From an uncultured Bacteroidales bacterium (GTDB taxonomy: Bacteria; Bacteroidota; Bacteroidia; Bacteroidales; WCHB1-69), in the NCBI GenBank assembly GCA_900319925.1, contig ONQE01000006.1, positions 23,487-77,359 of the forward strand: a stretch of 53,873 nucleotides of DNA, written 5' to 3'. Both the position numbers and the translations under genes were made by a program. The notes beneath the pieces were generated by a model, which ran no database searches, was not told the DNA's origin, and saw only the letters and a list, made by a program, of their open reading frames with translations. Of the stretch, positions 1-53,873 are shown in pieces; position 1 is the stretch's first letter, and each line of letters starts with the position of its first letter.

Positions 1-15
1 GATAGCAACAGACCT

Positions 16-1431
16 ATGGGTGGATTTTTCGGGGTCGGCTCGACCAAACCTTGTATTGCGGACCTTTTCTACGGGGTGGACTACCACTCCCATCTCGGAA
101 CCAAGCGCGGTGGTATTGTCACCTATCAGGAGGACACACAACTGTTCCGCCGTTCCATTCACAACATTGAGAACAGCTATTTCCGGACGAAATTCGCCGA
201 CGACCTCGGCAAGTTCCAAGGCAACTCCGGCATCGGAGTCATCAGCGACACCGACGCGCAGCCCATCGTGGTGAACTCTCATTTGGGTCGATTTGCCATC
301 ACGACAGTAGCCAAAATCAACAATATCAAGGAGTTGGAACAGGAGTGCCTCGACTGCAACCAGCAGTTCACCGAGCTGAGCTCCGGTGCGACGAACCCCA
401 CCGAGCTCGTCGCGCTCATGATCACCCGCAAACACGACTTCGTGGAGGGCATACAATACGTCTATGAGAAAGTGAAGGGTTCTTGTTCCATGCTTATCCT
501 GACGGAGGACGGCATCATCGCCGCGCGCGACCGCTACGGGCGCACCCCCATCGTCATCGGCAGCAGGGACGACGGCCGCGTGGTCGCCTCCGAGAACCAC
601 AGCTATGCCAACCTCGACTACCAGACCGAATACTTCGTCGGGCCGGGCGAGATTGTGAAGGTCACCCCCGACGGAATCCACCAAATGCTCGCACCGAACC
701 CGCAGATGCAGGTCTGCTCGTTCCTGTGGATCTACTACGGTTACCCCTCCGTGAACTACGAGAACATCAACGTGGAGAGCGCCCGCTACAACCTCGGCTA
801 CGCCATGGGCAAGACCGACGACACGGAAGTCGATTTCGTGGCGCCCATCCCCGACTCCGGCATCGGCATGGCCATCGGCTACTCCAACGGCAAACAGATT
901 CCCTACCAAAGGGCTATCGTCAAATACACCCCCACTTGGTCAAGGAGTTTCATGCCCGTCAGCCAGGAGATGCGCGAGCACGTGGCCAAGATGAAGCTGC
1001 TGCCCAACGGCGACCTGCTCAAAGGCAAGCGCATCGTCTTCTGCGACGACTCCATCGTGCGCGGCACGCAACTGCGCGACAACGTGAAGATGATGTACGA
1101 GTACGGTGCCAAGGAGGTCCACGTCCGTATCAGCTGCCCGCCATTGCTTTACGGCTGCGAATTTCTCAACTTCTCCGCCTCCAAGAACGTCATGGAACTC
1201 ATTACCCGTCGCGTCGTCGGCGAACTGGAGGGCGGCGACAACAGCAAAAACCTGCAACGCTATATGGACCACACCTCCCCGGAATACGCCCGCATGGTGG
1301 AGGTCATCCGCAAGCACCTCGGCGTGGACACCTTGAAATTCAACACGATAGACACCGTCACCCAAGCCATCGGACTGCCTAAGGAACGCATCTGCACCCA
1401 CTGCTTCGACGGCTCGTCATTCGGTTTCTAA
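16..1431 (+). CDS. PurF-like amidophosphoribosyltransferase homologue lacking the catalytic cysteine
   Basis: This 471-residue protein has the PurF layout: an N-terminal Ntn-type glutaminase-like domain followed by a phosphoribosyltransferase domain. The PRPP-binding motif is clear (RIVFCDDSIVRGT, residues 339-351). Cysteines 234, 381, 460 and 463 sit where the [4Fe-4S] ligands of Bacillus-type PurF lie. The N-terminus reads MGGFFG where active enzymes read MCGIFG, so the glutaminase nucleophile is replaced by Gly, and the usual RHRGQ-type glutamine-site motif is also altered. The frame is open to the window edge, so a few upstream codons are possible, but the MGG start fits the alignment. 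The stop is 6 nt before pcm, so the two are probably co-transcribed. I recall similar Cys-less paralogues in Bacteroides, which would make this a family trait; it may use ammonia or act on another substrate. Confidence 0.85.
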   Translation: MGGFFGVGSTKPCIADLFYGVDYHSHLGTKRGGIVTYQEDTQLFRRSIHNIENSYFRTKFADDLGKFQGNSGIGVISDTDAQPIVVNSHLGRFAITTVAKINNIKELEQECLDCNQQFTELSSGATNPTELVALMITRKHDFVEGIQYVYEKVKGSCSMLILTEDGIIAARDRYGRTPIVIGSRDDGRVVASENHSYANLDYQTEYFVGPGEIVKVTPDGIHQMLAPNPQMQVCSFLWIYYGYPSVNYENINVESARYNLGYAMGKTDDTEVDFVAPIPDSGIGMAIGYSNGKQIPYQRAIVKYTPTWSRSFMPVSQEMREHVAKMKLLPNGDLLKGKRIVFCDDSIVRGTQLRDNVKMMYEYGAKEVHVRISCPPLLYGCEFLNFSASKNVMELITRRVVGELEGGDNSKNLQRYMDHTSPEYARMVEVIRKHLGVDTLKFNTIDTVTQAIGLPKERICTHCFDGSSFGF

Positions 1432-1437
1432 TCAGTC

Positions 1438-2085
1438 ATGCCAACCCAAAACTACCTCCTCCTCGGGCAGAAGAAGCGGATGATTGAGAATCTCCGCGAG
1501 AAGGGCATCACCGATGTGAACGTGCTGACCGCCTTCGACAAGATGGAGCGGCATCTCTTCATGGAGTCGCTGCTGTGGCCGCGCGCCTACGAGGACATCG
1601 CCATCAAACTCACCACCGACCAGACCATCTCGAAACCCTCCACCGTGGCGTTCCAGTCGCAACTCCTAGAGGTAAGTCGGGGCATGAAGGTGTTGGAAAT
1701 CGGCACCGGGTCGGGGTTCCAGGCGGCCATCCTCTACGCCATGGGCGCGAAAGTCTATACCATCGAGCGGCAGATTGCTCTCTTCAAGCAGACCAAGCCG
1801 CTATTGGACAAGCTGGCGCCGTCGGTGGTGACCTACTACGGCGACGGTTTCAAGGGCTGGCCGCAGTTCGCCCCTTACGACAGGGTCATCGTCACGTGCG
1901 GCGCACCGGAAGTACCGCAAGCCCTCCTCGACCAACTGAAGCCGGGTGGAATTATGGTGATTCCCGTGGGGGTGGAATCCCAAATCATGAAGAAAATCGT
2001 AAAAATCAGCGATACGGAATACGAGGAGAACGACTTCGGCGACTGTCTGTTCGTCCCGATGCTGAAAGAGCGCGTCAGAAAGTAA
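1438..2085 (+). CDS. pcm: Protein-L-isoaspartate O-methyltransferase
   Basis: The 215-residue product is a normal-length PCMT. It transfers a methyl group from S-adenosylmethionine to isoaspartyl residues in damaged cytoplasmic proteins, starting their repair. Visible signatures are the family motif DQTISKP near residues 61-67, the SAM-binding motif I VLEIGTGSGFQAA near residue 84, and YGDG plus the LKPGG region further on. It starts 6 nt after the PurF-like stop, with no promoter between, so it is the second gene of that operon. It converges on the lipoprotein gene ending at 2091 with a 5-nt gap, and I see no terminator hairpin there. Confidence 0.93.
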   Translation: MPTQNYLLLGQKKRMIENLREKGITDVNVLTAFDKMERHLFMESLLWPRAYEDIAIKLTTDQTISKPSTVAFQSQLLEVSRGMKVLEIGTGSGFQAAILYAMGAKVYTIERQIALFKQTKPLLDKLAPSVVTYYGDGFKGWPQFAPYDRVIVTCGAPEVPQALLDQLKPGGIMVIPVGVESQIMKKIVKISDTEYEENDFGDCLFVPMLKERVRK

Positions 2086-2090
2086 ACGGG

Positions 2091-2495
2091 CTAATCCGCA
2101 ACGTCTTCCACGCCGTTATGCGTGAACTTCTTCGCCTCGATACGACGATAGTCTCCGCCGGCGTTCAAGGTCGCTATACCATATATAAAATAGTCGGAGC
2201 CAAAGAGCAATCCGCAGACATACGCCGTGTCAATCTTCGCCCACTGTTCGTTAAAGAGCTGCCGAGCCTGCTTGTCGTTCTCCGAAAGAGAATTCCCCTC
2301 GAACGAGACCAATTGGTTATACTTGACGTTCGACTTGAAATAGGACTCAAGCTCCGCCCAGTCGGATCCATTCGGATTCAAGTTCCCATATTGGTAACCC
2401 AGGCAGCCGATGGTGTATTGAGTGGTTACGCTGTGCTTGCATGCGCCAAGCACTACAGAGAGGCAAACTATCGCGACAAAGACTATTTTTCTCAT
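2091..2495 (-). CDS. Small lipoprotein of unknown function
   Basis: I do not recognise the family. The longest frame opens at 2576, but the better start is the ATG at 2495, which gives 134 residues beginning MRKIVFVAIVCLSVVLGACKHS, a lipoprotein signal peptide with lipobox LGAC. The mature part is short, polar and has two further cysteines (IGCLGYQ and AYVCGLL). The chosen start also avoids overlap with the promoter of the divergent nucleotidyltransferase gene. Its 3' end lies 5 nt from the pcm stop on the opposite strand. The lipoprotein call is firm; no role can be given. Confidence 0.7.
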   Translation of the reverse strand: MRKIVFVAIVCLSVVLGACKHSVTTQYTIGCLGYQYGNLNPNGSDWAELESYFKSNVKYNQLVSFEGNSLSENDKQARQLFNEQWAKIDTAYVCGLLFGSDYFIYGIATLNAGGDYRRIEAKKFTHNGVEDVAD

Positions 2496-2584
2496 GACAA
2501 AGACTTTTGGATTCAAATGGCAAAAATAACATAATAGCGTGAAAAAAACATTCCATTTCAAAGATGTAATCAACATCTTTTTGT

Positions 2585-2592
2585 TACTTTTG
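2585..2592 (+). promoter_or_regulatory. Bacteroidota -7 element for the nucleotidyltransferase gene
   Basis: TACTTTTG matches the TAnnTTTG -7 consensus of Bacteroidota sigma-ABfr. It lies 19 nt upstream of the start at 2612. A clear -33 TTTG is not visible. Confidence 0.6.
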
Positions 2593-2611
2593 CGGTCTGA
2601 AATTCAAGAGG

Positions 2612-3325
2612 ATGAAAATCACCGGATTCATATTCGCCGCCGGACTCGGAACCCGGCTGTACCCGCTAACCGCTTCAAAGCCAAAGGCTTTGGTTCGTTA
2701 CAACAATAAAACACTGTTGGACAACGCTTTAGAGAAGATGTCCGAGGCAGGCGTCACAGATGTCATTGTCAACGTGCACCATTTCCCGGACATGATGGTC
2801 GAGGCGCTGCGACATCACCCGAATGCAGCGCACATCCACATATCGGACGAGCGCGCTTACCTCCGCGACACCGCCGGCGGCATCAAGTTCGCCGAACACC
2901 TTTGGCAGAACAGCGACCTGCTGCTGTTCTACAACGTGGACATTCTGTCGGACATAAACCTCAACACCTTAATTGAAAGCCATATAAAGAGCCGTGCCGA
3001 CGCCACCTTAGCCGTGCGGCACCGCCAAACCCAACGTTATTTCCTGTTCGACCAGAACAGCGGGCGACTCTGCGGATGGCGCAACGTCAAGACAGGCGAA
3101 GAGATTGTCACGGGGACTTTTGAAGATGCAAACGAGTTGGCTTTCAGCGGAATCCACGTTATGAACACCGCCTTCGCCCGCGAGATTCCCTCCGTGGAGA
3201 AATCATCCGTCACCAAATTCTACCTCGAACAGTCGCCCAACCGCATTATAAAGGCCTTCGTCCATGACAACGACAGTTGGTGCGACGTTGGCAAATACGA
3301 CCAATTCCGTAACTTGTTGTCATAG
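2612..3325 (+). CDS. Sugar-1-phosphate nucleotidyltransferase (MurU/HddC-like)
   Basis: This 237-residue protein is a single-domain NTP_transferase enzyme that would couple a sugar-1-phosphate to an NTP to give an NDP-sugar. The nucleotide-binding signature AAGLGTRLYPLT...KPKAL is at residues 9-26. SDERAYLRDTAGGI resembles the substrate loop of MurNAc-1-phosphate uridylyltransferase (MurU) and related heptose or mannose nucleotidyltransferases. YNVDIL carries the metal-binding aspartate. A MurU-like role in recycling peptidoglycan sugars is possible, but no kinase such as AmgK is adjacent, so the sugar cannot be assigned. It is transcribed alone from the promoter at 2585. Confidence 0.85.
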   Translation: MKITGFIFAAGLGTRLYPLTASKPKALVRYNNKTLLDNALEKMSEAGVTDVIVNVHHFPDMMVEALRHHPNAAHIHISDERAYLRDTAGGIKFAEHLWQNSDLLLFYNVDILSDINLNTLIESHIKSRADATLAVRHRQTQRYFLFDQNSGRLCGWRNVKTGEEIVTGTFEDANELAFSGIHVMNTAFAREIPSVEKSSVTKFYLEQSPNRIIKAFVHDNDSWCDVGKYDQFRNLLS

Positions 3326-3401
3326 CACCTTTTAAGAAGCTATACACTTTTTTTTCAAAAAATCAAGGGGTAAACAATATTTTTTTGAACAGTTTTTTTG
3401 T

Positions 3402-3409
3402 TAGTTTTG
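3402..3409 (+). promoter_or_regulatory. Bacteroidota -7 element for dnaA
   Basis: TAGTTTTG fits TAnnTTTG. It lies in the very AT-rich 168-bp gap before dnaA, giving a leader of roughly 80 nt. Two TTTG words lie upstream (3384-3387 and 3397-3400), neither at the ideal spacing. I found no DnaA-box-like TTATNCACA words in this gap. Confidence 0.55.
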
Positions 3410-3493
3410 CGGTGTGAAATTCTGATGGATTCGATTCACCTAACTTATTAAAATTAAGCGTTGTAGCAAAATTAACAAGAAACGGAACTGCAA

Positions 3494-4951
3494 ATGGAAA
3501 AAGAGTTACCCTCTCATACTAACGTCTGGAACCAATGTCTGGAAATCATCCGGGACACCGTGTCGCCGGAGGTTTACGTCACCATATTCGAGCCTATCAA
3601 CTCCGTATCGTTGGACAACAAGATGCTCACCATCGAACTGCCGAGTCTCTGGTACAAAGAGATTTTGGAGGAGCAATACGTGGATCTGCTGCGTTCCTCC
3701 ATCCGGAAACTTTTAGGCAACGACGCGAAGCTGCGCTACAAAGTGCTGGTGGAGCGTGGGCAGACCCCCGACCAAACCTCCACCATCACCATTCCCTCCT
3801 CCCCGCGCAAGGCTGTCAAGAACCCGCTGATGATGCCGCCCTTAGACGTCAACGCCATGGACCGAAAGGACATCCCCGGCCCGTTCGTCGTGCCCGGCAT
3901 CAAGAAACAGCGCATCCCCTCCAACCTCTCCGAGACCCTCACTTTCGACAACTACGTGGTGGGCGACTGCAACCGTCTCGCCGTGGCCGCCGGCATGTCC
4001 ATCGCCAAGTCGCCCGGACAGACCCCTTTCAACCCGCTGTTCATCTACTCCGAAGTGGGCCTCGGCAAAACCCACTTGGTCAACGCCATCGGCATCCAGA
4101 CCAAAATCAACTTCCCCGACAAAATCGTCATCTACGTCAGCGCCGACACCTTCTACCAACAGTATATGGAGGCCGTGAAGAGCGACAACCTCAACGACTT
4201 CTACTGGTTCTACCAGGCTGTTGACATGCTCATCATCGACGACATCCAGTTCATATCCGGCAACAAGACCAAAACCCAGGAGGCTTTCTTCCAGATTTTC
4301 AACCATCTGCACCAGCTCAAGAAGCAGATTATCATGACCTCCGACAAATCGCCGGTCGACATCACTGGTTTCGAGCCTCGCCTGCTGAACCGTTTCAAGT
4401 GGGGATTGGCCACCGACCTGCAGGTTCCCGACTTGGAAACCCGTACCGCCATCATCACCAAAAAGCTGGAAAACAACGGGATAGAGTTCTCCAAGGAGGT
4501 TATTGACTACCTCGCATTGCGCATCACCGCCAACACCCGCGAACTTGAGGGCGCCATGATCGCCATCCTCGCGCAAGCCTCCCTCAACCACCGCGACATC
4601 ACCCTCGACCTCGCCCGCGAAATGGTGGACAAATACGTCAAATCCACCGCCAAGGAAATCTCCATCGAGTATATCCAGAAAATCGTGTGCGACTACTTCG
4701 GCATTCCGGTCGAGTCCATCAACGCCAAAACCCGCAAGCGCGAGATTGTCCAGGTGCGCCAAATCAGCATGTTCTTCGCCAAAAAATACACGCATCTGCC
4801 CCTCTCCGTCATCGGCGCGTACTGCGGAAACAAGGACCACGCGACCGTCCTCCACGCATGCCGCACCATACGCAACCTCAGCGAGACAGACAAGAAGATG
4901 AAACAGTACATCTCCGACATTGACAAAAAAATGAAGATTGGAAATATTTAA
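3494..4951 (+). CDS. dnaA: Chromosomal replication initiator DnaA
   Basis: The 485-residue protein has full DnaA architecture: N-terminal helicase-interaction domain I, a linker rich in Pro/Ser near 95-125, the AAA+ domain, and C-terminal DNA-binding domain IV. Walker A reads SEVGLGKTH (186-194), Walker B is LIIDDIQF, and the domain IV signature GAYCGNKDHATVLHACRTI lies near 441-460. It unwinds oriC as an ATP-bound filament. The first Gly of the P-loop (GxxxxGKT) is Ser here. The gene has its own promoter and is followed by recJ, whose promoter overlaps the dnaA stop codon. No origin-like repeat cluster is visible nearby, so the gene may not mark oriC. Confidence 0.96.
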   Translation: MEKELPSHTNVWNQCLEIIRDTVSPEVYVTIFEPINSVSLDNKMLTIELPSLWYKEILEEQYVDLLRSSIRKLLGNDAKLRYKVLVERGQTPDQTSTITIPSSPRKAVKNPLMMPPLDVNAMDRKDIPGPFVVPGIKKQRIPSNLSETLTFDNYVVGDCNRLAVAAGMSIAKSPGQTPFNPLFIYSEVGLGKTHLVNAIGIQTKINFPDKIVIYVSADTFYQQYMEAVKSDNLNDFYWFYQAVDMLIIDDIQFISGNKTKTQEAFFQIFNHLHQLKKQIIMTSDKSPVDITGFEPRLLNRFKWGLATDLQVPDLETRTAIITKKLENNGIEFSKEVIDYLALRITANTRELEGAMIAILAQASLNHRDITLDLAREMVDKYVKSTAKEISIEYIQKIVCDYFGIPVESINAKTRKREIVQVRQISMFFAKKYTHLPLSVIGAYCGNKDHATVLHACRTIRNLSETDKKMKQYISDIDKKMKIGNI

Positions 4952-4983
4952 TTTGCGGTTGTCAGAAATATTGATTATATTTG
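4952..4983 (+). promoter_or_regulatory. Promoter of recJ
   Basis: TTTG (4952-4955), then 20 nt, then TATATTTG (4976-4983): the most complete -33/-7 pair in the window. The -33 element directly abuts the dnaA stop codon (4949-4951). Confidence 0.75.
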
Positions 4984-5008
4984 CGGCGCAATTTTTAAAG
5001 GATAAAAA

Positions 5009-6856
5009 ATGAAAAAACATTGGGTCATAAAAGAGCTTCCGGACGAGGCAGTTGTTTCGCAACTATGTGAACATCTGCATCTTGAGCGTCCGTTGGCCAC
5101 GCTCTTGGCGCAGCGCGGCATCACCACCGTGCAACAAGCGCGCGACTTTTTTGAGCCCAATATCGAGAAGCTTCACGACCCCTTCCTGATGAAGGACATG
5201 AACAAAGCCGTGGACCGACTCTCCAAAGCCATCATCCACGATGAGAAAATCATGGTCTATGGCGACTACGATGTGGACGGCACCTCCGCCGTGGCACTCG
5301 TCTATTCCTTCCTGTGCGAAATCCGTGGTGCCGACGCCCACGAGTACATCAAATACTACATTCCCGACCGCTACACCGAAGGCTACGGCATCACCGAGAA
5401 AGGCATCCAGTTCTGCAAGGAGAACGGCATCAACCTGCTCATCTCCCTCGACTGCGGCATCAAGGCCAACGACATGGTGGACCTTGCCAACGAGTACGGC
5501 ATCGACGTCATCATCACCGACCACCACCTCGAAGGCGACACGCTGCCCAACGCACTCGCCATCCTCGACCCCAAGCGCAAAGACTGCACCTACCCCTACA
5601 AGGAACTCTCCGGCTGCGGCGTCGGTTTCAAACTCGTGCAGGGTTACTGCTTCCGCAACGAACTTCCCGACGAGCTGTGGCTCAAGCGTATGGACCTTGT
5701 GGCCGTCAGCATCGCCTGCGACATCGTGGCCATCACCGGCGAGAACCGCATCCTCGCCCACTTCGGCCTCGAGATGATCAACAAGATCCCCCGCATGGGC
5801 ATCCGCGCCATCCTCGATCAGGCCGGCATCAAGATGAGAACCTACCCCCCGTTCAGCGAGGACACGTTCTTCACCCGCGTCATATCCATCTCCGACTTGG
5901 TATTCTACGTCGGTCCCCGCATCAACGCCGCTGGCCGTATCAAGAGCGCCAAGGAGTCTGTACGACTCTTCATCGTGGAGGACGAGGACAAGTCCATGGA
6001 GATCAGCAACCGTATCAACAAGCAGAACAACGAACGCAAACAGAAAGACAAGAACGCCACCGAAGAGGCGATGGATATGATCCGCAACTCGCATGAGTTC
6101 GAGAACCGCAAGAGCATCGTCGTCTATAACCCCTCTTGGGAGAAAGGCATCATCGGCATCGTGGCTTCCCGTCTGGTGGAGGAGTTCTACAAGCCTACCA
6201 TCGTGCTTATGAGCTCCGACGACGGCCTCATCACCGGCTCGGCACGCTCTGTCAAAGAATTCAACATCTACGACGGCATCGACTCCTGCGCCGACCTGCT
6301 TGAACACTTCGGCGGACACAAATACGCCGCCGGCCTAACCATGAAACAGGAAAACCTCGAAGAATTCTCCCAACGCTTCGAGGAATACGTCAAAGAAAAT
6401 CTCGACGAATCCGCATACGAGCCCGAAATCACCGTTGACATGCGGCTGAAACTTTCGGAAATCACCCCCCACTTCCTTAAGAACCTGAAAAAGTTCGCCC
6501 CGTTCGGACCCGGCAATATGGAACCCGTATTCGAGACCGACGGTGTGGTGGACGAGGGGAACGCCCGAATCGTGGGCGACAAACACCTCAAATGCAAGGT
6601 CTTAAGCCCGTACGAGCGCAGCGGCTCCTTCGACGGCATCGCTTTTAACCAAAAAGCGCTCCTGCCCGTCATCAGCGATTCCAAACCGTTCAACGTCCTC
6701 TACCACGTGGAGGAGAACCGCTGGAACAATGTGGTGAGCACCCAGCTGAATATCAAGGACATCGAGCCGGCGACCCCTTCTGACGACTACCAGGCTGCCC
6801 AAAACGACCACTCCAACGACTACACCTACCGCACCAGCAGCGACCATAAAGCGTAA
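5009..6856 (+). CDS. recJ: Single-stranded-DNA-specific exonuclease RecJ
   Basis: The 615-residue protein is a DHH-family 5'-3' single-strand DNA exonuclease of recombination and mismatch or base-excision repair. Motifs in order are GDYDVDG (85-91), DCGIKAN, DHHLEGD (DHH at 171-173), GPRINAAGRI and the DHHA1 motif GGHKYAAGL. A C-terminal OB-like domain and an acidic, polar tail follow. Length is normal for Bacteroidota RecJ. It has its own promoter and is followed after 6 nt by a glycosyltransferase, an arrangement that suggests read-through rather than functional linkage. Confidence 0.95.
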   Translation: MKKHWVIKELPDEAVVSQLCEHLHLERPLATLLAQRGITTVQQARDFFEPNIEKLHDPFLMKDMNKAVDRLSKAIIHDEKIMVYGDYDVDGTSAVALVYSFLCEIRGADAHEYIKYYIPDRYTEGYGITEKGIQFCKENGINLLISLDCGIKANDMVDLANEYGIDVIITDHHLEGDTLPNALAILDPKRKDCTYPYKELSGCGVGFKLVQGYCFRNELPDELWLKRMDLVAVSIACDIVAITGENRILAHFGLEMINKIPRMGIRAILDQAGIKMRTYPPFSEDTFFTRVISISDLVFYVGPRINAAGRIKSAKESVRLFIVEDEDKSMEISNRINKQNNERKQKDKNATEEAMDMIRNSHEFENRKSIVVYNPSWEKGIIGIVASRLVEEFYKPTIVLMSSDDGLITGSARSVKEFNIYDGIDSCADLLEHFGGHKYAAGLTMKQENLEEFSQRFEEYVKENLDESAYEPEITVDMRLKLSEITPHFLKNLKKFAPFGPGNMEPVFETDGVVDEGNARIVGDKHLKCKVLSPYERSGSFDGIAFNQKALLPVISDSKPFNVLYHVEENRWNNVVSTQLNIKDIEPATPSDDYQAAQNDHSNDYTYRTSSDHKA

Positions 6857-6862
6857 GCCGAC

Positions 6863-7987
6863 ATGAAAATCGCCGTCAACACCCGCCTGCTCCTCAAAAA
6901 CAGACTGGAAGGCATCGGGATATTCACCCGCGAGACCCTGTCCCGCATCACCAAAGCTCACCCCGAACATCAATTCTACTTCCTTTTCGACCGCGCTTAC
7001 GACGAGTCGTTCATCTTCAGCGACAACGTCACCCCCGTTGTGGCACACCCGCAGGCTCGGCATCCCTACTTGTGGTATCTCTTTTTCGAGCATGGCATCC
7101 CGCTGAAACTCCGAAAGATAAAGCCCGATCTGTTCCTTTCCACAGACGGCTGGATTCCGACCCGCCTCGACATTCCCACGGTCAATGTCATCCACGACCT
7201 CAACTTCCTGCACCATCCGGAATTCGTTCCGCCCGTAGTGCGCCGCTACTACGACCGTTTCTTCCCCAAGTTCGCCCGGAACGCCACCCGCCTCGCCACC
7301 GTCTCGCAGTTCAGCTGCGACGACATCCACCAAAGCTACCAAGTTCCAACCGAGCGTATCGACGTGGTCTATAATGGCGCGAACCAAGCCTACAGACCTT
7401 ACACCGAAGAAGAACAATCGGCTGTCAAACAGCATTATACAGACGGAAAAGACTACTTCCTTTTCGTAGGGCTTATCCACAAGCGCAAAAACTTAGCCAA
7501 CATCTTCCGCGCATTCGAGCTGTTCAAGGAACGCACCGGCAGCCCAATGAAGTTGGTGGTCGTCGGCGACAAGAAATGGTGGGCCGGCGAGATCGAGGAC
7601 ACCTACTTGGCCATGCACTACCGCAAGGATGTGGTCATGCTCGGCCGCCAGCAGATCGACACGCTCAGCGCCCTGACTGCCGCCGCCACCGCCATGGTTT
7701 ACGCCTCCCTATTCGAGGGTTTCGGCCAGCCTATCGTCGATGCCTTCAACGCCCACACGGCCGTGATCACTTCCGACGTCTCCTCCATGCCCGAAATTGC
7801 CGGGGGCGCCGCACTGCTCGTCAACCCGTACAGCGTGGAAGAAATCGCCCACGCTATGGAACAGCTTTGCCTCGACGAGAATCTACGCAACACTCTCATC
7901 GAGAAAGGGATGGCCCGGAAGGGAATCTACACCTGGGATTATACGGCAGAACTGCTCTGGCAGACCGTCGAAAAATGCCTGCCCTGA
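6863..7987 (+). CDS. GT4-family glycosyltransferase
   Basis: The 374-residue protein has the two Rossmann halves of a GT-B enzyme. The acceptor half begins MKIAVNTRLLLKNRLEGIGIF. The donor half contains the segment FVGLIHKRKN and the E-x7-E-type motif SLFEGFGQPIVDAF, both typical of GT4 retaining enzymes that use nucleotide sugars to build polysaccharide or glycolipid. HDLNFLHHP is typical of the mannosyltransferase-like subgroup. It is cytoplasmic with no membrane segment. It starts 6 nt after recJ and ends just before the bidirectional terminator at 8028. Sugar and acceptor cannot be assigned. Confidence 0.88.
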   Translation: MKIAVNTRLLLKNRLEGIGIFTRETLSRITKAHPEHQFYFLFDRAYDESFIFSDNVTPVVAHPQARHPYLWYLFFEHGIPLKLRKIKPDLFLSTDGWIPTRLDIPTVNVIHDLNFLHHPEFVPPVVRRYYDRFFPKFARNATRLATVSQFSCDDIHQSYQVPTERIDVVYNGANQAYRPYTEEEQSAVKQHYTDGKDYFLFVGLIHKRKNLANIFRAFELFKERTGSPMKLVVVGDKKWWAGEIEDTYLAMHYRKDVVMLGRQQIDTLSALTAAATAMVYASLFEGFGQPIVDAFNAHTAVITSDVSSMPEIAGGAALLVNPYSVEEIAHAMEQLCLDENLRNTLIEKGMARKGIYTWDYTAELLWQTVEKCLP

Positions 7988-8027
7988 CCGCTCCGCAACA
8001 CTTTCCTACCTTTACGGCAACAAAAAA

Positions 8028-8045
8028 GCGGGACCATTGTCCCGC
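8028..8045. terminator. Bidirectional intrinsic terminator
   Basis: GCGGGAC, loop CATT, GTCCCGC forms a perfect 7-bp stem with an A run on the left (8022-8027) and a T-rich run on the right. It serves both converging genes, the glycosyltransferase (+) and the DUF4328-like gene (-). Confidence 0.85.
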
Positions 8046-8088
8046 CTTTGTTTCATATACACAATAGACTCTCGCCTATCGTTTTGCA

Positions 8089-9033
8089 TTAGAACTTGCT
8101 CTCGTTGTCCAGCAACATTTTGTTTTTCTTGTTGTATTGCAGGATGAGGAAAGTCTCGATGCACATCGTGATGACCATAATGACGATGGCCAGCACAGCC
8201 ATGGTACCGTGACCCGCCTTGGTGTAAAATGCGCCTTCGCGGAAGAAGGTGAAGAAGAGGACAAAGTTCATCAACCAGACACTGATGAGGAGGAATCCCC
8301 ACCAAATGGACATAAAGATGTTCGAATTGTCAATCTTGTTCTCGTCGCGCGGAACAATCTCAGCGTTTTCGAGGGCGTAGTCCGTTTCATTCCAAACCTC
8401 CTTGAAGAAAGACAAGGGTTTAATCAAGTTATAGATGGGGACGAACCAAGCTAAGTAAGACATCCAGGGTTTCATGCCATCCTTCATCCACGGGGCGATC
8501 TCATGGAGATTCTTGTTGTTTTTCGCACCCCAAACGGCAAAGACAAACGTTTTCGCCAGGAAAGCGATAATCGTTATCCACGCGATGACCCAGAATTTCT
8601 TCTTGGCAGCATCGTTGGCCGCATTGAGTTCATCCCAATTCTTCTGCACCGGATTGTACTCTTGCTCCAGTTCGGAGAGCTTGGCAAGATTGTCGGCTTG
8701 CTGTTTTTTCTTGTCAGCAAGCGTCTGCTTCGTGACCTCAATGCTTTCGGCAAGGGCTTTCTGAGCATCCTTGCCTGTGACGGTTTTCTGTTGCAGCGTA
8801 TCTAACTTGTACTGGTAGTAAGCCACTTCCGCGCTGTCTTGACGAAGCGGGTGCTGCGCCATGGCGTATTCCTCATACAACTTGTTGTAATGGTTGCGTT
8901 CTTGGATGACGGCATTGTTGGTCTTGTCGAATTTCATCAAAAAAAGCATGGAGATGATGAAAAGCACCAAAACCACCACGTTGCAAAGCAGGATAAGCTT
9001 GCCCAAAGAGGTGTTGTCTGTCAATTTTTTCAT
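8089..9033 (-). CDS. DUF4328-like membrane protein with periplasmic coiled coil
   Basis: The 314-residue protein has one N-terminal membrane segment (about residues 11-33), then a roughly 100-residue charged stretch rich in Gln, Lys and Glu that looks like a coiled coil. Three or four further membrane segments follow. The segment SYLAWFVPIYNLIKPLSFFKEVW matches the core of DUF4328, whose function is unknown, as I recall it. The long N-terminal coiled coil is an addition to the minimal domain. It is a single-gene unit: its own -7 element lies at 9103 and it ends at the shared terminator at 8028. Confidence 0.65.
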   Translation of the reverse strand: MKKLTDNTSLGKLILLCNVVVLVLFIISMLFLMKFDKTNNAVIQERNHYNKLYEEYAMAQHPLRQDSAEVAYYQYKLDTLQQKTVTGKDAQKALAESIEVTKQTLADKKKQQADNLAKLSELEQEYNPVQKNWDELNAANDAAKKKFWVIAWITIIAFLAKTFVFAVWGAKNNKNLHEIAPWMKDGMKPWMSYLAWFVPIYNLIKPLSFFKEVWNETDYALENAEIVPRDENKIDNSNIFMSIWWGFLLISVWLMNFVLFFTFFREGAFYTKAGHGTMAVLAIVIMVITMCIETFLILQYNKKNKMLLDNESKF

Positions 9034-9102
9034 ACTTGAACTTATTTTATATTACTAATTTTCAGAAAGTTATAGAAATAATTATACTTATACAAAGCGT
9101 AG

Positions 9103-9110
9103 CAAAAGTA
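9103..9110 (-). promoter_or_regulatory. -7 element for the DUF4328-like gene
   Basis: On the minus strand this reads TACTTTTG, a TAnnTTTG match, about 70 nt upstream of the start at 9033. Confidence 0.55.
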
Positions 9111-9162
9111 CTAAAAAAATCCATACTTTGAATGCACTCGGAAAAAAACATTTGAACAGCTT

Positions 9163-10707
9163 TTATTGCTTGACAAAAAACCGGTTCGAATGTCCCTTTT
9201 GAGTACTGAGAAGGATGCTATACGTTCCTGATGGAAGGTCTGACAGATCAATTCGTATTAGGTTCTCGGTCGGCCTCACCATCTGCAGCACCCTGCCTGA
9301 AATATCCACAAGTGCGATTTCGCGAACATCATCCGAGAGTTCTTTGAGGTCAACGGTCACAAAATCTCCGGCAGGATTCGGATAGAGAATCCATTGGGAA
9401 TCAAGGTCACGAAACGTGACGCTATTGGTGGTGTCAGGTTCGGGAGCGGCAGGTCTGAAATATACGACAACGGTGTCTGCTTTTTGGAAATTCCCCGTCA
9501 GTTCAGGAACACCGTCACAACCTTGTGAAAATACAATTAATCGGGCCTCCTTCACTTGATTCGAATCAACGAACCCTATCGTGGGCAGCAGCACCACCTG
9601 CATCTCCAACACGGAGTCCCCGGGCTGGAAAACGAAAGCATTGTTTATCGGATTCATCATGTTACCGTAAGGGTCAATCAAGATATAATCAGCGCCCCAC
9701 ATCGCATCCCCCTCGGCATTGATGACTATGGAAGTATAAGCGGTAAGGGCTGGCCTTTCCAACTTGAAGGCCATTTCCACCTGCTCGTGAGACCCTTGCA
9801 CCAAAGTATCTCCTCCCTGTTCGTCCTCCCAAAGGCAAACTAATTCAACCCCGGGACTGTGAAAACCGCCCTCTTCCAAGAAAACGCCGGAATCTAATGA
9901 ATTATCACCCACATTGGCAACAGCGACCTTCAGGTGGTAGGTCTGACAAGAAAAGACAGTGGCACCGGCACTTAAAGCGGTGGTGTACCCATCGTACTGT
10001 ACGCCTTGGGTATTGGCGGCATTACAGACGAAATGGGTCGCGTCGCCAGGATTATCGCCGGGACCGCTTCCGGGGCCATGAGACCCGTGGTTCACCGTAT
10101 TGATACCCACCGGAATCCCATTTGGATTTGAGGCCGTGACAGAACCGGGAATAACCGCCACATTCTTAGTGGAGGTGACAGTGGTCACGGGGTCGACACC
10201 CGTCAACAAGATGACAATAACATCGTTGAACGTACTATTCACATACTCGCAATACTCCTCCGAAGCAAAGATGTAGTTGAGTGTGAACCAGTCCGCCGAG
10301 GCGATAAAGTCCGTCTCCAATACAGCGGAAGCCATGACGACATTGCTGTTGTATGCGCTGAGATCCGGATCGGTGTAATAGTCGCTCACGGCACTTGAGG
10401 CAGACCCACTATTGTTCGGCCCGGCAGCCAAGGACACATTACCCGTGGTGATCACCAGTCCGGAATCGAAGGGGAATGCGGTGAACCCATTGCGGTGGAA
10501 CGTGCCAATCTGCGGATAGGTCACATTGCCCGCCTGGTTATTGAACTTGCCGTTCGAAAGAACAACCCCGTCACCCGCGAGATGTTGTTGCAAGATGCTG
10601 TCCACATGAGTGTCCTCAAGCGATGTTACTGTCAGGTTATCATCCTGCGCAACAGCAGAGAACAAAAGCCCCAAGCTGAATGTGACAAAAAGGAATGTAT
10701 TTCTCAT
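9163..10707 (-). CDS. Choice-of-anchor-L surface protein with T9SS sorting domain
   Basis: The 514-residue product starts with a Sec signal peptide (cleavage near AVAQ-DDN). The segment from about residue 60 to 260 (FDSGLVITTGN, SDYYTDPDL, FIASEEY-type FASEEYCEYVN, FNDVIVILLTG) matches the choice-of-anchor-L domain of Bacteroidota surface proteins. The last 80 residues (ILYPNPAGDFVTV ... SGRVL ... LPSGTYSILL ... RFFVKQ) form a type A T9SS C-terminal signal, so the protein should cross the outer membrane by T9SS and be anchored or released there. It begins 26 nt after the tex stop on the same strand and may be co-transcribed with it. Its ligand is unknown. Confidence 0.88.
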   Translation of the reverse strand: MRNTFLFVTFSLGLLFSAVAQDDNLTVTSLEDTHVDSILQQHLAGDGVVLSNGKFNNQAGNVTYPQIGTFHRNGFTAFPFDSGLVITTGNVSLAAGPNNSGSASSAVSDYYTDPDLSAYNSNVVMASAVLETDFIASADWFTLNYIFASEEYCEYVNSTFNDVIVILLTGVDPVTTVTSTKNVAVIPGSVTASNPNGIPVGINTVNHGSHGPGSGPGDNPGDATHFVCNAANTQGVQYDGYTTALSAGATVFSCQTYHLKVAVANVGDNSLDSGVFLEEGGFHSPGVELVCLWEDEQGGDTLVQGSHEQVEMAFKLERPALTAYTSIVINAEGDAMWGADYILIDPYGNMMNPINNAFVFQPGDSVLEMQVVLLPTIGFVDSNQVKEARLIVFSQGCDGVPELTGNFQKADTVVVYFRPAAPEPDTTNSVTFRDLDSQWILYPNPAGDFVTVDLKELSDDVREIALVDISGRVLQMVRPTENLIRIDLSDLPSGTYSILLSTQKGHSNRFFVKQ

Positions 10708-10733
10708 ATTTTTAAATGTTATCAGATCATATA

Positions 10734-12854
10734 TTACTGCACTAACGCCAAACTAATACGCTTGCGATCGACCTCCACGCCTTCCACGCGCACCATCACA
10801 TGCTGGTTGAGATGCACTACCTCCGAGGGGTCGGAGATGCGGTGGTCGCTCAGCCGGCTGATATGGATGAGACCGTCCTGGTGCACGCCGATATCGACGA
10901 AACAACCGAAATTCGTCATATTCGTGATGATGCCAGGAAGAACCATTCCAGGGGTTAAATCATTGATAGAATGCACGTTCTTGTCGAACTCAAACATCTC
11001 AAATCCGGAACGCGGGTCGCGGCCGGGCTTGGCCAGCTCCTTCATGATGTCTTCCAGTGTAGGCAGTCCCACGGTGTCGGTGACGTAATCCTGCAGCACA
11101 ATCTGCTGGCGCAACTCCTTGTTGGCCATCAAATCGGCAACGGAACAGCCGTGGTCGGCAGCCATCTTCTCCACCACCTTGTAGCTCTCCGGATGCACCG
11201 CGCTGCCGTCAAGCGGATTGGCAGCCTCGCGGATGCGGAGGAATCCGGCAGACTGTTGGAACGCCTTCGCCCCGAACCTCGGCACCCTCTTCAGCTCCTC
11301 GCGGGAAGCAAACGCACCGTGCTCATTGCGGTAATCGACGATGTTCTGCGCCAACGAGGGACCGACGCCCGACACATACGACAGTAACTGTTTGCTCGCC
11401 GTGTTCAGCTCCACCCCCACATAGTTGACGCAGCTCTCCACCGTGGTCTGCAAACTCTCCTGCAACATCTTCTGGTTCACGTCATGCTGGTACTGCCCCA
11501 CCCCGATGGACTTGGGATCGATCTTCACCAACTCGGCCAACGGATCCATGAGTCGGCGACCAATGGAGACAGCACCGCGCACAGTCACATCGTAGTCGGG
11601 AAACTCCTCCCGGGCGACGGGCGACGCCGAATAGACCGACGCACCGCTCTCGTTCACCATAAAGGCCTTGACATCACGCTCAAAAGGAATGTGACGGACG
11701 AAATTCTCGGTTTCGCGCCCACCAGTGCCGTTCCCAATGGCGATGGCATCCACTTGATACTGAAGGACCAAGCGTTTGAGTTTGTCGGAGGCCAATTTGT
11801 ACTGCGCTACCGGCGGGTGCGGGTAGATGGTCTCGTTGTAGAGCAACTTTCCTTGCGGATTGAGAATCACGACCTTGCAGCCAGTGCGGAAGCCAGGGTC
11901 GATGGCCAACGTGGTGACCTGTCCGAGGGGAGCGGCCAACAGCAGCTGCCGAGCATTCTTGGTAAACACCTGGATGGCATCCTTGTCGGCTTTCTCCTTG
12001 TAGTAATGCCTCATCTCGGTCTCCATCTGCGGCTGCAACAACCGTTTGTAGGAATCGGTGGCAGCCAGCCACACCTGCTGCGCACTGTTGCTGTTGTTCT
12101 TCACAATGCGGTGCTTCAGGTCGGCCAAGGTGCGCTGCTCGTCGGGGGCGATATGGACACGCAGAATGCCTTCCTCCTCGCCGCGCAGCATCGCCAGGAT
12201 ACGATGCGACGGAGCCTTGGCAAGCAACTCCTCAGCCTTGTAGTAGATACGATACTTCTCGTCCTCGTCAACCTTGTCGGGAATCAGACGGGTGGAAATG
12301 CGGCTGTATCTCAGGAACGTGCCACGCAAGCGAGCGCGGATGCCGGCATTCTCGCTGATGAGCTCCGCGATAATGTCACGCGCACCGGCCAAAGCCTCCT
12401 CGGCATTCGCGACACCTTTTTCCTCGCTGATGTACTTGGAGGCCTCGCGCTCTAAATCGACAGGACGTTGGGTCAACAACAGCTTGGCCAACGGCTGCAA
12501 CCCTTTCTCCACAGCCACCGAAGCGCGAGTCTTGCGCTTGGGACGATACGGCAAATAGAGATCCTCCAAAACACCCATTGTGTCGGCCTGTTCAATCTTT
12601 TCACGCAGCTCAGGCGTGAGTTTGCCTTGCTCACTGATAGAATCCAAAATGGCGGCGCGACGTTTGTCCAACTCCAACCATTTGTTGTACAGATCTTTGA
12701 TATTCCCTATCTGCACTTCGTCCAACGAGCCGGTGGCCTCCTTACGGTAACGCGAGATAAACGGAATCGTGGCTCCTGTCTCCAACAGGTCCAACGTGTT
12801 CCGCACCTGCTCTTCCGTAAGATTCAGTTCCTGCGCAATCCGTAATGCGTACAT
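10734..12854 (-). CDS. tex: Tex-family S1 RNA-binding transcription accessory protein
   Basis: The 706-residue protein has the full Tex/YqgF order: N-terminal helical domain (IGNIKDLYNKWLELD), a YqgF-type RNase H fold (TTLAIDPGFRTGCKVVILN), helix-hairpin-helix repeats (YVSGVGPSLAQNIVDYR, RVPRFGAKAFQQSAGFLRI) and a C-terminal S1 domain (GMVLPGIITNMTNFGCFVDIG, about 640-706). Tex binds nucleic acid and is thought to act with RNA polymerase or on RNA turnover. Length and motifs are normal. No canonical promoter is visible in the 119-bp gap upstream, which holds a heptamer array and hairpin. Confidence 0.94.
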   Translation of the reverse strand: MYALRIAQELNLTEEQVRNTLDLLETGATIPFISRYRKEATGSLDEVQIGNIKDLYNKWLELDKRRAAILDSISEQGKLTPELREKIEQADTMGVLEDLYLPYRPKRKTRASVAVEKGLQPLAKLLLTQRPVDLEREASKYISEEKGVANAEEALAGARDIIAELISENAGIRARLRGTFLRYSRISTRLIPDKVDEDEKYRIYYKAEELLAKAPSHRILAMLRGEEEGILRVHIAPDEQRTLADLKHRIVKNNSNSAQQVWLAATDSYKRLLQPQMETEMRHYYKEKADKDAIQVFTKNARQLLLAAPLGQVTTLAIDPGFRTGCKVVILNPQGKLLYNETIYPHPPVAQYKLASDKLKRLVLQYQVDAIAIGNGTGGRETENFVRHIPFERDVKAFMVNESGASVYSASPVAREEFPDYDVTVRGAVSIGRRLMDPLAELVKIDPKSIGVGQYQHDVNQKMLQESLQTTVESCVNYVGVELNTASKQLLSYVSGVGPSLAQNIVDYRNEHGAFASREELKRVPRFGAKAFQQSAGFLRIREAANPLDGSAVHPESYKVVEKMAADHGCSVADLMANKELRQQIVLQDYVTDTVGLPTLEDIMKELAKPGRDPRSGFEMFEFDKNVHSINDLTPGMVLPGIITNMTNFGCFVDIGVHQDGLIHISRLSDHRISDPSEVVHLNQHVMVRVEGVEVDRKRISLALVQ

Positions 12855-12913
12855 TTTTATAGAATTTCGATAATAACTCCGACTATCATCAGCGTTTGAC
12901 TATTCTATGAAAA

Positions 12914-12973
12914 GACTTGAGACGTAAGACTTTTAATGTCTCACGTCCCAAGTCCCATATCTCAAATCTCAAA
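12914..12973. repeat. Heptamer array A, folding as a hairpin downstream of the FKBP operon
   Basis: About eight 7-bp units (GACTTGA, GACGTAA, then CTCACGT, CCCAAGT, CCCATAT, CTCAAAT, CTCAAAC) fill the gap between tex and the last FKBP gene. The left units and their near-complement form an inverted repeat: GACTTGAGACGTAAGAC (12914-12930), 7-nt loop, GTCTCACGTCCCAAGTC (12938-12954), 15 of 17 positions complementary. It directly follows the stop codon at 12974-12976 and may act as the operon's 3' hairpin, although there is no clean T run. Confidence 0.7.
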
Positions 12974-13837
12974 CTACTCATTCACAATCTCCAACAGCTC
13001 GATGTCGAACACCAGCGGGGAATACGGGGGGATACCCTGACGGCCCTCGCCGTAAGCCAGGTCTGAGGGGATGAGGACGGTCACCTTGTCGCCGACCTTC
13101 ATATCCGAGACGGTAGCATCCCATCCGGGAATCACCTGACCGGCACCCACCGTGAAGGTGAACGGCTCGCCACGCTCCACAGAGCTGTCGAACACAGTAC
13201 CGTCCACAAAACGACCAGTGTAGTGGACTTTGACAGTCTGCATAGGCTCCACCTTCGGGCCCGTGCCCTTCTTCACACTCTTCACATACACACCCGTGGC
13301 AGCCTGTTTCAGACCGGCATTCTCTTGCAGATACTTTTCAATTTCGGCTTTTTCTTGGTCTTTTCTTTCGGACAGCTGGGCCTCATATTCGGCTTTGGCC
13401 TTCTCGAAATCGGCCTTCTTCATCAGACCGTAGAGTTTCACATCGAGGTAAAGCGGATCCTCGCCGAACTCATATTCCTGGCCGGGGTTCATCATATTCT
13501 CGAAGAACTTGGGGCCGTCAAAGATAAACGTTGCGCTATCGCCCACGTGCATCGAACGAAGTGCGGCGAACATGTCACCCTCATAAAGGGAGTCCATCAG
13601 CATCTCCTGAGGTATCATAGGAATCAACAGCGAGTCGCCGGCGCGCAGCGACATAAGGATACCCACCAAGTCACCGGTCGCAGGCTGGTCGGCCGTATCA
13701 TGGATATCGCCGTGGAACTGATAGTAGAATCCGGATTTATCCTTCTTGAAACCTTTGTATTTGCTACATGCACCCAAGGCGAAAACGGTGGCCACTGCCA
13801 ACCCAATCAACATTAATTTCGTTACGTTTTTTCTCAT
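12974..13837 (-). CDS. FKBP-type peptidyl-prolyl isomerase lipoprotein
   Basis: The 287-residue precursor has a lipoprotein signal (lipobox LGAC, Cys24). Residues about 30-140 form a degenerate FKBP-like half (GDLVGILMSLRAGDSLLIPM, SATFIFDGPKFFE). A helical linker rich in Lys/Glu follows. The C-terminal FKBP domain is canonical (VKVHYTGRFVDGTVFDSS, FTFTVGAGQVIPGWD, LAYGEGRQG). The C-terminal domain should be an active prolyl isomerase on the periplasmic face of a membrane, probably a folding factor for exported proteins. It is the last gene of the NrnA/FKBP operon, 35 nt after its paralogue. Confidence 0.9.
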   Translation of the reverse strand: MRKNVTKLMLIGLAVATVFALGACSKYKGFKKDKSGFYYQFHGDIHDTADQPATGDLVGILMSLRAGDSLLIPMIPQEMLMDSLYEGDMFAALRSMHVGDSATFIFDGPKFFENMMNPGQEYEFGEDPLYLDVKLYGLMKKADFEKAKAEYEAQLSERKDQEKAEIEKYLQENAGLKQAATGVYVKSVKKGTGPKVEPMQTVKVHYTGRFVDGTVFDSSVERGEPFTFTVGAGQVIPGWDATVSDMKVGDKVTVLIPSDLAYGEGRQGIPPYSPLVFDIELLEIVNE

Positions 13838-13872
13838 TTTTTTTCTTTTTTGGTATTATTATTGATCATTCT

Positions 13873-14727
13873 TTATCGTGATTGAACTCGCAACAGCTCG
13901 ACTTCGTAGACCACGGGGGTGAAGGGCTGGATGCCGAAGTCGGTACTGCCCTTGTCGCCGAAAGCGAGCGAAGAGGGAAATATAGCGGTGATCTGGTCCC
14001 CCTCGTTCATCTCCTGCACCATAATATCGATGCCACGCGCGACCTGATCCTTCCCGATTACGAAAGAACAAGGATGCGCCGGGTCAAGCATACAGTCGAA
14101 CTCGGTGTTGTCGACGCGACGGGCCTTATACAGAATCTGGGCGGTCTGATTTTTCCTCGCTTTCGCACCGCCACCCTTACGGTTGATGGTGTAGTATATC
14201 CCCTTGTGGACATTGTCGAGATGGTTCTCGTTGGCGTAAGCCTTCACCAGGGAATCCTCACGCTCCCGCAGTTCCTTGCGCTTAATCCGGTATTCTTCCT
14301 CAGACTCGGCAATGCTCCGTTTCGAGAGTATCTTCAACAGCTTGACATCGGCATGGATAGGTGTTTTCCCATACGGATACTCACCCATGCCGAGAAACTC
14401 TTCGTAGAACTTCTTCCCCTCGAAAATAAACGTCGCGCTGTCACCGATGTGCATCTGTCGCAAAGCGCTGTAGATGTCGCCACGGTAGAGCTCATCCATC
14501 AGCATATTGTTGCGCGTCATCGGCGAGAGAACCTCGTCGCCGGCGCGCAGGGCCATGTTCACCTCCACAAAATCACCGGTTTGGGGACGTTCGCCGTTGC
14601 TGTTCCTTTGGTGGTATTGGTAATAATAGCCGGCACCGTGCTTGAAGCCGCTATATTTCCGACAAGAGGTTGCCGACAAACACAGCACAACGGCTAAAAA
14701 AATCCAGGTCAAACTTCTCATCTTCAT
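13873..14727 (-). CDS. Divergent FKBP-like lipoprotein
   Basis: The 284-residue precursor has a lipobox SATSC (Cys22) and the same two-domain plan as its downstream paralogue: an N-terminal half with GDFVEVNMALRAGDEVLSPM and SATFIFEGKKFYE, a charged linker, and a C-terminal FKBP fold. The C-terminal domain keeps the fold markers (AQILYKAR, IGKDQVARGID, LAFGDKGS) but has lost several ligand-pocket residues, including the VHYTG Tyr and the W of IPGW, so isomerase activity is doubtful. It starts 3 nt after the upstream gene. An alternative ATG two codons in (MRSLTW) is possible. Confidence 0.85.
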   Translation of the reverse strand: MKMRSLTWIFLAVVLCLSATSCRKYSGFKHGAGYYYQYHQRNSNGERPQTGDFVEVNMALRAGDEVLSPMTRNNMLMDELYRGDIYSALRQMHIGDSATFIFEGKKFYEEFLGMGEYPYGKTPIHADVKLLKILSKRSIAESEEEYRIKRKELREREDSLVKAYANENHLDNVHKGIYYTINRKGGGAKARKNQTAQILYKARRVDNTEFDCMLDPAHPCSFVIGKDQVARGIDIMVQEMNEGDQITAIFPSSLAFGDKGSTDFGIQPFTPVVYEVELLRVQSR

Positions 14728-14730
14728 TGC

Positions 14731-15315
14731 TCAGTTCGTATAAGATTGTGGGATAATGGTCTGCGGAAGCTGCTCGTCCTCTTTCAGCACATCGACTTCC
14801 ATCATAAACGGTTGGAGTCCGGAGATACGGTCGCCGTCACCGGCAACGCCATAACCGAGGTGCGACGGGATGACCAGCCGCGCCTTCGCACCCGGACGCA
14901 AGAGCTGTGCCGCTTCGTGCAGAGCGTCGATCTCCTCCGAGCGGTTCACCACGAAAACCTTCACACCGTTGCTGTCGGAATTGTAGATCTGCTCACCGGA
15001 GAGCAGGAACGTGCTGTAGCGCATCGCCACTCGGTCTCCCTCCACGAACAGCTCTCCGCTGCCGGGATCCAACACTTCGACATACAAACCCGTGGGGGTG
15101 CGTTGCATCTGCCAGCCATACCGTTTAATGAACATCTGCATCTCCTCGTTCTCCCGGCGCATGATGTTCCGGTTGCCCTCCATATAAGGAGACTCCTTTT
15201 CCCCTTCTGCATTTTTGGTGGAAAGGACAACCTGCCCCGTGCCCCTACGGTCGTGACACGACACAAAGGCACTGACAAGTATCGCTAAGAGTATGAGGGA
15301 CAGAATCTTGCGCAT
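14731..15315 (-). CDS. Short FKBP-like lipoprotein (GldI-like)
   Basis: The 194-residue precursor has a lipoprotein signal ending VSCHDRR (Cys20) and one FKBP-like domain (GELFVEGDRVAMRYSTFLLSGEQIYNSDSN, LVIPSHLGYGVAGDGDRISGLQPFMMEVDVL). In size and plan it resembles GldI, the FKBP lipoprotein linked to gliding in Flavobacteriia, but no other gliding gene is nearby, so I do not assign that name. It sits 3 nt from the NrnA-like stop and 3 nt from the next FKBP start, which indicates tight translational coupling. Confidence 0.8.
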   Translation of the reverse strand: MRKILSLILLAILVSAFVSCHDRRGTGQVVLSTKNAEGEKESPYMEGNRNIMRRENEEMQMFIKRYGWQMQRTPTGLYVEVLDPGSGELFVEGDRVAMRYSTFLLSGEQIYNSDSNGVKVFVVNRSEEIDALHEAAQLLRPGAKARLVIPSHLGYGVAGDGDRISGLQPFMMEVDVLKEDEQLPQTIIPQSYTN

Positions 15316-15318
15316 AGA

Positions 15319-16335
15319 CTATTGTTGTAGCTCGGCGGTCTCACGAACGGCGTTCAGGAAATGGGCGATGGCATCCTCCATCGTGCCGTGGTAAAAGGCA
15401 CCAGCGGCATTGGCGTGCCCACCTCCCTCGAAATACTTGCGGGCGAACAGGTTCACATCCACGATACCCTTGGAACGGAACGACACGCGTATGCGGTTGT
15501 CGCGCTCCGTGAAGAAAGCCGTGTAATGCACCGTCTTCATCGACAGCCCGTAATTCACAAAGCCCTCGGTATCACCAATTTGGAAGCCATTCTCCGTCAA
15601 GTCCTTCTTGGTCAGATACATATAAGATGCCCCATATTCGGGCAGCACAGTCATACGCTGAGAAAGGGCCAACCCGAGCAGCTTCATGCGACTCTCGGTA
15701 TAGTTGTCGTACACCCTGCGATGAATCTCCTCGCCGTTCACGCCGGCTTCGATGAGACGGCGCAACACCGTGTAGGATTCGGGAAAATCGCAAGTGTAGG
15801 ACATGGAGCCAGTGTCGGTAATGATACCCACATATAGGCAATCGGCAATCTCGCGGGTAACCGGTTTTCCAGGAGCAAGATACAGATACAGAAAGTTATA
15901 GACGAGCTCAGAAGCGGATGTCGTCAGATGCGTGGAGTACATCACATCGCAGTTGATCTCAGGCTGCACATGATGGTCGATGAGCACCTTGAAAGCCGTT
16001 GACTTGAGAAGGGAGTTCTGGAGATCCTGACCCGCGCGATGCGGGGCGTTCATATCGACCACAAAGAGCATGTCAGCCGCCTTGATGCGTTTCCGTGCCT
16101 CCGTGAGGTTCTCCTGCGCCACGATGATACTCTCCGCACCCGGCATCCATTGCAGAAAATCGGGGAACGGATTCGGGGATATCACCGAAACGTCATAGCC
16201 TTCGTCTTTGAAATAGTGGTAAAGCGCCAGCGCACTGCCCACAGCATCGCCGTCAGGGTTGAAGTGGAAAACGATGGTGATGGCCTTCGTCTCCTTAAGC
16301 GCGGCCTGAATCTTTCGTATGTCCTGTTCTTCCAA
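15319..16335 (-). CDS. NrnA-like DHH/DHHA1 phosphoesterase
   Basis: The protein matches bifunctional oligoribonuclease/PAP phosphatase NrnA: FNPDGDAVGSALAL (motif I), DMN, the DHH motif IDHHVQPE, ITDTGS and the DHHA1 motif GGGHANAAGAF. It would finish RNA decay by hydrolysing nanoRNAs and could clear 3'-phosphoadenosine phosphate. An ATG frame extends to 16392, but a promoter -7 element (16356-16363) lies inside that extension, so I prefer the TTG at 16335, which gives 338 residues starting EEQDIRKIQ. It is the first gene of an operon with three FKBP lipoproteins. Confidence 0.88.
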   Translation of the reverse strand: MEEQDIRKIQAALKETKAITIVFHFNPDGDAVGSALALYHYFKDEGYDVSVISPNPFPDFLQWMPGAESIIVAQENLTEARKRIKAADMLFVVDMNAPHRAGQDLQNSLLKSTAFKVLIDHHVQPEINCDVMYSTHLTTSASELVYNFLYLYLAPGKPVTREIADCLYVGIITDTGSMSYTCDFPESYTVLRRLIEAGVNGEEIHRRVYDNYTESRMKLLGLALSQRMTVLPEYGASYMYLTKKDLTENGFQIGDTEGFVNYGLSMKTVHYTAFFTERDNRIRVSFRSKGIVDVNLFARKYFEGGGHANAAGAFYHGTMEDAIAHFLNAVRETAELQQ

Positions 16336-16355
16336 CGTATCAGATTTTGAAAGCG

Positions 16356-16363
16356 CAAAAATA
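16356..16363 (-). promoter_or_regulatory. -7 element inside the extended NrnA frame
   Basis: On the minus strand this reads TATTTTTG followed by CGC, a strong TAnnTTTG match. It would start transcription near 16349, downstream of the ATG at 16392, and so decides the start in favour of the TTG at 16335. The leader would be only about 15 nt. Confidence 0.6.
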
Positions 16364-16416
16364 CAATTTTTTAGGGAATGAGCGGCATGCAATAAGAACT
16401 GTATTCGCGCATAGAG

Positions 16417-17085
16417 TCATAAAATTCCCAACCGGACATAGTGTATCGTCTTCCCCTCCGCAAGCCACATCTTCTCATAGAAAGTCTGCACCTCGGTCAG
16501 CAGAGGCTCGGCGACACCCGCATAGACGTCAGGAATGTTGCACAGCAGTTTCCATTGCTGCTCCTGCGCCGTCTCCAGCAGATACTCATACAGGAAATCG
16601 CTGTCGCTTTTGAGATGCAAGATGCCGCCAGTCGCGGGGAAGATCGGCCGGTAGTAATCGTTCACGAAGTGCGGACCGACGAGGCGTTTGCGCTCCTTCT
16701 TGATCTGCGGATCCGGAAACGTCACCCAAATCTCGTCCACCTCGCCCGGAGCGAAATAGTACCCGATATGATCGATGGTGATGCGCAGGAAAGCCACATT
16801 CGCGAGTTCCTGTTCCAAGGCATCCTTGCAGCCGCGCCACAGACGCGCTCCCTTCCGGTCGATGCCGATGTAGTTGCGTTCCGGCGACCGTTTCGCCATC
16901 GCCACAGTATATTCTCCCTTTCCGCAGCCCAACTCCAACACGATAGGTCGGTCGTTGTGGAAATAGTCCTCCCGCCAACGCCCGCGCAGAGGGAACGCCT
17001 CCCCCACCCTGTCGTACTCCGTATGCTGGAAAAGATTCTCAAAAGTCGCGTTCTCCGCGAACCGCTCTAACTTATGCTTTGACAT
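16417..17085 (-). CDS. trmB: tRNA (guanine-N7-)-methyltransferase
   Basis: The 222-residue protein is a normal-length TrmB that makes m7G46 in tRNA with S-adenosylmethionine. Motif I is VLELGCGKGEYTVAMA. IGIDRKGARLWRG carries the acidic residue that binds the SAM ribose. The family signature VTFPDPQIKKERKRLVGP is intact. It lies 24 nt before the extended NrnA frame. Upstream is heptamer array B and no canonical promoter, so it may be read through from the ABC exporter gene. Confidence 0.94.
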   Translation of the reverse strand: MSKHKLERFAENATFENLFQHTEYDRVGEAFPLRGRWREDYFHNDRPIVLELGCGKGEYTVAMAKRSPERNYIGIDRKGARLWRGCKDALEQELANVAFLRITIDHIGYYFAPGEVDEIWVTFPDPQIKKERKRLVGPHFVNDYYRPIFPATGGILHLKSDSDFLYEYLLETAQEQQWKLLCNIPDVYAGVAEPLLTEVQTFYEKMWLAEGKTIHYVRLGIL

Positions 17086-17102
17086 AATTCAATTTTTCAA
17101 TA

Positions 17103-17200
17103 CACAAATCTCAAATCACAATTCACAAATCTCAAATCACAATTCACAAATCACAAATCACAATTCACAATTCACAAATCACAAATCACAAATCTCAATT
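17103..17200. repeat. Heptamer array B (CACAAAT family, 14 units)
   Basis: Fourteen in-phase 7-mers: CACAAAT, CTCAAAT and CACAATT variants in mixed order with no phase break. It fills the gap between trmB and the ABC exporter. Variation is confined to a few positions within the unit. It has no coding potential. Confidence 0.9.
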
Positions 17201-17251
17201 CACACGTACTACCGAGCTCTTACCCCTTACGGGGTTGCTCAAGGAAAAGTG

Positions 17252-17279
17252 CTAACAGCTAACTACTAATTACTAATTG
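17252..17279. repeat. Heptamer array J (CTAACTA family) inside a gene 3' end
   Basis: CTAACAG, CTAACTA, CTAATTA, CTAATTG: four in-phase units. The last three form the stop codon and final codons (LVISS-stop) of the ABC exporter gene on the minus strand. Confidence 0.75.
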
Positions 17280-19025
17280 ATAATACGCTCCCTTCCGAGC
17301 CATCAACTCCTCATGCGTGCCCTGCTCCACCACGCACCCGCCGTCGAGGACGCAGATACAGTCGGCGTGTTGGACAGTGGAAAGGCGATGCGCAATCATC
17401 ACAACCGTATGCTGCTTCGACAACGCCTCCACCGACTGCCTCACCAACATTTCCGATTCCGTGTCCATGGCGGAAGTGGCCTCGTCAAGCACCAACACAG
17501 GAGCCTTGCGCAGCACCGCTCGTGCGATACTCACGCGCTGCCGCTGCCCGCCGGACAACGCAACACCGCGATCGCCCACCACATGATGAAAACCATCGGG
17601 CAGCGACATCACGAAATCGTAGATGTTAGCGGCTTTGGCAGCCTCCTCCACCTCGGCCATCGTAGCAGGGCAACCCAACGTAATATTGTTGTATATCGTG
17701 TCATGGAAGAGCATCACATCCTGCGACACCAACGCAAACAGACGGCGGTAGTCCGCCACCCGATATCGGCTCACGGGAACGCCATCCAACAGAATCTCAC
17801 CACCCGAAACATCGTAGAAACGCATCAGCAGGTCAGCGAGAGTGGACTTGCCCGCACCTGAAGGGCCCACCAACGCCACCGTCTTCCCTTTCGGCACCGT
17901 CAGATCCACATGGGTGAGGACATTGGCATCCGAATAGGAAAAGGAGACATCGTGGAAGTGAATATCCCGAGTAAAACCCTCGACAGGCAAGGCATCAGCA
18001 GAATCCTCCACATTGTCCTCTATGGCGAGAAATTCGCGGATACGATCCATGGCCGCCTCGCCACGGCGAAAATCAGCAAACGCAGACGAGATATTCGAGA
18101 CAGGCGTGATGATTTGAGTGAACAGGGCGATATAGGTAATAAAGAGTTCTGCCGTCAGACCAGAACGCTCGGAGAGGACCAATGTTCCGCCTATGACCAA
18201 AACCACCATCACAGAAGAGACGCCAAGGAACTCACTCAACGGATTCGCCAAGTAACTCTGCCGATAGACTTTCTTCTGGTTCTGGTGAAACTCTTGGTTA
18301 AGACGAGCGAACTTGCGGTAAGCCCGCTCTTGAGCGTTGAAACCGTAGATAACACGCAAACCCGCCAAGGTCTCCTCCACATGAGCGAGTAAGACTCCGA
18401 GTCGCTCGCGGTAGGTCTTCGACGAGCGCTTCAGCAGATGCGCCAGGAAACCGATGATCAAGAACGCCACCGGCATCAACAGCACCGCCCAAAGGGAAAG
18501 CTGATAATCAATATAGAAGAGGAAGGCGAGGTAGCAAATCAGCGCGACAGGGTCTGTAAGGAACTTTTGGATTGAAGTCAGTACCGTGTATTCCACCTCC
18601 TGGGTATCATTCACCGCACGGGTCACCGCGTCTCCGCGGCTCTGCTTGGTGAAATAACCCAACGGTAGTGAAATCATCTTGTCATAGAGACGGTTGCGCA
18701 ATCGATAGAGGAAGTCGCTGCGCACATGAGCCATCACCCACTGCGAACCGTATGCGGCTAGATTCCTCAGAAAGAACAGCAACACCGCACAAACGATAAT
18801 CACCACCATCGATCGAGAGAGATTATCCAAGGGCACGAGCACTGCTATCTTATCCATCACAAAAGCCGACACCGGACTCAACCCCTCCAACGTTCCCCTG
18901 AACAGCAGCTTCACAAACGGCTCTATCATCACAAAGGTGAAAACCGTCAAGAGGACATAGAGAACATTCAACAAGAAGACCCCAAGCAAACGGAAAAAAT
19001 AACGAGAAACAAAAGCGCGTACCAT
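17259..19025 (-). CDS. MsbA-like ABC exporter (fused permease and ATPase)
   Basis: The 588-residue half-transporter has six membrane segments in the first 320 residues, then a nucleotide-binding domain. Walker A is GPSGAGKST (about 386), the signature is LSGGQRQRVSIARAVL (about 490), Walker B is VLVLDEATSAMD (about 512), with an H-loop IAHRLST. This is the family of MsbA-type lipid A flippases and multidrug exporters in the inner membrane; Bacteroidota orthologues are usually annotated as lipid exporters. Its final residues LVISS and its stop codon are encoded by heptamer repeats, so the original C-terminus may have been replaced. Upstream is heptamer array C without a canonical promoter. Confidence 0.9.
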   Translation of the reverse strand: MVRAFVSRYFFRLLGVFLLNVLYVLLTVFTFVMIEPFVKLLFRGTLEGLSPVSAFVMDKIAVLVPLDNLSRSMVVIIVCAVLLFFLRNLAAYGSQWVMAHVRSDFLYRLRNRLYDKMISLPLGYFTKQSRGDAVTRAVNDTQEVEYTVLTSIQKFLTDPVALICYLAFLFYIDYQLSLWAVLLMPVAFLIIGFLAHLLKRSSKTYRERLGVLLAHVEETLAGLRVIYGFNAQERAYRKFARLNQEFHQNQKKVYRQSYLANPLSEFLGVSSVMVVLVIGGTLVLSERSGLTAELFITYIALFTQIITPVSNISSAFADFRRGEAAMDRIREFLAIEDNVEDSADALPVEGFTRDIHFHDVSFSYSDANVLTHVDLTVPKGKTVALVGPSGAGKSTLADLLMRFYDVSGGEILLDGVPVSRYRVADYRRLFALVSQDVMLFHDTIYNNITLGCPATMAEVEEAAKAANIYDFVMSLPDGFHHVVGDRGVALSGGQRQRVSIARAVLRKAPVLVLDEATSAMDTESEMLVRQSVEALSKQHTVVMIAHRLSTVQHADCICVLDGGCVVEQGTHEELMARKGAYYQLVISS

Positions 19026-19044
19026 TAATAGACCTTAATAACTA

Positions 19045-19142
19045 TAAACATTAAACATTAAACATTAAACCCTAAACCTTAAACCTTAAACCTTAAACCC
19101 TAAACCTTAAACCCTAAACCTTAAACATCAAACCTTAAACAA
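19045..19142. repeat. Heptamer array C (TAAACCT family, 14 units)
   Basis: Fourteen in-phase 7-mers: TAAACAT three times, then TAAACCC and TAAACCT variants, ending TAAACAT, CAAACCT, TAAACAA. It lies between the giant-protein terminator and the ABC exporter start. It has the same unit count (14) as array B, but a different unit. Confidence 0.9.
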
Positions 19143-19144
19143 AA

Positions 19145-19177
19145 AAGGAGTTGCACGCTCTGTGCGTACAACTCCTT
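19145..19177 (-). terminator. Intrinsic terminator of the giant surface-protein gene
   Basis: AAGGAGTTG (19145-19153) pairs with CAACTCCTT (19169-19177), with an inner GCAC/GTGC extension. On the minus strand the stem is followed by a run of T (19141-19146). It starts about 20 nt after the stop of the 3,547-residue protein. Confidence 0.9.
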
Positions 19178-19197
19178 CGTATCATAGATAGCTAAGC

Positions 19198-22100
19198 TTA
19201 TCTCGCCATACGGGCGACAATAACTTTCTTCGTCACAACGTCAGCGTCGGTGCGGACCGTCATGATGTAGGAGCCGACAGACAAGCCGTTGACACCAAAT
19301 TCGAAGTAGTAGTTGTCGTTGTCGATGTAAGTTTCGCCGCTATAGACAACCTTACCAGTCAAGCTCGTGAGGGTCACGATGGCGTTGCCGTTCATATTGT
19401 GGACGCGAGCCTTGAGGGTCGTGGTCACAGCAGGAGCCGGGTTCGGCCAAACTTCCATATCAGGAGTGACTGCAGTTTCGTCAACACTCAGGACAGGAGC
19501 GACCTCAGGAGTCACAGGAGTCTCGTCAGCAACATCGGAAGGAGTAGAGTTCGGGCCAGTGACGTTGACAATGATAGAATCCGTGACAAGAAGCTTGAGA
19601 CCAGGTTTGTAAACCAAACCGTTCTGACCACCGAGGTGAGCGGTGTCATGGTAATTGAGACCACCCATGTGGTAGTTGTCCTCATAGTAGAGGTGGTTGA
19701 AGTCATCCTCGTGAGTAGTGGAGTAGAGTCTGTACACAACCTTGTACTCACCATTCAATCTGAACGGAACGTGCGTGGCATCCACCTTACGATCACCGAT
19801 GAAGTGCAACCAGAGATCGTCGTAAACGTTAACGTTGGTCAAACCGAGGTTGGTGTTCGGGAAGTGGTTACCGGCAGTAGCGACTGACGGATTAGCAACA
19901 GCGTAGTTGTACAGAGAAGTGTTGGAATTCGGAGAAGGAGTTCCATAGATGGACTGACCATTCAACCAGCCGAAGGATTGAGTAGAGACATACGGGAAAG
20001 TTGCGCCATACTCATTTGTGAAAATCTGAGTAGCGAAATACTCACCAACATGATCGTTAGAGATGATCTGACCATTGTAATAGAGGTCGAACTCCACATA
20101 CACAAGCTTGTCAACCATATCGCAATTGGTGTTAATCATCCAACCGTAGTCAAGGCCAACGGAAGCAGTGGAATCAGTGGCATAAGTAACAGCCTCGTAA
20201 GTGTGAGTAGCATTGACAGAACCATCAGCATTGTAGAAGATGAACTCAGGTCTGTCGGTGACTCTCACAGAAGCACCCGTCAGGGAAGAACCGACACAAC
20301 CGTTACCGTCAACAACCGTGACATTGGCAGTGGTGAACTCGACACCGTCAGCATAGACGTCAACGAAGATAGAGTTATCCGTGGTCGGCATCGTAGCAGG
20401 AACCATGTTGTCATAGTTACCCGTCACAGTGAAGTTGTAGCTGACATAACCAGGAGTTGCAACATACTCGATAGTCTCACCGCTACAAGCCTTGGCAGGA
20501 CCCGTAATCGTAGGAACAGGCAGCGTGTCGACGATAAGCGTCAGCGTGTCGCGGACAAGACCGCAAGCAGCACCGTTGTCATTGAGAGTGACAACCAACT
20601 TCTTGCCATTGTACTCAGCAGCAGTCAGGACAGTGTTGAAGTCGAATTCAGTACCATTGATCGTCCAAGCGGTATCATACTTGTCTTCGTTACCATTATA
20701 GGTGACGTTGAAACCAGTGTTCGCAAGCGTGATCTTCTGGCCTTCACAAATCTTGATTTGATCATTCAACGTAATCTCAGGAACGTCGTTGATGACAATC
20801 TGCTCGAACCAATCCGTGTAGACGGTCTCATCACATTCAGTGACCCAAGCGTAACGTACCCAAATGCCATAATAATCATTATACGTATCAAGATCAACAA
20901 CATACGTAGCCGGATCAACGGTATGGATAATAGCGTCATAAACCTCCCAATGAGATTCACCGGCCACCAGTTGAGCAGTACCAGTCCACTGAGGTTGAGT
21001 GGCGATGAAGGCGTTCAACACATCACCATTACAAGCGGGCTTGTAGGTAGGATCAACATGATTGTACGTCAGAACAGTAACCTGAGCAAAAGCCGTATCA
21101 GCACCGCAGTTCGGGGTAATGTTCGGAGTAGCAATCACTCTGATCTGGTCGCCCGTCTGGAACGGAACAGCAGCGTTCATGGCCAGGATATTAGTTCCAC
21201 GAACCACTTCGTAGGTCGTGGTGACCTCGGAAGGAAGATAGTTGGCGTAGTCATTGATCACAGCGTTGACAGTGGTAACCATCGCATCAACGGTGACGTT
21301 CGGACAAACCGTGACATTGGAAGCAGTGACATCCAACTTGCCAAGGATACGGAGGTCTTTGACCAAAGCAGTATCTTTACCACACTGGTTCGTCACGAAG
21401 TAGTAAACGAAGGCGTGAGGCAGAGCCTTGACAGCATTCACCAAAGCGTTGACATCAGCGACTGCCGTGTAATCAGCATCGGCATTGGCCTTGTACAACC
21501 AGCCTTGAGAAGTGGCATAATGCGTTTCAATAGCAGCAGTCAGCATCTGAGCGGCATCATCAACACACATATCAGAAGGAAGTTGTCCAATGGTAAGTGT
21601 CGGCAGAGGATTCACCGTAATCGCAACCGTATCAGAGGTCACATTATTCTCGCAACGATCAAGCATAGTGAAATAAATCTGCGTACCATTCTGAGAGTAA
21701 GTCAACACAGAACCGTCAGTAATATAACCAACAGTGGGCAAAGTATGAAGTTCCATATCTTCGAAATCACCCGTCACAAAGTCACTGTAGTGCAACTGTT
21801 CACCCTCACAATAGGTCTTGGGCAGGATGTGGTAGATAGTAGTGTCAACCACGATGGTAGCAGAAGCTGTAGTGTCAAGACAGAGACCATTAGCATTCAC
21901 AATGTTCAGGCTCATAACCTTATTGTGGTGCAGATAGTATCTCGGAGTGAAGGTGTAGGAAAGCTCAGCTTCCTCGTCATTAACCGTGTAAGTTTGAACG
22001 GTATTACCGTCAATCTTCAAAGTAACAGTGGCCGGATGACCGAAGGAAGAAACCATGAAGTTAATTGTAGCAGGCGAATTGTTACAATAAGAATCCTCTA

Positions 22101-25100
22101 AACCGAAGGTGTCGATAACCGGAGCCTTGCTCACGTCAAAGATAACGTCAGACTCAGCCTCACCGCAAGAGTTGGTTGCCACATACTTCACAATATGCGT
22201 GGTAGCAAACTCATAGTCAACAACGGTAGTGGCAGGAACCTCTACAAAGGTATTACCAGACTTGTACAAAGCCAGCCAAGCTGTGTTATTGGTGTTGAAA
22301 TCGTAAGAAGCAAAACGCGGAGATTGGGTATTGTACTTCAAATAACGACCCGTATGCTGAGCATTACTGATCTGGATATTCGAACCGATCATGGAAATAT
22401 TCCACTTAGCATTCGGAGCATTACCATCTTCAGTCAATTGAATTCCGTTAGAAGTCAAGCCCGCCGCATACTTGCCGATAGCAGCATTGTAGATAGAATA
22501 AGTGTTATCTTCATTCTGAGAAATCGTCCAAACACAGGAGGGAGCGACGTAATCGAATTGAGTAACATTCATTGCATCTAATGCATTACCCAAAGCCTGG
22601 TTAGACATAGCCTTTGTAGAAGTTGCATTGGTAATCATATAATCACCATCAGTAAGCTGAGACAAAGAAGTAACTTTAGTGTAACCAGAGTTTTCAGTAT
22701 CTAAGGCCATCCACTTAGTAGTACCCTCCAAACCATTCCAGTTGAGTTTGAATGAATCCACAAAGTCAGCCAAGGTGTAGTTCTCATTCTCACAGAACGG
22801 GTCCACAACCAATCTGGCAGGATCAATCTCAGGAGCAGCATACAACGTGATATTGTAAGTCACGATGCTGTCGCAACCCTTCAGCACACTCGTGTAGGTT
22901 CTCTCAACAGAGACGGTGTAAGGATAGGTGGCATCAGCGGGTTTCGTGATGATGTCGTTGGGGTTGATTTCGTAGGTCACACAGGCATTGGCCGTAACCG
23001 TCTCGTGGTCAAGGCGCTTGATAACGATAGGCAGGGAAGCGATGTTGGAGACACAACCTTGATCGCTATGAGACCAGGCACAGAAGGTGTTCGTGTCAGC
23101 CATCGTAGTACCGACAGTGTCGATCTGGTAACGTTGACCAACATAACCAAGCGTCCAGTTCGTATCGACAAGCGTCTTACCGTTAACAGAGTAAACTTGG
23201 ATAGAAATCGGATCATTCTCGCAGAAGTAAAGCGGCTCATCGAGATCAGCCTGCGTGTAATGAACGTCATTGACCACGAAACCGAGGACCGGCTTGGCAT
23301 TGACAATCACGCGAACAGTGGTATCGTAGCTGCAGCCCGTCAGCTCATTGTGAACCGTGAGGACATACAAACAACCAGCAGGCATGACGTGATCAACGAT
23401 GACGTCGATCGTGTTCGTGTTGGAGTAGCTCGGATCGGAGCAAGGAGCATTCCACTCATAGGTGAACGTGCCGGCACACTCGCTGCCATCCTCATAGTAA
23501 GCGTTACCAATGAGTTGTCTGGGTTCGTCACCAATACAATAGGTGAACGGAGCCGTATTACCATCATTGTCAACAATCGTGATCGTAGGAATACAATCGC
23601 TGTAAGAGATAGTAGCAGAACCTTCAGCCTCGCAAAGAGCAACGACATCCTTCACATAGAAACTGTAGCTCTTATTGGCGAGGTCCGTGAAGACATTGCT
23701 GACTTGCCAGTTTTCACCATCAAGGCTGTAGTTCAGAACAGCGGCAGGATTCGTGCTGTGAGCATAAATCGTAAGGGTACCGTCACCATCAACCTCGCTA
23801 CAGTAAGTAGTCGGAGTGGTCACAGTGCTGTCGACAATAACCTCGTAGAGATCGTCTTCCACAGAGATGTAACCATCAACAGTACAACCCGTCACAGTAT
23901 CGACAGCCAAGACGTGGTAACGACCAGCAGCGAGCCAATACTTAGTATGAGTCAACGGAAGCTCATAAGGCACCTCCATATTGATATTGTCGTCATTAGC
24001 ATCAGAGAAATAGTACATGAAGAAGTGAGCACCAGGAACGGTCTCAGTAGTCGGGACTTCAACCTTCACAGTACCGTCACCGGGCTTCTCAAACGTAGGA
24101 GCACACATGTGGTTCGGTGTGGAAACGAGCTGCATAGCCGGGAGTTGGTATTGATTGACCGTAATGGTGTCGGTCTTGACACAACCATAATTGGTAACAG
24201 CCGTGTAGGTATAAGTGCCGCTGGCCAGGTTGCTGAACGTAACCTGAGTGGCCGTGGTGGCAGAATCCTTCCAAAAGTCACCCATCTCAATCATATAGAG
24301 AGCCATCTTGGCATTACCGTAAGCGGTAACATTCATCGCAGAAGCATTGGTGTTCTTTAACGTAATGGTACCCAACTCCTCAACGCAAGAGGTGTTGATT
24401 GTGGAAGTGGCGGTGATAGCAGGATTGATGGTGTTTTTCTCAACATCGACTTGCTTGGTCACGCGGCAATAGTTGTTACCAATAGCCTCGATCTGGTAAG
24501 TACCTTCGTACAAGGAATTCCAAGTATAAGTAAGAGATCTCGGAGCAATCGTATCATAGGAGAAGTAACCATGCTTCTCAAGCAAAGCGAACTGACGGAA
24601 AGTGGAGTGGTTGCTCACAGTAATGGTACCGTCGGCAGTGTCAGCCACACAGAAATGGTTGGGAGTGATGTTGGTATTGATCGTCGGAGTAACGATAGTG
24701 GTACCAACAGTGACTCTTGCAGCGTTAAGAGAGCTACAACCCGTAGCAGGATTATAAGCAACGATGAAATAGCTGATAGGAGCAAGGTCCTTAATGGGGT
24801 TGTTGGTAGAATTGAGCGTAACATTGTTCAAGAGAGTGTCACCAGCAGCGGTATAAACCGTGTATTGCCAATTAGCATTGGAGGTAATACGAATTTGACC
24901 GTTGTAAACATTCTCAGGATTATTGTTATAATTGGTGTTATCGCAATTCGTGTTAGCAGTGACAGTCGTGGTAACCTCAGGTCTCGGAGCAGCATCTTCA
25001 AGAACGAATGTGGTATCATTCGTACAATGCGTGGAGAGCTGGATGGTATGGATGAGGTAACGACCCACAGAAAGGTTATTGTAGGAAGTAGCCGTGCCGA

Positions 25101-28100
25101 CGAGTTCGCCAAGGGCAACATCATCGAAACGATAGAGTTCATACGTGTAACCATTCTGAGCACTGATGTTCAACACACCATTGTCATTGGTACAAACGGT
25201 AACATCATTAGTAGTGAACTGAGGATTGATAGGAGCATTGCTGTTGTCGAGAATCTCAACTTGATAAGAACGCTCACAATCGTTAACGGTGTAAACCGTG
25301 AGGGTGTACATACCGGGTCTCAGAGAATCGAACGTAATCGTGTTCCACTCCGTGGGTTGATGGTCAGGATTGTCGGAAATCTTGAAGAAGTGGAAGAAAT
25401 CGAAATCGTTATGCTGCAAGTTGTAAGCATAACCCGTAGGAGCATGATTAACAACCAAAGCACCATTGAAGCGCTCGCACAAAGTGTTGGGCCACTTCTG
25501 AAGCTCAGGATCAGCACCTTGGAAATAGACCGTCAGGTTAGCGGTAGCGGAAGCGGTGCAACCGAGGGCATCCTCGATATTCACTTGGTAAGTGTAAACA
25601 CCAGGCTCCATAGCACCCTGGACATGATAGTTGGCACCATCATTGTTCAAGAGGTCATCATCGCTGCCAACGAGTACCCACTCGTATTCGACATCGCCAA
25701 TGGCGTTCGTAACAACGCTGGAGAAGTCAACACCAACTGCTTCGATTTCGCTCTGGCAGTCAGCAGCAGTAGCAGGATCAATAGTGACAGTCAGAACCTC
25801 AGCGGGTTTCAAGACATTCACCGCGAGGGAGCTGGTCTTGCCGCAAGGATTCTTGACGGTGATGGTCACAACACCAGTAGCAATGGTCAGCTCAGTGCCG
25901 GCAGCAGGGCTTTGGGTGTACCAATCGTCGCGCTCAATCGTAGCGAAAGCGTCAGTGTATTTAATCTGGTAGAATTCATAGCAATCGTCGGAAACGAGAT
26001 CGCTGGTAACGAGATCCTTGAAATCAGGAATAACGAAGATACAACCCTCTTGTTTCACAAGCGTGGTGTCCGGAATAGCGTCGATGAATTGCGGACCTTT
26101 GGCCTTAGCTTCGATGGTGTCGGTAACAGTACCCACACAACCGCGGTCGTCAACAACCGTCACAGTAGGATAGTACAACGTGTCGCACCACTCAGGAACG
26201 ATCGTCACCCAAGTCGTGTTGATGTGCGGAATGTCATTGACACTCTCACCGCTCCAAGTGTAAGCATTTTCAGCAACAGTCTGGCCTTCGACAGGATTGA
26301 CGATCACAGCTTGAATCGTGAGGTTACCATAGGTCGGGCAATAAGGCTCAACCTGGCCGTTCTCCACGATGTGGTTGATGATCACCTGCGGCAGAGCGCG
26401 GACATTGATGGTGATAGGCTCAGTCTCAGCTGTACAACCGTTACGGTCAGTGACAACCATCTTGAAGACGTAGTCGCCAACGCCCGGGAACGTGATGTCA
26501 GTCGTCGTGTCGGTAGCGGCGGTGAAGTTGACGGTTCTGCCGTTCACTTCAACCCACTCGTAGGTATAAGGAACGAACGGTCCAACGACGGTATCGTCCT
26601 TAATGTAAGTAACGTCGAAATGCAAAGTGGCGGTGTCGCCAAAGCAGTTGTTACCAGTGCTGGTGATAGAACCGGGTTCAATAGAGATTTTCTGCGGACG
26701 ATCGAGGAAGATAATATCTTGAGCATAGACATTACCGCATCTGTCGGTGATTTGAGCAACCACAGAGAGGTGATTCTTAGATCTGAAGATATTGGTACCG
26801 CCGATCGGGGATTCGTCAGTGTTCTCCCAGAAGAACTTCACCGTGCTCATCAGGTAAGCGCTGTCGGTGCAGTTGTCAGCCACATGCGGGGCAACAGCAT
26901 TGATGAACGTCATGCTGTCGGGAGAGTTGAAGGTGCAGTTGCCGCCCTCAACCGGGAAGAGACGCACATACGGGAACTCGCCCTCTTCGAAACGGAAGAA
27001 AGGCTTCGTAGTGTCGCGGGTCACATAAACGTGAGCGAACGTGACGGCATTGCCGCAATGATCCTTAACCGTGTAGGTTCTGGTCACGGACTCCACACAA
27101 GTGGTGTCAGAAATGCTGTTCACAGTAGTAGCGACATTGGCGATGTAAAGGAGATCCTTAGCGCAGTTGTCGCTGAACTCGATATCAGCAGCATTCTCAA
27201 GAGCGGCGATGGTCGTGTAAACAGGAGCGTTAACGCTATCGAGATGACAAGCGAAAACTTCCGTCGTCACCGTATTGTGATCAACCGTAGGAGCGATCGT
27301 ATCATTGGAGATGTAGTTGAAGGTCACAGGAGCGGACTTACAGCCGTTGCCATCGACGACATACACAGAAGCGGTGTAAGCGGTGTGGCAAGTATCCGTG
27401 GCATCGGTCTGGTTGTAAGCAACCTGATTCTTAGCTGCGGTGGTGTAACCCTCGCCGCTGACCAAGAGACGGATGTTAGGACGATAGCTGTTCACCTGTT
27501 TGCTGCTGGTAGCAGGGACAAACGGATTAGCACCGTAATATCTCATCACAGCATTGGTAGAGCTCGTATAGTTGAAGTACGCGACAGAACCAGCGACACC
27601 GGATTGGTCGTCAACCGTGATAACAATGTTCTGGGTGCCATCGTAAACGAAACCGTTCTGGAGTTCAATCTCTTTCCAGCCGGCAGGGCCGTTGAAGCTG
27701 AGGTTACCGCTGTAAACAAGGGTACCGGGCTCAAGCCACTGCTTGTTGGAATTGTTGAAGGAAACCGTATTCGTAGTGCCGATGTAAATCTTCACGTTCT
27801 CTCTCGTGACTAGGTTCGTGCCGGCATATTGGAAAGCGATCTTGGTGATCTCACCAGCGGCAAGGCTGGAGGCGGGAAAAATCTGTTGCGTGTAGTTGTA
27901 CTTGGCCTCGTTGCTGAAAGGATAAGCAGCAGACGTGGAAGTACCGGTACCAACGATGATCGTCTGAGCATCGACGAAAGCAACTTCGGAGCCGTTAAGC
28001 ATCACGGAGGTCACATCGCCGTCCCACTTGTAGGTGTATTGCGGGTCGGTATCGTTGGTGATGACATTGACACCCATCTGGACTTTGGTGCCGGGGCAGA

Positions 28101-29841
28101 ACATGCTGTCCATAGCCACCGTCTCGAGAACCGGCGTCTGGTGCAGGTTCACGGAGAAATAGGTGAACAACGGAGACGGGCATTCGTCATCCTTGTAAGA
28201 CACCGCGAAGAAGAAGAGGACGGTGTCCTTGTTGGTGGACGGCATATAGTCGGCCAAGTTGATGGTCAGGTCGTTGCTGCCAATGTAGGAAGCGGTATCC
28301 AAACGATTTGAGAAGAGGTTGTCAAGGTACTTCGGACCGGTGACAGCATCGAACTCAAAAGCGTAAGCCTGTTTGTAGCTGGTGAACCACTTCACAGTGT
28401 TGGCACACTCCTCGTCAATCTCAGCGGAGAGATTGAGGGTAGCGCCTTCGAGAGCCTCAAGGCAGAAGTCGCGCAACTCGGGGACATTGATCTCCGGAGG
28501 AGTCATCTCCTTGAAGTAAACATCGAAAGTGATCTCAGGTCCGATACAATCGAGGGTATCGTTATAGGTGTTCACCTGACGAATGGTGAAATAGTTGTGG
28601 CCGGGAACATTGAGATGTGCCAAGCTCGGGGGAGTGTCATGCCAAGTACCGTTATATTTCCACTGGAAGTGGGGCGTGCACTGGGTGTCGTCGAGACCGT
28701 TCTCGTCCATGGTCACCAGGTCGAGGAGATCGTCAACCGTGAACTCGGCGCACTTGCAAAGGACAGCACCTTCAGATTGGACGACGGGAGTATGACGCAC
28801 GAAGAAGTGCACTCTGTAAATGCTGTCGGATTGGAAAATCTCGCAATCGCCAGAACCGGCGTTGAGCGTACGACCGAAGACAACATTGGTGTCAGGAGTG
28901 GTAACAGTGAAAGTATAAGGGGGTTGACCGAAGGTCCAGGTTTCGTTTTCGCAAACCTCTTTAGAGTATTCGCCGAAGACGGGATAAGAAAGGGTATCAG
29001 ACATCAAGATCTCACCGCAGCAGGACTGGTGTCCGCCGATGAAGTCGGTAGTCTCATTCTCATTCCAAGTGAGGTTGTTCCATGCAGTGCCGCCGAGGCG
29101 CTCACGCACGTTCATAATCAGTCTGTAAGTACCGGCCTGTTTCCATTTGAGCTGGAGCAGGGTGCGGGTCTGGGAGAAGAAGTCATAGTAGAAATAGTCA
29201 AGAGCTTCCGTGTAGATAGGAGTCATGCCCATGGCGGGGATCAGTTCGCCAAGGCTGTTCATGACACTGTAAGGAGTACCTTGTCCGACGGGCACGGCAC
29301 CGGGATAGTTGACAGGTGAGTGACAGGTGATGCCGTGGAACATGTCCGGGGCAACAGCCTGCTCACAGCAACCGAAGCCGTTGGGCACTCTGCCACCCAG
29401 CCAGGTGATGCGATTACAGACACCCGTGGTGTCGTTAATCTCGGAGTAGAGGGTGTAGATGTCAAAATCCACGTAGTCGGAGATATTGTCATTCACCACT
29501 ACCCATTCGCCGGCGTCGTTCTTCCGTTGAAGAATCCAGTCGAGCGAAATCTTGGTTTTGGGGGCCAGACCGCACGTGTTGCAAAGGAACAACTCGTACA
29601 ATTCTGTCCGTCCGACATTGGCGTTGCCGTAGAAATCATACGGATCGTCGGGGTTGATGAAAACCCCGCTACCCAGCGTATGGTCCAACGGCAGCAAGCC
29701 ATCAGGCGACATTTGCACGACACCTTCAATGGTATCGGGCTGCAGGTTCTTGATCAAAAAACCGCAATTTTGCGCCTGCGCGCTGAAGCTCAGTAGCCCC
29801 AGCAGAATGCTCAGAAAGCAAATTGATAATAGTTTTTTCAT
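19198..29841 (-). CDS. Giant T9SS-exported repeat protein (3,547 residues)
   Basis: The start is taken at 29841 (MKKLLSICFLSILLGLLSFSAQAQN, a Sec signal peptide) rather than the frame opening at 29892. Most of the protein consists of Ig/PKD-like units of about 70-90 residues with recurring motifs such as VTDRNGCTAET, VVDGNGC and PVTFNY. This is the style of SprB-like adhesins and other Bacteroidota surface giants. Two unrelated domains interrupt the series: an adhesin-like beta-sandwich near 635-800 (GFVYDGTQNIVITVDDQSG) and a lectin-like domain near 2370-2530 (LTDGDYMITNATSTKAMSNQ). The C-terminus from about 3460 (MEVWPNPAP ... SLTGKVVYSGE ... GSYIMTV) is a T9SS type A sorting signal. Probable role is surface adhesion; the ligand is unknown. 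Its own promoter and terminator make it a single-gene unit. Confidence 0.92.
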   Translation of the reverse strand: MKKLLSICFLSILLGLLSFSAQAQNCGFLIKNLQPDTIEGVVQMSPDGLLPLDHTLGSGVFINPDDPYDFYGNANVGRTELYELFLCNTCGLAPKTKISLDWILQRKNDAGEWVVVNDNISDYVDFDIYTLYSEINDTTGVCNRITWLGGRVPNGFGCCEQAVAPDMFHGITCHSPVNYPGAVPVGQGTPYSVMNSLGELIPAMGMTPIYTEALDYFYYDFFSQTRTLLQLKWKQAGTYRLIMNVRERLGGTAWNNLTWNENETTDFIGGHQSCCGEILMSDTLSYPVFGEYSKEVCENETWTFGQPPYTFTVTTPDTNVVFGRTLNAGSGDCEIFQSDSIYRVHFFVRHTPVVQSEGAVLCKCAEFTVDDLLDLVTMDENGLDDTQCTPHFQWKYNGTWHDTPPSLAHLNVPGHNYFTIRQVNTYNDTLDCIGPEITFDVYFKEMTPPEINVPELRDFCLEALEGATLNLSAEIDEECANTVKWFTSYKQAYAFEFDAVTGPKYLDNLFSNRLDTASYIGSNDLTINLADYMPSTNKDTVLFFFAVSYKDDECPSPLFTYFSVNLHQTPVLETVAMDSMFCPGTKVQMGVNVITNDTDPQYTYKWDGDVTSVMLNGSEVAFVDAQTIIVGTGTSTSAAYPFSNEAKYNYTQQIFPASSLAAGEITKIAFQYAGTNLVTRENVKIYIGTTNTVSFNNSNKQWLEPGTLVYSGNLSFNGPAGWKEIELQNGFVYDGTQNIVITVDDQSGVAGSVAYFNYTSSTNAVMRYYGANPFVPATSSKQVNSYRPNIRLLVSGEGYTTAAKNQVAYNQTDATDTCHTAYTASVYVVDGNGCKSAPVTFNYISNDTIAPTVDHNTVTTEVFACHLDSVNAPVYTTIAALENAADIEFSDNCAKDLLYIANVATTVNSISDTTCVESVTRTYTVKDHCGNAVTFAHVYVTRDTTKPFFRFEEGEFPYVRLFPVEGGNCTFNSPDSMTFINAVAPHVADNCTDSAYLMSTVKFFWENTDESPIGGTNIFRSKNHLSVVAQITDRCGNVYAQDIIFLDRPQKISIEPGSITSTGNNCFGDTATLHFDVTYIKDDTVVGPFVPYTYEWVEVNGRTVNFTAATDTTTDITFPGVGDYVFKMVVTDRNGCTAETEPITINVRALPQVIINHIVENGQVEPYCPTYGNLTIQAVIVNPVEGQTVAENAYTWSGESVNDIPHINTTWVTIVPEWCDTLYYPTVTVVDDRGCVGTVTDTIEAKAKGPQFIDAIPDTTLVKQEGCIFVIPDFKDLVTSDLVSDDCYEFYQIKYTDAFATIERDDWYTQSPAAGTELTIATGVVTITVKNPCGKTSSLAVNVLKPAEVLTVTIDPATAADCQSEIEAVGVDFSSVVTNAIGDVEYEWVLVGSDDDLLNNDGANYHVQGAMEPGVYTYQVNIEDALGCTASATANLTVYFQGADPELQKWPNTLCERFNGALVVNHAPTGYAYNLQHNDFDFFHFFKISDNPDHQPTEWNTITFDSLRPGMYTLTVYTVNDCERSYQVEILDNSNAPINPQFTTNDVTVCTNDNGVLNISAQNGYTYELYRFDDVALGELVGTATSYNNLSVGRYLIHTIQLSTHCTNDTTFVLEDAAPRPEVTTTVTANTNCDNTNYNNNPENVYNGQIRITSNANWQYTVYTAAGDTLLNNVTLNSTNNPIKDLAPISYFIVAYNPATGCSSLNAARVTVGTTIVTPTINTNITPNHFCVADTADGTITVSNHSTFRQFALLEKHGYFSYDTIAPRSLTYTWNSLYEGTYQIEAIGNNYCRVTKQVDVEKNTINPAITATSTINTSCVEELGTITLKNTNASAMNVTAYGNAKMALYMIEMGDFWKDSATTATQVTFSNLASGTYTYTAVTNYGCVKTDTITVNQYQLPAMQLVSTPNHMCAPTFEKPGDGTVKVEVPTTETVPGAHFFMYYFSDANDDNINMEVPYELPLTHTKYWLAAGRYHVLAVDTVTGCTVDGYISVEDDLYEVIVDSTVTTPTTYCSEVDGDGTLTIYAHSTNPAAVLNYSLDGENWQVSNVFTDLANKSYSFYVKDVVALCEAEGSATISYSDCIPTITIVDNDGNTAPFTYCIGDEPRQLIGNAYYEDGSECAGTFTYEWNAPCSDPSYSNTNTIDVIVDHVMPAGCLYVLTVHNELTGCSYDTTVRVIVNAKPVLGFVVNDVHYTQADLDEPLYFCENDPISIQVYSVNGKTLVDTNWTLGYVGQRYQIDTVGTTMADTNTFCAWSHSDQGCVSNIASLPIVIKRLDHETVTANACVTYEINPNDIITKPADATYPYTVSVERTYTSVLKGCDSIVTYNITLYAAPEIDPARLVVDPFCENENYTLADFVDSFKLNWNGLEGTTKWMALDTENSGYTKVTSLSQLTDGDYMITNATSTKAMSNQALGNALDAMNVTQFDYVAPSCVWTISQNEDNTYSIYNAAIGKYAAGLTSNGIQLTEDGNAPNAKWNISMIGSNIQISNAQHTGRYLKYNTQSPRFASYDFNTNNTAWLALYKSGNTFVEVPATTVVDYEFATTHIVKYVATNSCGEAESDVIFDVSKAPVIDTFGLEDSYCNNSPATINFMVSSFGHPATVTLKIDGNTVQTYTVNDEEAELSYTFTPRYYLHHNKVMSLNIVNANGLCLDTTASATIVVDTTIYHILPKTYCEGEQLHYSDFVTGDFEDMELHTLPTVGYITDGSVLTYSQNGTQIYFTMLDRCENNVTSDTVAITVNPLPTLTIGQLPSDMCVDDAAQMLTAAIETHYATSQGWLYKANADADYTAVADVNALVNAVKALPHAFVYYFVTNQCGKDTALVKDLRILGKLDVTASNVTVCPNVTVDAMVTTVNAVINDYANYLPSEVTTTYEVVRGTNILAMNAAVPFQTGDQIRVIATPNITPNCGADTAFAQVTVLTYNHVDPTYKPACNGDVLNAFIATQPQWTGTAQLVAGESHWEVYDAIIHTVDPATYVVDLDTYNDYYGIWVRYAWVTECDETVYTDWFEQIVINDVPEITLNDQIKICEGQKITLANTGFNVTYNGNEDKYDTAWTINGTEFDFNTVLTAAEYNGKKLVVTLNDNGAACGLVRDTLTLIVDTLPVPTITGPAKACSGETIEYVATPGYVSYNFTVTGNYDNMVPATMPTTDNSIFVDVYADGVEFTTANVTVVDGNGCVGSSLTGASVRVTDRPEFIFYNADGSVNATHTYEAVTYATDSTASVGLDYGWMINTNCDMVDKLVYVEFDLYYNGQIISNDHVGEYFATQIFTNEYGATFPYVSTQSFGWLNGQSIYGTPSPNSNTSLYNYAVANPSVATAGNHFPNTNLGLTNVNVYDDLWLHFIGDRKVDATHVPFRLNGEYKVVYRLYSTTHEDDFNHLYYEDNYHMGGLNYHDTAHLGGQNGLVYKPGLKLLVTDSIIVNVTGPNSTPSDVADETPVTPEVAPVLSVDETAVTPDMEVWPNPAPAVTTTLKARVHNMNGNAIVTLTSLTGKVVYSGETYIDNDNYYFEFGVNGLSVGSYIMTVRTDADVVTKKVIVARMAR

Positions 29842-29956
29842 ACCGTTTTTGTTTAATTTGTAACTTATATTATTTATTTTTCTCTCTTTCAATTCCTTTT
29901 TTTGCCTTTAAGTCAACACTATACATTACTTTACATTATACATAATTTTTAACCTG

Positions 29957-29964
29957 CAAAAATA
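29957..29964 (-). promoter_or_regulatory. -7 element for the giant surface protein
   Basis: On the minus strand this reads TATTTTTG then CAGG, matching TAnnTTTG. It predicts a leader of about 105 nt before the ATG at 29841. No good -33 element is visible. Confidence 0.5.
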
Positions 29965-30260
29965 CATTTTTTTTTCATTGTTTGTCTTTTCGCGGTATTT
30001 TTTTTCGTTTTTTTTGAAATATCGTCTAACCTTCTTATATTCAATATCTTATATACATCATTATACTTATCATTTTTTTTCAACAGGGTGTGAATAACTT
30101 CCAACGGCCTCCAAACCTGTCCCAAAATCACCTCTTCGCCTTCTTTCTACCCTTACTTCTTTATACGGTATCCCGATGGATTGGTTACACAATACAACAC
30201 CCGACCTCCCCATCACCTCCCCAACCGTATACATAATTATAGATAGTATATATATATACA

Positions 30261-30284
30261 AGAGACGCAAAAGCTTGCGTCTCT
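30261..30284. terminator. Palindrome of the GTAGARACG type, likely terminator of the PorE-like gene
   Basis: AGAGACGCAA, loop AAGC, TTGCGTCTCT: a perfect 10-bp stem 40 nt downstream of the PorE-like stop. It lacks a long T run. The right side continues as AC, giving the word GCGTCTCTAC, related to the palindrome at 40716-40743. Confidence 0.6.
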
Positions 30285-30324
30285 ACCTCATTCGTACCTC
30301 GTACCCGGTTCCAAGTCCCTCTTC

Positions 30325-32259
30325 CTACTTGACAATCTTGAACTCCGTCCTTCGGTTGGCAGCCCGACCCTCCTCGGTGGTGTTGTCAGCCACGGGAACC
30401 CGCCTGCCGTAACCCTTGTACTGCAGACGATCGGCAGGAATACCTTTGCTGACCAAATAGTCATAGACCGACTTGGCACGGTTCTCCGACAAACGGTCGT
30501 TGTACTCGTCCGTGCCCTGGTTGTCCGTATGACCGCCGATCTCAATGCGAATGCTGTTTGTCTTTAGGTAATCGGCAAGCTTGTCGAGCTCCACAAATGA
30601 CTCGGGCTTCAGGTCCGCCTTGTCAAAGTCGAAGAAGACATTCTTGAGCGTGACCACTGTCCCCACATCGGTAGGCTGCAGAGCGATGTCCTTGAGATAG
30701 GGCGACAGCTCTGTGTAGGACTTCTCCACCTGGAAGTTCTCAGAATAGAAGGGGTAGTCGGGATGGGAGACATTGAGAAGCACGTTGCCGCCAGTATGTA
30801 TGCAAGCCAAATAGCCACCAGTCTGCGGATCGGATGTGGTGGCGGTGAGCAGCTGCTTTGTTCCAAGGTCAATCATCTCAATTCGTGCTGACAACGGCTC
30901 GCCGGTGAAAGCGTCGCGGACATGTCCCTTAATGTACGTCACCGGATTCGGGCGCAACCCGTCATCGAGGACAAAGCTGTAGAGGTCGAGGCCACCGTAA
31001 CCACCGTCCTTGTCGGAAGAGATGTAAGCCATCGTGCCCGTGGCGTTGATGAAGATGTTGATCTCGTCGGCGGGCGAGTTGATGGGATAACCCATGTTCC
31101 GCGGCTCACTCCAGCTGCCGTCAGACTGCAGGGTCGTGTAGTAGAGGTCATAACCGCCCATGCCGGTACGACCGTTGGAGGCGAAGTATAGGGTGCGACC
31201 GTCACTGTGGATGAACGGAGCCGCATCTTCGCCGGGGGTGTTGACCGCCGGGCCGAGGTTCTCGGGAATGGAGAACTCACCCTCTGCAGTCATAGTGGTC
31301 TTCCAGATGTCCATTCCTCCGTAACCGCCGGGACGGCTAGAGGCAAAATAGACGGTCATACCGTCGGCGGCCATCGTCGGCTGACTCTCCCAAGCCTGGG
31401 TGTTCACGGGCATACCGAAGTTACGGGGCCGCGACCACTTGTCGCCGATACGCTTGGCCCAGTAGAGGTCGCAGCTGCCCATACCGTAATCCGCATCGCA
31501 CATCGTGTAAAGCAGATACTTGCCGTCGGGGGAGAGACACTGCGCTCCCTCGTTATAACCGGTCTTGACGGGCGAGCCGAGCGGTTCGCGCAACTGCCAC
31601 TCACCGTCGCCGGTCCTGCGACTGGCATAGAGATCCTCCTCGTTGAGACAAAAGGCACAGACAGTACCCTTGTCGCGGGGGCGCTTCACCGTGAAGACAA
31701 TCTGCTCGTCGTCGGCGGTGATGGCGGCCAAGTACTCGTCCCACTCGGAGTTGATGCCGCTCCCGAGGTTCACAAGCTCGAAACTGTGCGGACTCTTCAT
31801 CGCCTCAATGGCGAAGCGGCAGTTCGCGATAGTCTTCTGCGCATCGGGGTGCACATCGGAGTACTGGATTCCCTTCTGGAGGAATGTCTCCAACGTGCGG
31901 AGCGCATACTCGTAGGCACCACACTTCGCACCCTCGTTGCCAGCGATGTAGTAGAGCATCGGGTCGGGGTCGCCGATCAGGTCGATGGCGCGCTGGTAGC
32001 AGAGCATCGCCGAATCGGACTGGAGTCGGAAGTTGTAGATGTCACCCTTCATGATGTAAACATCCGGATAGTTGGGATCCTTGGCCTGCGCTTGGTTGAG
32101 GTAGCCCATGGCCTTGTCAAAGTCCTGCGCACCCATCGCCTGCCCCGCCTTCTCGCATAACGCGGCAGCCTTCGACGGCTTCTGCGCCCACACAGTCCTC
32201 GGCATTCCCACTACGAAAATACCCAATAATATAATATATACTATTTTTAATTTATTCAT
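30325..32259 (-). CDS. PorE-like T9SS component (TPR, beta-propeller, OmpA domain)
   Basis: The 644-residue protein has a signal peptide (cleavage near VWA-QKP), TPR repeats (about 30-140), a WD40/PD40 propeller (repeats ending such as YFASSRPGGYGGMDIWKTTM and YISSDKDGGYGGLDLYSF), a carboxypeptidase-regulatory-like beta domain (YIKGHVRDAFTGEPLSARIEM, about 440-520) and an OmpA C-terminal peptidoglycan-binding domain (FFDFDKADLKPES ... RLSENRAKSVYDYL). That is the domain order of PorE, which ties the type IX secretion machine to the cell wall in Porphyromonas gingivalis. PorE there is a lipoprotein; here no lipobox cysteine is visible. It fits the two T9SS cargo proteins in this window. Confidence 0.85.
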   Translation of the reverse strand: MNKLKIVYIILLGIFVVGMPRTVWAQKPSKAAALCEKAGQAMGAQDFDKAMGYLNQAQAKDPNYPDVYIMKGDIYNFRLQSDSAMLCYQRAIDLIGDPDPMLYYIAGNEGAKCGAYEYALRTLETFLQKGIQYSDVHPDAQKTIANCRFAIEAMKSPHSFELVNLGSGINSEWDEYLAAITADDEQIVFTVKRPRDKGTVCAFCLNEEDLYASRRTGDGEWQLREPLGSPVKTGYNEGAQCLSPDGKYLLYTMCDADYGMGSCDLYWAKRIGDKWSRPRNFGMPVNTQAWESQPTMAADGMTVYFASSRPGGYGGMDIWKTTMTAEGEFSIPENLGPAVNTPGEDAAPFIHSDGRTLYFASNGRTGMGGYDLYYTTLQSDGSWSEPRNMGYPINSPADEINIFINATGTMAYISSDKDGGYGGLDLYSFVLDDGLRPNPVTYIKGHVRDAFTGEPLSARIEMIDLGTKQLLTATTSDPQTGGYLACIHTGGNVLLNVSHPDYPFYSENFQVEKSYTELSPYLKDIALQPTDVGTVVTLKNVFFDFDKADLKPESFVELDKLADYLKTNSIRIEIGGHTDNQGTDEYNDRLSENRAKSVYDYLVSKGIPADRLQYKGYGRRVPVADNTTEEGRAANRRTEFKIVK

Positions 32260-32277
32260 CTTCTAGCAAAATACATC

Positions 32278-32340
32278 GTGACTTATGACTTGTGACTTGT
32301 GACTTGTGACTTATGACTTGTGACTTATGACTTGGGACCT
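32278..32340. repeat. Heptamer array D1 (GTGACTT family, 9 units)
   Basis: Nine in-phase 7-mers: GTGACTT and ATGACTT alternating irregularly, last unit GGGACCT. It lies 18 nt upstream of the PorE-like start, where its promoter should be. A near -7 word (TATTTTG on the minus strand) lies between array and start codon. Confidence 0.9.
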
Positions 32341-32372
32341 TAATCGCTCACACTTACGATTCGCCGCAACTA

Positions 32373-32435
32373 CTAACTACTAACTACTAACTGCTAACTA
32401 CTAACTGCTAACTACTAACTACTAACTGCTAACTA
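32373..32435. repeat. Heptamer array D2 (CTAACTA family, 9 units)
   Basis: Nine in-phase units of CTAACTA or CTAACTG. The last unit contains the mazG stop codon (CTA at 32429-32431, TAG on the minus strand). D1 and D2 share one gap but have different units. Confidence 0.9.
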
Positions 32436-33223
32436 ACCGGCTCTCGCTTCGCACGTTCCCAATACTCGTCCATCTCGGCGAGCGACATATCGGGAAGGGA
32501 GCGTCCATCGGCTTTGACCATCTGCTCGAGCAGCTGGAAGCGGTGCATGAATTTGCGGTTCGTCTTCTCGAGGGCATCCTCGGGATGGACATCGAGGAAA
32601 CGGGCGTAGTTGATGAGGGAGAAAAGCACGTCACCGAACTCCTCCTCCACCCTATCGTGGTTTCCGGCATCCACTTCGGCCTTCAGCTCGCCAACCTCCT
32701 CCTGCACCTTGGCCCACACGTCCTCCTTGTTGTCCCAGTCGAAGCCGACCCCGCTGACCTTGTCCTGGATGCGGTAGGCCTTGGTGAGTGCGGGCATTCC
32801 CGAGGGAATACCGCCCAACACGGAGCGGTTACCCTCGGTCTGCAGCTTGATCTTCTCCCAGTTCTCGTGCACTTCGTTGGCCGAGTCGGCTTTCATCTCC
32901 CCGTAGATATGCGGGTGACGACGTATCAACTTATCACACAGCTTATTGAGCACATCGGTAACATTGAAGAGTCCCATCTCGGAGGCCACCTTGGCGTAGA
33001 AGACAATGTGCAGTTGCAGGTCGCCGAGCTCCTTGCACATATCGGGATAGTCCTTGTCCATAATGGCGTCGGCTAACTCGAAGGTCTCCTCGACCGTGAG
33101 GTTGCGCAACGTCTCAAAGGTCTGCGCACGATCCCACGGACACTTCTCACGAAGCTCGTCCATGATCTCCAACAGATGCCGGAACGCGGCGAGAGCCTCA
33201 GCATATTTATCGGTTTGTTCCAT
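32429..33223 (-). CDS. mazG: Nucleoside triphosphate pyrophosphohydrolase MazG
   Basis: The 264-residue protein is a tandem-domain MazG that hydrolyses NTPs to NMP and pyrophosphate, clearing damaged nucleotides or modulating (p)ppGpp. The metal-binding EExxE...ExxD pattern is visible in the first domain (EETFELADAIMDKDYPDMCKELGD) and again in the second (EEVGELKAEV ... VEEEFGDVLFSL). It starts 23 nt after proS on the same strand and is probably co-transcribed with it. Its stop codon lies in heptamer array D2, so the final residues (VS) may derive from the repeat. Confidence 0.94.
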   Translation of the reverse strand: MEQTDKYAEALAAFRHLLEIMDELREKCPWDRAQTFETLRNLTVEETFELADAIMDKDYPDMCKELGDLQLHIVFYAKVASEMGLFNVTDVLNKLCDKLIRRHPHIYGEMKADSANEVHENWEKIKLQTEGNRSVLGGIPSGMPALTKAYRIQDKVSGVGFDWDNKEDVWAKVQEEVGELKAEVDAGNHDRVEEEFGDVLFSLINYARFLDVHPEDALEKTNRKFMHRFQLLEQMVKADGRSLPDMSLAEMDEYWERAKREPVS

Positions 33224-33246
33224 TTGGAATAACTAAATGCTTACTG

Positions 33247-34722
33247 TTAATACGCGCGCGCGAAAAGAACACGCTCGTGTGACGGTTTGCCGGTGAGGAT
33301 GCACTTGCCCTCTTCTTTCGGATTGTTGAAGGGGATGCAACGGATGGTCGCCTTGCAGAGATCCTTGATCTTCTCCTCGGTCTCGGGCGTACCGTCCCAG
33401 TGGGCATAGACGAAACCGGGCTTGTTGTCCAACAGATCGACGAACTCGTCCCACGTGTCGGCCTTGTAGGTATGTTCCTCCCTGAACTTCAGGGCTTTGT
33501 TATACAGATTCTGCTGAATCTCCTCAAGGAGCTTTTGAATGTGCTCCACGAGCGCGTCGAAGGAGACATTGTATTTCTCCATCGTGTCTCTGCGAGCGAC
33601 TTCAGCCTCATTGTTCTCCAAATCCTTGGGTCCAATGGCCACGCGCACCGGCACGCCCTTGAGCTCATACTCGTTGAACTTCCAACCAGAACGCTTGGTG
33701 TCGTCATTGTCAAACTTCACGGAAATGCCAAGTGCTTTCAACTTCTGGACCAGCGTATCTGCCTTGTCAGCAATCTGTTGACGTTGCTCGTCGCTCTTGT
33801 AGATGGGAACGATGACCACTTGGATGGGGGCGAGCACGGGCGGCAACACCAGACCGTTGTCGTCGGAGTGGGTCATGATGAGGGCGCCGATCAGACGGGT
33901 GGAGACACCCCAGGAAGTGGCCCACACGTATTCCTGCTCGTTCTGCTGGTTGAGGAACTTCACGTCGAAAGCTTTGGCGAAGTTCTGACCGAGGAAATGG
34001 GAGGTACCGGCCTGCAACGCCTTGCCGTCCTGCATAAGCGCCTCGATGCAGTAGGTGTCGATGGCGCCGCCGAAACGCTCGTTCGGTGACTTCACACCCA
34101 TGACGACGGGGATGGCCATGTGCTTCTCCGCGAAATCAGCATAAACGTGAATCATCTTGTCAGTCTCTTCGAGAGCCTCCTCGCGGGTGGCGTGGGCGGT
34201 GTGCCCCTCCTGCCAGAGGAACTCGGCAGTGCGGAGGAAGAGACGGGTGCGCATCTCCCAACGGACCACATTGGCCCACTGGTTGCAGAGGATCGGCAGA
34301 TCGCGGTACGACTGAATCCAATTCTTGTAAGTATCCCAGATAATCGTCTCGGAAGTGGGGCGCACGATGAGCTCCTCCTCGAGTTTGGCATCGGGATCGA
34401 CCACCACGCCGCCGCCGTTAGGATCGTTCTTCAGACGGTAGTGGGTGACCACCGCACACTCCTTGGCGAATCCTTCCACATGGCTGGCCTCGCGACTAAA
34501 GAAGGATTTCGGAATAAAAATCGGGAAATAGGCGTTGGAATGGCCTGTATCTTTAAACATTTGGTCCAACTGACGCTGCATTTTCTCCCAAATCGCATAT
34601 CCGTAGGGCTTGATTACCATACAACCACGCACGGAGGAGTTCTCCGCCAGGTCCGCTTTCTTCACAATGTCGTTATACCACTGCGAATAATTCTCTGCTC
34701 TTGTACAAAAATTTTTTGCCAT
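33247..34722 (-). CDS. proS: Prolyl-tRNA synthetase, archaeal/eukaryotic type
   Basis: The 491-residue class II synthetase charges tRNA-Pro. It is the compact type 3 form without the bacterial editing insertion. Visible are [10 protein letters not shown], motif 2 [14 protein letters not shown], motif 3 [24 protein letters not shown] and an anticodon-binding domain. The C-terminal residue is Tyr (FARAY), a hallmark of this ProRS type. It is divergent from the low-complexity lipoprotein gene and heads a unit with mazG. Confidence 0.96.
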
Positions 34723-34749
34723 AAACTCTTATATAAATTAACTTTTTAG

Positions 34750-34757
34750 TACTTTTG
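34750..34757 (+). promoter_or_regulatory. -7 element for the low-complexity lipoprotein gene
   Basis: TACTTTTG matches TAnnTTTG, about 58 nt upstream of the start at 34815. It lies in the 92-bp divergent gap with proS. Confidence 0.6.
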
Positions 34758-34814
34758 CCGTCTATTTGAAAATTAAGGTGCAAAAATAAAAAAATAAGAG
34801 ATAAGGAGGACATT

Positions 34815-36497
34815 ATGAAGAAACAAATTTTAATCGTTTTAAGCGTAGTAACTGGCTTGTTAGCAGCCTGTTCGACAGCAAATTTCGCCTATTACGATGA
34901 CATATACACGTCTACGGGCGAAAAAGCGGCGCCCCGTGCCGCGCAATCTTCCGCCGCGACTGCCCAAAACGCCCCCGCGGTGGAGGCCGACTCCATCATT
35001 TATGAGACGGACGAAAACGGTAACCTGCTGCGCACGCTGACCTACTACCCGGGCAGCACGGAGCCGGTCATCACCAACTACACGGAAACGGGCGAAGTCA
35101 TTGAATCCGCTCCCGTGGCAGGCTCCTCCGTCACCTATGATCCAGACGATTACTACGACTACGCCTACGCCTCGCGTATCCGCCGGTTCCATACGGACGT
35201 GTACGTAGGCTGGGGCTACTATGACCCCTTCTTCACCAACATGTACTGGTACGATTACTATCCAGCAAGCTTTGGCTTAAGCATTTACATGGGTTACAAC
35301 TGGTGGTGGCCGGGCTACTACTACCGCCCCTACTACTACTCTCCCTACTGGTATGACTACGGCTGGCGCTACGGATGGGGTTGGTACGGTCCCTACTATG
35401 GATGCTGTGATCCCTATTATCACCACCATCATCCCGGTTGCGAGCCCATCGACTACTACCACAACCACCACGACCCGAACCACAGCTATTACTATGGCCA
35501 TCGCAACAACGTCGGACCCTCGGTGGGCAACGGCGACCGCGGCGACCTTCCCGAAGGCAGGGGCAACGGAGTCGGCCACGGCAACGGCGAGACCAACAAC
35601 CACTACTCGGTGACCTCCTCGCCGGTGGCCTTCAACCAACGCTACGAGGCCATCGCCGGCGCCACTACGGGCGGCGGAGGCTCCTACGGCGGCGGCAACA
35701 GCGGCGGCAATGTCAACCCCACCAACAACGGTGACAGCAGAAAGAACGTGACCAGCGCACGCAAGGAAGTCACTTCCCCCAGTAATCTGAGACCCGCCGA
35801 GGTCAACCCGCAACCCACCAACAACGGTGGAACCAACAAGCCCCTCAACGGCCAAGCTGCCAGCAAACCGGCCACGTCCACGGTGACTTCCCCCAGAACA
35901 GACATCACCCCCTCTACGCCGGCCACTGGCAAAACGCCCACGACCCCGGCGACCACCCGTCCGACCACCACTCCCACCACCATCACCCGACCGACAACCT
36001 CTGCAACGGCCACGCCTCAATCTCCCAGAACGGTGACGCGCACCGTGGTGACCCCCTCCAACGTGACAACACGCCCAGCCGGCACTTCCGGAAGCCGTCC
36101 GACCACCACTCGTCCCTCTTCTTCAACAACGTATCCGTCAAGAACTTACAGCAACCCCTCCAGCTCATCGAGCACCAGCCGTCCGAGCAGCAACGGCTCC
36201 ACCTATAGCCGTCCATCATCCTCCAGCCCGTCGAGCAGCCGCCCGAGCAGCAACGGCTCCAGCTATAGCCGCCCGTCATCTTCCAGCTCTCCGAGCAGCA
36301 GCCGGTCCAGCTACAGCAGCCCGTCATCCAGCCGTTCCTCCTCGCCGAACAGCAGCCGTTCCAGCTCCTCCTCCAGCAGCCGCTCCAGCTTTAGCAGCGG
36401 TTCCCACAGCAGCGGTGGCTCCTTCGGCGGTGGCCGCAGCAGCGGCGGTGGCGGCGGTTCCCACAGCGGTGGCGGCCACAGCGGCGGCAGACGATAA
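34815..36497 (+). CDS. Low-complexity surface lipoprotein (aromatic, then Thr/Pro, then Ser-rich)
   Basis: The 560-residue precursor begins with a lipoprotein signal (lipobox LAAC, Cys19). A middle block near residues 115-225 is extremely rich in Tyr, Trp and Gly with a His cluster (DPYYHHHHPGC). Then come a Gly/Asn-rich linker, a Thr/Pro-rich stretch, and about 130 residues of Ser with Pro, Arg and Gly (PSSSSPSSSR-type repeats) ending in GGGGGSHSGGG-type sequence. It has no enzyme-like core. It may be a glycosylated stalk or envelope protein, since such Ser/Thr/Pro tracts are common targets of Bacteroidota O-glycosylation. I recognise no named family. The FadL-type gene follows after 54 nt. 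Confidence 0.75.
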   Translation: MKKQILIVLSVVTGLLAACSTANFAYYDDIYTSTGEKAAPRAAQSSAATAQNAPAVEADSIIYETDENGNLLRTLTYYPGSTEPVITNYTETGEVIESAPVAGSSVTYDPDDYYDYAYASRIRRFHTDVYVGWGYYDPFFTNMYWYDYYPASFGLSIYMGYNWWWPGYYYRPYYYSPYWYDYGWRYGWGWYGPYYGCCDPYYHHHHPGCEPIDYYHNHHDPNHSYYYGHRNNVGPSVGNGDRGDLPEGRGNGVGHGNGETNNHYSVTSSPVAFNQRYEAIAGATTGGGGSYGGGNSGGNVNPTNNGDSRKNVTSARKEVTSPSNLRPAEVNPQPTNNGGTNKPLNGQAASKPATSTVTSPRTDITPSTPATGKTPTTPATTRPTTTPTTITRPTTSATATPQSPRTVTRTVVTPSNVTTRPAGTSGSRPTTTRPSSSTTYPSRTYSNPSSSSSTSRPSSNGSTYSRPSSSSPSSSRPSSNGSSYSRPSSSSSPSSSRSSYSSPSSSRSSSPNSSRSSSSSSSRSSFSSGSHSSGGSFGGGRSSGGGGGSHSGGGHSGGRR

Positions 36498-36551
36498 CCC
36501 CAATATCCAACGTCTAACGGTCAAAACTCACCCAATAGAAAAATAACCAAA

Positions 36552-37925
36552 ATGAAAAAAATAGCAACATTCATCATCGTGATCATGGGTCTTTTCGGAC
36601 TCGCCAGCGCACAAGGTGACTACGAAGCACTCACCTTCTCGCAGTTCGACTACTGGGGCACGGCGCGTTTCGTGGGTGCCGGCGGCGCCTTCGGTGCCAC
36701 GGGCGGCGACTTCTCCGCGCTCAGCACCAACCCCGCCGCCATCGGCCTCTTCAAACGCTATGAGACGTCAGTCACCCCCATGCAGCTCAACTTCGGCTAC
36801 ACCGACACCTGGTACAACGGCGACAAGAGCTCCGCACAGAAGTTCAAATACACCGTCCCGCAAGCCGGCGTCGTGTTAGCCCGCGACATCCGTCTCGACA
36901 ACGGGTGGAAGAAATGGCAGTTCGGTTTCGGCTACAACCGCATCACGGACTTCAACCAGACCTTCCGCGCCAACACGCAGATCAACAAGAACATCCGCAT
37001 CGACCACCTGGCGCTGCAGGTCTCCGTGATGGAGATGAACGTGGAGCGCGAGGCCATCACCTCCAAGACCTGGTACATGGTGGGCAGCAAGCTGACCGCC
37101 ACCGCCGAGACCGCCGGCAACTACGGCGACAAACTCTTCATCGGCGCCACCCTCGGATTCCCGTTCCTCGACTTCAAAGAAAACGTCACCTACAAGGAAA
37201 GCCCCGCCGACTTCGACGACCTCTACGGCATCAACAGCTACACACTCTACTCCACCCAGCGGAACTCCGGAACAGGTGTCAACTTCAAAATCGGCGCCAT
37301 CTACCAACCCGCTGACTTCGTGCGCATTGGCGCCTCCTTCCACACGCCGACCTACTATTGGACCGTCAAGGATTACTTCTATCGCGAACTGGTCACCAAG
37401 TTTGCCTATCCGCTCGACAACGGCGCCACGCAACTGGACTACACCTATGAAAACGCGAACTCCTTCTCGCTGACCACCCCGCTGAAATTCAACGTGGACG
37501 CTTCCTTCCTCATCGCCAAGCGCGCCTTCATCGCCGCCGAATACGAATATCAGGATTACGGAATGGCCAAGCTCTACGCCGACAACTACGATTATATTGT
37601 GGAGAATCAAACAGTTAAAGCCAAATACGGCGCTTCCCACACCGTGCGCGTGGGCGCCGAGGTCAACGTCACGCAAGGGTTCGCCCTCCGCGCCGGCTAC
37701 CGCCTGAAGACCTCCCCCTACAAGCTGACCGAAGCCCCCTACAACAACACCGCCCACTTCATCTCCGCCGGTCTGGGCTTCCGCGGCAAAGTCATGTTCT
37801 TCGACCTCGCCTACGTGCTGCGTATGTGCAAAGACTCCTACTGGCTCTACGACTCCTTCGGCACCCCCTGCAACATCGCCTCCAAGACCCACAGCGTAGT
37901 CGCCACCATCGGCTGCAAGTTCTAA
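36552..37925 (+). CDS. OmpP1/FadL-family outer-membrane transport protein
   Basis: The 457-residue protein has a Sec signal (MKKIATFIIVIMGLFGLASAQ). Just after it is the segment GTARFVGAGGAFGATGGDFSALSTNPAAIGLFKR, which matches the hatch region of FadL/TodX-type porins for hydrophobic compounds. The rest is alternating beta-strand sequence with many aromatic residues, ending in Phe (IGCKF), as expected for an outer-membrane barrel. Its stop codon is the first TAA of heptamer array E. It may share a transcript with the upstream lipoprotein and downstream secreted protein. Substrate unknown. Confidence 0.9.
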   Translation: MKKIATFIIVIMGLFGLASAQGDYEALTFSQFDYWGTARFVGAGGAFGATGGDFSALSTNPAAIGLFKRYETSVTPMQLNFGYTDTWYNGDKSSAQKFKYTVPQAGVVLARDIRLDNGWKKWQFGFGYNRITDFNQTFRANTQINKNIRIDHLALQVSVMEMNVEREAITSKTWYMVGSKLTATAETAGNYGDKLFIGATLGFPFLDFKENVTYKESPADFDDLYGINSYTLYSTQRNSGTGVNFKIGAIYQPADFVRIGASFHTPTYYWTVKDYFYRELVTKFAYPLDNGATQLDYTYENANSFSLTTPLKFNVDASFLIAKRAFIAAEYEYQDYGMAKLYADNYDYIVENQTVKAKYGASHTVRVGAEVNVTQGFALRAGYRLKTSPYKLTEAPYNNTAHFISAGLGFRGKVMFFDLAYVLRMCKDSYWLYDSFGTPCNIASKTHSVVATIGCKF

Positions 37926-37984
37926 CCCATAACCCATAACCCATAACCCTTAAACCTTAAACCTTAACCCTTAAACCTTAACCC
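37922..37984. repeat. Heptamer array E (ATAACCC to TTAAACC, 9 units)
   Basis: Nine in-phase units: CTAACCC, ATAACCC three times, TTAAACC twice, TTAACCC, TTAAACC, TTAACCC. The first unit supplies the porin stop codon (TAA 37923-37925). The array ends 4 nt before the TTG start of the next gene, so it fills nearly the whole gap. Confidence 0.9.
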
Positions 37985-37988
37985 AACC

Positions 37989-38777
37989 TTGAAACACACC
38001 CTCATCATCATAACTTTTATCGTCGCCCTGGGCTGCGCCAACGCCCAGGAGCGACTTTTTTATGACACCCCCTGCGACGGCGTCACCACCGATATCCAGG
38101 GGAATCTCTTCCTTTTCCATGACGACAACCTGGAACGGATAGCGGCCGACGGCACGAAACAGCTCAGCTATGGGGAGCCCACCTTCGGCAACATCGCGCA
38201 AGTGGACGCAAACATCGCCTCCAAACTCCTCGTCTATTACCGGGAAAACGGCACCATCATCTTGCTCAACAACGAGTTAGCACCCATCGGAAACCCGCTG
38301 AACCTGTTCGACAAATCGCTGATGACCGTCACCCTGGCAGCCATGGGCAACCCCAACACCATCGTGCTGTACGACGAAGCCAACCAGGAACTAATCCTCA
38401 CCGACCTCAGCCTCAACATCTCCTCCCGCTCGCACATCACCTTCCCCGGCGAGTTCCATCCCACGGACATGCAGGTCGTGCCCGAGCATCTCATCGCACT
38501 GCTGGACGAGCACCACGGCATCTGCCTCTTCGACTTCTTCGGCACCTTCGTGCGCGAGATTCCGATATCTGGAATCACGTCCATGCAACTGCTGAAAGAT
38601 CAGATTATCTACCTGAAAGACAAAACATTATACCAGTACACCCTACCCACCGAAAACACGCCCTTGGACCTCCGGCCTCTGGATATAAAAATGCCGGACA
38701 TGAAAACATTCCATATCCGGCATCACTTCCTATATTATATCGACAACCAGGACGTTGCCTGGAAAATCCAGTTATAG
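37989..38777 (+). CDS. Secreted propeller-like protein of unknown function
   Basis: The 262-residue protein starts at a TTG codon and has a signal peptide (HTLIIITFIVALGCANA-Q). The mature part shows repeated short beta units (DDNLERIAADGTKQ, YRENGTIILLNNE, LYDEANQELILTDLS, HHGICLFDFFGTFV, LKDKTLYQYTL), consistent with a small beta-propeller of NHL/WD type. I do not recognise the family. It follows the porin after heptamer array E and converges on the DUF308 gene with only 5 nt between stops. A periplasmic partner of the porin is a guess. Confidence 0.7.
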   Translation: MKHTLIIITFIVALGCANAQERLFYDTPCDGVTTDIQGNLFLFHDDNLERIAADGTKQLSYGEPTFGNIAQVDANIASKLLVYYRENGTIILLNNELAPIGNPLNLFDKSLMTVTLAAMGNPNTIVLYDEANQELILTDLSLNISSRSHITFPGEFHPTDMQVVPEHLIALLDEHHGICLFDFFGTFVREIPISGITSMQLLKDQIIYLKDKTLYQYTLPTENTPLDLRPLDIKMPDMKTFHIRHHFLYYIDNQDVAWKIQL

Positions 38778-38782
38778 CCAAA

Positions 38783-39358
38783 CTATTCGTGGATGGCTTC
38801 CTTAACCTGGTTCCGAAACTCATTCACGTTGCGCTCAAACTTGTTGACTCCGAAAAGGGCCACCAAATAGGCCACTCCGCTGAGGAGAATACCAATACCG
38901 ATAAGAACGGAGAGGGTTTCACCGGCAACCTTCGGATAGACAAAACCCAAAATGCCAAGCGCGGCGGCAACAATGCCGAGAAGGCAGATGCACCACCAGT
39001 TGCCGAAACCGAACTTCTTGAAATCGAACGACTCGATAAACAGCGTGACACCTTCCACCATCACCCAAAACGCAAACACAAACGGCAAAGAGACCGCCAC
39101 GGCAGGAGTGGAGGCAAGAAAGAATATACCAAGAAAAATCTGCAACAAGGACGAAAGCATACGAGTGCCACTGTTCGGAAGAAACATCTGCGTCCTGAAC
39201 GTGAAAATCAAGGTAAACAGGCCGGAAATCAGAATGATACAGCCTAACAGCCAAGCACTTGCAAACAACGTTTCCATCGGCTTGCACAAACAAACCACGC
39301 CCAGCACAATGAGCGCCACGCCGGCAACCGCTAACCAAATCTTTGTACTTTTCTTCAT
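38783..39358 (-). CDS. DUF308/HdeD-family membrane protein
   Basis: The 191-residue protein has six hydrophobic segments in three pairs with the repeated pattern G(I/V)xxLxLGI(L/F), the usual layout of DUF308 (HdeD) proteins. HdeD is linked to acid resistance in Escherichia coli; the biochemical role of the family is unknown. The C-terminal tail is charged and cytoplasmic (VNKFERNVNEFRNQVKEAIHE). It follows the carboxynorspermidine dehydrogenase-like gene by 33 nt and is probably its operon partner. Confidence 0.8.
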   Translation of the reverse strand: MKKSTKIWLAVAGVALIVLGVVCLCKPMETLFASAWLLGCIILISGLFTLIFTFRTQMFLPNSGTRMLSSLLQIFLGIFFLASTPAVAVSLPFVFAFWVMVEGVTLFIESFDFKKFGFGNWWCICLLGIVAAALGILGFVYPKVAGETLSVLIGIGILLSGVAYLVALFGVNKFERNVNEFRNQVKEAIHE

Positions 39359-39391
39359 AATTGTAAACTTTTAAATGAACAACATTGGCAT

Positions 39392-40597
39392 TTATTCGTG
39401 CTTATAGACCGGCAGCGGCTGGTCGATCTGCTCGTTCCAAGGCAGGCCGTAACCACCGATCTCTTTCATGAACGGATCGGGATCGAACTGCTCGACGTTG
39501 AAGACGCCCTTGCCCTGCCACGTGCCGGTAAGGATCATCTTCGCACCCAGCATCGCGGGGACACCCGTCGTGTAGGATACTGCCTGAGCCCCGACCTCTT
39601 TGTAGCAGGCGGCGTGGTCGCAGTTGTTCCACACATAGTAGGTGCGCTCCTTGCCGTCTTTCACGCCCTTGATCTGGCAGCCGATGGAGGTCTGGCCGTG
39701 GTAGCCCTCGCCGAGCGACGACGGCTCCGGCAGCACCGCCTTCAGGAACTGCAACGGCACAATCTCCATGCCTTTGTAGTTGATGGGTTTGATGCTGGTC
39801 ATGCCGACTTCCTGCAGAACGTTCAGCACGGTGAGGTATTTCTGCCCGAAGGTCATCCAGAAACGGGCACGCTTGATGGTCGGATAGCTCTTCACGAGAG
39901 ACTCAAGCTCCTCATGGTAAAGCAGATACGATTCACGGTCGCCAATATTGGGATATTCCACCGGACGATGAATCGACATCGGGTCTATCTCTATCCACTG
40001 ACCGTTTTCCCAATACTTGCCACGCTGCGTAATCTCCCGGATGTTGATTTCGGGGTTGAAGTTGGTGGCGAACGCCTTGCCGTGGTCGCCGGCGTTGCAA
40101 TCGACGATGTCGAGATAGTGCATCTCGTCGAAGTAGTGTTTGGCGGCATACGCGGTGTAGATGCTGGTCATGCCGGGGTCGAAACCGCAGCCGAGGAGGG
40201 CCATAATGCCGGCCTCCTTGAAACGATCGTGGTAAGCCCACTGCCAGCTGTACTCGAACTTCGCCTTGTCGCGGGGCTCGTAGTTGGCGGTGTCCATGTA
40301 GTTGGTCTTCGTGGCGAGGCAGGCATCCATCAAGGGCAGATCCTGATACGGCAGCGCCACATTGATCAGCAAATCAGGCTTGTAACTTTCGAGCAGACGG
40401 ATGGTCTCCTCCACATTGTCGGCATCGACCTGAGCCGTCTGGATACGGTTGCCGCCAATCTGCGCAGCGATGGCGTCGCATTTTGCCTTCGTACGCGAGG
40501 CCAGCATGATTTCGGTGAATACTTCCGGTACGGAAGCGCATTTGTGAGCCACGACGGAACCTACGCCGCCCGCTCCAATGATGAGAACTCTTGCCAT
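39392..40597 (-). CDS. Carboxynorspermidine/carboxyspermidine dehydrogenase-like saccharopine reductase
   Basis: The 401-residue protein has an N-terminal Rossmann NAD(P)H site (IIGAGGVGSVV; GxGxxG at residues 8-13) and the saccharopine dehydrogenase-like C-terminal domain. Segments such as GCGFDPGMTSIYTAYA and DCNAGDHGKAFATNFNPE match the carboxynorspermidine dehydrogenase branch. That branch condenses aspartate semialdehyde with putrescine or diaminopropane in the alternative spermidine pathway common in gut Bacteroidota. The decarboxylase partner (NspC) is not in the window. The promoter is at 40636. Alternatively it could be a lysine-pathway enzyme, which I consider less likely. Confidence 0.85.
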   Translation of the reverse strand: MARVLIIGAGGVGSVVAHKCASVPEVFTEIMLASRTKAKCDAIAAQIGGNRIQTAQVDADNVEETIRLLESYKPDLLINVALPYQDLPLMDACLATKTNYMDTANYEPRDKAKFEYSWQWAYHDRFKEAGIMALLGCGFDPGMTSIYTAYAAKHYFDEMHYLDIVDCNAGDHGKAFATNFNPEINIREITQRGKYWENGQWIEIDPMSIHRPVEYPNIGDRESYLLYHEELESLVKSYPTIKRARFWMTFGQKYLTVLNVLQEVGMTSIKPINYKGMEIVPLQFLKAVLPEPSSLGEGYHGQTSIGCQIKGVKDGKERTYYVWNNCDHAACYKEVGAQAVSYTTGVPAMLGAKMILTGTWQGKGVFNVEQFDPDPFMKEIGGYGLPWNEQIDQPLPVYKHE

Positions 40598-40635
40598 TTC
40601 TTTATACTTTTGATGATTGATTCAGTTTGAAAGCG

Positions 40636-40643
40636 CAAAGATA
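40636..40643 (-). promoter_or_regulatory. -7 element for the carboxynorspermidine dehydrogenase-like gene
   Basis: On the minus strand this reads TATCTTTG followed by CGC, a perfect TAnnTTTG match, about 39 nt upstream of the ATG at 40597. Heptamer array F lies immediately upstream, in the -33 region. Confidence 0.7.
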
Positions 40644-40652
40644 CATTTTTTA

Positions 40653-40694
40653 GTGACTTGTGAATTGTGACTTGTGAATTGGGATTTGGGATTC
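40653..40694. repeat. Heptamer array F (GTGACTT/GTGAATT, 6 units)
   Basis: GTGACTT, GTGAATT, GTGACTT, GTGAATT, GGGATTT, GGGATTC: six in-phase units between the -7 element at 40636 and the fucP end. The unit is shared with array D1 (GTGACTT). Confidence 0.85.
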
Positions 40695-40715
40695 GGGAGC
40701 GGTGAGGGGTGATTT

Positions 40716-40743
40716 GTAGGAACACGCCATAGCACGTTTCTAC
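40716..40743 (-). terminator. Hairpin at the fucP 3' end
   Basis: GTAGGAACACGC, loop CATA, GCACGTTTCTAC: 12-bp arms with one mismatch and two G-T pairs, overlapping the fucP stop codon. There is no strong T run. It resembles the palindrome at 30261 in sharing the GTAGARACG core. Confidence 0.55.
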
Positions 40744-42056
40744 AATGTCCGTTTGTAGGAACGGATGCCGTAGAGGGTCACCACCACGAAGCAGAGCAAC
40801 GGCAGCGCGTAGCTGACATTGACGGCGGGGTGGCCGAAAAGAGTGCCCTGGTCGATGATCAGGCCTTGCAACGGCGGCATCAGCGCACCGCCCACGATGG
40901 CCATCACCAAGAAAGCCGCGCCGAGGGAGGAATCCTGCAGGGAGACGTTCTCCAACGCGATGCCGTAGATGGTCGGGAACATCAGACTCATGAAGATGCT
41001 GATGCCCACCAAGCAGTACAATCCCGGCATCCCGACGATGAGCACCGCGCCCAACGCGCAAAGCCCGGCGCCTATACCGAAGATAGCCAACAGCTTACGA
41101 CCGTTCACGTACTTCATCAGGAACGTGGAGATAAACCGCCCGCACAGGAACAGAATCATCGCCACGATGTTGTAGTTCTGCGCTGTGGCTTTGTTAATTC
41201 CCAAGTTATCAGCATATTGGATAATGAACGTCCACGTCATGATTTGCGCGGCCACGTAGAAAACCTGCGTGAAGACCCCTTCGCGATAGACCTTGTTGTG
41301 CCAGAGGTTGGAGAGCGTCTGGCGGAGGCTGTTCTGCTTCTCGCCAGAGCCGGTGGTGTCCGGCATCTTCACCAACGCGATGACGATGAACATGACGAGC
41401 ACGATGAGTCCGATGACCACGTAAGGGTCGCGGATGACGGCCAGGTCATGGAGACGGATGGAGGCCTTCTCGGCTTCCGAGAGCGTGGGGAAGAGGATGT
41501 TGCCGGACGCGTCGCGTTGGTCGGAGAGCAGGTTGGGCAGCACGATGAGCGAGGCCACCGACATACCGCAGAGCGAGCCCATCGGGTTGAACGACTGCGC
41601 AAGGTTCAGCCGACGCGTGGCGTTCTCCTTGCGCCCGAGCGAGAGGATGAACGGACTCGCGGTGGTCTCCAGGAAGGCCAGACCGAAAGTGAGGATGTAG
41701 AGCGAGAGGCAGAAGTAGGAGAACTTCTGGTAGGCCGCCGCGGGGATGAAGAGGAAGGCGCCCACGGCGTAGAGGGCGAGACCGAGGAGGATGCCCTTCT
41801 TGTAGGAGAACTTCCGGATGAAGAGCGCCGCCGGGATGGCCATCGTGGCATAGCCGCCGTAGAAGGCGAACTGCACGAGGGAGGCCTTCGCCGCACTCAG
41901 CTCCATCACTGTCTGGAAGGCCGCCACCATCGGGTTGGTGATGTCGTTGGCGAACCCCCACAGCGCAAACAACGAGGTGATAAGGATGAACGGCAGGAGA
42001 TACTGCCGCTCCACAAGCTTCAAATTGTTGGCTTTCAAAGAATTGTTATCGCTCAT
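40740..42056 (-). CDS. fucP: L-fucose:H+ symporter-type MFS permease
   Basis: The start is taken at 42056 (MSDNNSLKANN) because a promoter lies inside the longer frame; this gives 438 residues and 12 membrane segments. The sequence matches FucP: FALWGFANDITNP carries the acidic residue equivalent to Asp46 and FLETTASPFILSLG the equivalent of Glu135 of the Escherichia coli transporter, both needed for proton-coupled fucose uptake. Close relatives move other 6-deoxy or aldose sugars, and rhaB nearby makes rhamnose possible. The gene is monocistronic, ending at the hairpin at 40716. Confidence 0.9.
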   Translation of the reverse strand: MSDNNSLKANNLKLVERQYLLPFILITSLFALWGFANDITNPMVAAFQTVMELSAAKASLVQFAFYGGYATMAIPAALFIRKFSYKKGILLGLALYAVGAFLFIPAAAYQKFSYFCLSLYILTFGLAFLETTASPFILSLGRKENATRRLNLAQSFNPMGSLCGMSVASLIVLPNLLSDQRDASGNILFPTLSEAEKASIRLHDLAVIRDPYVVIGLIVLVMFIVIALVKMPDTTGSGEKQNSLRQTLSNLWHNKVYREGVFTQVFYVAAQIMTWTFIIQYADNLGINKATAQNYNIVAMILFLCGRFISTFLMKYVNGRKLLAIFGIGAGLCALGAVLIVGMPGLYCLVGISIFMSLMFPTIYGIALENVSLQDSSLGAAFLVMAIVGGALMPPLQGLIIDQGTLFGHPAVNVSYALPLLCFVVVTLYGIRSYKRTL

Positions 42057-42087
42057 AAGGATAATTTGATTCGTGAACAAGAAACGG

Positions 42088-42095
42088 CAAAGGTA
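42088..42095 (-). promoter_or_regulatory. -7 element for fucP
   Basis: On the minus strand this reads TACCTTTG followed by CCG, matching TAnnTTTG, 32 nt upstream of the ATG at 42056. It excludes the longer frame opening at 42125. Confidence 0.65.
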
Positions 42096-42132
42096 CAAAA
42101 TAACCCCATACGCACGAATCGCCACTAACCAA

Positions 42133-42543
42133 TCACGCGCAAACTACCTTCGGGAGCAACTTCTCGCAGTGGTCGATGATGGCGTTTGCTCTTTCAAAGC
42201 CTGTTTCACAGACTTTTTTGTTTCTGTCCCCATCATAGCCCATCGTCAGGTGCATCAAGTCGTATCCGAGGTTTATAAAGCGCAACAGCCTCCCGTCACG
42301 CTTTTTAGCAGCCTCCCTGTACTTTTCGATTGACGGTCGGCCTTTGCCGACACGGACATGCAAAACTGCATCGAGGGCGATGAGGCAGCCTTTCCAAAGT
42401 GTGTCACCGGCCATCTTGATGTACTTGCTGTCCAAGTAGGACTTCGTTTCCGGGTCATATTTGGCTTTCTTAATGACATTCTCGGCGTTGGCCACGTATC
42501 GGCGGGCTTCCACGATAGGGTTGGGGTTCATTGTTTCTTCCAT
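42133..42543 (-). CDS. DUF5618-like small helical protein
   Basis: The 136-residue protein is all-helical and cytoplasmic. The N-terminal EARRYVANAENVIKKA, the middle SKYIKMAGDTLWKGCLIALDAVL and the C-terminal NLGYDLMHLTMGYDGDRNKK match my memory of DUF5618, a small Bacteroidota family without a known function that somewhat resembles HEPN-type helical bundles. It has its own promoter (42580). No toxin, antitoxin or nucleotidyltransferase partner lies next to it. Confidence 0.7.
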   Translation of the reverse strand: MEETMNPNPIVEARRYVANAENVIKKAKYDPETKSYLDSKYIKMAGDTLWKGCLIALDAVLHVRVGKGRPSIEKYREAAKKRDGRLLRFINLGYDLMHLTMGYDGDRNKKVCETGFERANAIIDHCEKLLPKVVCA

Positions 42544-42579
42544 TTTCTTTGGTTTTGGTAAACGATATATTTAACGCCG

Positions 42580-42587
42580 CAAAGATA
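42580..42587 (-). promoter_or_regulatory. -7 element for the DUF5618-like gene
   Basis: On the minus strand this reads TATCTTTG followed by CGG, 37 nt upstream of the start at 42543. A second -7-like word, TACTTTTG, lies at 42785-42792, further upstream. Confidence 0.65.
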
Positions 42588-42805
42588 CACTTTTTCCTAT
42601 CCACGTCGCCATCTTGTTAATCTTTTTTTGAAAGTTGCTTTTTTGACAATTAACTGATTGTTTTTGGCAAGAAACGACATATAAATCGCATCTACAGCGA
42701 ATACGCATTGGTTGTTATTATCACCCTCGCTCGTTGCGGTCGGTATCTCACATCACAAAAAGGACATGAAAATAAAAAAAGTTACAAAAGTACGAAACTA
42801 TAAAT

Positions 42806-44128
42806 TCACCGTCCTATCTGCCCCATCACGTTCCCCACCGCCGTGGCCTCCACGTCGCCGGTGGTGACCTTCAGACCCGTGGCCTGGGCCGTGAGCTCGT
42901 TAAGCAGGACATTCTGCGAGCCGCCGCCGATGATGTGCAGCCGCCGCACGGGCTCCTCCAACATCGTGTTCAGCTTGCGGATGGCCGTGGCGTAGCGCTT
43001 CGCCAAACTCTCCAACACGCAGCGGACCGTCTCGCCGCGTGTGAGCTCGCGCCCGACGGCCGTGAAGATGGCCTTCTGCATAGACTCCGGCGCAGTGAAC
43101 GCACTGTCATCCACGTCGATGAGCGGGACAGACTGCACATCTCGCGCCTCTGCGGTCATGGCGTCCCAGTCGTCGGTACGCCACTCCTTGGCTAACTGCT
43201 GCAGAATCCAGAGTCCAGTGATATTGCTGAGGAAGGTGATCTTGCCGTCGGCGCCGCCCTCGTTGGTGAAGCCCGCGTCGCAGGCCTCAGGGGTCAGGAT
43301 CGGCTCGCTCACCGTCACGCCGAGCAGACTCCACGTGCCGGAGGATATCCAGGCGGCGGGCTCGTCGAATCCGGGGATGCTCATAACAGCCGATGCGGTG
43401 TCGTGACTGGCCACGGCGACGACCTTCACCGTCGGGGCGAGTCCCGTCTCCTCGGCGATGTGCGGCAGGATGGGGCCGCGCACGGTGCCGGGCATCACGA
43501 TCGGACCAAACAGCGAGCGGGGCAGCCCCGCGTCGTCGATGAGTTCCCAGTCCCAGTCGCGGGTGCGGGCGTTGAGCAGCTCGCTCGTCGAGGCGATCGT
43601 GTATTCGTTGTTGGCGACACCGGTGAGGTAGTAGCTGAAGAGGTCGGGCATGAAGAGGAGCTTTGCTTCGCTTGGAAGCGAAGACTCCTGGGGGAGCGAA
43701 GACTCTTGGAGGGCCAGCAGTTGGAACAGCGTGTTGATCTCCATCACCTGCGTGCCGTTGTGGGCGTAGTGCTCGTGGCGGTCGCGGGTGGCGAAGTAGC
43801 GCTCGGGGAGGCCCTTCGTGCGTGCATCGCGGTAGCAGACGGGCAGTCCGAGGAGATGCCCTTGCCGGTCGACGAGTCCGAAATCGACGCCCCACGTGTC
43901 GATGCCGATGGAGACGATGTGTTCGCCGAAGCGCGCGGCGGCCATGCGCAGCCCGTCTTTCATATCCTGGAACAGCGCGGGGAAGTCCCAGTAGAGAGTG
44001 TCGCCGAGGCGCACCTGCCGGTTCTGGAAGCGGTGGATCTCTTCGAGTCGGACCTTCCCGTCCTCCAGCCATCCGGCCATCACGCGGCCGCTGCCGCCGC
44101 CGAAGTCACATGCGAGGTGGATATTCAT
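42806..44128 (-). CDS. rhaB: Rhamnulokinase, C-terminally shortened
   Basis: The 440-residue FGGY-family kinase phosphorylates L-rhamnulose at O1. Visible are the N-terminal ATPase motif CDFGGGSGRVMAG, the catalytic region IDTWGVDFGLVD, AWISSGTWSLLG, and the C-terminal IIGGGSQNVLLNELTAQATG and VEATAVGNVMGQ. The frame stops directly after GQIGR, where relatives continue for roughly 40-50 residues, and nothing homologous follows in any frame, so the C-terminal helices are missing. A tandem duplication encodes QESSLPQESSLP near residue 142. No rhaI, rhaA or rhaD is adjacent. Activity is uncertain. Confidence 0.85.
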   Translation of the reverse strand: MNIHLACDFGGGSGRVMAGWLEDGKVRLEEIHRFQNRQVRLGDTLYWDFPALFQDMKDGLRMAAARFGEHIVSIGIDTWGVDFGLVDRQGHLLGLPVCYRDARTKGLPERYFATRDRHEHYAHNGTQVMEINTLFQLLALQESSLPQESSLPSEAKLLFMPDLFSYYLTGVANNEYTIASTSELLNARTRDWDWELIDDAGLPRSLFGPIVMPGTVRGPILPHIAEETGLAPTVKVVAVASHDTASAVMSIPGFDEPAAWISSGTWSLLGVTVSEPILTPEACDAGFTNEGGADGKITFLSNITGLWILQQLAKEWRTDDWDAMTAEARDVQSVPLIDVDDSAFTAPESMQKAIFTAVGRELTRGETVRCVLESLAKRYATAIRKLNTMLEEPVRRLHIIGGGSQNVLLNELTAQATGLKVTTGDVEATAVGNVMGQIGR

Positions 44129-44247
44129 AAGGGTTAAGGGTTAAGGGTTAAGGTTTAAGGGTTAAGGTTTAAGGGTTAAGGGTTAAGGTTTAAGGGTTAC
44201 GGGTTAGGGGTTAAGGTTTAAGGGTTAAGGGTTAGGGGTTAAGGGGC
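44129..44247. repeat. Heptamer array G (AAGGGTT family, about 17 units)
   Basis: The longest array: AAGGGTT with AAGGTTT, ACGGGTT and AGGGGTT variants, all in phase from the base after the rhaB start codon. It lies between the rhaB -7 element (44285) and the ATG, so it would form most of the mRNA leader, read as TTAACCC-type repeats. Confidence 0.9.
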
Positions 44248-44260
44248 AGACTCATATTGC

Positions 44261-44338
44261 AACTTTTTTCCAGTATACAAGCGGCAAAGATACAACTTTT
44301 TTCCAGCCTTTAAGACAGCAGCGAACAACTTTTTCCAG
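44261..44338. repeat. Three 33-bp-spaced direct repeats around the rhaB promoter
   Basis: AACTTTTTTCCAG occurs at 44261-44273 and 44294-44306, and as AACTTTTTCCAG at 44327-44338, exactly 33 bp apart (about three helical turns). The rhaB -7 element lies between the first two. They could be operator sites, perhaps for the HTH protein encoded next door. Confidence 0.7.
44285..44292 (-). promoter_or_regulatory. -7 element for rhaB
   Basis: On the minus strand this reads TATCTTTG, within TTGTATCTTTGCCGC. The same 15-mer forms the -7 region of the divergent HTH gene at 44408. Confidence 0.65.
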
Positions 44339-44385
44339 CGCAAGCGCGACAGCTTGTGCCAGCTGTGATATTCTTTCAACAACAG

Positions 44386-44415
44386 TTGCAAATTCAACTT
44401 TAATTTGTATCTTTG
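44386..44415 (+). promoter_or_regulatory. Promoter of the HipB-like gene
   Basis: TTG (44386-44388), 19 nt, TATCTTTG (44408-44415). Transcription would begin near 44422, about 20 nt before the start at 44444. Confidence 0.7.
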
Positions 44416-44443
44416 CCGCGTTAAAGTTTAATATTAAACCGTT

Positions 44444-44806
44444 ATGGATGACATCTACATGCTTTCCGACATAGTAATCCAACTCAAGATTGGAGAACGT
44501 CTGAAACAGACACGACTGAGGCAGAACATCACGCAAATGAGTCTCGCCGAGGAGGCCGGCGTGTCCCTCTCCTCCATCAAAAAGACCGAAAAAGGGGAAA
44601 TAGGCTCGTTCGACACGTTGCTGAGAATGCTGCGGGTTTTGGGTCTGCTTGACATACTTCAACAGCTGGTTGACGATCCGCAACCGACCCCGAACGAATA
44701 CTACGAGATGGTTCATTCTTCCAAAACAAAGACCAGGAAACGGGCCGCAAGCGCGCCTCGCAAATCGGGGAAGGAGGAACCTGCTTCAATAACCAATAAC
44801 CAATAA
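44444..44806 (+). CDS. HipB-like HTH regulator without a HipA partner
   Basis: The 120-residue protein has an XRE-type helix-turn-helix (IGERLKQTRLRQNITQMSLAEEAGVSLSSIKKTEKGEIGSFDTLLRMLRVLG, residues about 16-67) of the HipB antitoxin type, followed by a basic tail. In HipBA loci the kinase toxin hipA follows directly; here nothing like hipA is present. The last residues (ITNNQ-stop) are encoded by a CAATAAC heptamer array, so the 3' end, and possibly a coupled hipA, has been replaced. An alternative start is Met6 at 44459. It may repress its own promoter and rhaB. Confidence 0.8.
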   Translation: MDDIYMLSDIVIQLKIGERLKQTRLRQNITQMSLAEEAGVSLSSIKKTEKGEIGSFDTLLRMLRVLGLLDILQQLVDDPQPTPNEYYEMVHSSKTKTRKRAASAPRKSGKEEPASITNNQ

Positions 44807-44821
44807 CCATTGACCACGTAA
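44787..44821. repeat. Heptamer array H (CAATAAC) running into a promoter
   Basis: CAATAAC three times, then CATTGAC and CACGTAA in phase. The first units encode the C-terminus of the HipB-like protein; the fourth carries the TTG of the promoter at 44810. Confidence 0.75.
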
Positions 44822-44845
44822 CGGAAAAAATACTACCTTTGCCGC
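44797..44845 (+). repeat. 49-bp direct repeat, left copy
   Basis: It is identical over 49 bp to 50190-50238, and the match breaks on both sides. It contains the end of a heptamer array and a complete promoter, TTG (44810-44812), 21 nt, TACCTTTG (44834-44841). The two copies flank the restriction-modification module. Confidence 0.9.
44810..44841 (+). promoter_or_regulatory. Promoter within the left 49-bp repeat
   Basis: TTG, 21-nt spacer, TACCTTTG. Transcription from about 44848 would make the structured RNA and possibly the methylase mRNA. Confidence 0.65.
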
Positions 44846-44935
44846 CGTTAAATGTGAGTAAGAACCAAATTTTTGACAATAGAAAGAATATCAACAGATA
44901 GTTTATAACCAAGCGTTTGCTATTTATTCGGCACT

Positions 44936-45082
44936 GCTCTGAAACCTAGGAAATTTCAAAGAACTTGTAAGCCTGGATAAGTCAGTTCAAACGTCTGCGC
45001 TGTAGCGTGGATGTGACTTATTGCTTACAGTGGGCTTTCCTAGGGCCTCAGAGCGTGGATAAGGAACTTCCGCGCTCTTTTT
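44936..45082 (+). ncRNA. Rod-shaped structured RNA (6S-like candidate or attenuator)
   Basis: Nested pairings: GCTCTGA (44936-44942) with TCAGAGC (45048-45054); CCTAGGAAA (44945-44953) with TTTCCTAGG (45036-45044); TGTAAGC (44966-44972) with GCTTACA (45023-45029); ATAAGTCA (44977-44984) with TGACTTAT (45014-45021). Together they make a single long rod with internal loops. An intrinsic terminator follows at once (45051-45082). The promoter at 44810 would give an RNA of about 235 nt. The shape recalls 6S RNA, but I cannot match the sequence. Because the terminator shares GAGC with the closing stem, it could instead be a leader attenuator for the methylase operon. Confidence 0.6.
45051..45082 (+). 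terminator. Intrinsic terminator of the structured RNA
   Basis: GAGCGTGGA (45051-45059) pairs with TTCCGCGCTC (45068-45077) through 9 pairs including one G-T, then TTTTT (45078-45082). Its left arm overlaps the closing stem of the rod-shaped RNA. Confidence 0.85.
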
Positions 45083-45136
45083 GTGTCCTGGACTGCCCGC
45101 CGCCGTGATAAGCACACGCGCAAAAACACGCAGACT

Positions 45137-45772
45137 ATGGACAGTCAGATCAAATCGCGCCGGCGGGTGGCCGACCACGGCGAGGTGTTCACCAACCCGC
45201 GGGAGGTGAACGCCATGCTCGACCTGGTGAAGCCCGAAACCGAGCGCCTCGACAGCCGCTTCCTCGAACCTGCCTGCGGGGACGGCAACTTCCTTATCGA
45301 AATCCTTCGCCGAAAGCTCGCAGTATGCCGACAGCGGGCGGAGGCTCGGCAATACACGCAACTGCAATACGAGCAGGCGGCCGTGCAGAGCGTCAGCAGC
45401 ATCTACGGCATCGAGCTGCTGCCCGACAACGCCGAAGCCTGCCGCGAACGGCTGCTCGACTTTTTCATCGGCGAATACCGCGACCTCTACGGCGAAGAGA
45501 CCAAGCCGCAGTGCATCGAAGCGGTGCGCTACCTCCTTTCGAAGAACATCATCTGCGGCAACGCCCTCGACTACAAGACCGTTGACGGACAGTGGATTGT
45601 CGTCAGCGAGTGGAGTCTCATCGGGCAGGGGCTGATGAACCGCCGCGATTACGAGTTCAGCTACTTGGTGGGCGACAGTGCCGCACAGGATCTCTTCAGC
45701 GACCTGCCCTGCGCCACCTTCCCGCCCGTCCATTTCCTCAACCTCAACGCTGCGGCTTATGGAGAGGCATGA
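45137..45772 (+). CDS. DNA methyltransferase-like subunit (restriction-modification M polypeptide 1)
   Basis: The start is taken at the ATG at 45137 (MDSQIKSRRRVADHGE) rather than the GTG at 45083, giving 211 residues. EVFTNPREVNAMLDLV and FLEPACGDGNFLIEIL (residues 42-53) match the SAM-binding motifs X and I of gamma-class N6-adenine methylases; IYGIELLPDNAEACRERL and IICGNALDY continue the fold. There is no NPPY catalytic motif, so it cannot be a complete methylase alone. It overlaps the next gene by 14 nt in another frame, so the two polypeptides are probably made together and may pair. Both contain a separate motif I, which argues against a simple frameshift. Confidence 0.82.
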   Translation: MDSQIKSRRRVADHGEVFTNPREVNAMLDLVKPETERLDSRFLEPACGDGNFLIEILRRKLAVCRQRAEARQYTQLQYEQAAVQSVSSIYGIELLPDNAEACRERLLDFFIGEYRDLYGEETKPQCIEAVRYLLSKNIICGNALDYKTVDGQWIVVSEWSLIGQGLMNRRDYEFSYLVGDSAAQDLFSDLPCATFPPVHFLNLNAAAYGEA

Positions 45773-47261
45773 CTACAACCCCGACGTGCTCAACTGTCTG
45801 GCCAACCTGAGCAACGATGAGGTGAAAACGCCTCCCGCCGTGGCCATACGCATGCTCGATCTGTTGCCGCAGGAGCTCTTCCGCAGTCCGAAGACCACCT
45901 TCCTCGACCCCTTCACAAAGAGCGGGGTGTTCCTGCGCGAAATCGTCAAACGGTTAGACCGCGGTCTGGAGAAGGTCATCCCCGACCGACGCGAGCGCAT
46001 CGACCACATCCTGCAGAAGCAGGTCTTCGGCATCGCCACCACCGAGCTATCAGCGCACCTCAGCCGGAGGACGCTCTACTGCAGCAAGGATGCCAGCAGC
46101 CAATACAGTGTAAGCCGTTTCGCCACGCCCGACGGCAACCTGCGCTACCGTCCGTTGCGCCACACCTGGAGCACGGCGGGCAAGTGCATCTACTGCGGCG
46201 CGAGCCAAGGCGTTTACGACCGCGGCGACCAAGCCGAGCAGTACGCCTACGAATTCATCCATACCGAAAAACCCAAAAACCTTTTCAATATGAAATTCGA
46301 CGTAATCATCGGAAACCCGCCATACCAGATGAGTGATGGGGGAAATGGAGCTAGTGCAAAACCCATATACAACTTATTTGTAGAACAATCTCTTAAATTA
46401 CGACCTACATATCTAGTAATGATTACCCCATCAAGATGGTTCGCAGGAGGAAAGGGATTGGACGATTTTAGAAATAAGATGCTATCAGACAAGCATATCA
46501 AAGTACTTGTAGACTATGCTAATGCCAAAGAATGTTTTCCTGGTAATAGTATAGGAGGTGGGGTGTCCTATTTTTTGTGGGATGCTACTTGGAATGGAAA
46601 ATGTAAAGTAGTAAATATTAACGGTGAGAACAAAAATGAAACTAATAGATTGCTTAATGAATATCCAGTTTTTATCCGATTTAATAATGCCATAAATATT
46701 GTAAACAGGGTAAAAAACAAAGGAGAGAAAAGCATCGAAAGCATTGTGTCCAACCGTAATCCATTTGGATTATCTTCTAAAGAGCGTGGTCATAATGAGA
46801 AAACTAAAGAAGATGTTGAACTTATCACAAGCCAAGGTGTTTTCAATATCAAAAGAACAGACATTCATCAAGGAATCGAATTATTGGACAAATATAAGGT
46901 GTTGATAAGTAAAGTGACCGCAGAACATGCAGGCGAACCTGACAAAGAAGGTAAATTTAAAGTATTATCAAGGACTGAAGTCATTTCTCCAAAAGTCGTA
47001 TGCACTGATTCTTATTTAATCATTGGAGGCTTTCAAACTGAAAAAGAAGCGGAAAGCTTATATAGTTATCTTGCGACACGATTCGCCAGGTTCATGCTTC
47101 TCTTAGCTGTATCGTCTATCAATTTATCTCGAGACAAATTCCAATTTGTCCCCCTTCAAGACTTCTCCCATCCGTGGACGGATGAGATGTTGTACAAGAA
47201 GTACGGTTTAGATCCGAAGGAGATCGAGTTTATCGAGGGGATGATACGGCCGATGGAGTGA
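45759..47261 (+). CDS. Eco57I-type N6-adenine DNA methyltransferase (restriction-modification M polypeptide 2)
   Basis: The start at 45759 (MERHDYNPDVLN) gives 500 residues. DEVKTPPAVAIRMLDLLP and FLDPFTKSGVFLREI (from residue 48) form motifs X and I; FDVIIGNPPYQ carries the catalytic NPPY (186-189). A CxxC pair at 143/146 (CIYCG) lies just before it. The rest (about 190-470) would contain the target recognition domain. That part, roughly 46270-47160, is AT-rich with AGA/ATA-type codons, unlike the GC-rich sequence on both sides, which suggests replacement of the specificity region. The helicase/nuclease gene follows after 22 nt. Confidence 0.88.
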   Translation: MERHDYNPDVLNCLANLSNDEVKTPPAVAIRMLDLLPQELFRSPKTTFLDPFTKSGVFLREIVKRLDRGLEKVIPDRRERIDHILQKQVFGIATTELSAHLSRRTLYCSKDASSQYSVSRFATPDGNLRYRPLRHTWSTAGKCIYCGASQGVYDRGDQAEQYAYEFIHTEKPKNLFNMKFDVIIGNPPYQMSDGGNGASAKPIYNLFVEQSLKLRPTYLVMITPSRWFAGGKGLDDFRNKMLSDKHIKVLVDYANAKECFPGNSIGGGVSYFLWDATWNGKCKVVNINGENKNETNRLLNEYPVFIRFNNAINIVNRVKNKGEKSIESIVSNRNPFGLSSKERGHNEKTKEDVELITSQGVFNIKRTDIHQGIELLDKYKVLISKVTAEHAGEPDKEGKFKVLSRTEVISPKVVCTDSYLIIGGFQTEKEAESLYSYLATRFARFMLLLAVSSINLSRDKFQFVPLQDFSHPWTDEMLYKKYGLDPKEIEFIEGMIRPME

Positions 47262-47283
47262 GGTAATCGAAAATCCCGAGACT

Positions 47284-50049
47284 ATGGCAAAAGAAGAGTT
47301 CTTTCAGACTAAAAGCGAGCAGCAGCCGATAGTGTATGCCTACGAGCACGAAGGAGTGCCGGACCATGTGGGTGCCATCAAGGTGGGCTACACCACCCGC
47401 ACCGCCGATGTGCGCATCGCCGAACAGAACCGCACAGCGGGCCTGCGCTACAAAATCCTGCGGCAGTGGCCCGCCATGCGCAACGACGGCACTGCCTTCG
47501 ATGACCACACGGTGCACCGGCTGCTCGACAAAGCCCATATCCCCAACCTCGGCGGCGAATGGTACCGCTGCAGCCTCCACACCGTGGAACAGGCCGTGCG
47601 CTCGGCACAAATGGGCAGCGATACCATGCTGCAACGCACGCAGACATTCACCATGCGCGACGAGCAACGCCGCGCCGTGGAGATGACCGCCCGCTATTTC
47701 CACGACTTCATCGCCGACCCCGACAACCACGGCCTCACCCCCCATTTCCTTTGGAACGCCAAGATGCGCTTCGGCAAGACCTTCACCACCTACCAATTAG
47801 CCCTGAAGATGGGCTGGCGCAAGGTGTTAGTGCTCACCTTCAAGCCCGCCGTGAAGACCGCCTGGCACGACGACCTGCTCACTCACGTGGACTTCGAAGG
47901 ATGGCAGTTCTGCGAGAAGGGCGAAGACCGCGAGTTCAGCTACGTCAACGAGCGGCAACCCTTCGTCTGCTTCGCTTCCTTCCAAGATGTGCTGGGCCGC
48001 AACGCCGCGGGTGGCATCAAGGCCACTAACGAGTGGATCCAGACGGTGGAGTGGGACTGCGTGGTACTCGATGAGTACCACTTCGGGGCCTGGGGCAAGC
48101 GCGCCCGCGACTATTACGGCACCGACGACAACGCGCAAGCCTCCGCCGCCGAAAGCGAAGCCCTGATGGAGGAGGACGGCAGCCGCAAAGAACGCGAGGC
48201 ACGCGAACTGTATGACGAAGGACTGATGCCACTGCGCACCGGGGCTTACCTCTACCTCAGCGGCACCCCCTTCCGCGCCATCGCCAACGGCGAATTCATC
48301 GAGGAACAAATCTTCAACTGGACCTACAGCGACGAACAACGGGTCAAATCGGAGTTCACGCAACAGCACCCTGGAGAATACAACCCTTACGCTGCCCTGC
48401 CCCAGATGGTGATGCTCACCTACCGCATGCCCGACAGCATCACCGAGGTGGCCAACCAAGGCGAGTTCGACGAGTTCGACCTCAACGAGTTCTTCAAGGC
48501 CGACACCACGGGGTTTATCCACGAAGAGTACGTGCAGAAATGGCTCGACCTGATACGCGGCGCGTACAGCGAGAACACCGTCAGCGACTTGAAGCTGGGA
48601 GTGGAAAAGCCTCCGATGCCCTTCAGCGACATGCGGTTGGTGAGCTACCTGCAGCACAGCTACTGGTTCCTGCCGGGCGTGGCAGCCTGCAAGGCAATGG
48701 CGGCACTGTTGCGAAAACCGCACAACCGTTTCTACCACGACTACCGCATCGTGGTGGCCGCCGGCAGCGAGGCAGGCATCGGAGTGAAAGCGCTGGAACC
48801 TGTCTTCAATGCCATGGGCAACCCGCAAAAGGACAAAACCATCACCCTGTCGTGCGGAAAACTCTCCACCGGCGTCACCGTCAGACCCTGGACCGGCATG
48901 CTGATGCTGCGCAACACCACCTCTCCTGAGACCTACTTCCAAACGGCCTTCCGCGTGCAGAGTCCGTGGACAGTGAACGACGAAGAGGGACGCGAAGTGG
49001 TGCTCAAGCCGCGCTGCTACCTTTTCGATTTCGCTCCCAACCGTGCCCTGCGGTTAGTACAAGAATACAGCTGTCAACTCAATATTGCGGAAAGCAATCC
49101 GGAGAAAAAAGTGGAAGAGTTTATCCGTTTCCTGCCCATTTTAGCCTACGACGGCAGCAGTATGAGGGAGATTGACGCCGCAGGCATCCTCGACATGGCC
49201 ATGAGCGGCACCACCGCCACTCTGCTGGCCCGCCGCTGGGAAAGTGCCCTTCTGGTAAATGTCGACAACATCACACTGCAACGACTCTTGGGAAATCCCG
49301 AAGCCATGCGCGCTTTGATGAACATCGAGGGATTCCGCTCACTCAACACCGACATCGAGACCATCATCAACAAAAGCGAGAGCGTGAAAAACGCCAAGAA
49401 ACGAGGCGACAGCCTGAGCGGCAAGGAGAAGAAACAGCTGAGCGACGACGAGAAGGAGTTCCGCAGCAAGCGCGATGAAATCCGCAAGAAGCTCATCCAG
49501 TTCGCCACTCGCATTCCCGTCTTCATGTACCTCACCGACAACCGCGAATACTGTCTGAAAGATGTCATCGAACAGGTGGAACCGGAACTGTTCCGCAAAG
49601 TCACGGGTCTGACACTGAAAGATTTCGGACTCCTAGTGAGTTTGGGTGTGTTCAACAGCGAGCGGATGAACGACGCCGTCTATAAGTTCAAGCGCTACGA
49701 GGACAGCAGCCTCTCCTACACAGGCATCGACACGCACAAGGGAAGCGTGATCGGACTTTGGGACACTGCAGTAGACATCAGCGAGCTTCCGTCTCAACAC
49801 ACTGTAGTGCTGCATTATAAACCCGAAACTACGGTAGAAATCAAACAAATCATTCCAGCGGAAACTCCAGAAGTCGGGACATCAGCGGAACCACTTCTGT
49901 CTGTGGGCGACAAGGTGCTGCACAAAACCTTCGGTGAAGGAGAGGTGGAATCTGTAGACGAGAAGTATCTGTTTGTGAAATTTGGCGACCTAACCAAGAA
50001 GTTCTTGCGCGATGTCGCCTTTGCAAAGGGGTATTTGTCGAGGTGCTGA
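47284..50049 (+). CDS. Restriction subunit: GIY-YIG (T5orf172-like) nuclease fused to a DEAD-like helicase
   Basis: The 921-residue protein begins with a T5orf172-like GIY-YIG domain (VYAYEHEGVP ... GAIKVGYTTRTADVRIAEQ, residues about 16-100). An SF2 ATPase follows: Walker A variant MRFGKT (161-166), Walker B/motif II LDEYH (262-266), motif III LSGTPFRA (325-332) and motif VI QTAFR (553-557). The last 45 residues (GDKVLHKTFGEGEVESV, from 875) resemble the Tudor-like tail of UvrD/PcrA helicases. It would translocate on and cut unmethylated DNA with the two upstream M polypeptides. The operon ends at the terminator at 50096. Confidence 0.85.
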   Translation: MAKEEFFQTKSEQQPIVYAYEHEGVPDHVGAIKVGYTTRTADVRIAEQNRTAGLRYKILRQWPAMRNDGTAFDDHTVHRLLDKAHIPNLGGEWYRCSLHTVEQAVRSAQMGSDTMLQRTQTFTMRDEQRRAVEMTARYFHDFIADPDNHGLTPHFLWNAKMRFGKTFTTYQLALKMGWRKVLVLTFKPAVKTAWHDDLLTHVDFEGWQFCEKGEDREFSYVNERQPFVCFASFQDVLGRNAAGGIKATNEWIQTVEWDCVVLDEYHFGAWGKRARDYYGTDDNAQASAAESEALMEEDGSRKEREARELYDEGLMPLRTGAYLYLSGTPFRAIANGEFIEEQIFNWTYSDEQRVKSEFTQQHPGEYNPYAALPQMVMLTYRMPDSITEVANQGEFDEFDLNEFFKADTTGFIHEEYVQKWLDLIRGAYSENTVSDLKLGVEKPPMPFSDMRLVSYLQHSYWFLPGVAACKAMAALLRKPHNRFYHDYRIVVAAGSEAGIGVKALEPVFNAMGNPQKDKTITLSCGKLSTGVTVRPWTGMLMLRNTTSPETYFQTAFRVQSPWTVNDEEGREVVLKPRCYLFDFAPNRALRLVQEYSCQLNIAESNPEKKVEEFIRFLPILAYDGSSMREIDAAGILDMAMSGTTATLLARRWESALLVNVDNITLQRLLGNPEAMRALMNIEGFRSLNTDIETIINKSESVKNAKKRGDSLSGKEKKQLSDDEKEFRSKRDEIRKKLIQFATRIPVFMYLTDNREYCLKDVIEQVEPELFRKVTGLTLKDFGLLVSLGVFNSERMNDAVYKFKRYEDSSLSYTGIDTHKGSVIGLWDTAVDISELPSQHTVVLHYKPETTVEIKQIIPAETPEVGTSAEPLLSVGDKVLHKTFGEGEVESVDEKYLFVKFGDLTKKFLRDVAFAKGYLSRC

Positions 50050-50057
50050 ATCTGTAG

Positions 50058-50143
50058 CGTGTCTCCGACACGCCACCTTCCGCACGCACCGCCCACCCCA
50101 CACTACAAGTGTGGGGTTATTAAGATTTCGTGCCTCCGGCACG
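50058..50143. repeat. Two matching small hairpins flanking the terminator
   Basis: CGTGTC-TCC-GACACG (50058-50072) and CGTGCC-TCC-GGCACG (50129-50143) share a plan and the TCC loop, and bracket the operon terminator. They look like copies of one short palindromic element. Confidence 0.6.
50096..50116 (+). terminator. Terminator of the restriction-modification operon
   Basis: CCCCACACT, loop ACA, AGTGTGGGG: a perfect 9-bp stem followed by TTATT, 47 nt after the stop at 50049. Confidence 0.85.
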
Positions 50144-50146
50144 GGG

Positions 50147-50209
50147 CTAACTGCTAACTACTAACTACTAACTGCTAACTACTAACTGCTAACCAATAAC
50201 CATTGACCA
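50147..50209. repeat. Heptamer array I (CTAACTA family, 9 units)
   Basis: CTAACTG, CTAACTA twice, CTAACTG, CTAACTA, CTAACTG, CTAACCA, ATAACCA, TTGACCA: nine units in phase. The unit matches D2 and J. The last units are also the left part of the 49-bp repeat and carry the promoter TTG. Confidence 0.9.
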
Positions 50210-50238
50210 CGTAACGGAAAAAATACTACCTTTGCCGC
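50190..50238 (+). repeat. 49-bp direct repeat, right copy, with promoter
   Basis: Identical to 44797-44845. The promoter is TTG (50203-50205), 21 nt, TACCTTTG (50227-50234). It would transcribe the 11-bp-repeat region and perhaps the gene at 50584. Confidence 0.9.
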
Positions 50239-50287
50239 ATCGATTTGCCCAGACGGCGCGGGGACGCGACTCGTCACGCCCGCACTC

Positions 50288-50331
50288 GGCAAGGAGTTGG
50301 CAAGGAGTTGGCAAGGAGTTGGCAAGGAGCA
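50288..50331. repeat. 11-bp tandem repeat (GGCAAGGAGTT x4)
   Basis: Four consecutive 11-mers, the last ending GCA. It lies in the 345-bp stretch between the right 49-bp repeat and the gene at 50584, which has no protein-like frame. Confidence 0.9.
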
Positions 50332-50372
50332 GAGAGCTATCAGGTAGCAAGCAGGGTTGGTATTTCTTCGCA

Positions 50373-50456
50373 AGTTCTCCGTGAGTTGTTCGTGAGTTCT
50401 CCGTGAGTTCTGCGTAAATTTACGGAGAACTCACGGAGAACTTACCCAGAACTCAC
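50373..50456. repeat. Large palindrome built from 11-bp repeats
   Basis: AGTTCTCCGTG-type 11-mers (four, 50373-50416) are followed by their inverted counterparts ACGGAGAACTC (three, 50422-50454). Around an axis at 50418/50419 (TAAATTTA) the arms are 38 bp long with about five mismatches (50381-50456). The transcript would fold into a very long hairpin. Confidence 0.9.
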
Positions 50457-50583
50457 GAACAAATATTGATGCTGGTAACTCTCATATCCATGGCAAGACC
50501 TTGGTAAGTCCTTGCCTGGAACGAGGCTGTGAGGGGACAAGGCGCCCGACAATTGGTAAGAACAACAAAAAAAGATATGCGTT

Positions 50584-51291
50584 ATGAAAATCAAAAAGAC
50601 TATTGGAACAGAGATAATAGGCAAGATACCTTCTCTTGGGGTAACCAAATACATTCGGGAAGGGTCGGTTGTCACGCGCAAGTCCTTTTCTGAAGGCAGG
50701 CGCAGTAACACGCGCAAACAGTTCAGCCAACGACAGCGCATGCGTCACAGCTGCGCTCTGTGGAATACGTTGTCCCCTTGCCGCCCGTTTTTCATCGGAA
50801 AAGGCTCCACCCGCCACCAGTTCATCTCCTTAGCGCTCCAGCTGCCCACCGTATTCTTGCCCAAAAACGACAACATCACCCTGCTGATTCCCGGCATCCC
50901 CGTGAGCAGCGGGACATTGCAGCCCATCGGGCAACAGCTCGGCACGGTGGACGGGACCCCCGCCCTCGTCACCGACCTCAAGGCCGGCAACCTCCACCCC
51001 TACGCGGCGTTCCTGCTCTACACCGCGGAACAACTGTTCTACAGCACGGACCGCCCATACGTGAAGTTCCACGTCCGCGAGGTAAGATTGGACGAATTTG
51101 TCACCGCGGACGGGTGCCTGGCCCTGAAGGACGACGCCTTCGCCGACGAGAAGAAAGGATGGGCCCTGGTGCAACTCATCGGCAAGAACTGCTCAACGCA
51201 GAGCATCATCACCCGCTGCACCCTTTACGAACGGTTCACCACCGAGGAGGCCCTGCAAACCGCCGCCAAGAGCTACGGCGGACTGCGGTGA
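50584..51291 (+). CDS. Hypothetical protein of a Bacteroidales-type accessory family
   Basis: The 235-residue protein has a basic N-terminus (MKIKKTIGTEIIGKI, then many Arg, Lys and Ser) and a beta-rich C-terminal half (NDNITLLIPGIPVSSG, YVKFHVREVRLDEFVTADG, GWALVQLIGKN). I do not recognise a named family; the style recalls short basic proteins that occur as several diverged copies in Bacteroidales genomes. No signal peptide or membrane segment is visible. It follows the 11-bp repeat palindrome and the right 49-bp repeat promoter, 350 nt away. Confidence 0.65.
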   Translation: MKIKKTIGTEIIGKIPSLGVTKYIREGSVVTRKSFSEGRRSNTRKQFSQRQRMRHSCALWNTLSPCRPFFIGKGSTRHQFISLALQLPTVFLPKNDNITLLIPGIPVSSGTLQPIGQQLGTVDGTPALVTDLKAGNLHPYAAFLLYTAEQLFYSTDRPYVKFHVREVRLDEFVTADGCLALKDDAFADEKKGWALVQLIGKNCSTQSIITRCTLYERFTTEEALQTAAKSYGGLR

Positions 51292-51335
51292 GAAGGCTGC
51301 GCCTCCCCCGACTGACATCATAAGTCTAAAAAACA

Positions 51336-51378
51336 AATCAACGTATGAGTTGATTTATTCAAAAAAAGTGTATCTTCG
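51336..51378 (+). promoter_or_regulatory. Promoter and palindromic operator of the toxin-antitoxin-like pair
   Basis: TTG (51351-51353), 17 nt, TATCTTCG (51371-51378, one mismatch to TAnnTTTG). A perfect inverted repeat AAATCAAC-GTATGA-GTTGATTT (51336-51357) covers the -33 element, as expected for an autorepressor site bound by the HTH protein. Confidence 0.65.
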
Positions 51379-51403
51379 CGGCGATTAAAAAAACTCAAAT
51401 ATT

Positions 51404-51958
51404 ATGATAACATTTGAAGACATTAAACATGACGGCAAACTTTGGGCTGTGCATTTTGCTGACGAAGAATTGAATGAATTGGACAAAGTATTCACTCAAT
51501 GGAATGATGCGGGTTGGCTGCTGAACTTCTTCCGCGAAAACTTCGGTGACCTTGTTTCGCATTTCAAGATCACCAAACTGGATGAAGCGGTTTATGACAC
51601 AATGGAGGACAGCGATGAACTGGAATGCCTCATTTTGGACATCAACCCGGAAGCAAACTTGGACGAATTGTTTCGCCCGCTTGAAAATAGCCGCGCCTCC
51701 GAAATGATATTGGGAAGAGAGAAGGCACGATTGAAAGATCGCCCGAACCATGCCAGTTGGCTACGTATTTATGCCATAAAACTCAACCCTGGAATATATG
51801 TCATTACAGGTGGCGCCATAAAACTGACCCGTACGATGCAGGAGCGTGAACACACGCTCAGGGAGTTGGTGAAGATGGAGAAAGTCCGGCAATATCTGGT
51901 TGCCAACAATGTCATTGACGATGATAGTTTTACAGATTTCATCAAAGAGAAAGGATAA
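51404..51958 (+). CDS. Putative toxin of a two-gene toxin-antitoxin-like module
   Basis: The 184-residue protein has an acidic N-terminal half (EELNELDKVFTQWNDAGWLLNFF) and a C-terminal part (ASWLRIYAIKLNPGIYVITGGAIKLTRTMQ ... HTLRELVKMEKVRQYL) that resembles the core of RelE/HigB-type toxins, although the whole is about twice the usual length. It is followed after 4 nt by an HTH gene, the toxin-first order of HigBA. I know no named family for the N-terminal part. Its lower GC and small-operon context fit an accessory module. Confidence 0.6.
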   Translation: MITFEDIKHDGKLWAVHFADEELNELDKVFTQWNDAGWLLNFFRENFGDLVSHFKITKLDEAVYDTMEDSDELECLILDINPEANLDELFRPLENSRASEMILGREKARLKDRPNHASWLRIYAIKLNPGIYVITGGAIKLTRTMQEREHTLRELVKMEKVRQYLVANNVIDDDSFTDFIKEKG

Positions 51959-51962
51959 CAAA

Positions 51963-52274
51963 ATGAAAAACGCAGAAGAACAATTAGCGTTTCTGGAAGA
52001 GCATTCTTCGCCCGAACCATCAAAGTGGCGTGAAAAGGCGGAATGGCGGAGAGCTAACCGCGACTGGTTACGCTATTCGAGAAAAATAGCCATCGTCGTC
52101 GCCATGTCTTTGGAAGAACTGGACATGTCCCAAAAGCAGCTGGCCGAGCTTGTCGGCTGCTCACCGCAATATGTTTCCCGACTTCTGAAAGGAGAGGAAA
52201 ATCTGACATTGGAAACGCTGTGCAAACTGGAGCGGGCACTGAACGTTCCTGTTATGCGAAAGGTTTTCGCATAA
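51963..52274 (+). CDS. XRE-family HTH antitoxin-like regulator
   Basis: The start at 51963 (MKNAEEQLAFLEEH) gives 103 residues. The helix-turn-helix is clear (LDMSQKQLAELVGCSPQYVSRLLKGEENLTLETLCKLERAL, about 52-92). The N-terminal helical part (SKWREKAEWRRANRDWLRYSRKI) probably binds the toxin. It would repress the pair from the inverted repeat at 51336. Confidence 0.8.
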   Translation: MKNAEEQLAFLEEHSSPEPSKWREKAEWRRANRDWLRYSRKIAIVVAMSLEELDMSQKQLAELVGCSPQYVSRLLKGEENLTLETLCKLERALNVPVMRKVFA

Positions 52275-52309
52275 CAGCCCCCTTTCTACTTCAGAAAGTG
52301 CATCTCTAA

Positions 52310-52477
52310 CGCATCTACCTCCCCTTCGGAGAGGACGGCGGGGTGCATGTCGGCGAGGACGCAGATGCGGCAGGCGAGCACTCCTTCCCTAACATCATCG
52401 AATTCAACAGCACCCTGCACATCGTCTATACGTGGAACCGGAAGAAGATTAAGTATGTGAAGGTGGAGGTGCTGTAA
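52310..52477 (+). pseudogene. 3' remnant of a sialidase-family gene
   Basis: Read from 52310 to the stop at 52475-52477, the frame encodes HSFPNIIEFNSTLHIVYTWNRKKIKYVKVEVL-type sequence. This matches the last BNR/Asp-box strand of exo-alpha-sialidase-like proteins, whose C-termini typically read YPsiiet.dg.lHitYTWkRkrIKhv. It has no start, about 55 codons remain, and an in-frame stop closes it upstream. The toxin-antitoxin-like pair and the transposase occupy the sites where the rest of the gene would be. Confidence 0.65.
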
Positions 52478-52680
52478 CGTGAAGAAATGATTTTTTCAAA
52501 ACCTAAAATCCGCAAATACCCCCTTCGGCCCCCGGCGGGTGCCTCAAGGCCGCGCAGATGTGCCCACGGTTGACGAAAAATGCGGTTGCGCGGCCTCCGG
52601 AAGCGCATTTTGCTGACGAGAGCGCATAAGTTCCCCCACCCAAGCGAATGGGGAAAGAGGAAAACCGTAAGAAAATGGAA
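52478..52680. other. Spacer between sialidase remnant and transposase
   Basis: No gene is visible in these 203 bp. They should contain the right end of the insertion sequence, but the opposite end is outside the window, so I cannot define the terminal inverted repeat. Confidence 0.4.
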
Positions 52681-53873
52681 CTACAAGCGCAGTCGGTCGT
52701 AAGGACGGCTGGTGAACAGCTGCAGGTGCCACTGGCGGCTGCGTAAGACCCAGCGGAACGGCACCTGAACGAAGCGGAAGACGAACTTTTTCACACGCGA
52801 GGTCGCCTCCAGACCGAAAGCCTTGTTGGCGGCAATCCTCCCGACGAGCCAGACGTAGAAGTTGCGGATCAAGGCCGTAATTATCATGAACACAGTGTTT
52901 TCTTTCATGAACGAGAAGGGCAGGTGCTTCCAGCCGAAGTCGTTGTTCTGCATGTCGAAGGTGCGCTCCGACGTGCCGCGCTGGTTGTAGAACTCCACCA
53001 CCTCGCGCTCGCTGCTCTCCCAGTCGTTGGTCAGTATGCAGCGATAGACGTAGCTGTTAAACAGGGTGGACTGTTTGTCGGGCACGAGCGTGCGCTGCAC
53101 CACCAGACGGTATCTGCGCTCGGCAAAGAAGGCCGTGAACGGCAGGCTTGCCAGCCAGCACTCCTTGTGGTTGATCTCGGTCTCCTGCCATTCCTCCTCT
53201 TGGATGTCGGCGATGCGCTTCTCCAAACTCTTGCAGTTCATAGCCCTGATATAGAACGTGTTGCAGTTGCAGCAAGTCACCTCCACCACCTCCTGGCTGT
53301 AGGAGCCGCAGTCCATGCGCGCCTTGTCCACCTTGATGCCGTTGGCCTTCAGGTGCGCAAAAGCCCGCTCCAAAGTTTCCGCCTGCTCGAATTTCACATT
53401 GGCGTTGCCGTCGCGGTTCTCGATGTAGAAGGGGTGCAGGTTGATCTGCGCGATGCCGGGTAAGTAGCCGTTGGCTTTCTTGTAGGAGTAGGTCGCGTCG
53501 TACTTCTCAGTCTCGATGAACTGGTTGTCGTAGTCGAACGTCACAGGCTGCTCTTTGTTGACCACGCCGAGTTGCAGCAGTGCCTTGAGCAGCAGCCCGT
53601 TCAGCCTGTCGTTGATGTTGAGCCGGTAGCTCTTCCCGCTTTCCGCCGCCTGGAACTCGGTGTTCTCCACCGCAAGGCCGCGCAGGTCACGCCCTATGGT
53701 GTCAACACTGCAGAAGCGGTAGTCGGGGTTTGCCTTGAAAGCCTCCTGCCGGAAGAAGTTCACATCCTCCAGCGCCTCGCCGCCGCTCACGAAGACGGAC
53801 GTGAGATTCTCTATGACGTTGGAATAGGAATACCTCGTGTTTATCCCCTTGGCCCCCAGTGTGTTGTCAGCCA
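52681..53873 (-). mobile_element. IS1380-family transposase, truncated by the window edge
   Basis: The frame stays open to the last base (reading ADNTLGAKGINTRYSYSNVIENL upstream of a GTG at 53790), so the start lies outside the window and at least 397 residues are present. It has the DDE-type fold of IS1380 transposases: KARMDCGSYSQEVV, the YNQRGTSERTFD segment matching the conserved Y-x2-R-x3-E, and a hydrophobic FSFMKENTVFMIITALIRNFY after it. It is probably intact over the visible part. Confidence 0.88.

Follow-up and report, generated by a model that had tools for sequence, protein, structure and literature searches.

The heptamer arrays in the 53,873-nt stretch of DNA analysed here (the window) are probably the arms, mostly gene-less, of intervening-sequence-like elements that carry a single PF05635 (S23p, Avd-like) gene. 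They are likely to be leftover ends of mobile-like elements because elsewhere in this genome, in its genus and in other phyla the PF05635 gene often lies between inverted arrays that match each other. No PF05635 gene is present in the window itself. Neither the heptamer repeats of bacterial gaps nor the S23p/PF05635 family has so far had an accepted explanation.

Heptamer arrays in the window, the genome and the genus

Tandem Repeats Finder and a lag-match scan (periods 3-12; 17 or more identical positions out of 21 at lag p) agreed on eleven period-7 arrays in the window, with about 103 units in total. Other periods were rare: none at 4, 5, 8, 9 or 10, one each at 3, 6 and 12, and two at 11. 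The original prediction of eleven period-7 arrays and about 100 units was borne out by both scans, and the heptamers it listed are present, with variants. The array that it placed at 12914 is the weakest, and only 12945-12973 passes the scan. This array has the unit TTTGAGA on the minus strand and lies directly past the stop of an FKBP gene. A GTGATTT/GTGAATT array of 14.6 units (17103-17204, minus strand) is found upstream of a TrmB-like gene. The remaining arrays were read on the plus strand. A short CTAACTA-family array (17251-17278) lies at the stop of an ABC-transporter gene, and a TTAAACC/CCCTAAA array (19036-19135) immediately upstream of the ABC-transporter start. Two arrays form a composite, in which a G-rich GTGACTT arm upstream of an OmpA-family gene (32276-32340, trimmed to 32276-32338 as an array) and a C-rich CTAACTR arm at the MazG gene stop codon (32368-32434) are separated by a 27-nt core (32341-32367, plus strand) with four copies in the genome. 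A TAACCCT/TTAAACC array (37917-37984) fills the gap between a FadL-type gene and the next ORF, a GTGACTT/GTGAATT array (40651-40698) lies upstream of a saccharopine-dehydrogenase-like gene, and a TTAAGGG/TTAAGGT array of about 18 units (44123-44248) fills the gap upstream of an FGGY-kinase gene. The last two are a CAATAAC array of about 4 units (44787-44816) and a CTAACTR array (50146-50202) downstream of a T5orf172-domain gene. The description of the arrays as intergenic holds for most of them; the exceptions are 17251-17278, which overlaps the last bases of the gene at 17259-19025, and 37917-37984 and 32368-32434, each of which overlaps a stop codon.

Other features of the window were recorded alongside the arrays. 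Positions 50281-50456 hold period-11 arrays of GGCAAGGAGTT together with an inverted pair, AGTTCTCCGTG and ACGGAGAACTC, separated by a short loop. With 13 arrays, period 11 ranks second to period 7 in the genome sample. A single ORF of 3564 aa occupies 19198-29892, between the ABC-transporter and OmpA genes, and a strongly diverged homologue is found at the same place in relatives. A dispersed hairpin module, TTCCTTRAGCAGYCCCG..GGGRCAAGAGCTYGGTAG, is present at 17205-17258 of the window, near 3707 of L072 and near 7577 of L083. It was picked up near G-side arrays; 12 of its 32 matches follow an array at a distance of up to 40 bp, and only the clear copies count because the reversed control gave 13 matches against these 32. 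The ABC-TrmB gap of L031 and L030 contains a palindrome like GTAGAGACGCAAAATTTTGCGTCTCTAC, which we take to be reminiscent of REP elements.

In 639 kb of the 3.12-Mb genome that contains the window, we detected 113 period-7 arrays, six of which are coding by midpoint, using gene calls from a simple codon-usage caller written for this analysis. The same 639 kb had 0, 0, 3, 5, 7, 0, 13, 5 and 0 arrays at periods 4, 5, 6, 8, 9, 10, 11, 12 and 13, respectively. This sample comprised 37 stretches including the window, after four all-N stretches had been dropped from 41. Evenly chosen contigs or ones already in use supplied 21 of the 41; the other 20 were contigs from earlier pattern searches, most with a CTAACTA match, so that the array density is possibly somewhat high. 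Extrapolated to the whole genome, the sample gives about 550 period-7 arrays. The original prediction named the lack of a period-7 excess as the result that would count against it; when the comparison was run, an excess was found (113 arrays, with no other period between 4 and 13 exceeding 13), and it is genome-wide and lineage-specific, with few units per locus. A search with the CTAACTA x3 pattern (up to 3 mismatches) returned 522 overlapping matches and none for the reversed control, and 33 of 60 genomes, including that of the window, showed at least one match in the pattern search. An array-dense clade of the genus has 15-29 arrays per 100 kb, with only 5 in its member G063, and a sister clade within the genus has 2.

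The dominant unit families in the genome of the window are TAACTRC, TTAAACC/TTAACCC and TCACAAR. The probability that two of its arrays share a unit is 0.087, compared to 0.0015 for random intergenic heptamers, which speaks against the earlier view that the arrays do not reflect the spread of an element. TAACTRC is common to related species and other units differ between species: AAACCTT and AACCCTT account for 18 and 11 arrays in the genome sample, and for 0 and 1 among the 127 arrays of relatives. At an orthologous gap the unit differs from species to species, and close species may retain the unit and alter its copy number, as for GATGAAT in the ABC-TrmB gap (21.6 units in L035 and 5.1 in L040). 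Selection for stop codons was considered and rejected; 96% of the units in this genome contain a stop on at least one strand, compared to 81% of shuffled units, and the choice of strand is left unexplained by it.

The arrays have a marked polarity. Of the 19 TAACTRC arrays in co-directional gaps of the genome of the window, 17 have the GTTAGYA orientation relative to the gene, and 16 of these 17 start at positions -13 to +1 relative to the stop codon. Arrays close to a stop alone (within 6 nt, n=38) contain 27.5% G and 8.3% C in gene sense, and those close to a start alone (within 12 nt, n=19) contain 29.5% C and 4.3% G; nine arrays touching both a stop and a start are C-rich. The same skew was seen in relatives (37 stop-side and 15 start-side arrays), in which three arrays touching both are not C-rich. 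General gene-flank composition does not account for this, as non-array flanks have no such skew (5' C.19, G.17; 3' C.23, G.20). In gaps with several arrays, a G-rich array is followed on the plus strand by a C-rich one 33 times and the reverse order occurs 0 times; the remaining consecutive pairs are seven GG, six CC and three with a balanced member. This order of paired arrays is new here, and a similar strand rule has already been described (PMC4692102). With four balanced arrays set aside, 180 of 233 arrays, including 86 of 110 in the genome of the window, obey the strand rule by nearest gene. The window is a poor example of it: with the present gene calls, among its nine non-coding arrays only those at 12945, 32368 and 44123 obey the rule, five break it (17103, 19036, 37917, 40651 and 50146), and the outcome at 32276 varies with the OmpA gene start that is chosen.

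PF05635 genes between inverted arrays

A small gene was seen between inverted arrays in gaps of L031, L036 and L061, and it belongs to family PF05635. The product of this family is the 23S-rRNA intervening-sequence protein (S23p), a four-helix bundle and Avd homologue, and a hand-translated member matches PDB 2gsc (E 7e-19). PF05635 was found in 40 of 40 genus genomes, including that of the window. The latter has six matches, the four strongest of which (L245, L253, L254 and L255) have a G-rich array on the left and a C-rich array on the right; the two weakest have no arrays. In L255 the element fills its gap wholly. Its left arm (1344-1385) overlaps the end of the upstream ORF (1354), the PF05635 ORF spans 1492-1866, the right arm spans 1856-1896 and the next ORF starts at 1897. 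The arm units of L255 belong to the CTAACTR family, as in the window, and those of L253 and L245 are GGTTATT/CATAACC and GTGAATA/GTGATTG.

The best arrays at 30 genus loci (one per genome) were G-rich on the left and C-rich on the right in 15 cases, reversed in two and lacking in three; the rest were one-sided, balanced or same-sided. Counted over the genus PF05635 arrays, the opposite strand was seen as C-rich arrays on the left in 3 of 22 and G-rich arrays on the right in 6 of 23. Period-7 arms on both sides, G-left and C-right, were present at 16 of 35 loci of the genus and the genome of the window. At 12 of these 16 the two arms are reverse complements within one mismatch (permuted mean 2.1; 0 of 5000), and the units differ between loci. 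In gene-less array pairs, the arms match in 5 of 28, which is no better than chance (permuted 3.9, P 0.33), and the difference between pairs with and without a gene is significant (Fisher p 3e-4). Arrays beside PF05635 genes also have periods of 6, 8, 9 or 13, at odds with the strict 7-nt copying step suggested originally, and in several cases both arms of one locus agree on a period other than 7: 6 in L235 and L237, 8 in L247, L266 and L282, and 13 in L251. The polarity of L235 and L237 is fully reversed. Comparison of the left flank with the reverse-complemented right flank gave a median score of 33.5 (60 loci, 5 skipped), against 18 in both permuted pairs and 200 random genes. An array lies beside PF05635 at 26 of 30 usable genus loci (5 of 35 skipped), compared to 114 of 361 control ORFs. 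Array load does not follow the number of PF05635 genes (506 pattern matches with 7 genes in G026; 50 with 18 genes in G002). In the predicted RNA fold of the L031 element, the two arms pair and enclose the gene (z -4.25; other strand -3.79; 20 shuffles each). A reverse transcriptase was rejected as a partner: searched for with one family, RVT_1, it was detected in 9 of the 40 draft genomes of the genus, with a partial match in the genome of the window, and it is absent from array-rich genomes such as G026 and G012.

Across the phylum, PF05635 is present in 157 of 198 genomes, including that of the window. The best-scoring match per genome gave a usable ORF in 27 of 30, and an array of period 5-9 was found within 350 bp at 16 of these 27 loci, compared to 13 of 134 control ORFs taken from 20 stretches of these phylum genomes (p 7e-8). 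An arm-match score of at least 30 was reached at 11 of 27 loci and 2 of 134 controls. No array of period 5-9 was found within 350 bp at 11 of the 27 loci. Twenty of 21 phylum genomes with a TAACTRC array match carry PF05635, against 157 of 198 overall, which is only suggestive of a phylum-wide association.

We also analysed 21 genomes whose titles name other groups, although these were picked for carrying TAACTRC arrays; among them are Chlorobium and an Ignavibacteriae bin, both assigned to Bacteroidota in some taxonomies. PF05635 is present in 15 of the 21. In 30 loci from these genomes picked for arrays, the left side was G-rich in 20 and C-rich in 1, the right side was C-rich in 18 and G-rich in 0, and the median arm score was 30 compared to 17 when permuted. 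Among eight PF05635 loci on cyanobacterial plasmids, two of which have the same PF05635 protein, seven are flanked by an array, three of them on both sides; the locus on a Nostoc edaphicum plasmid has the arms GGGAACA and TGTTCCC. In two of the eight (L345 and L346), the gene is part of a cas cluster, with cas6 and cas4 on its two sides in one case and cas10 and a cmr3-family gene in the other. From the genome and genus to the phylum and other phyla, the units that flank many PF05635 genes are 6-9 nt long, mostly 7, and as a rule the 5' array is G/T-rich and the 3' array A/C-rich. The occurrence of PF05635 genes within matched inverted arrays of one unit, other phyla included, is new.

Origin of the gene-less arrays

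The four armed PF05635 loci in the genome of the window face about 550 arrays (extrapolated). In the sample, 71 of 112 arrays are within one mismatch of a unit from one of these arms. When four loci were drawn from the 12 of relatives, a mean of 23.6 and a maximum of 57 of the 112 arrays matched; the link between arm and array families is weaker than this control implies because shuffled arm units from the same genome already match 44 of 112 on average (P 0.077). The ABC-TrmB gap offers a direct comparison, as relative G007 (L036) has a full PF05635 element with a GTGATTT left arm there, and the window has the GTGATTT array alone. No decayed pieces of PF05635 were detected by tblastn beside solo or other arrays of the genome sample at E <=0.05, where only the known L072 gene was recovered.

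The composite at 32276-32434, an array pair with its core, has four copies in the genome, two of them with the full 3 mismatches that the pattern allowed; the reversed control gave 0. Each copy of the core lies between a GTGAYTT-type and a CTAACTR-type stretch. The flanks of the four loci are unrelated, and blastn similarity centres on the composite and ends with it, apart from some matches resembling arms at the end of one locus. Since similarity at the four loci stops with the composite, it appears to have been copied as a unit despite its differing arms, which again speaks against the initial view that no element had spread. Its recurrence at four places is new, and such dispersed copies of one structure are a MITE-like feature. 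In five sister genomes, the MazG-OmpA gap is 13-41 bp long.

We propose that elements would enter such tiny intergenic gaps, with the result that their arms end against stop and start codons. The transcript of an element would fold into a long stem closing over the gene, and the element could then sit between two genes without harm; this tolerance may parallel that of the classic IVS in 23S rRNA, as far as the available part of PMC4990558 describes it. Because the original gaps would be tiny, elements would nest, with later ones landing only within earlier ones, and the G-rich-then-C-rich order would persist. Loss of the gene would leave solo or mismatched arms, and slippage together with template switching between paired arms would extend the arms and hold both to one unit.

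The reverse sequence of events, in which 7-nt slippage with a polymerase preference builds the arrays and PF05635 genes merely insert into existing pairs, is unlikely. Slippage does not predict the 33:0 order, the sharing of units across loci, the non-7 periods common to both arms (6/6, 8/8 and 13/13) or the four copies of one composite, and arms match more often around PF05635 (12/16) than elsewhere (5/28). It would agree with the great excess of gene-less arrays over genes and with orthologous arrays such as GATGAAT, which vary in copy number and not in unit. Mrazek et al. 2007, as cited in the available part of PMC4679880, reported that in most genomes long repeats are most often heptanucleotides, for which they proposed a polymerase contact length. 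We give still less weight to the arrays being repeated sites for RNA-binding proteins in 5' and 3' untranslated regions that are held by selection. Many arrays do abut stop or start codons with a preferred strand relative to the gene, and S1, Csp or Csr proteins have been suggested (available part of PMC4679880); the many unrelated units, the species-specific repertoires and the turnover at orthologous gaps argue against such sites.

Telomere-like healing, in which a break within a gap would gain G/T-rich heptamers at its two 3' ends before being rejoined, was our first reading of the polarity and was set aside once a gene was found between the arms. It predicts a G strand that points outward from both gene ends as well as mismatched arms in gene-less pairs, and units of the TTAAGGG and CCCTAAA type are present. 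It is nonetheless highly improbable, as it leaves unexplained both the PF05635 genes inside matched arms and the fourfold recurrence of a mismatched pair with its core, and few genus genomes (9 of 40) gave an RVT_1 match. A broader version of the PF05635 reading is possible and is offered more tentatively: the intergenic heptamer arrays of Bacteroidota, Cyanobacteria, Xanthomonas and others may all derive as arms from a single class of mobile intervening elements that spans phyla, with an Avd-like four-helix-bundle protein acting on a heptad-phased stem. If so, two old puzzles, short tandem heptamer repeats and S23p/IVS proteins, would become one system, a widespread class of mobile elements whose remnants shape untranslated regions genome-wide, and the strand rule of Rehm et al. 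would gain a cause. Cultured cyanobacteria and Bacteroidota would allow a direct test of the physical link between arrays and PF05635.

Comparison with known systems

In the open literature searched, with most subscription journals and preprints outside its scope, we found no publication tying the PF05635 protein or its synonyms to heptamer arrays. Heptamer arrays in Bacteroidota have been described before, contrary to the earlier statement that no equivalent was known there: the available part of PMC4679880 (MacGregor 2015) reports TAACTGA heptamer repeats in five Bacteroidetes and includes cyanobacteria. Those repeats share with the present arrays a period of 7, a mostly intergenic location and proximity to gene ends, and TAACTRC is one base from TAACTGA. 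In that part of the source they comprise one unit, mostly forward and upstream of start codons, whereas here there are many units and TAACTRC lies mainly past stop codons, in reverse. The GGGNATC-type heptamers of Xanthomonas and Nostoc (PMC4692102; Rehm 2015) follow a strand rule for which the available part of the source gives no cause. The preference is common to those repeats and these arrays, namely the coding strand after stops and the non-coding strand before starts. They were proposed in the same text to form G-quadruplexes; most units here lack GGG. We rejected G-quadruplexes for the present arrays, which do not supply four G-tracts of three; GTTAGTA and GTGATTT contain no GGG, and only TTAAGGG-type units could qualify.

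There is a close likeness to the IVS in 23S rRNA with an S23p ORF, for example that of Coxiella burnetii, in which, according to the available part of PMC4990558, the PF05635 ORF also lies within complementary stem-forming ends. Of these two hallmarks, the PF05635/S23p ORF is found at the gene-bearing loci and not in the window, and stem-forming terminal inverted repeats are found at 12 of the 16 loci with both arms, with no array at 11 of 27 phylum loci. Unlike the ends described there, the ends here are tandem arrays of 6-9-nt units, and loci with inspected neighbours sit between protein genes rather than in 23S rRNA (ABC/TrmB in L036, cas in L345 and L346). PF05635 resembles Avd in sequence and structure, as stated in the available part of PMC10053308. 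Unlike a diversity-generating retroelement with Avd, these PF05635 loci could be tied to no reverse transcriptase in the RVT_1 search of the genus genomes.
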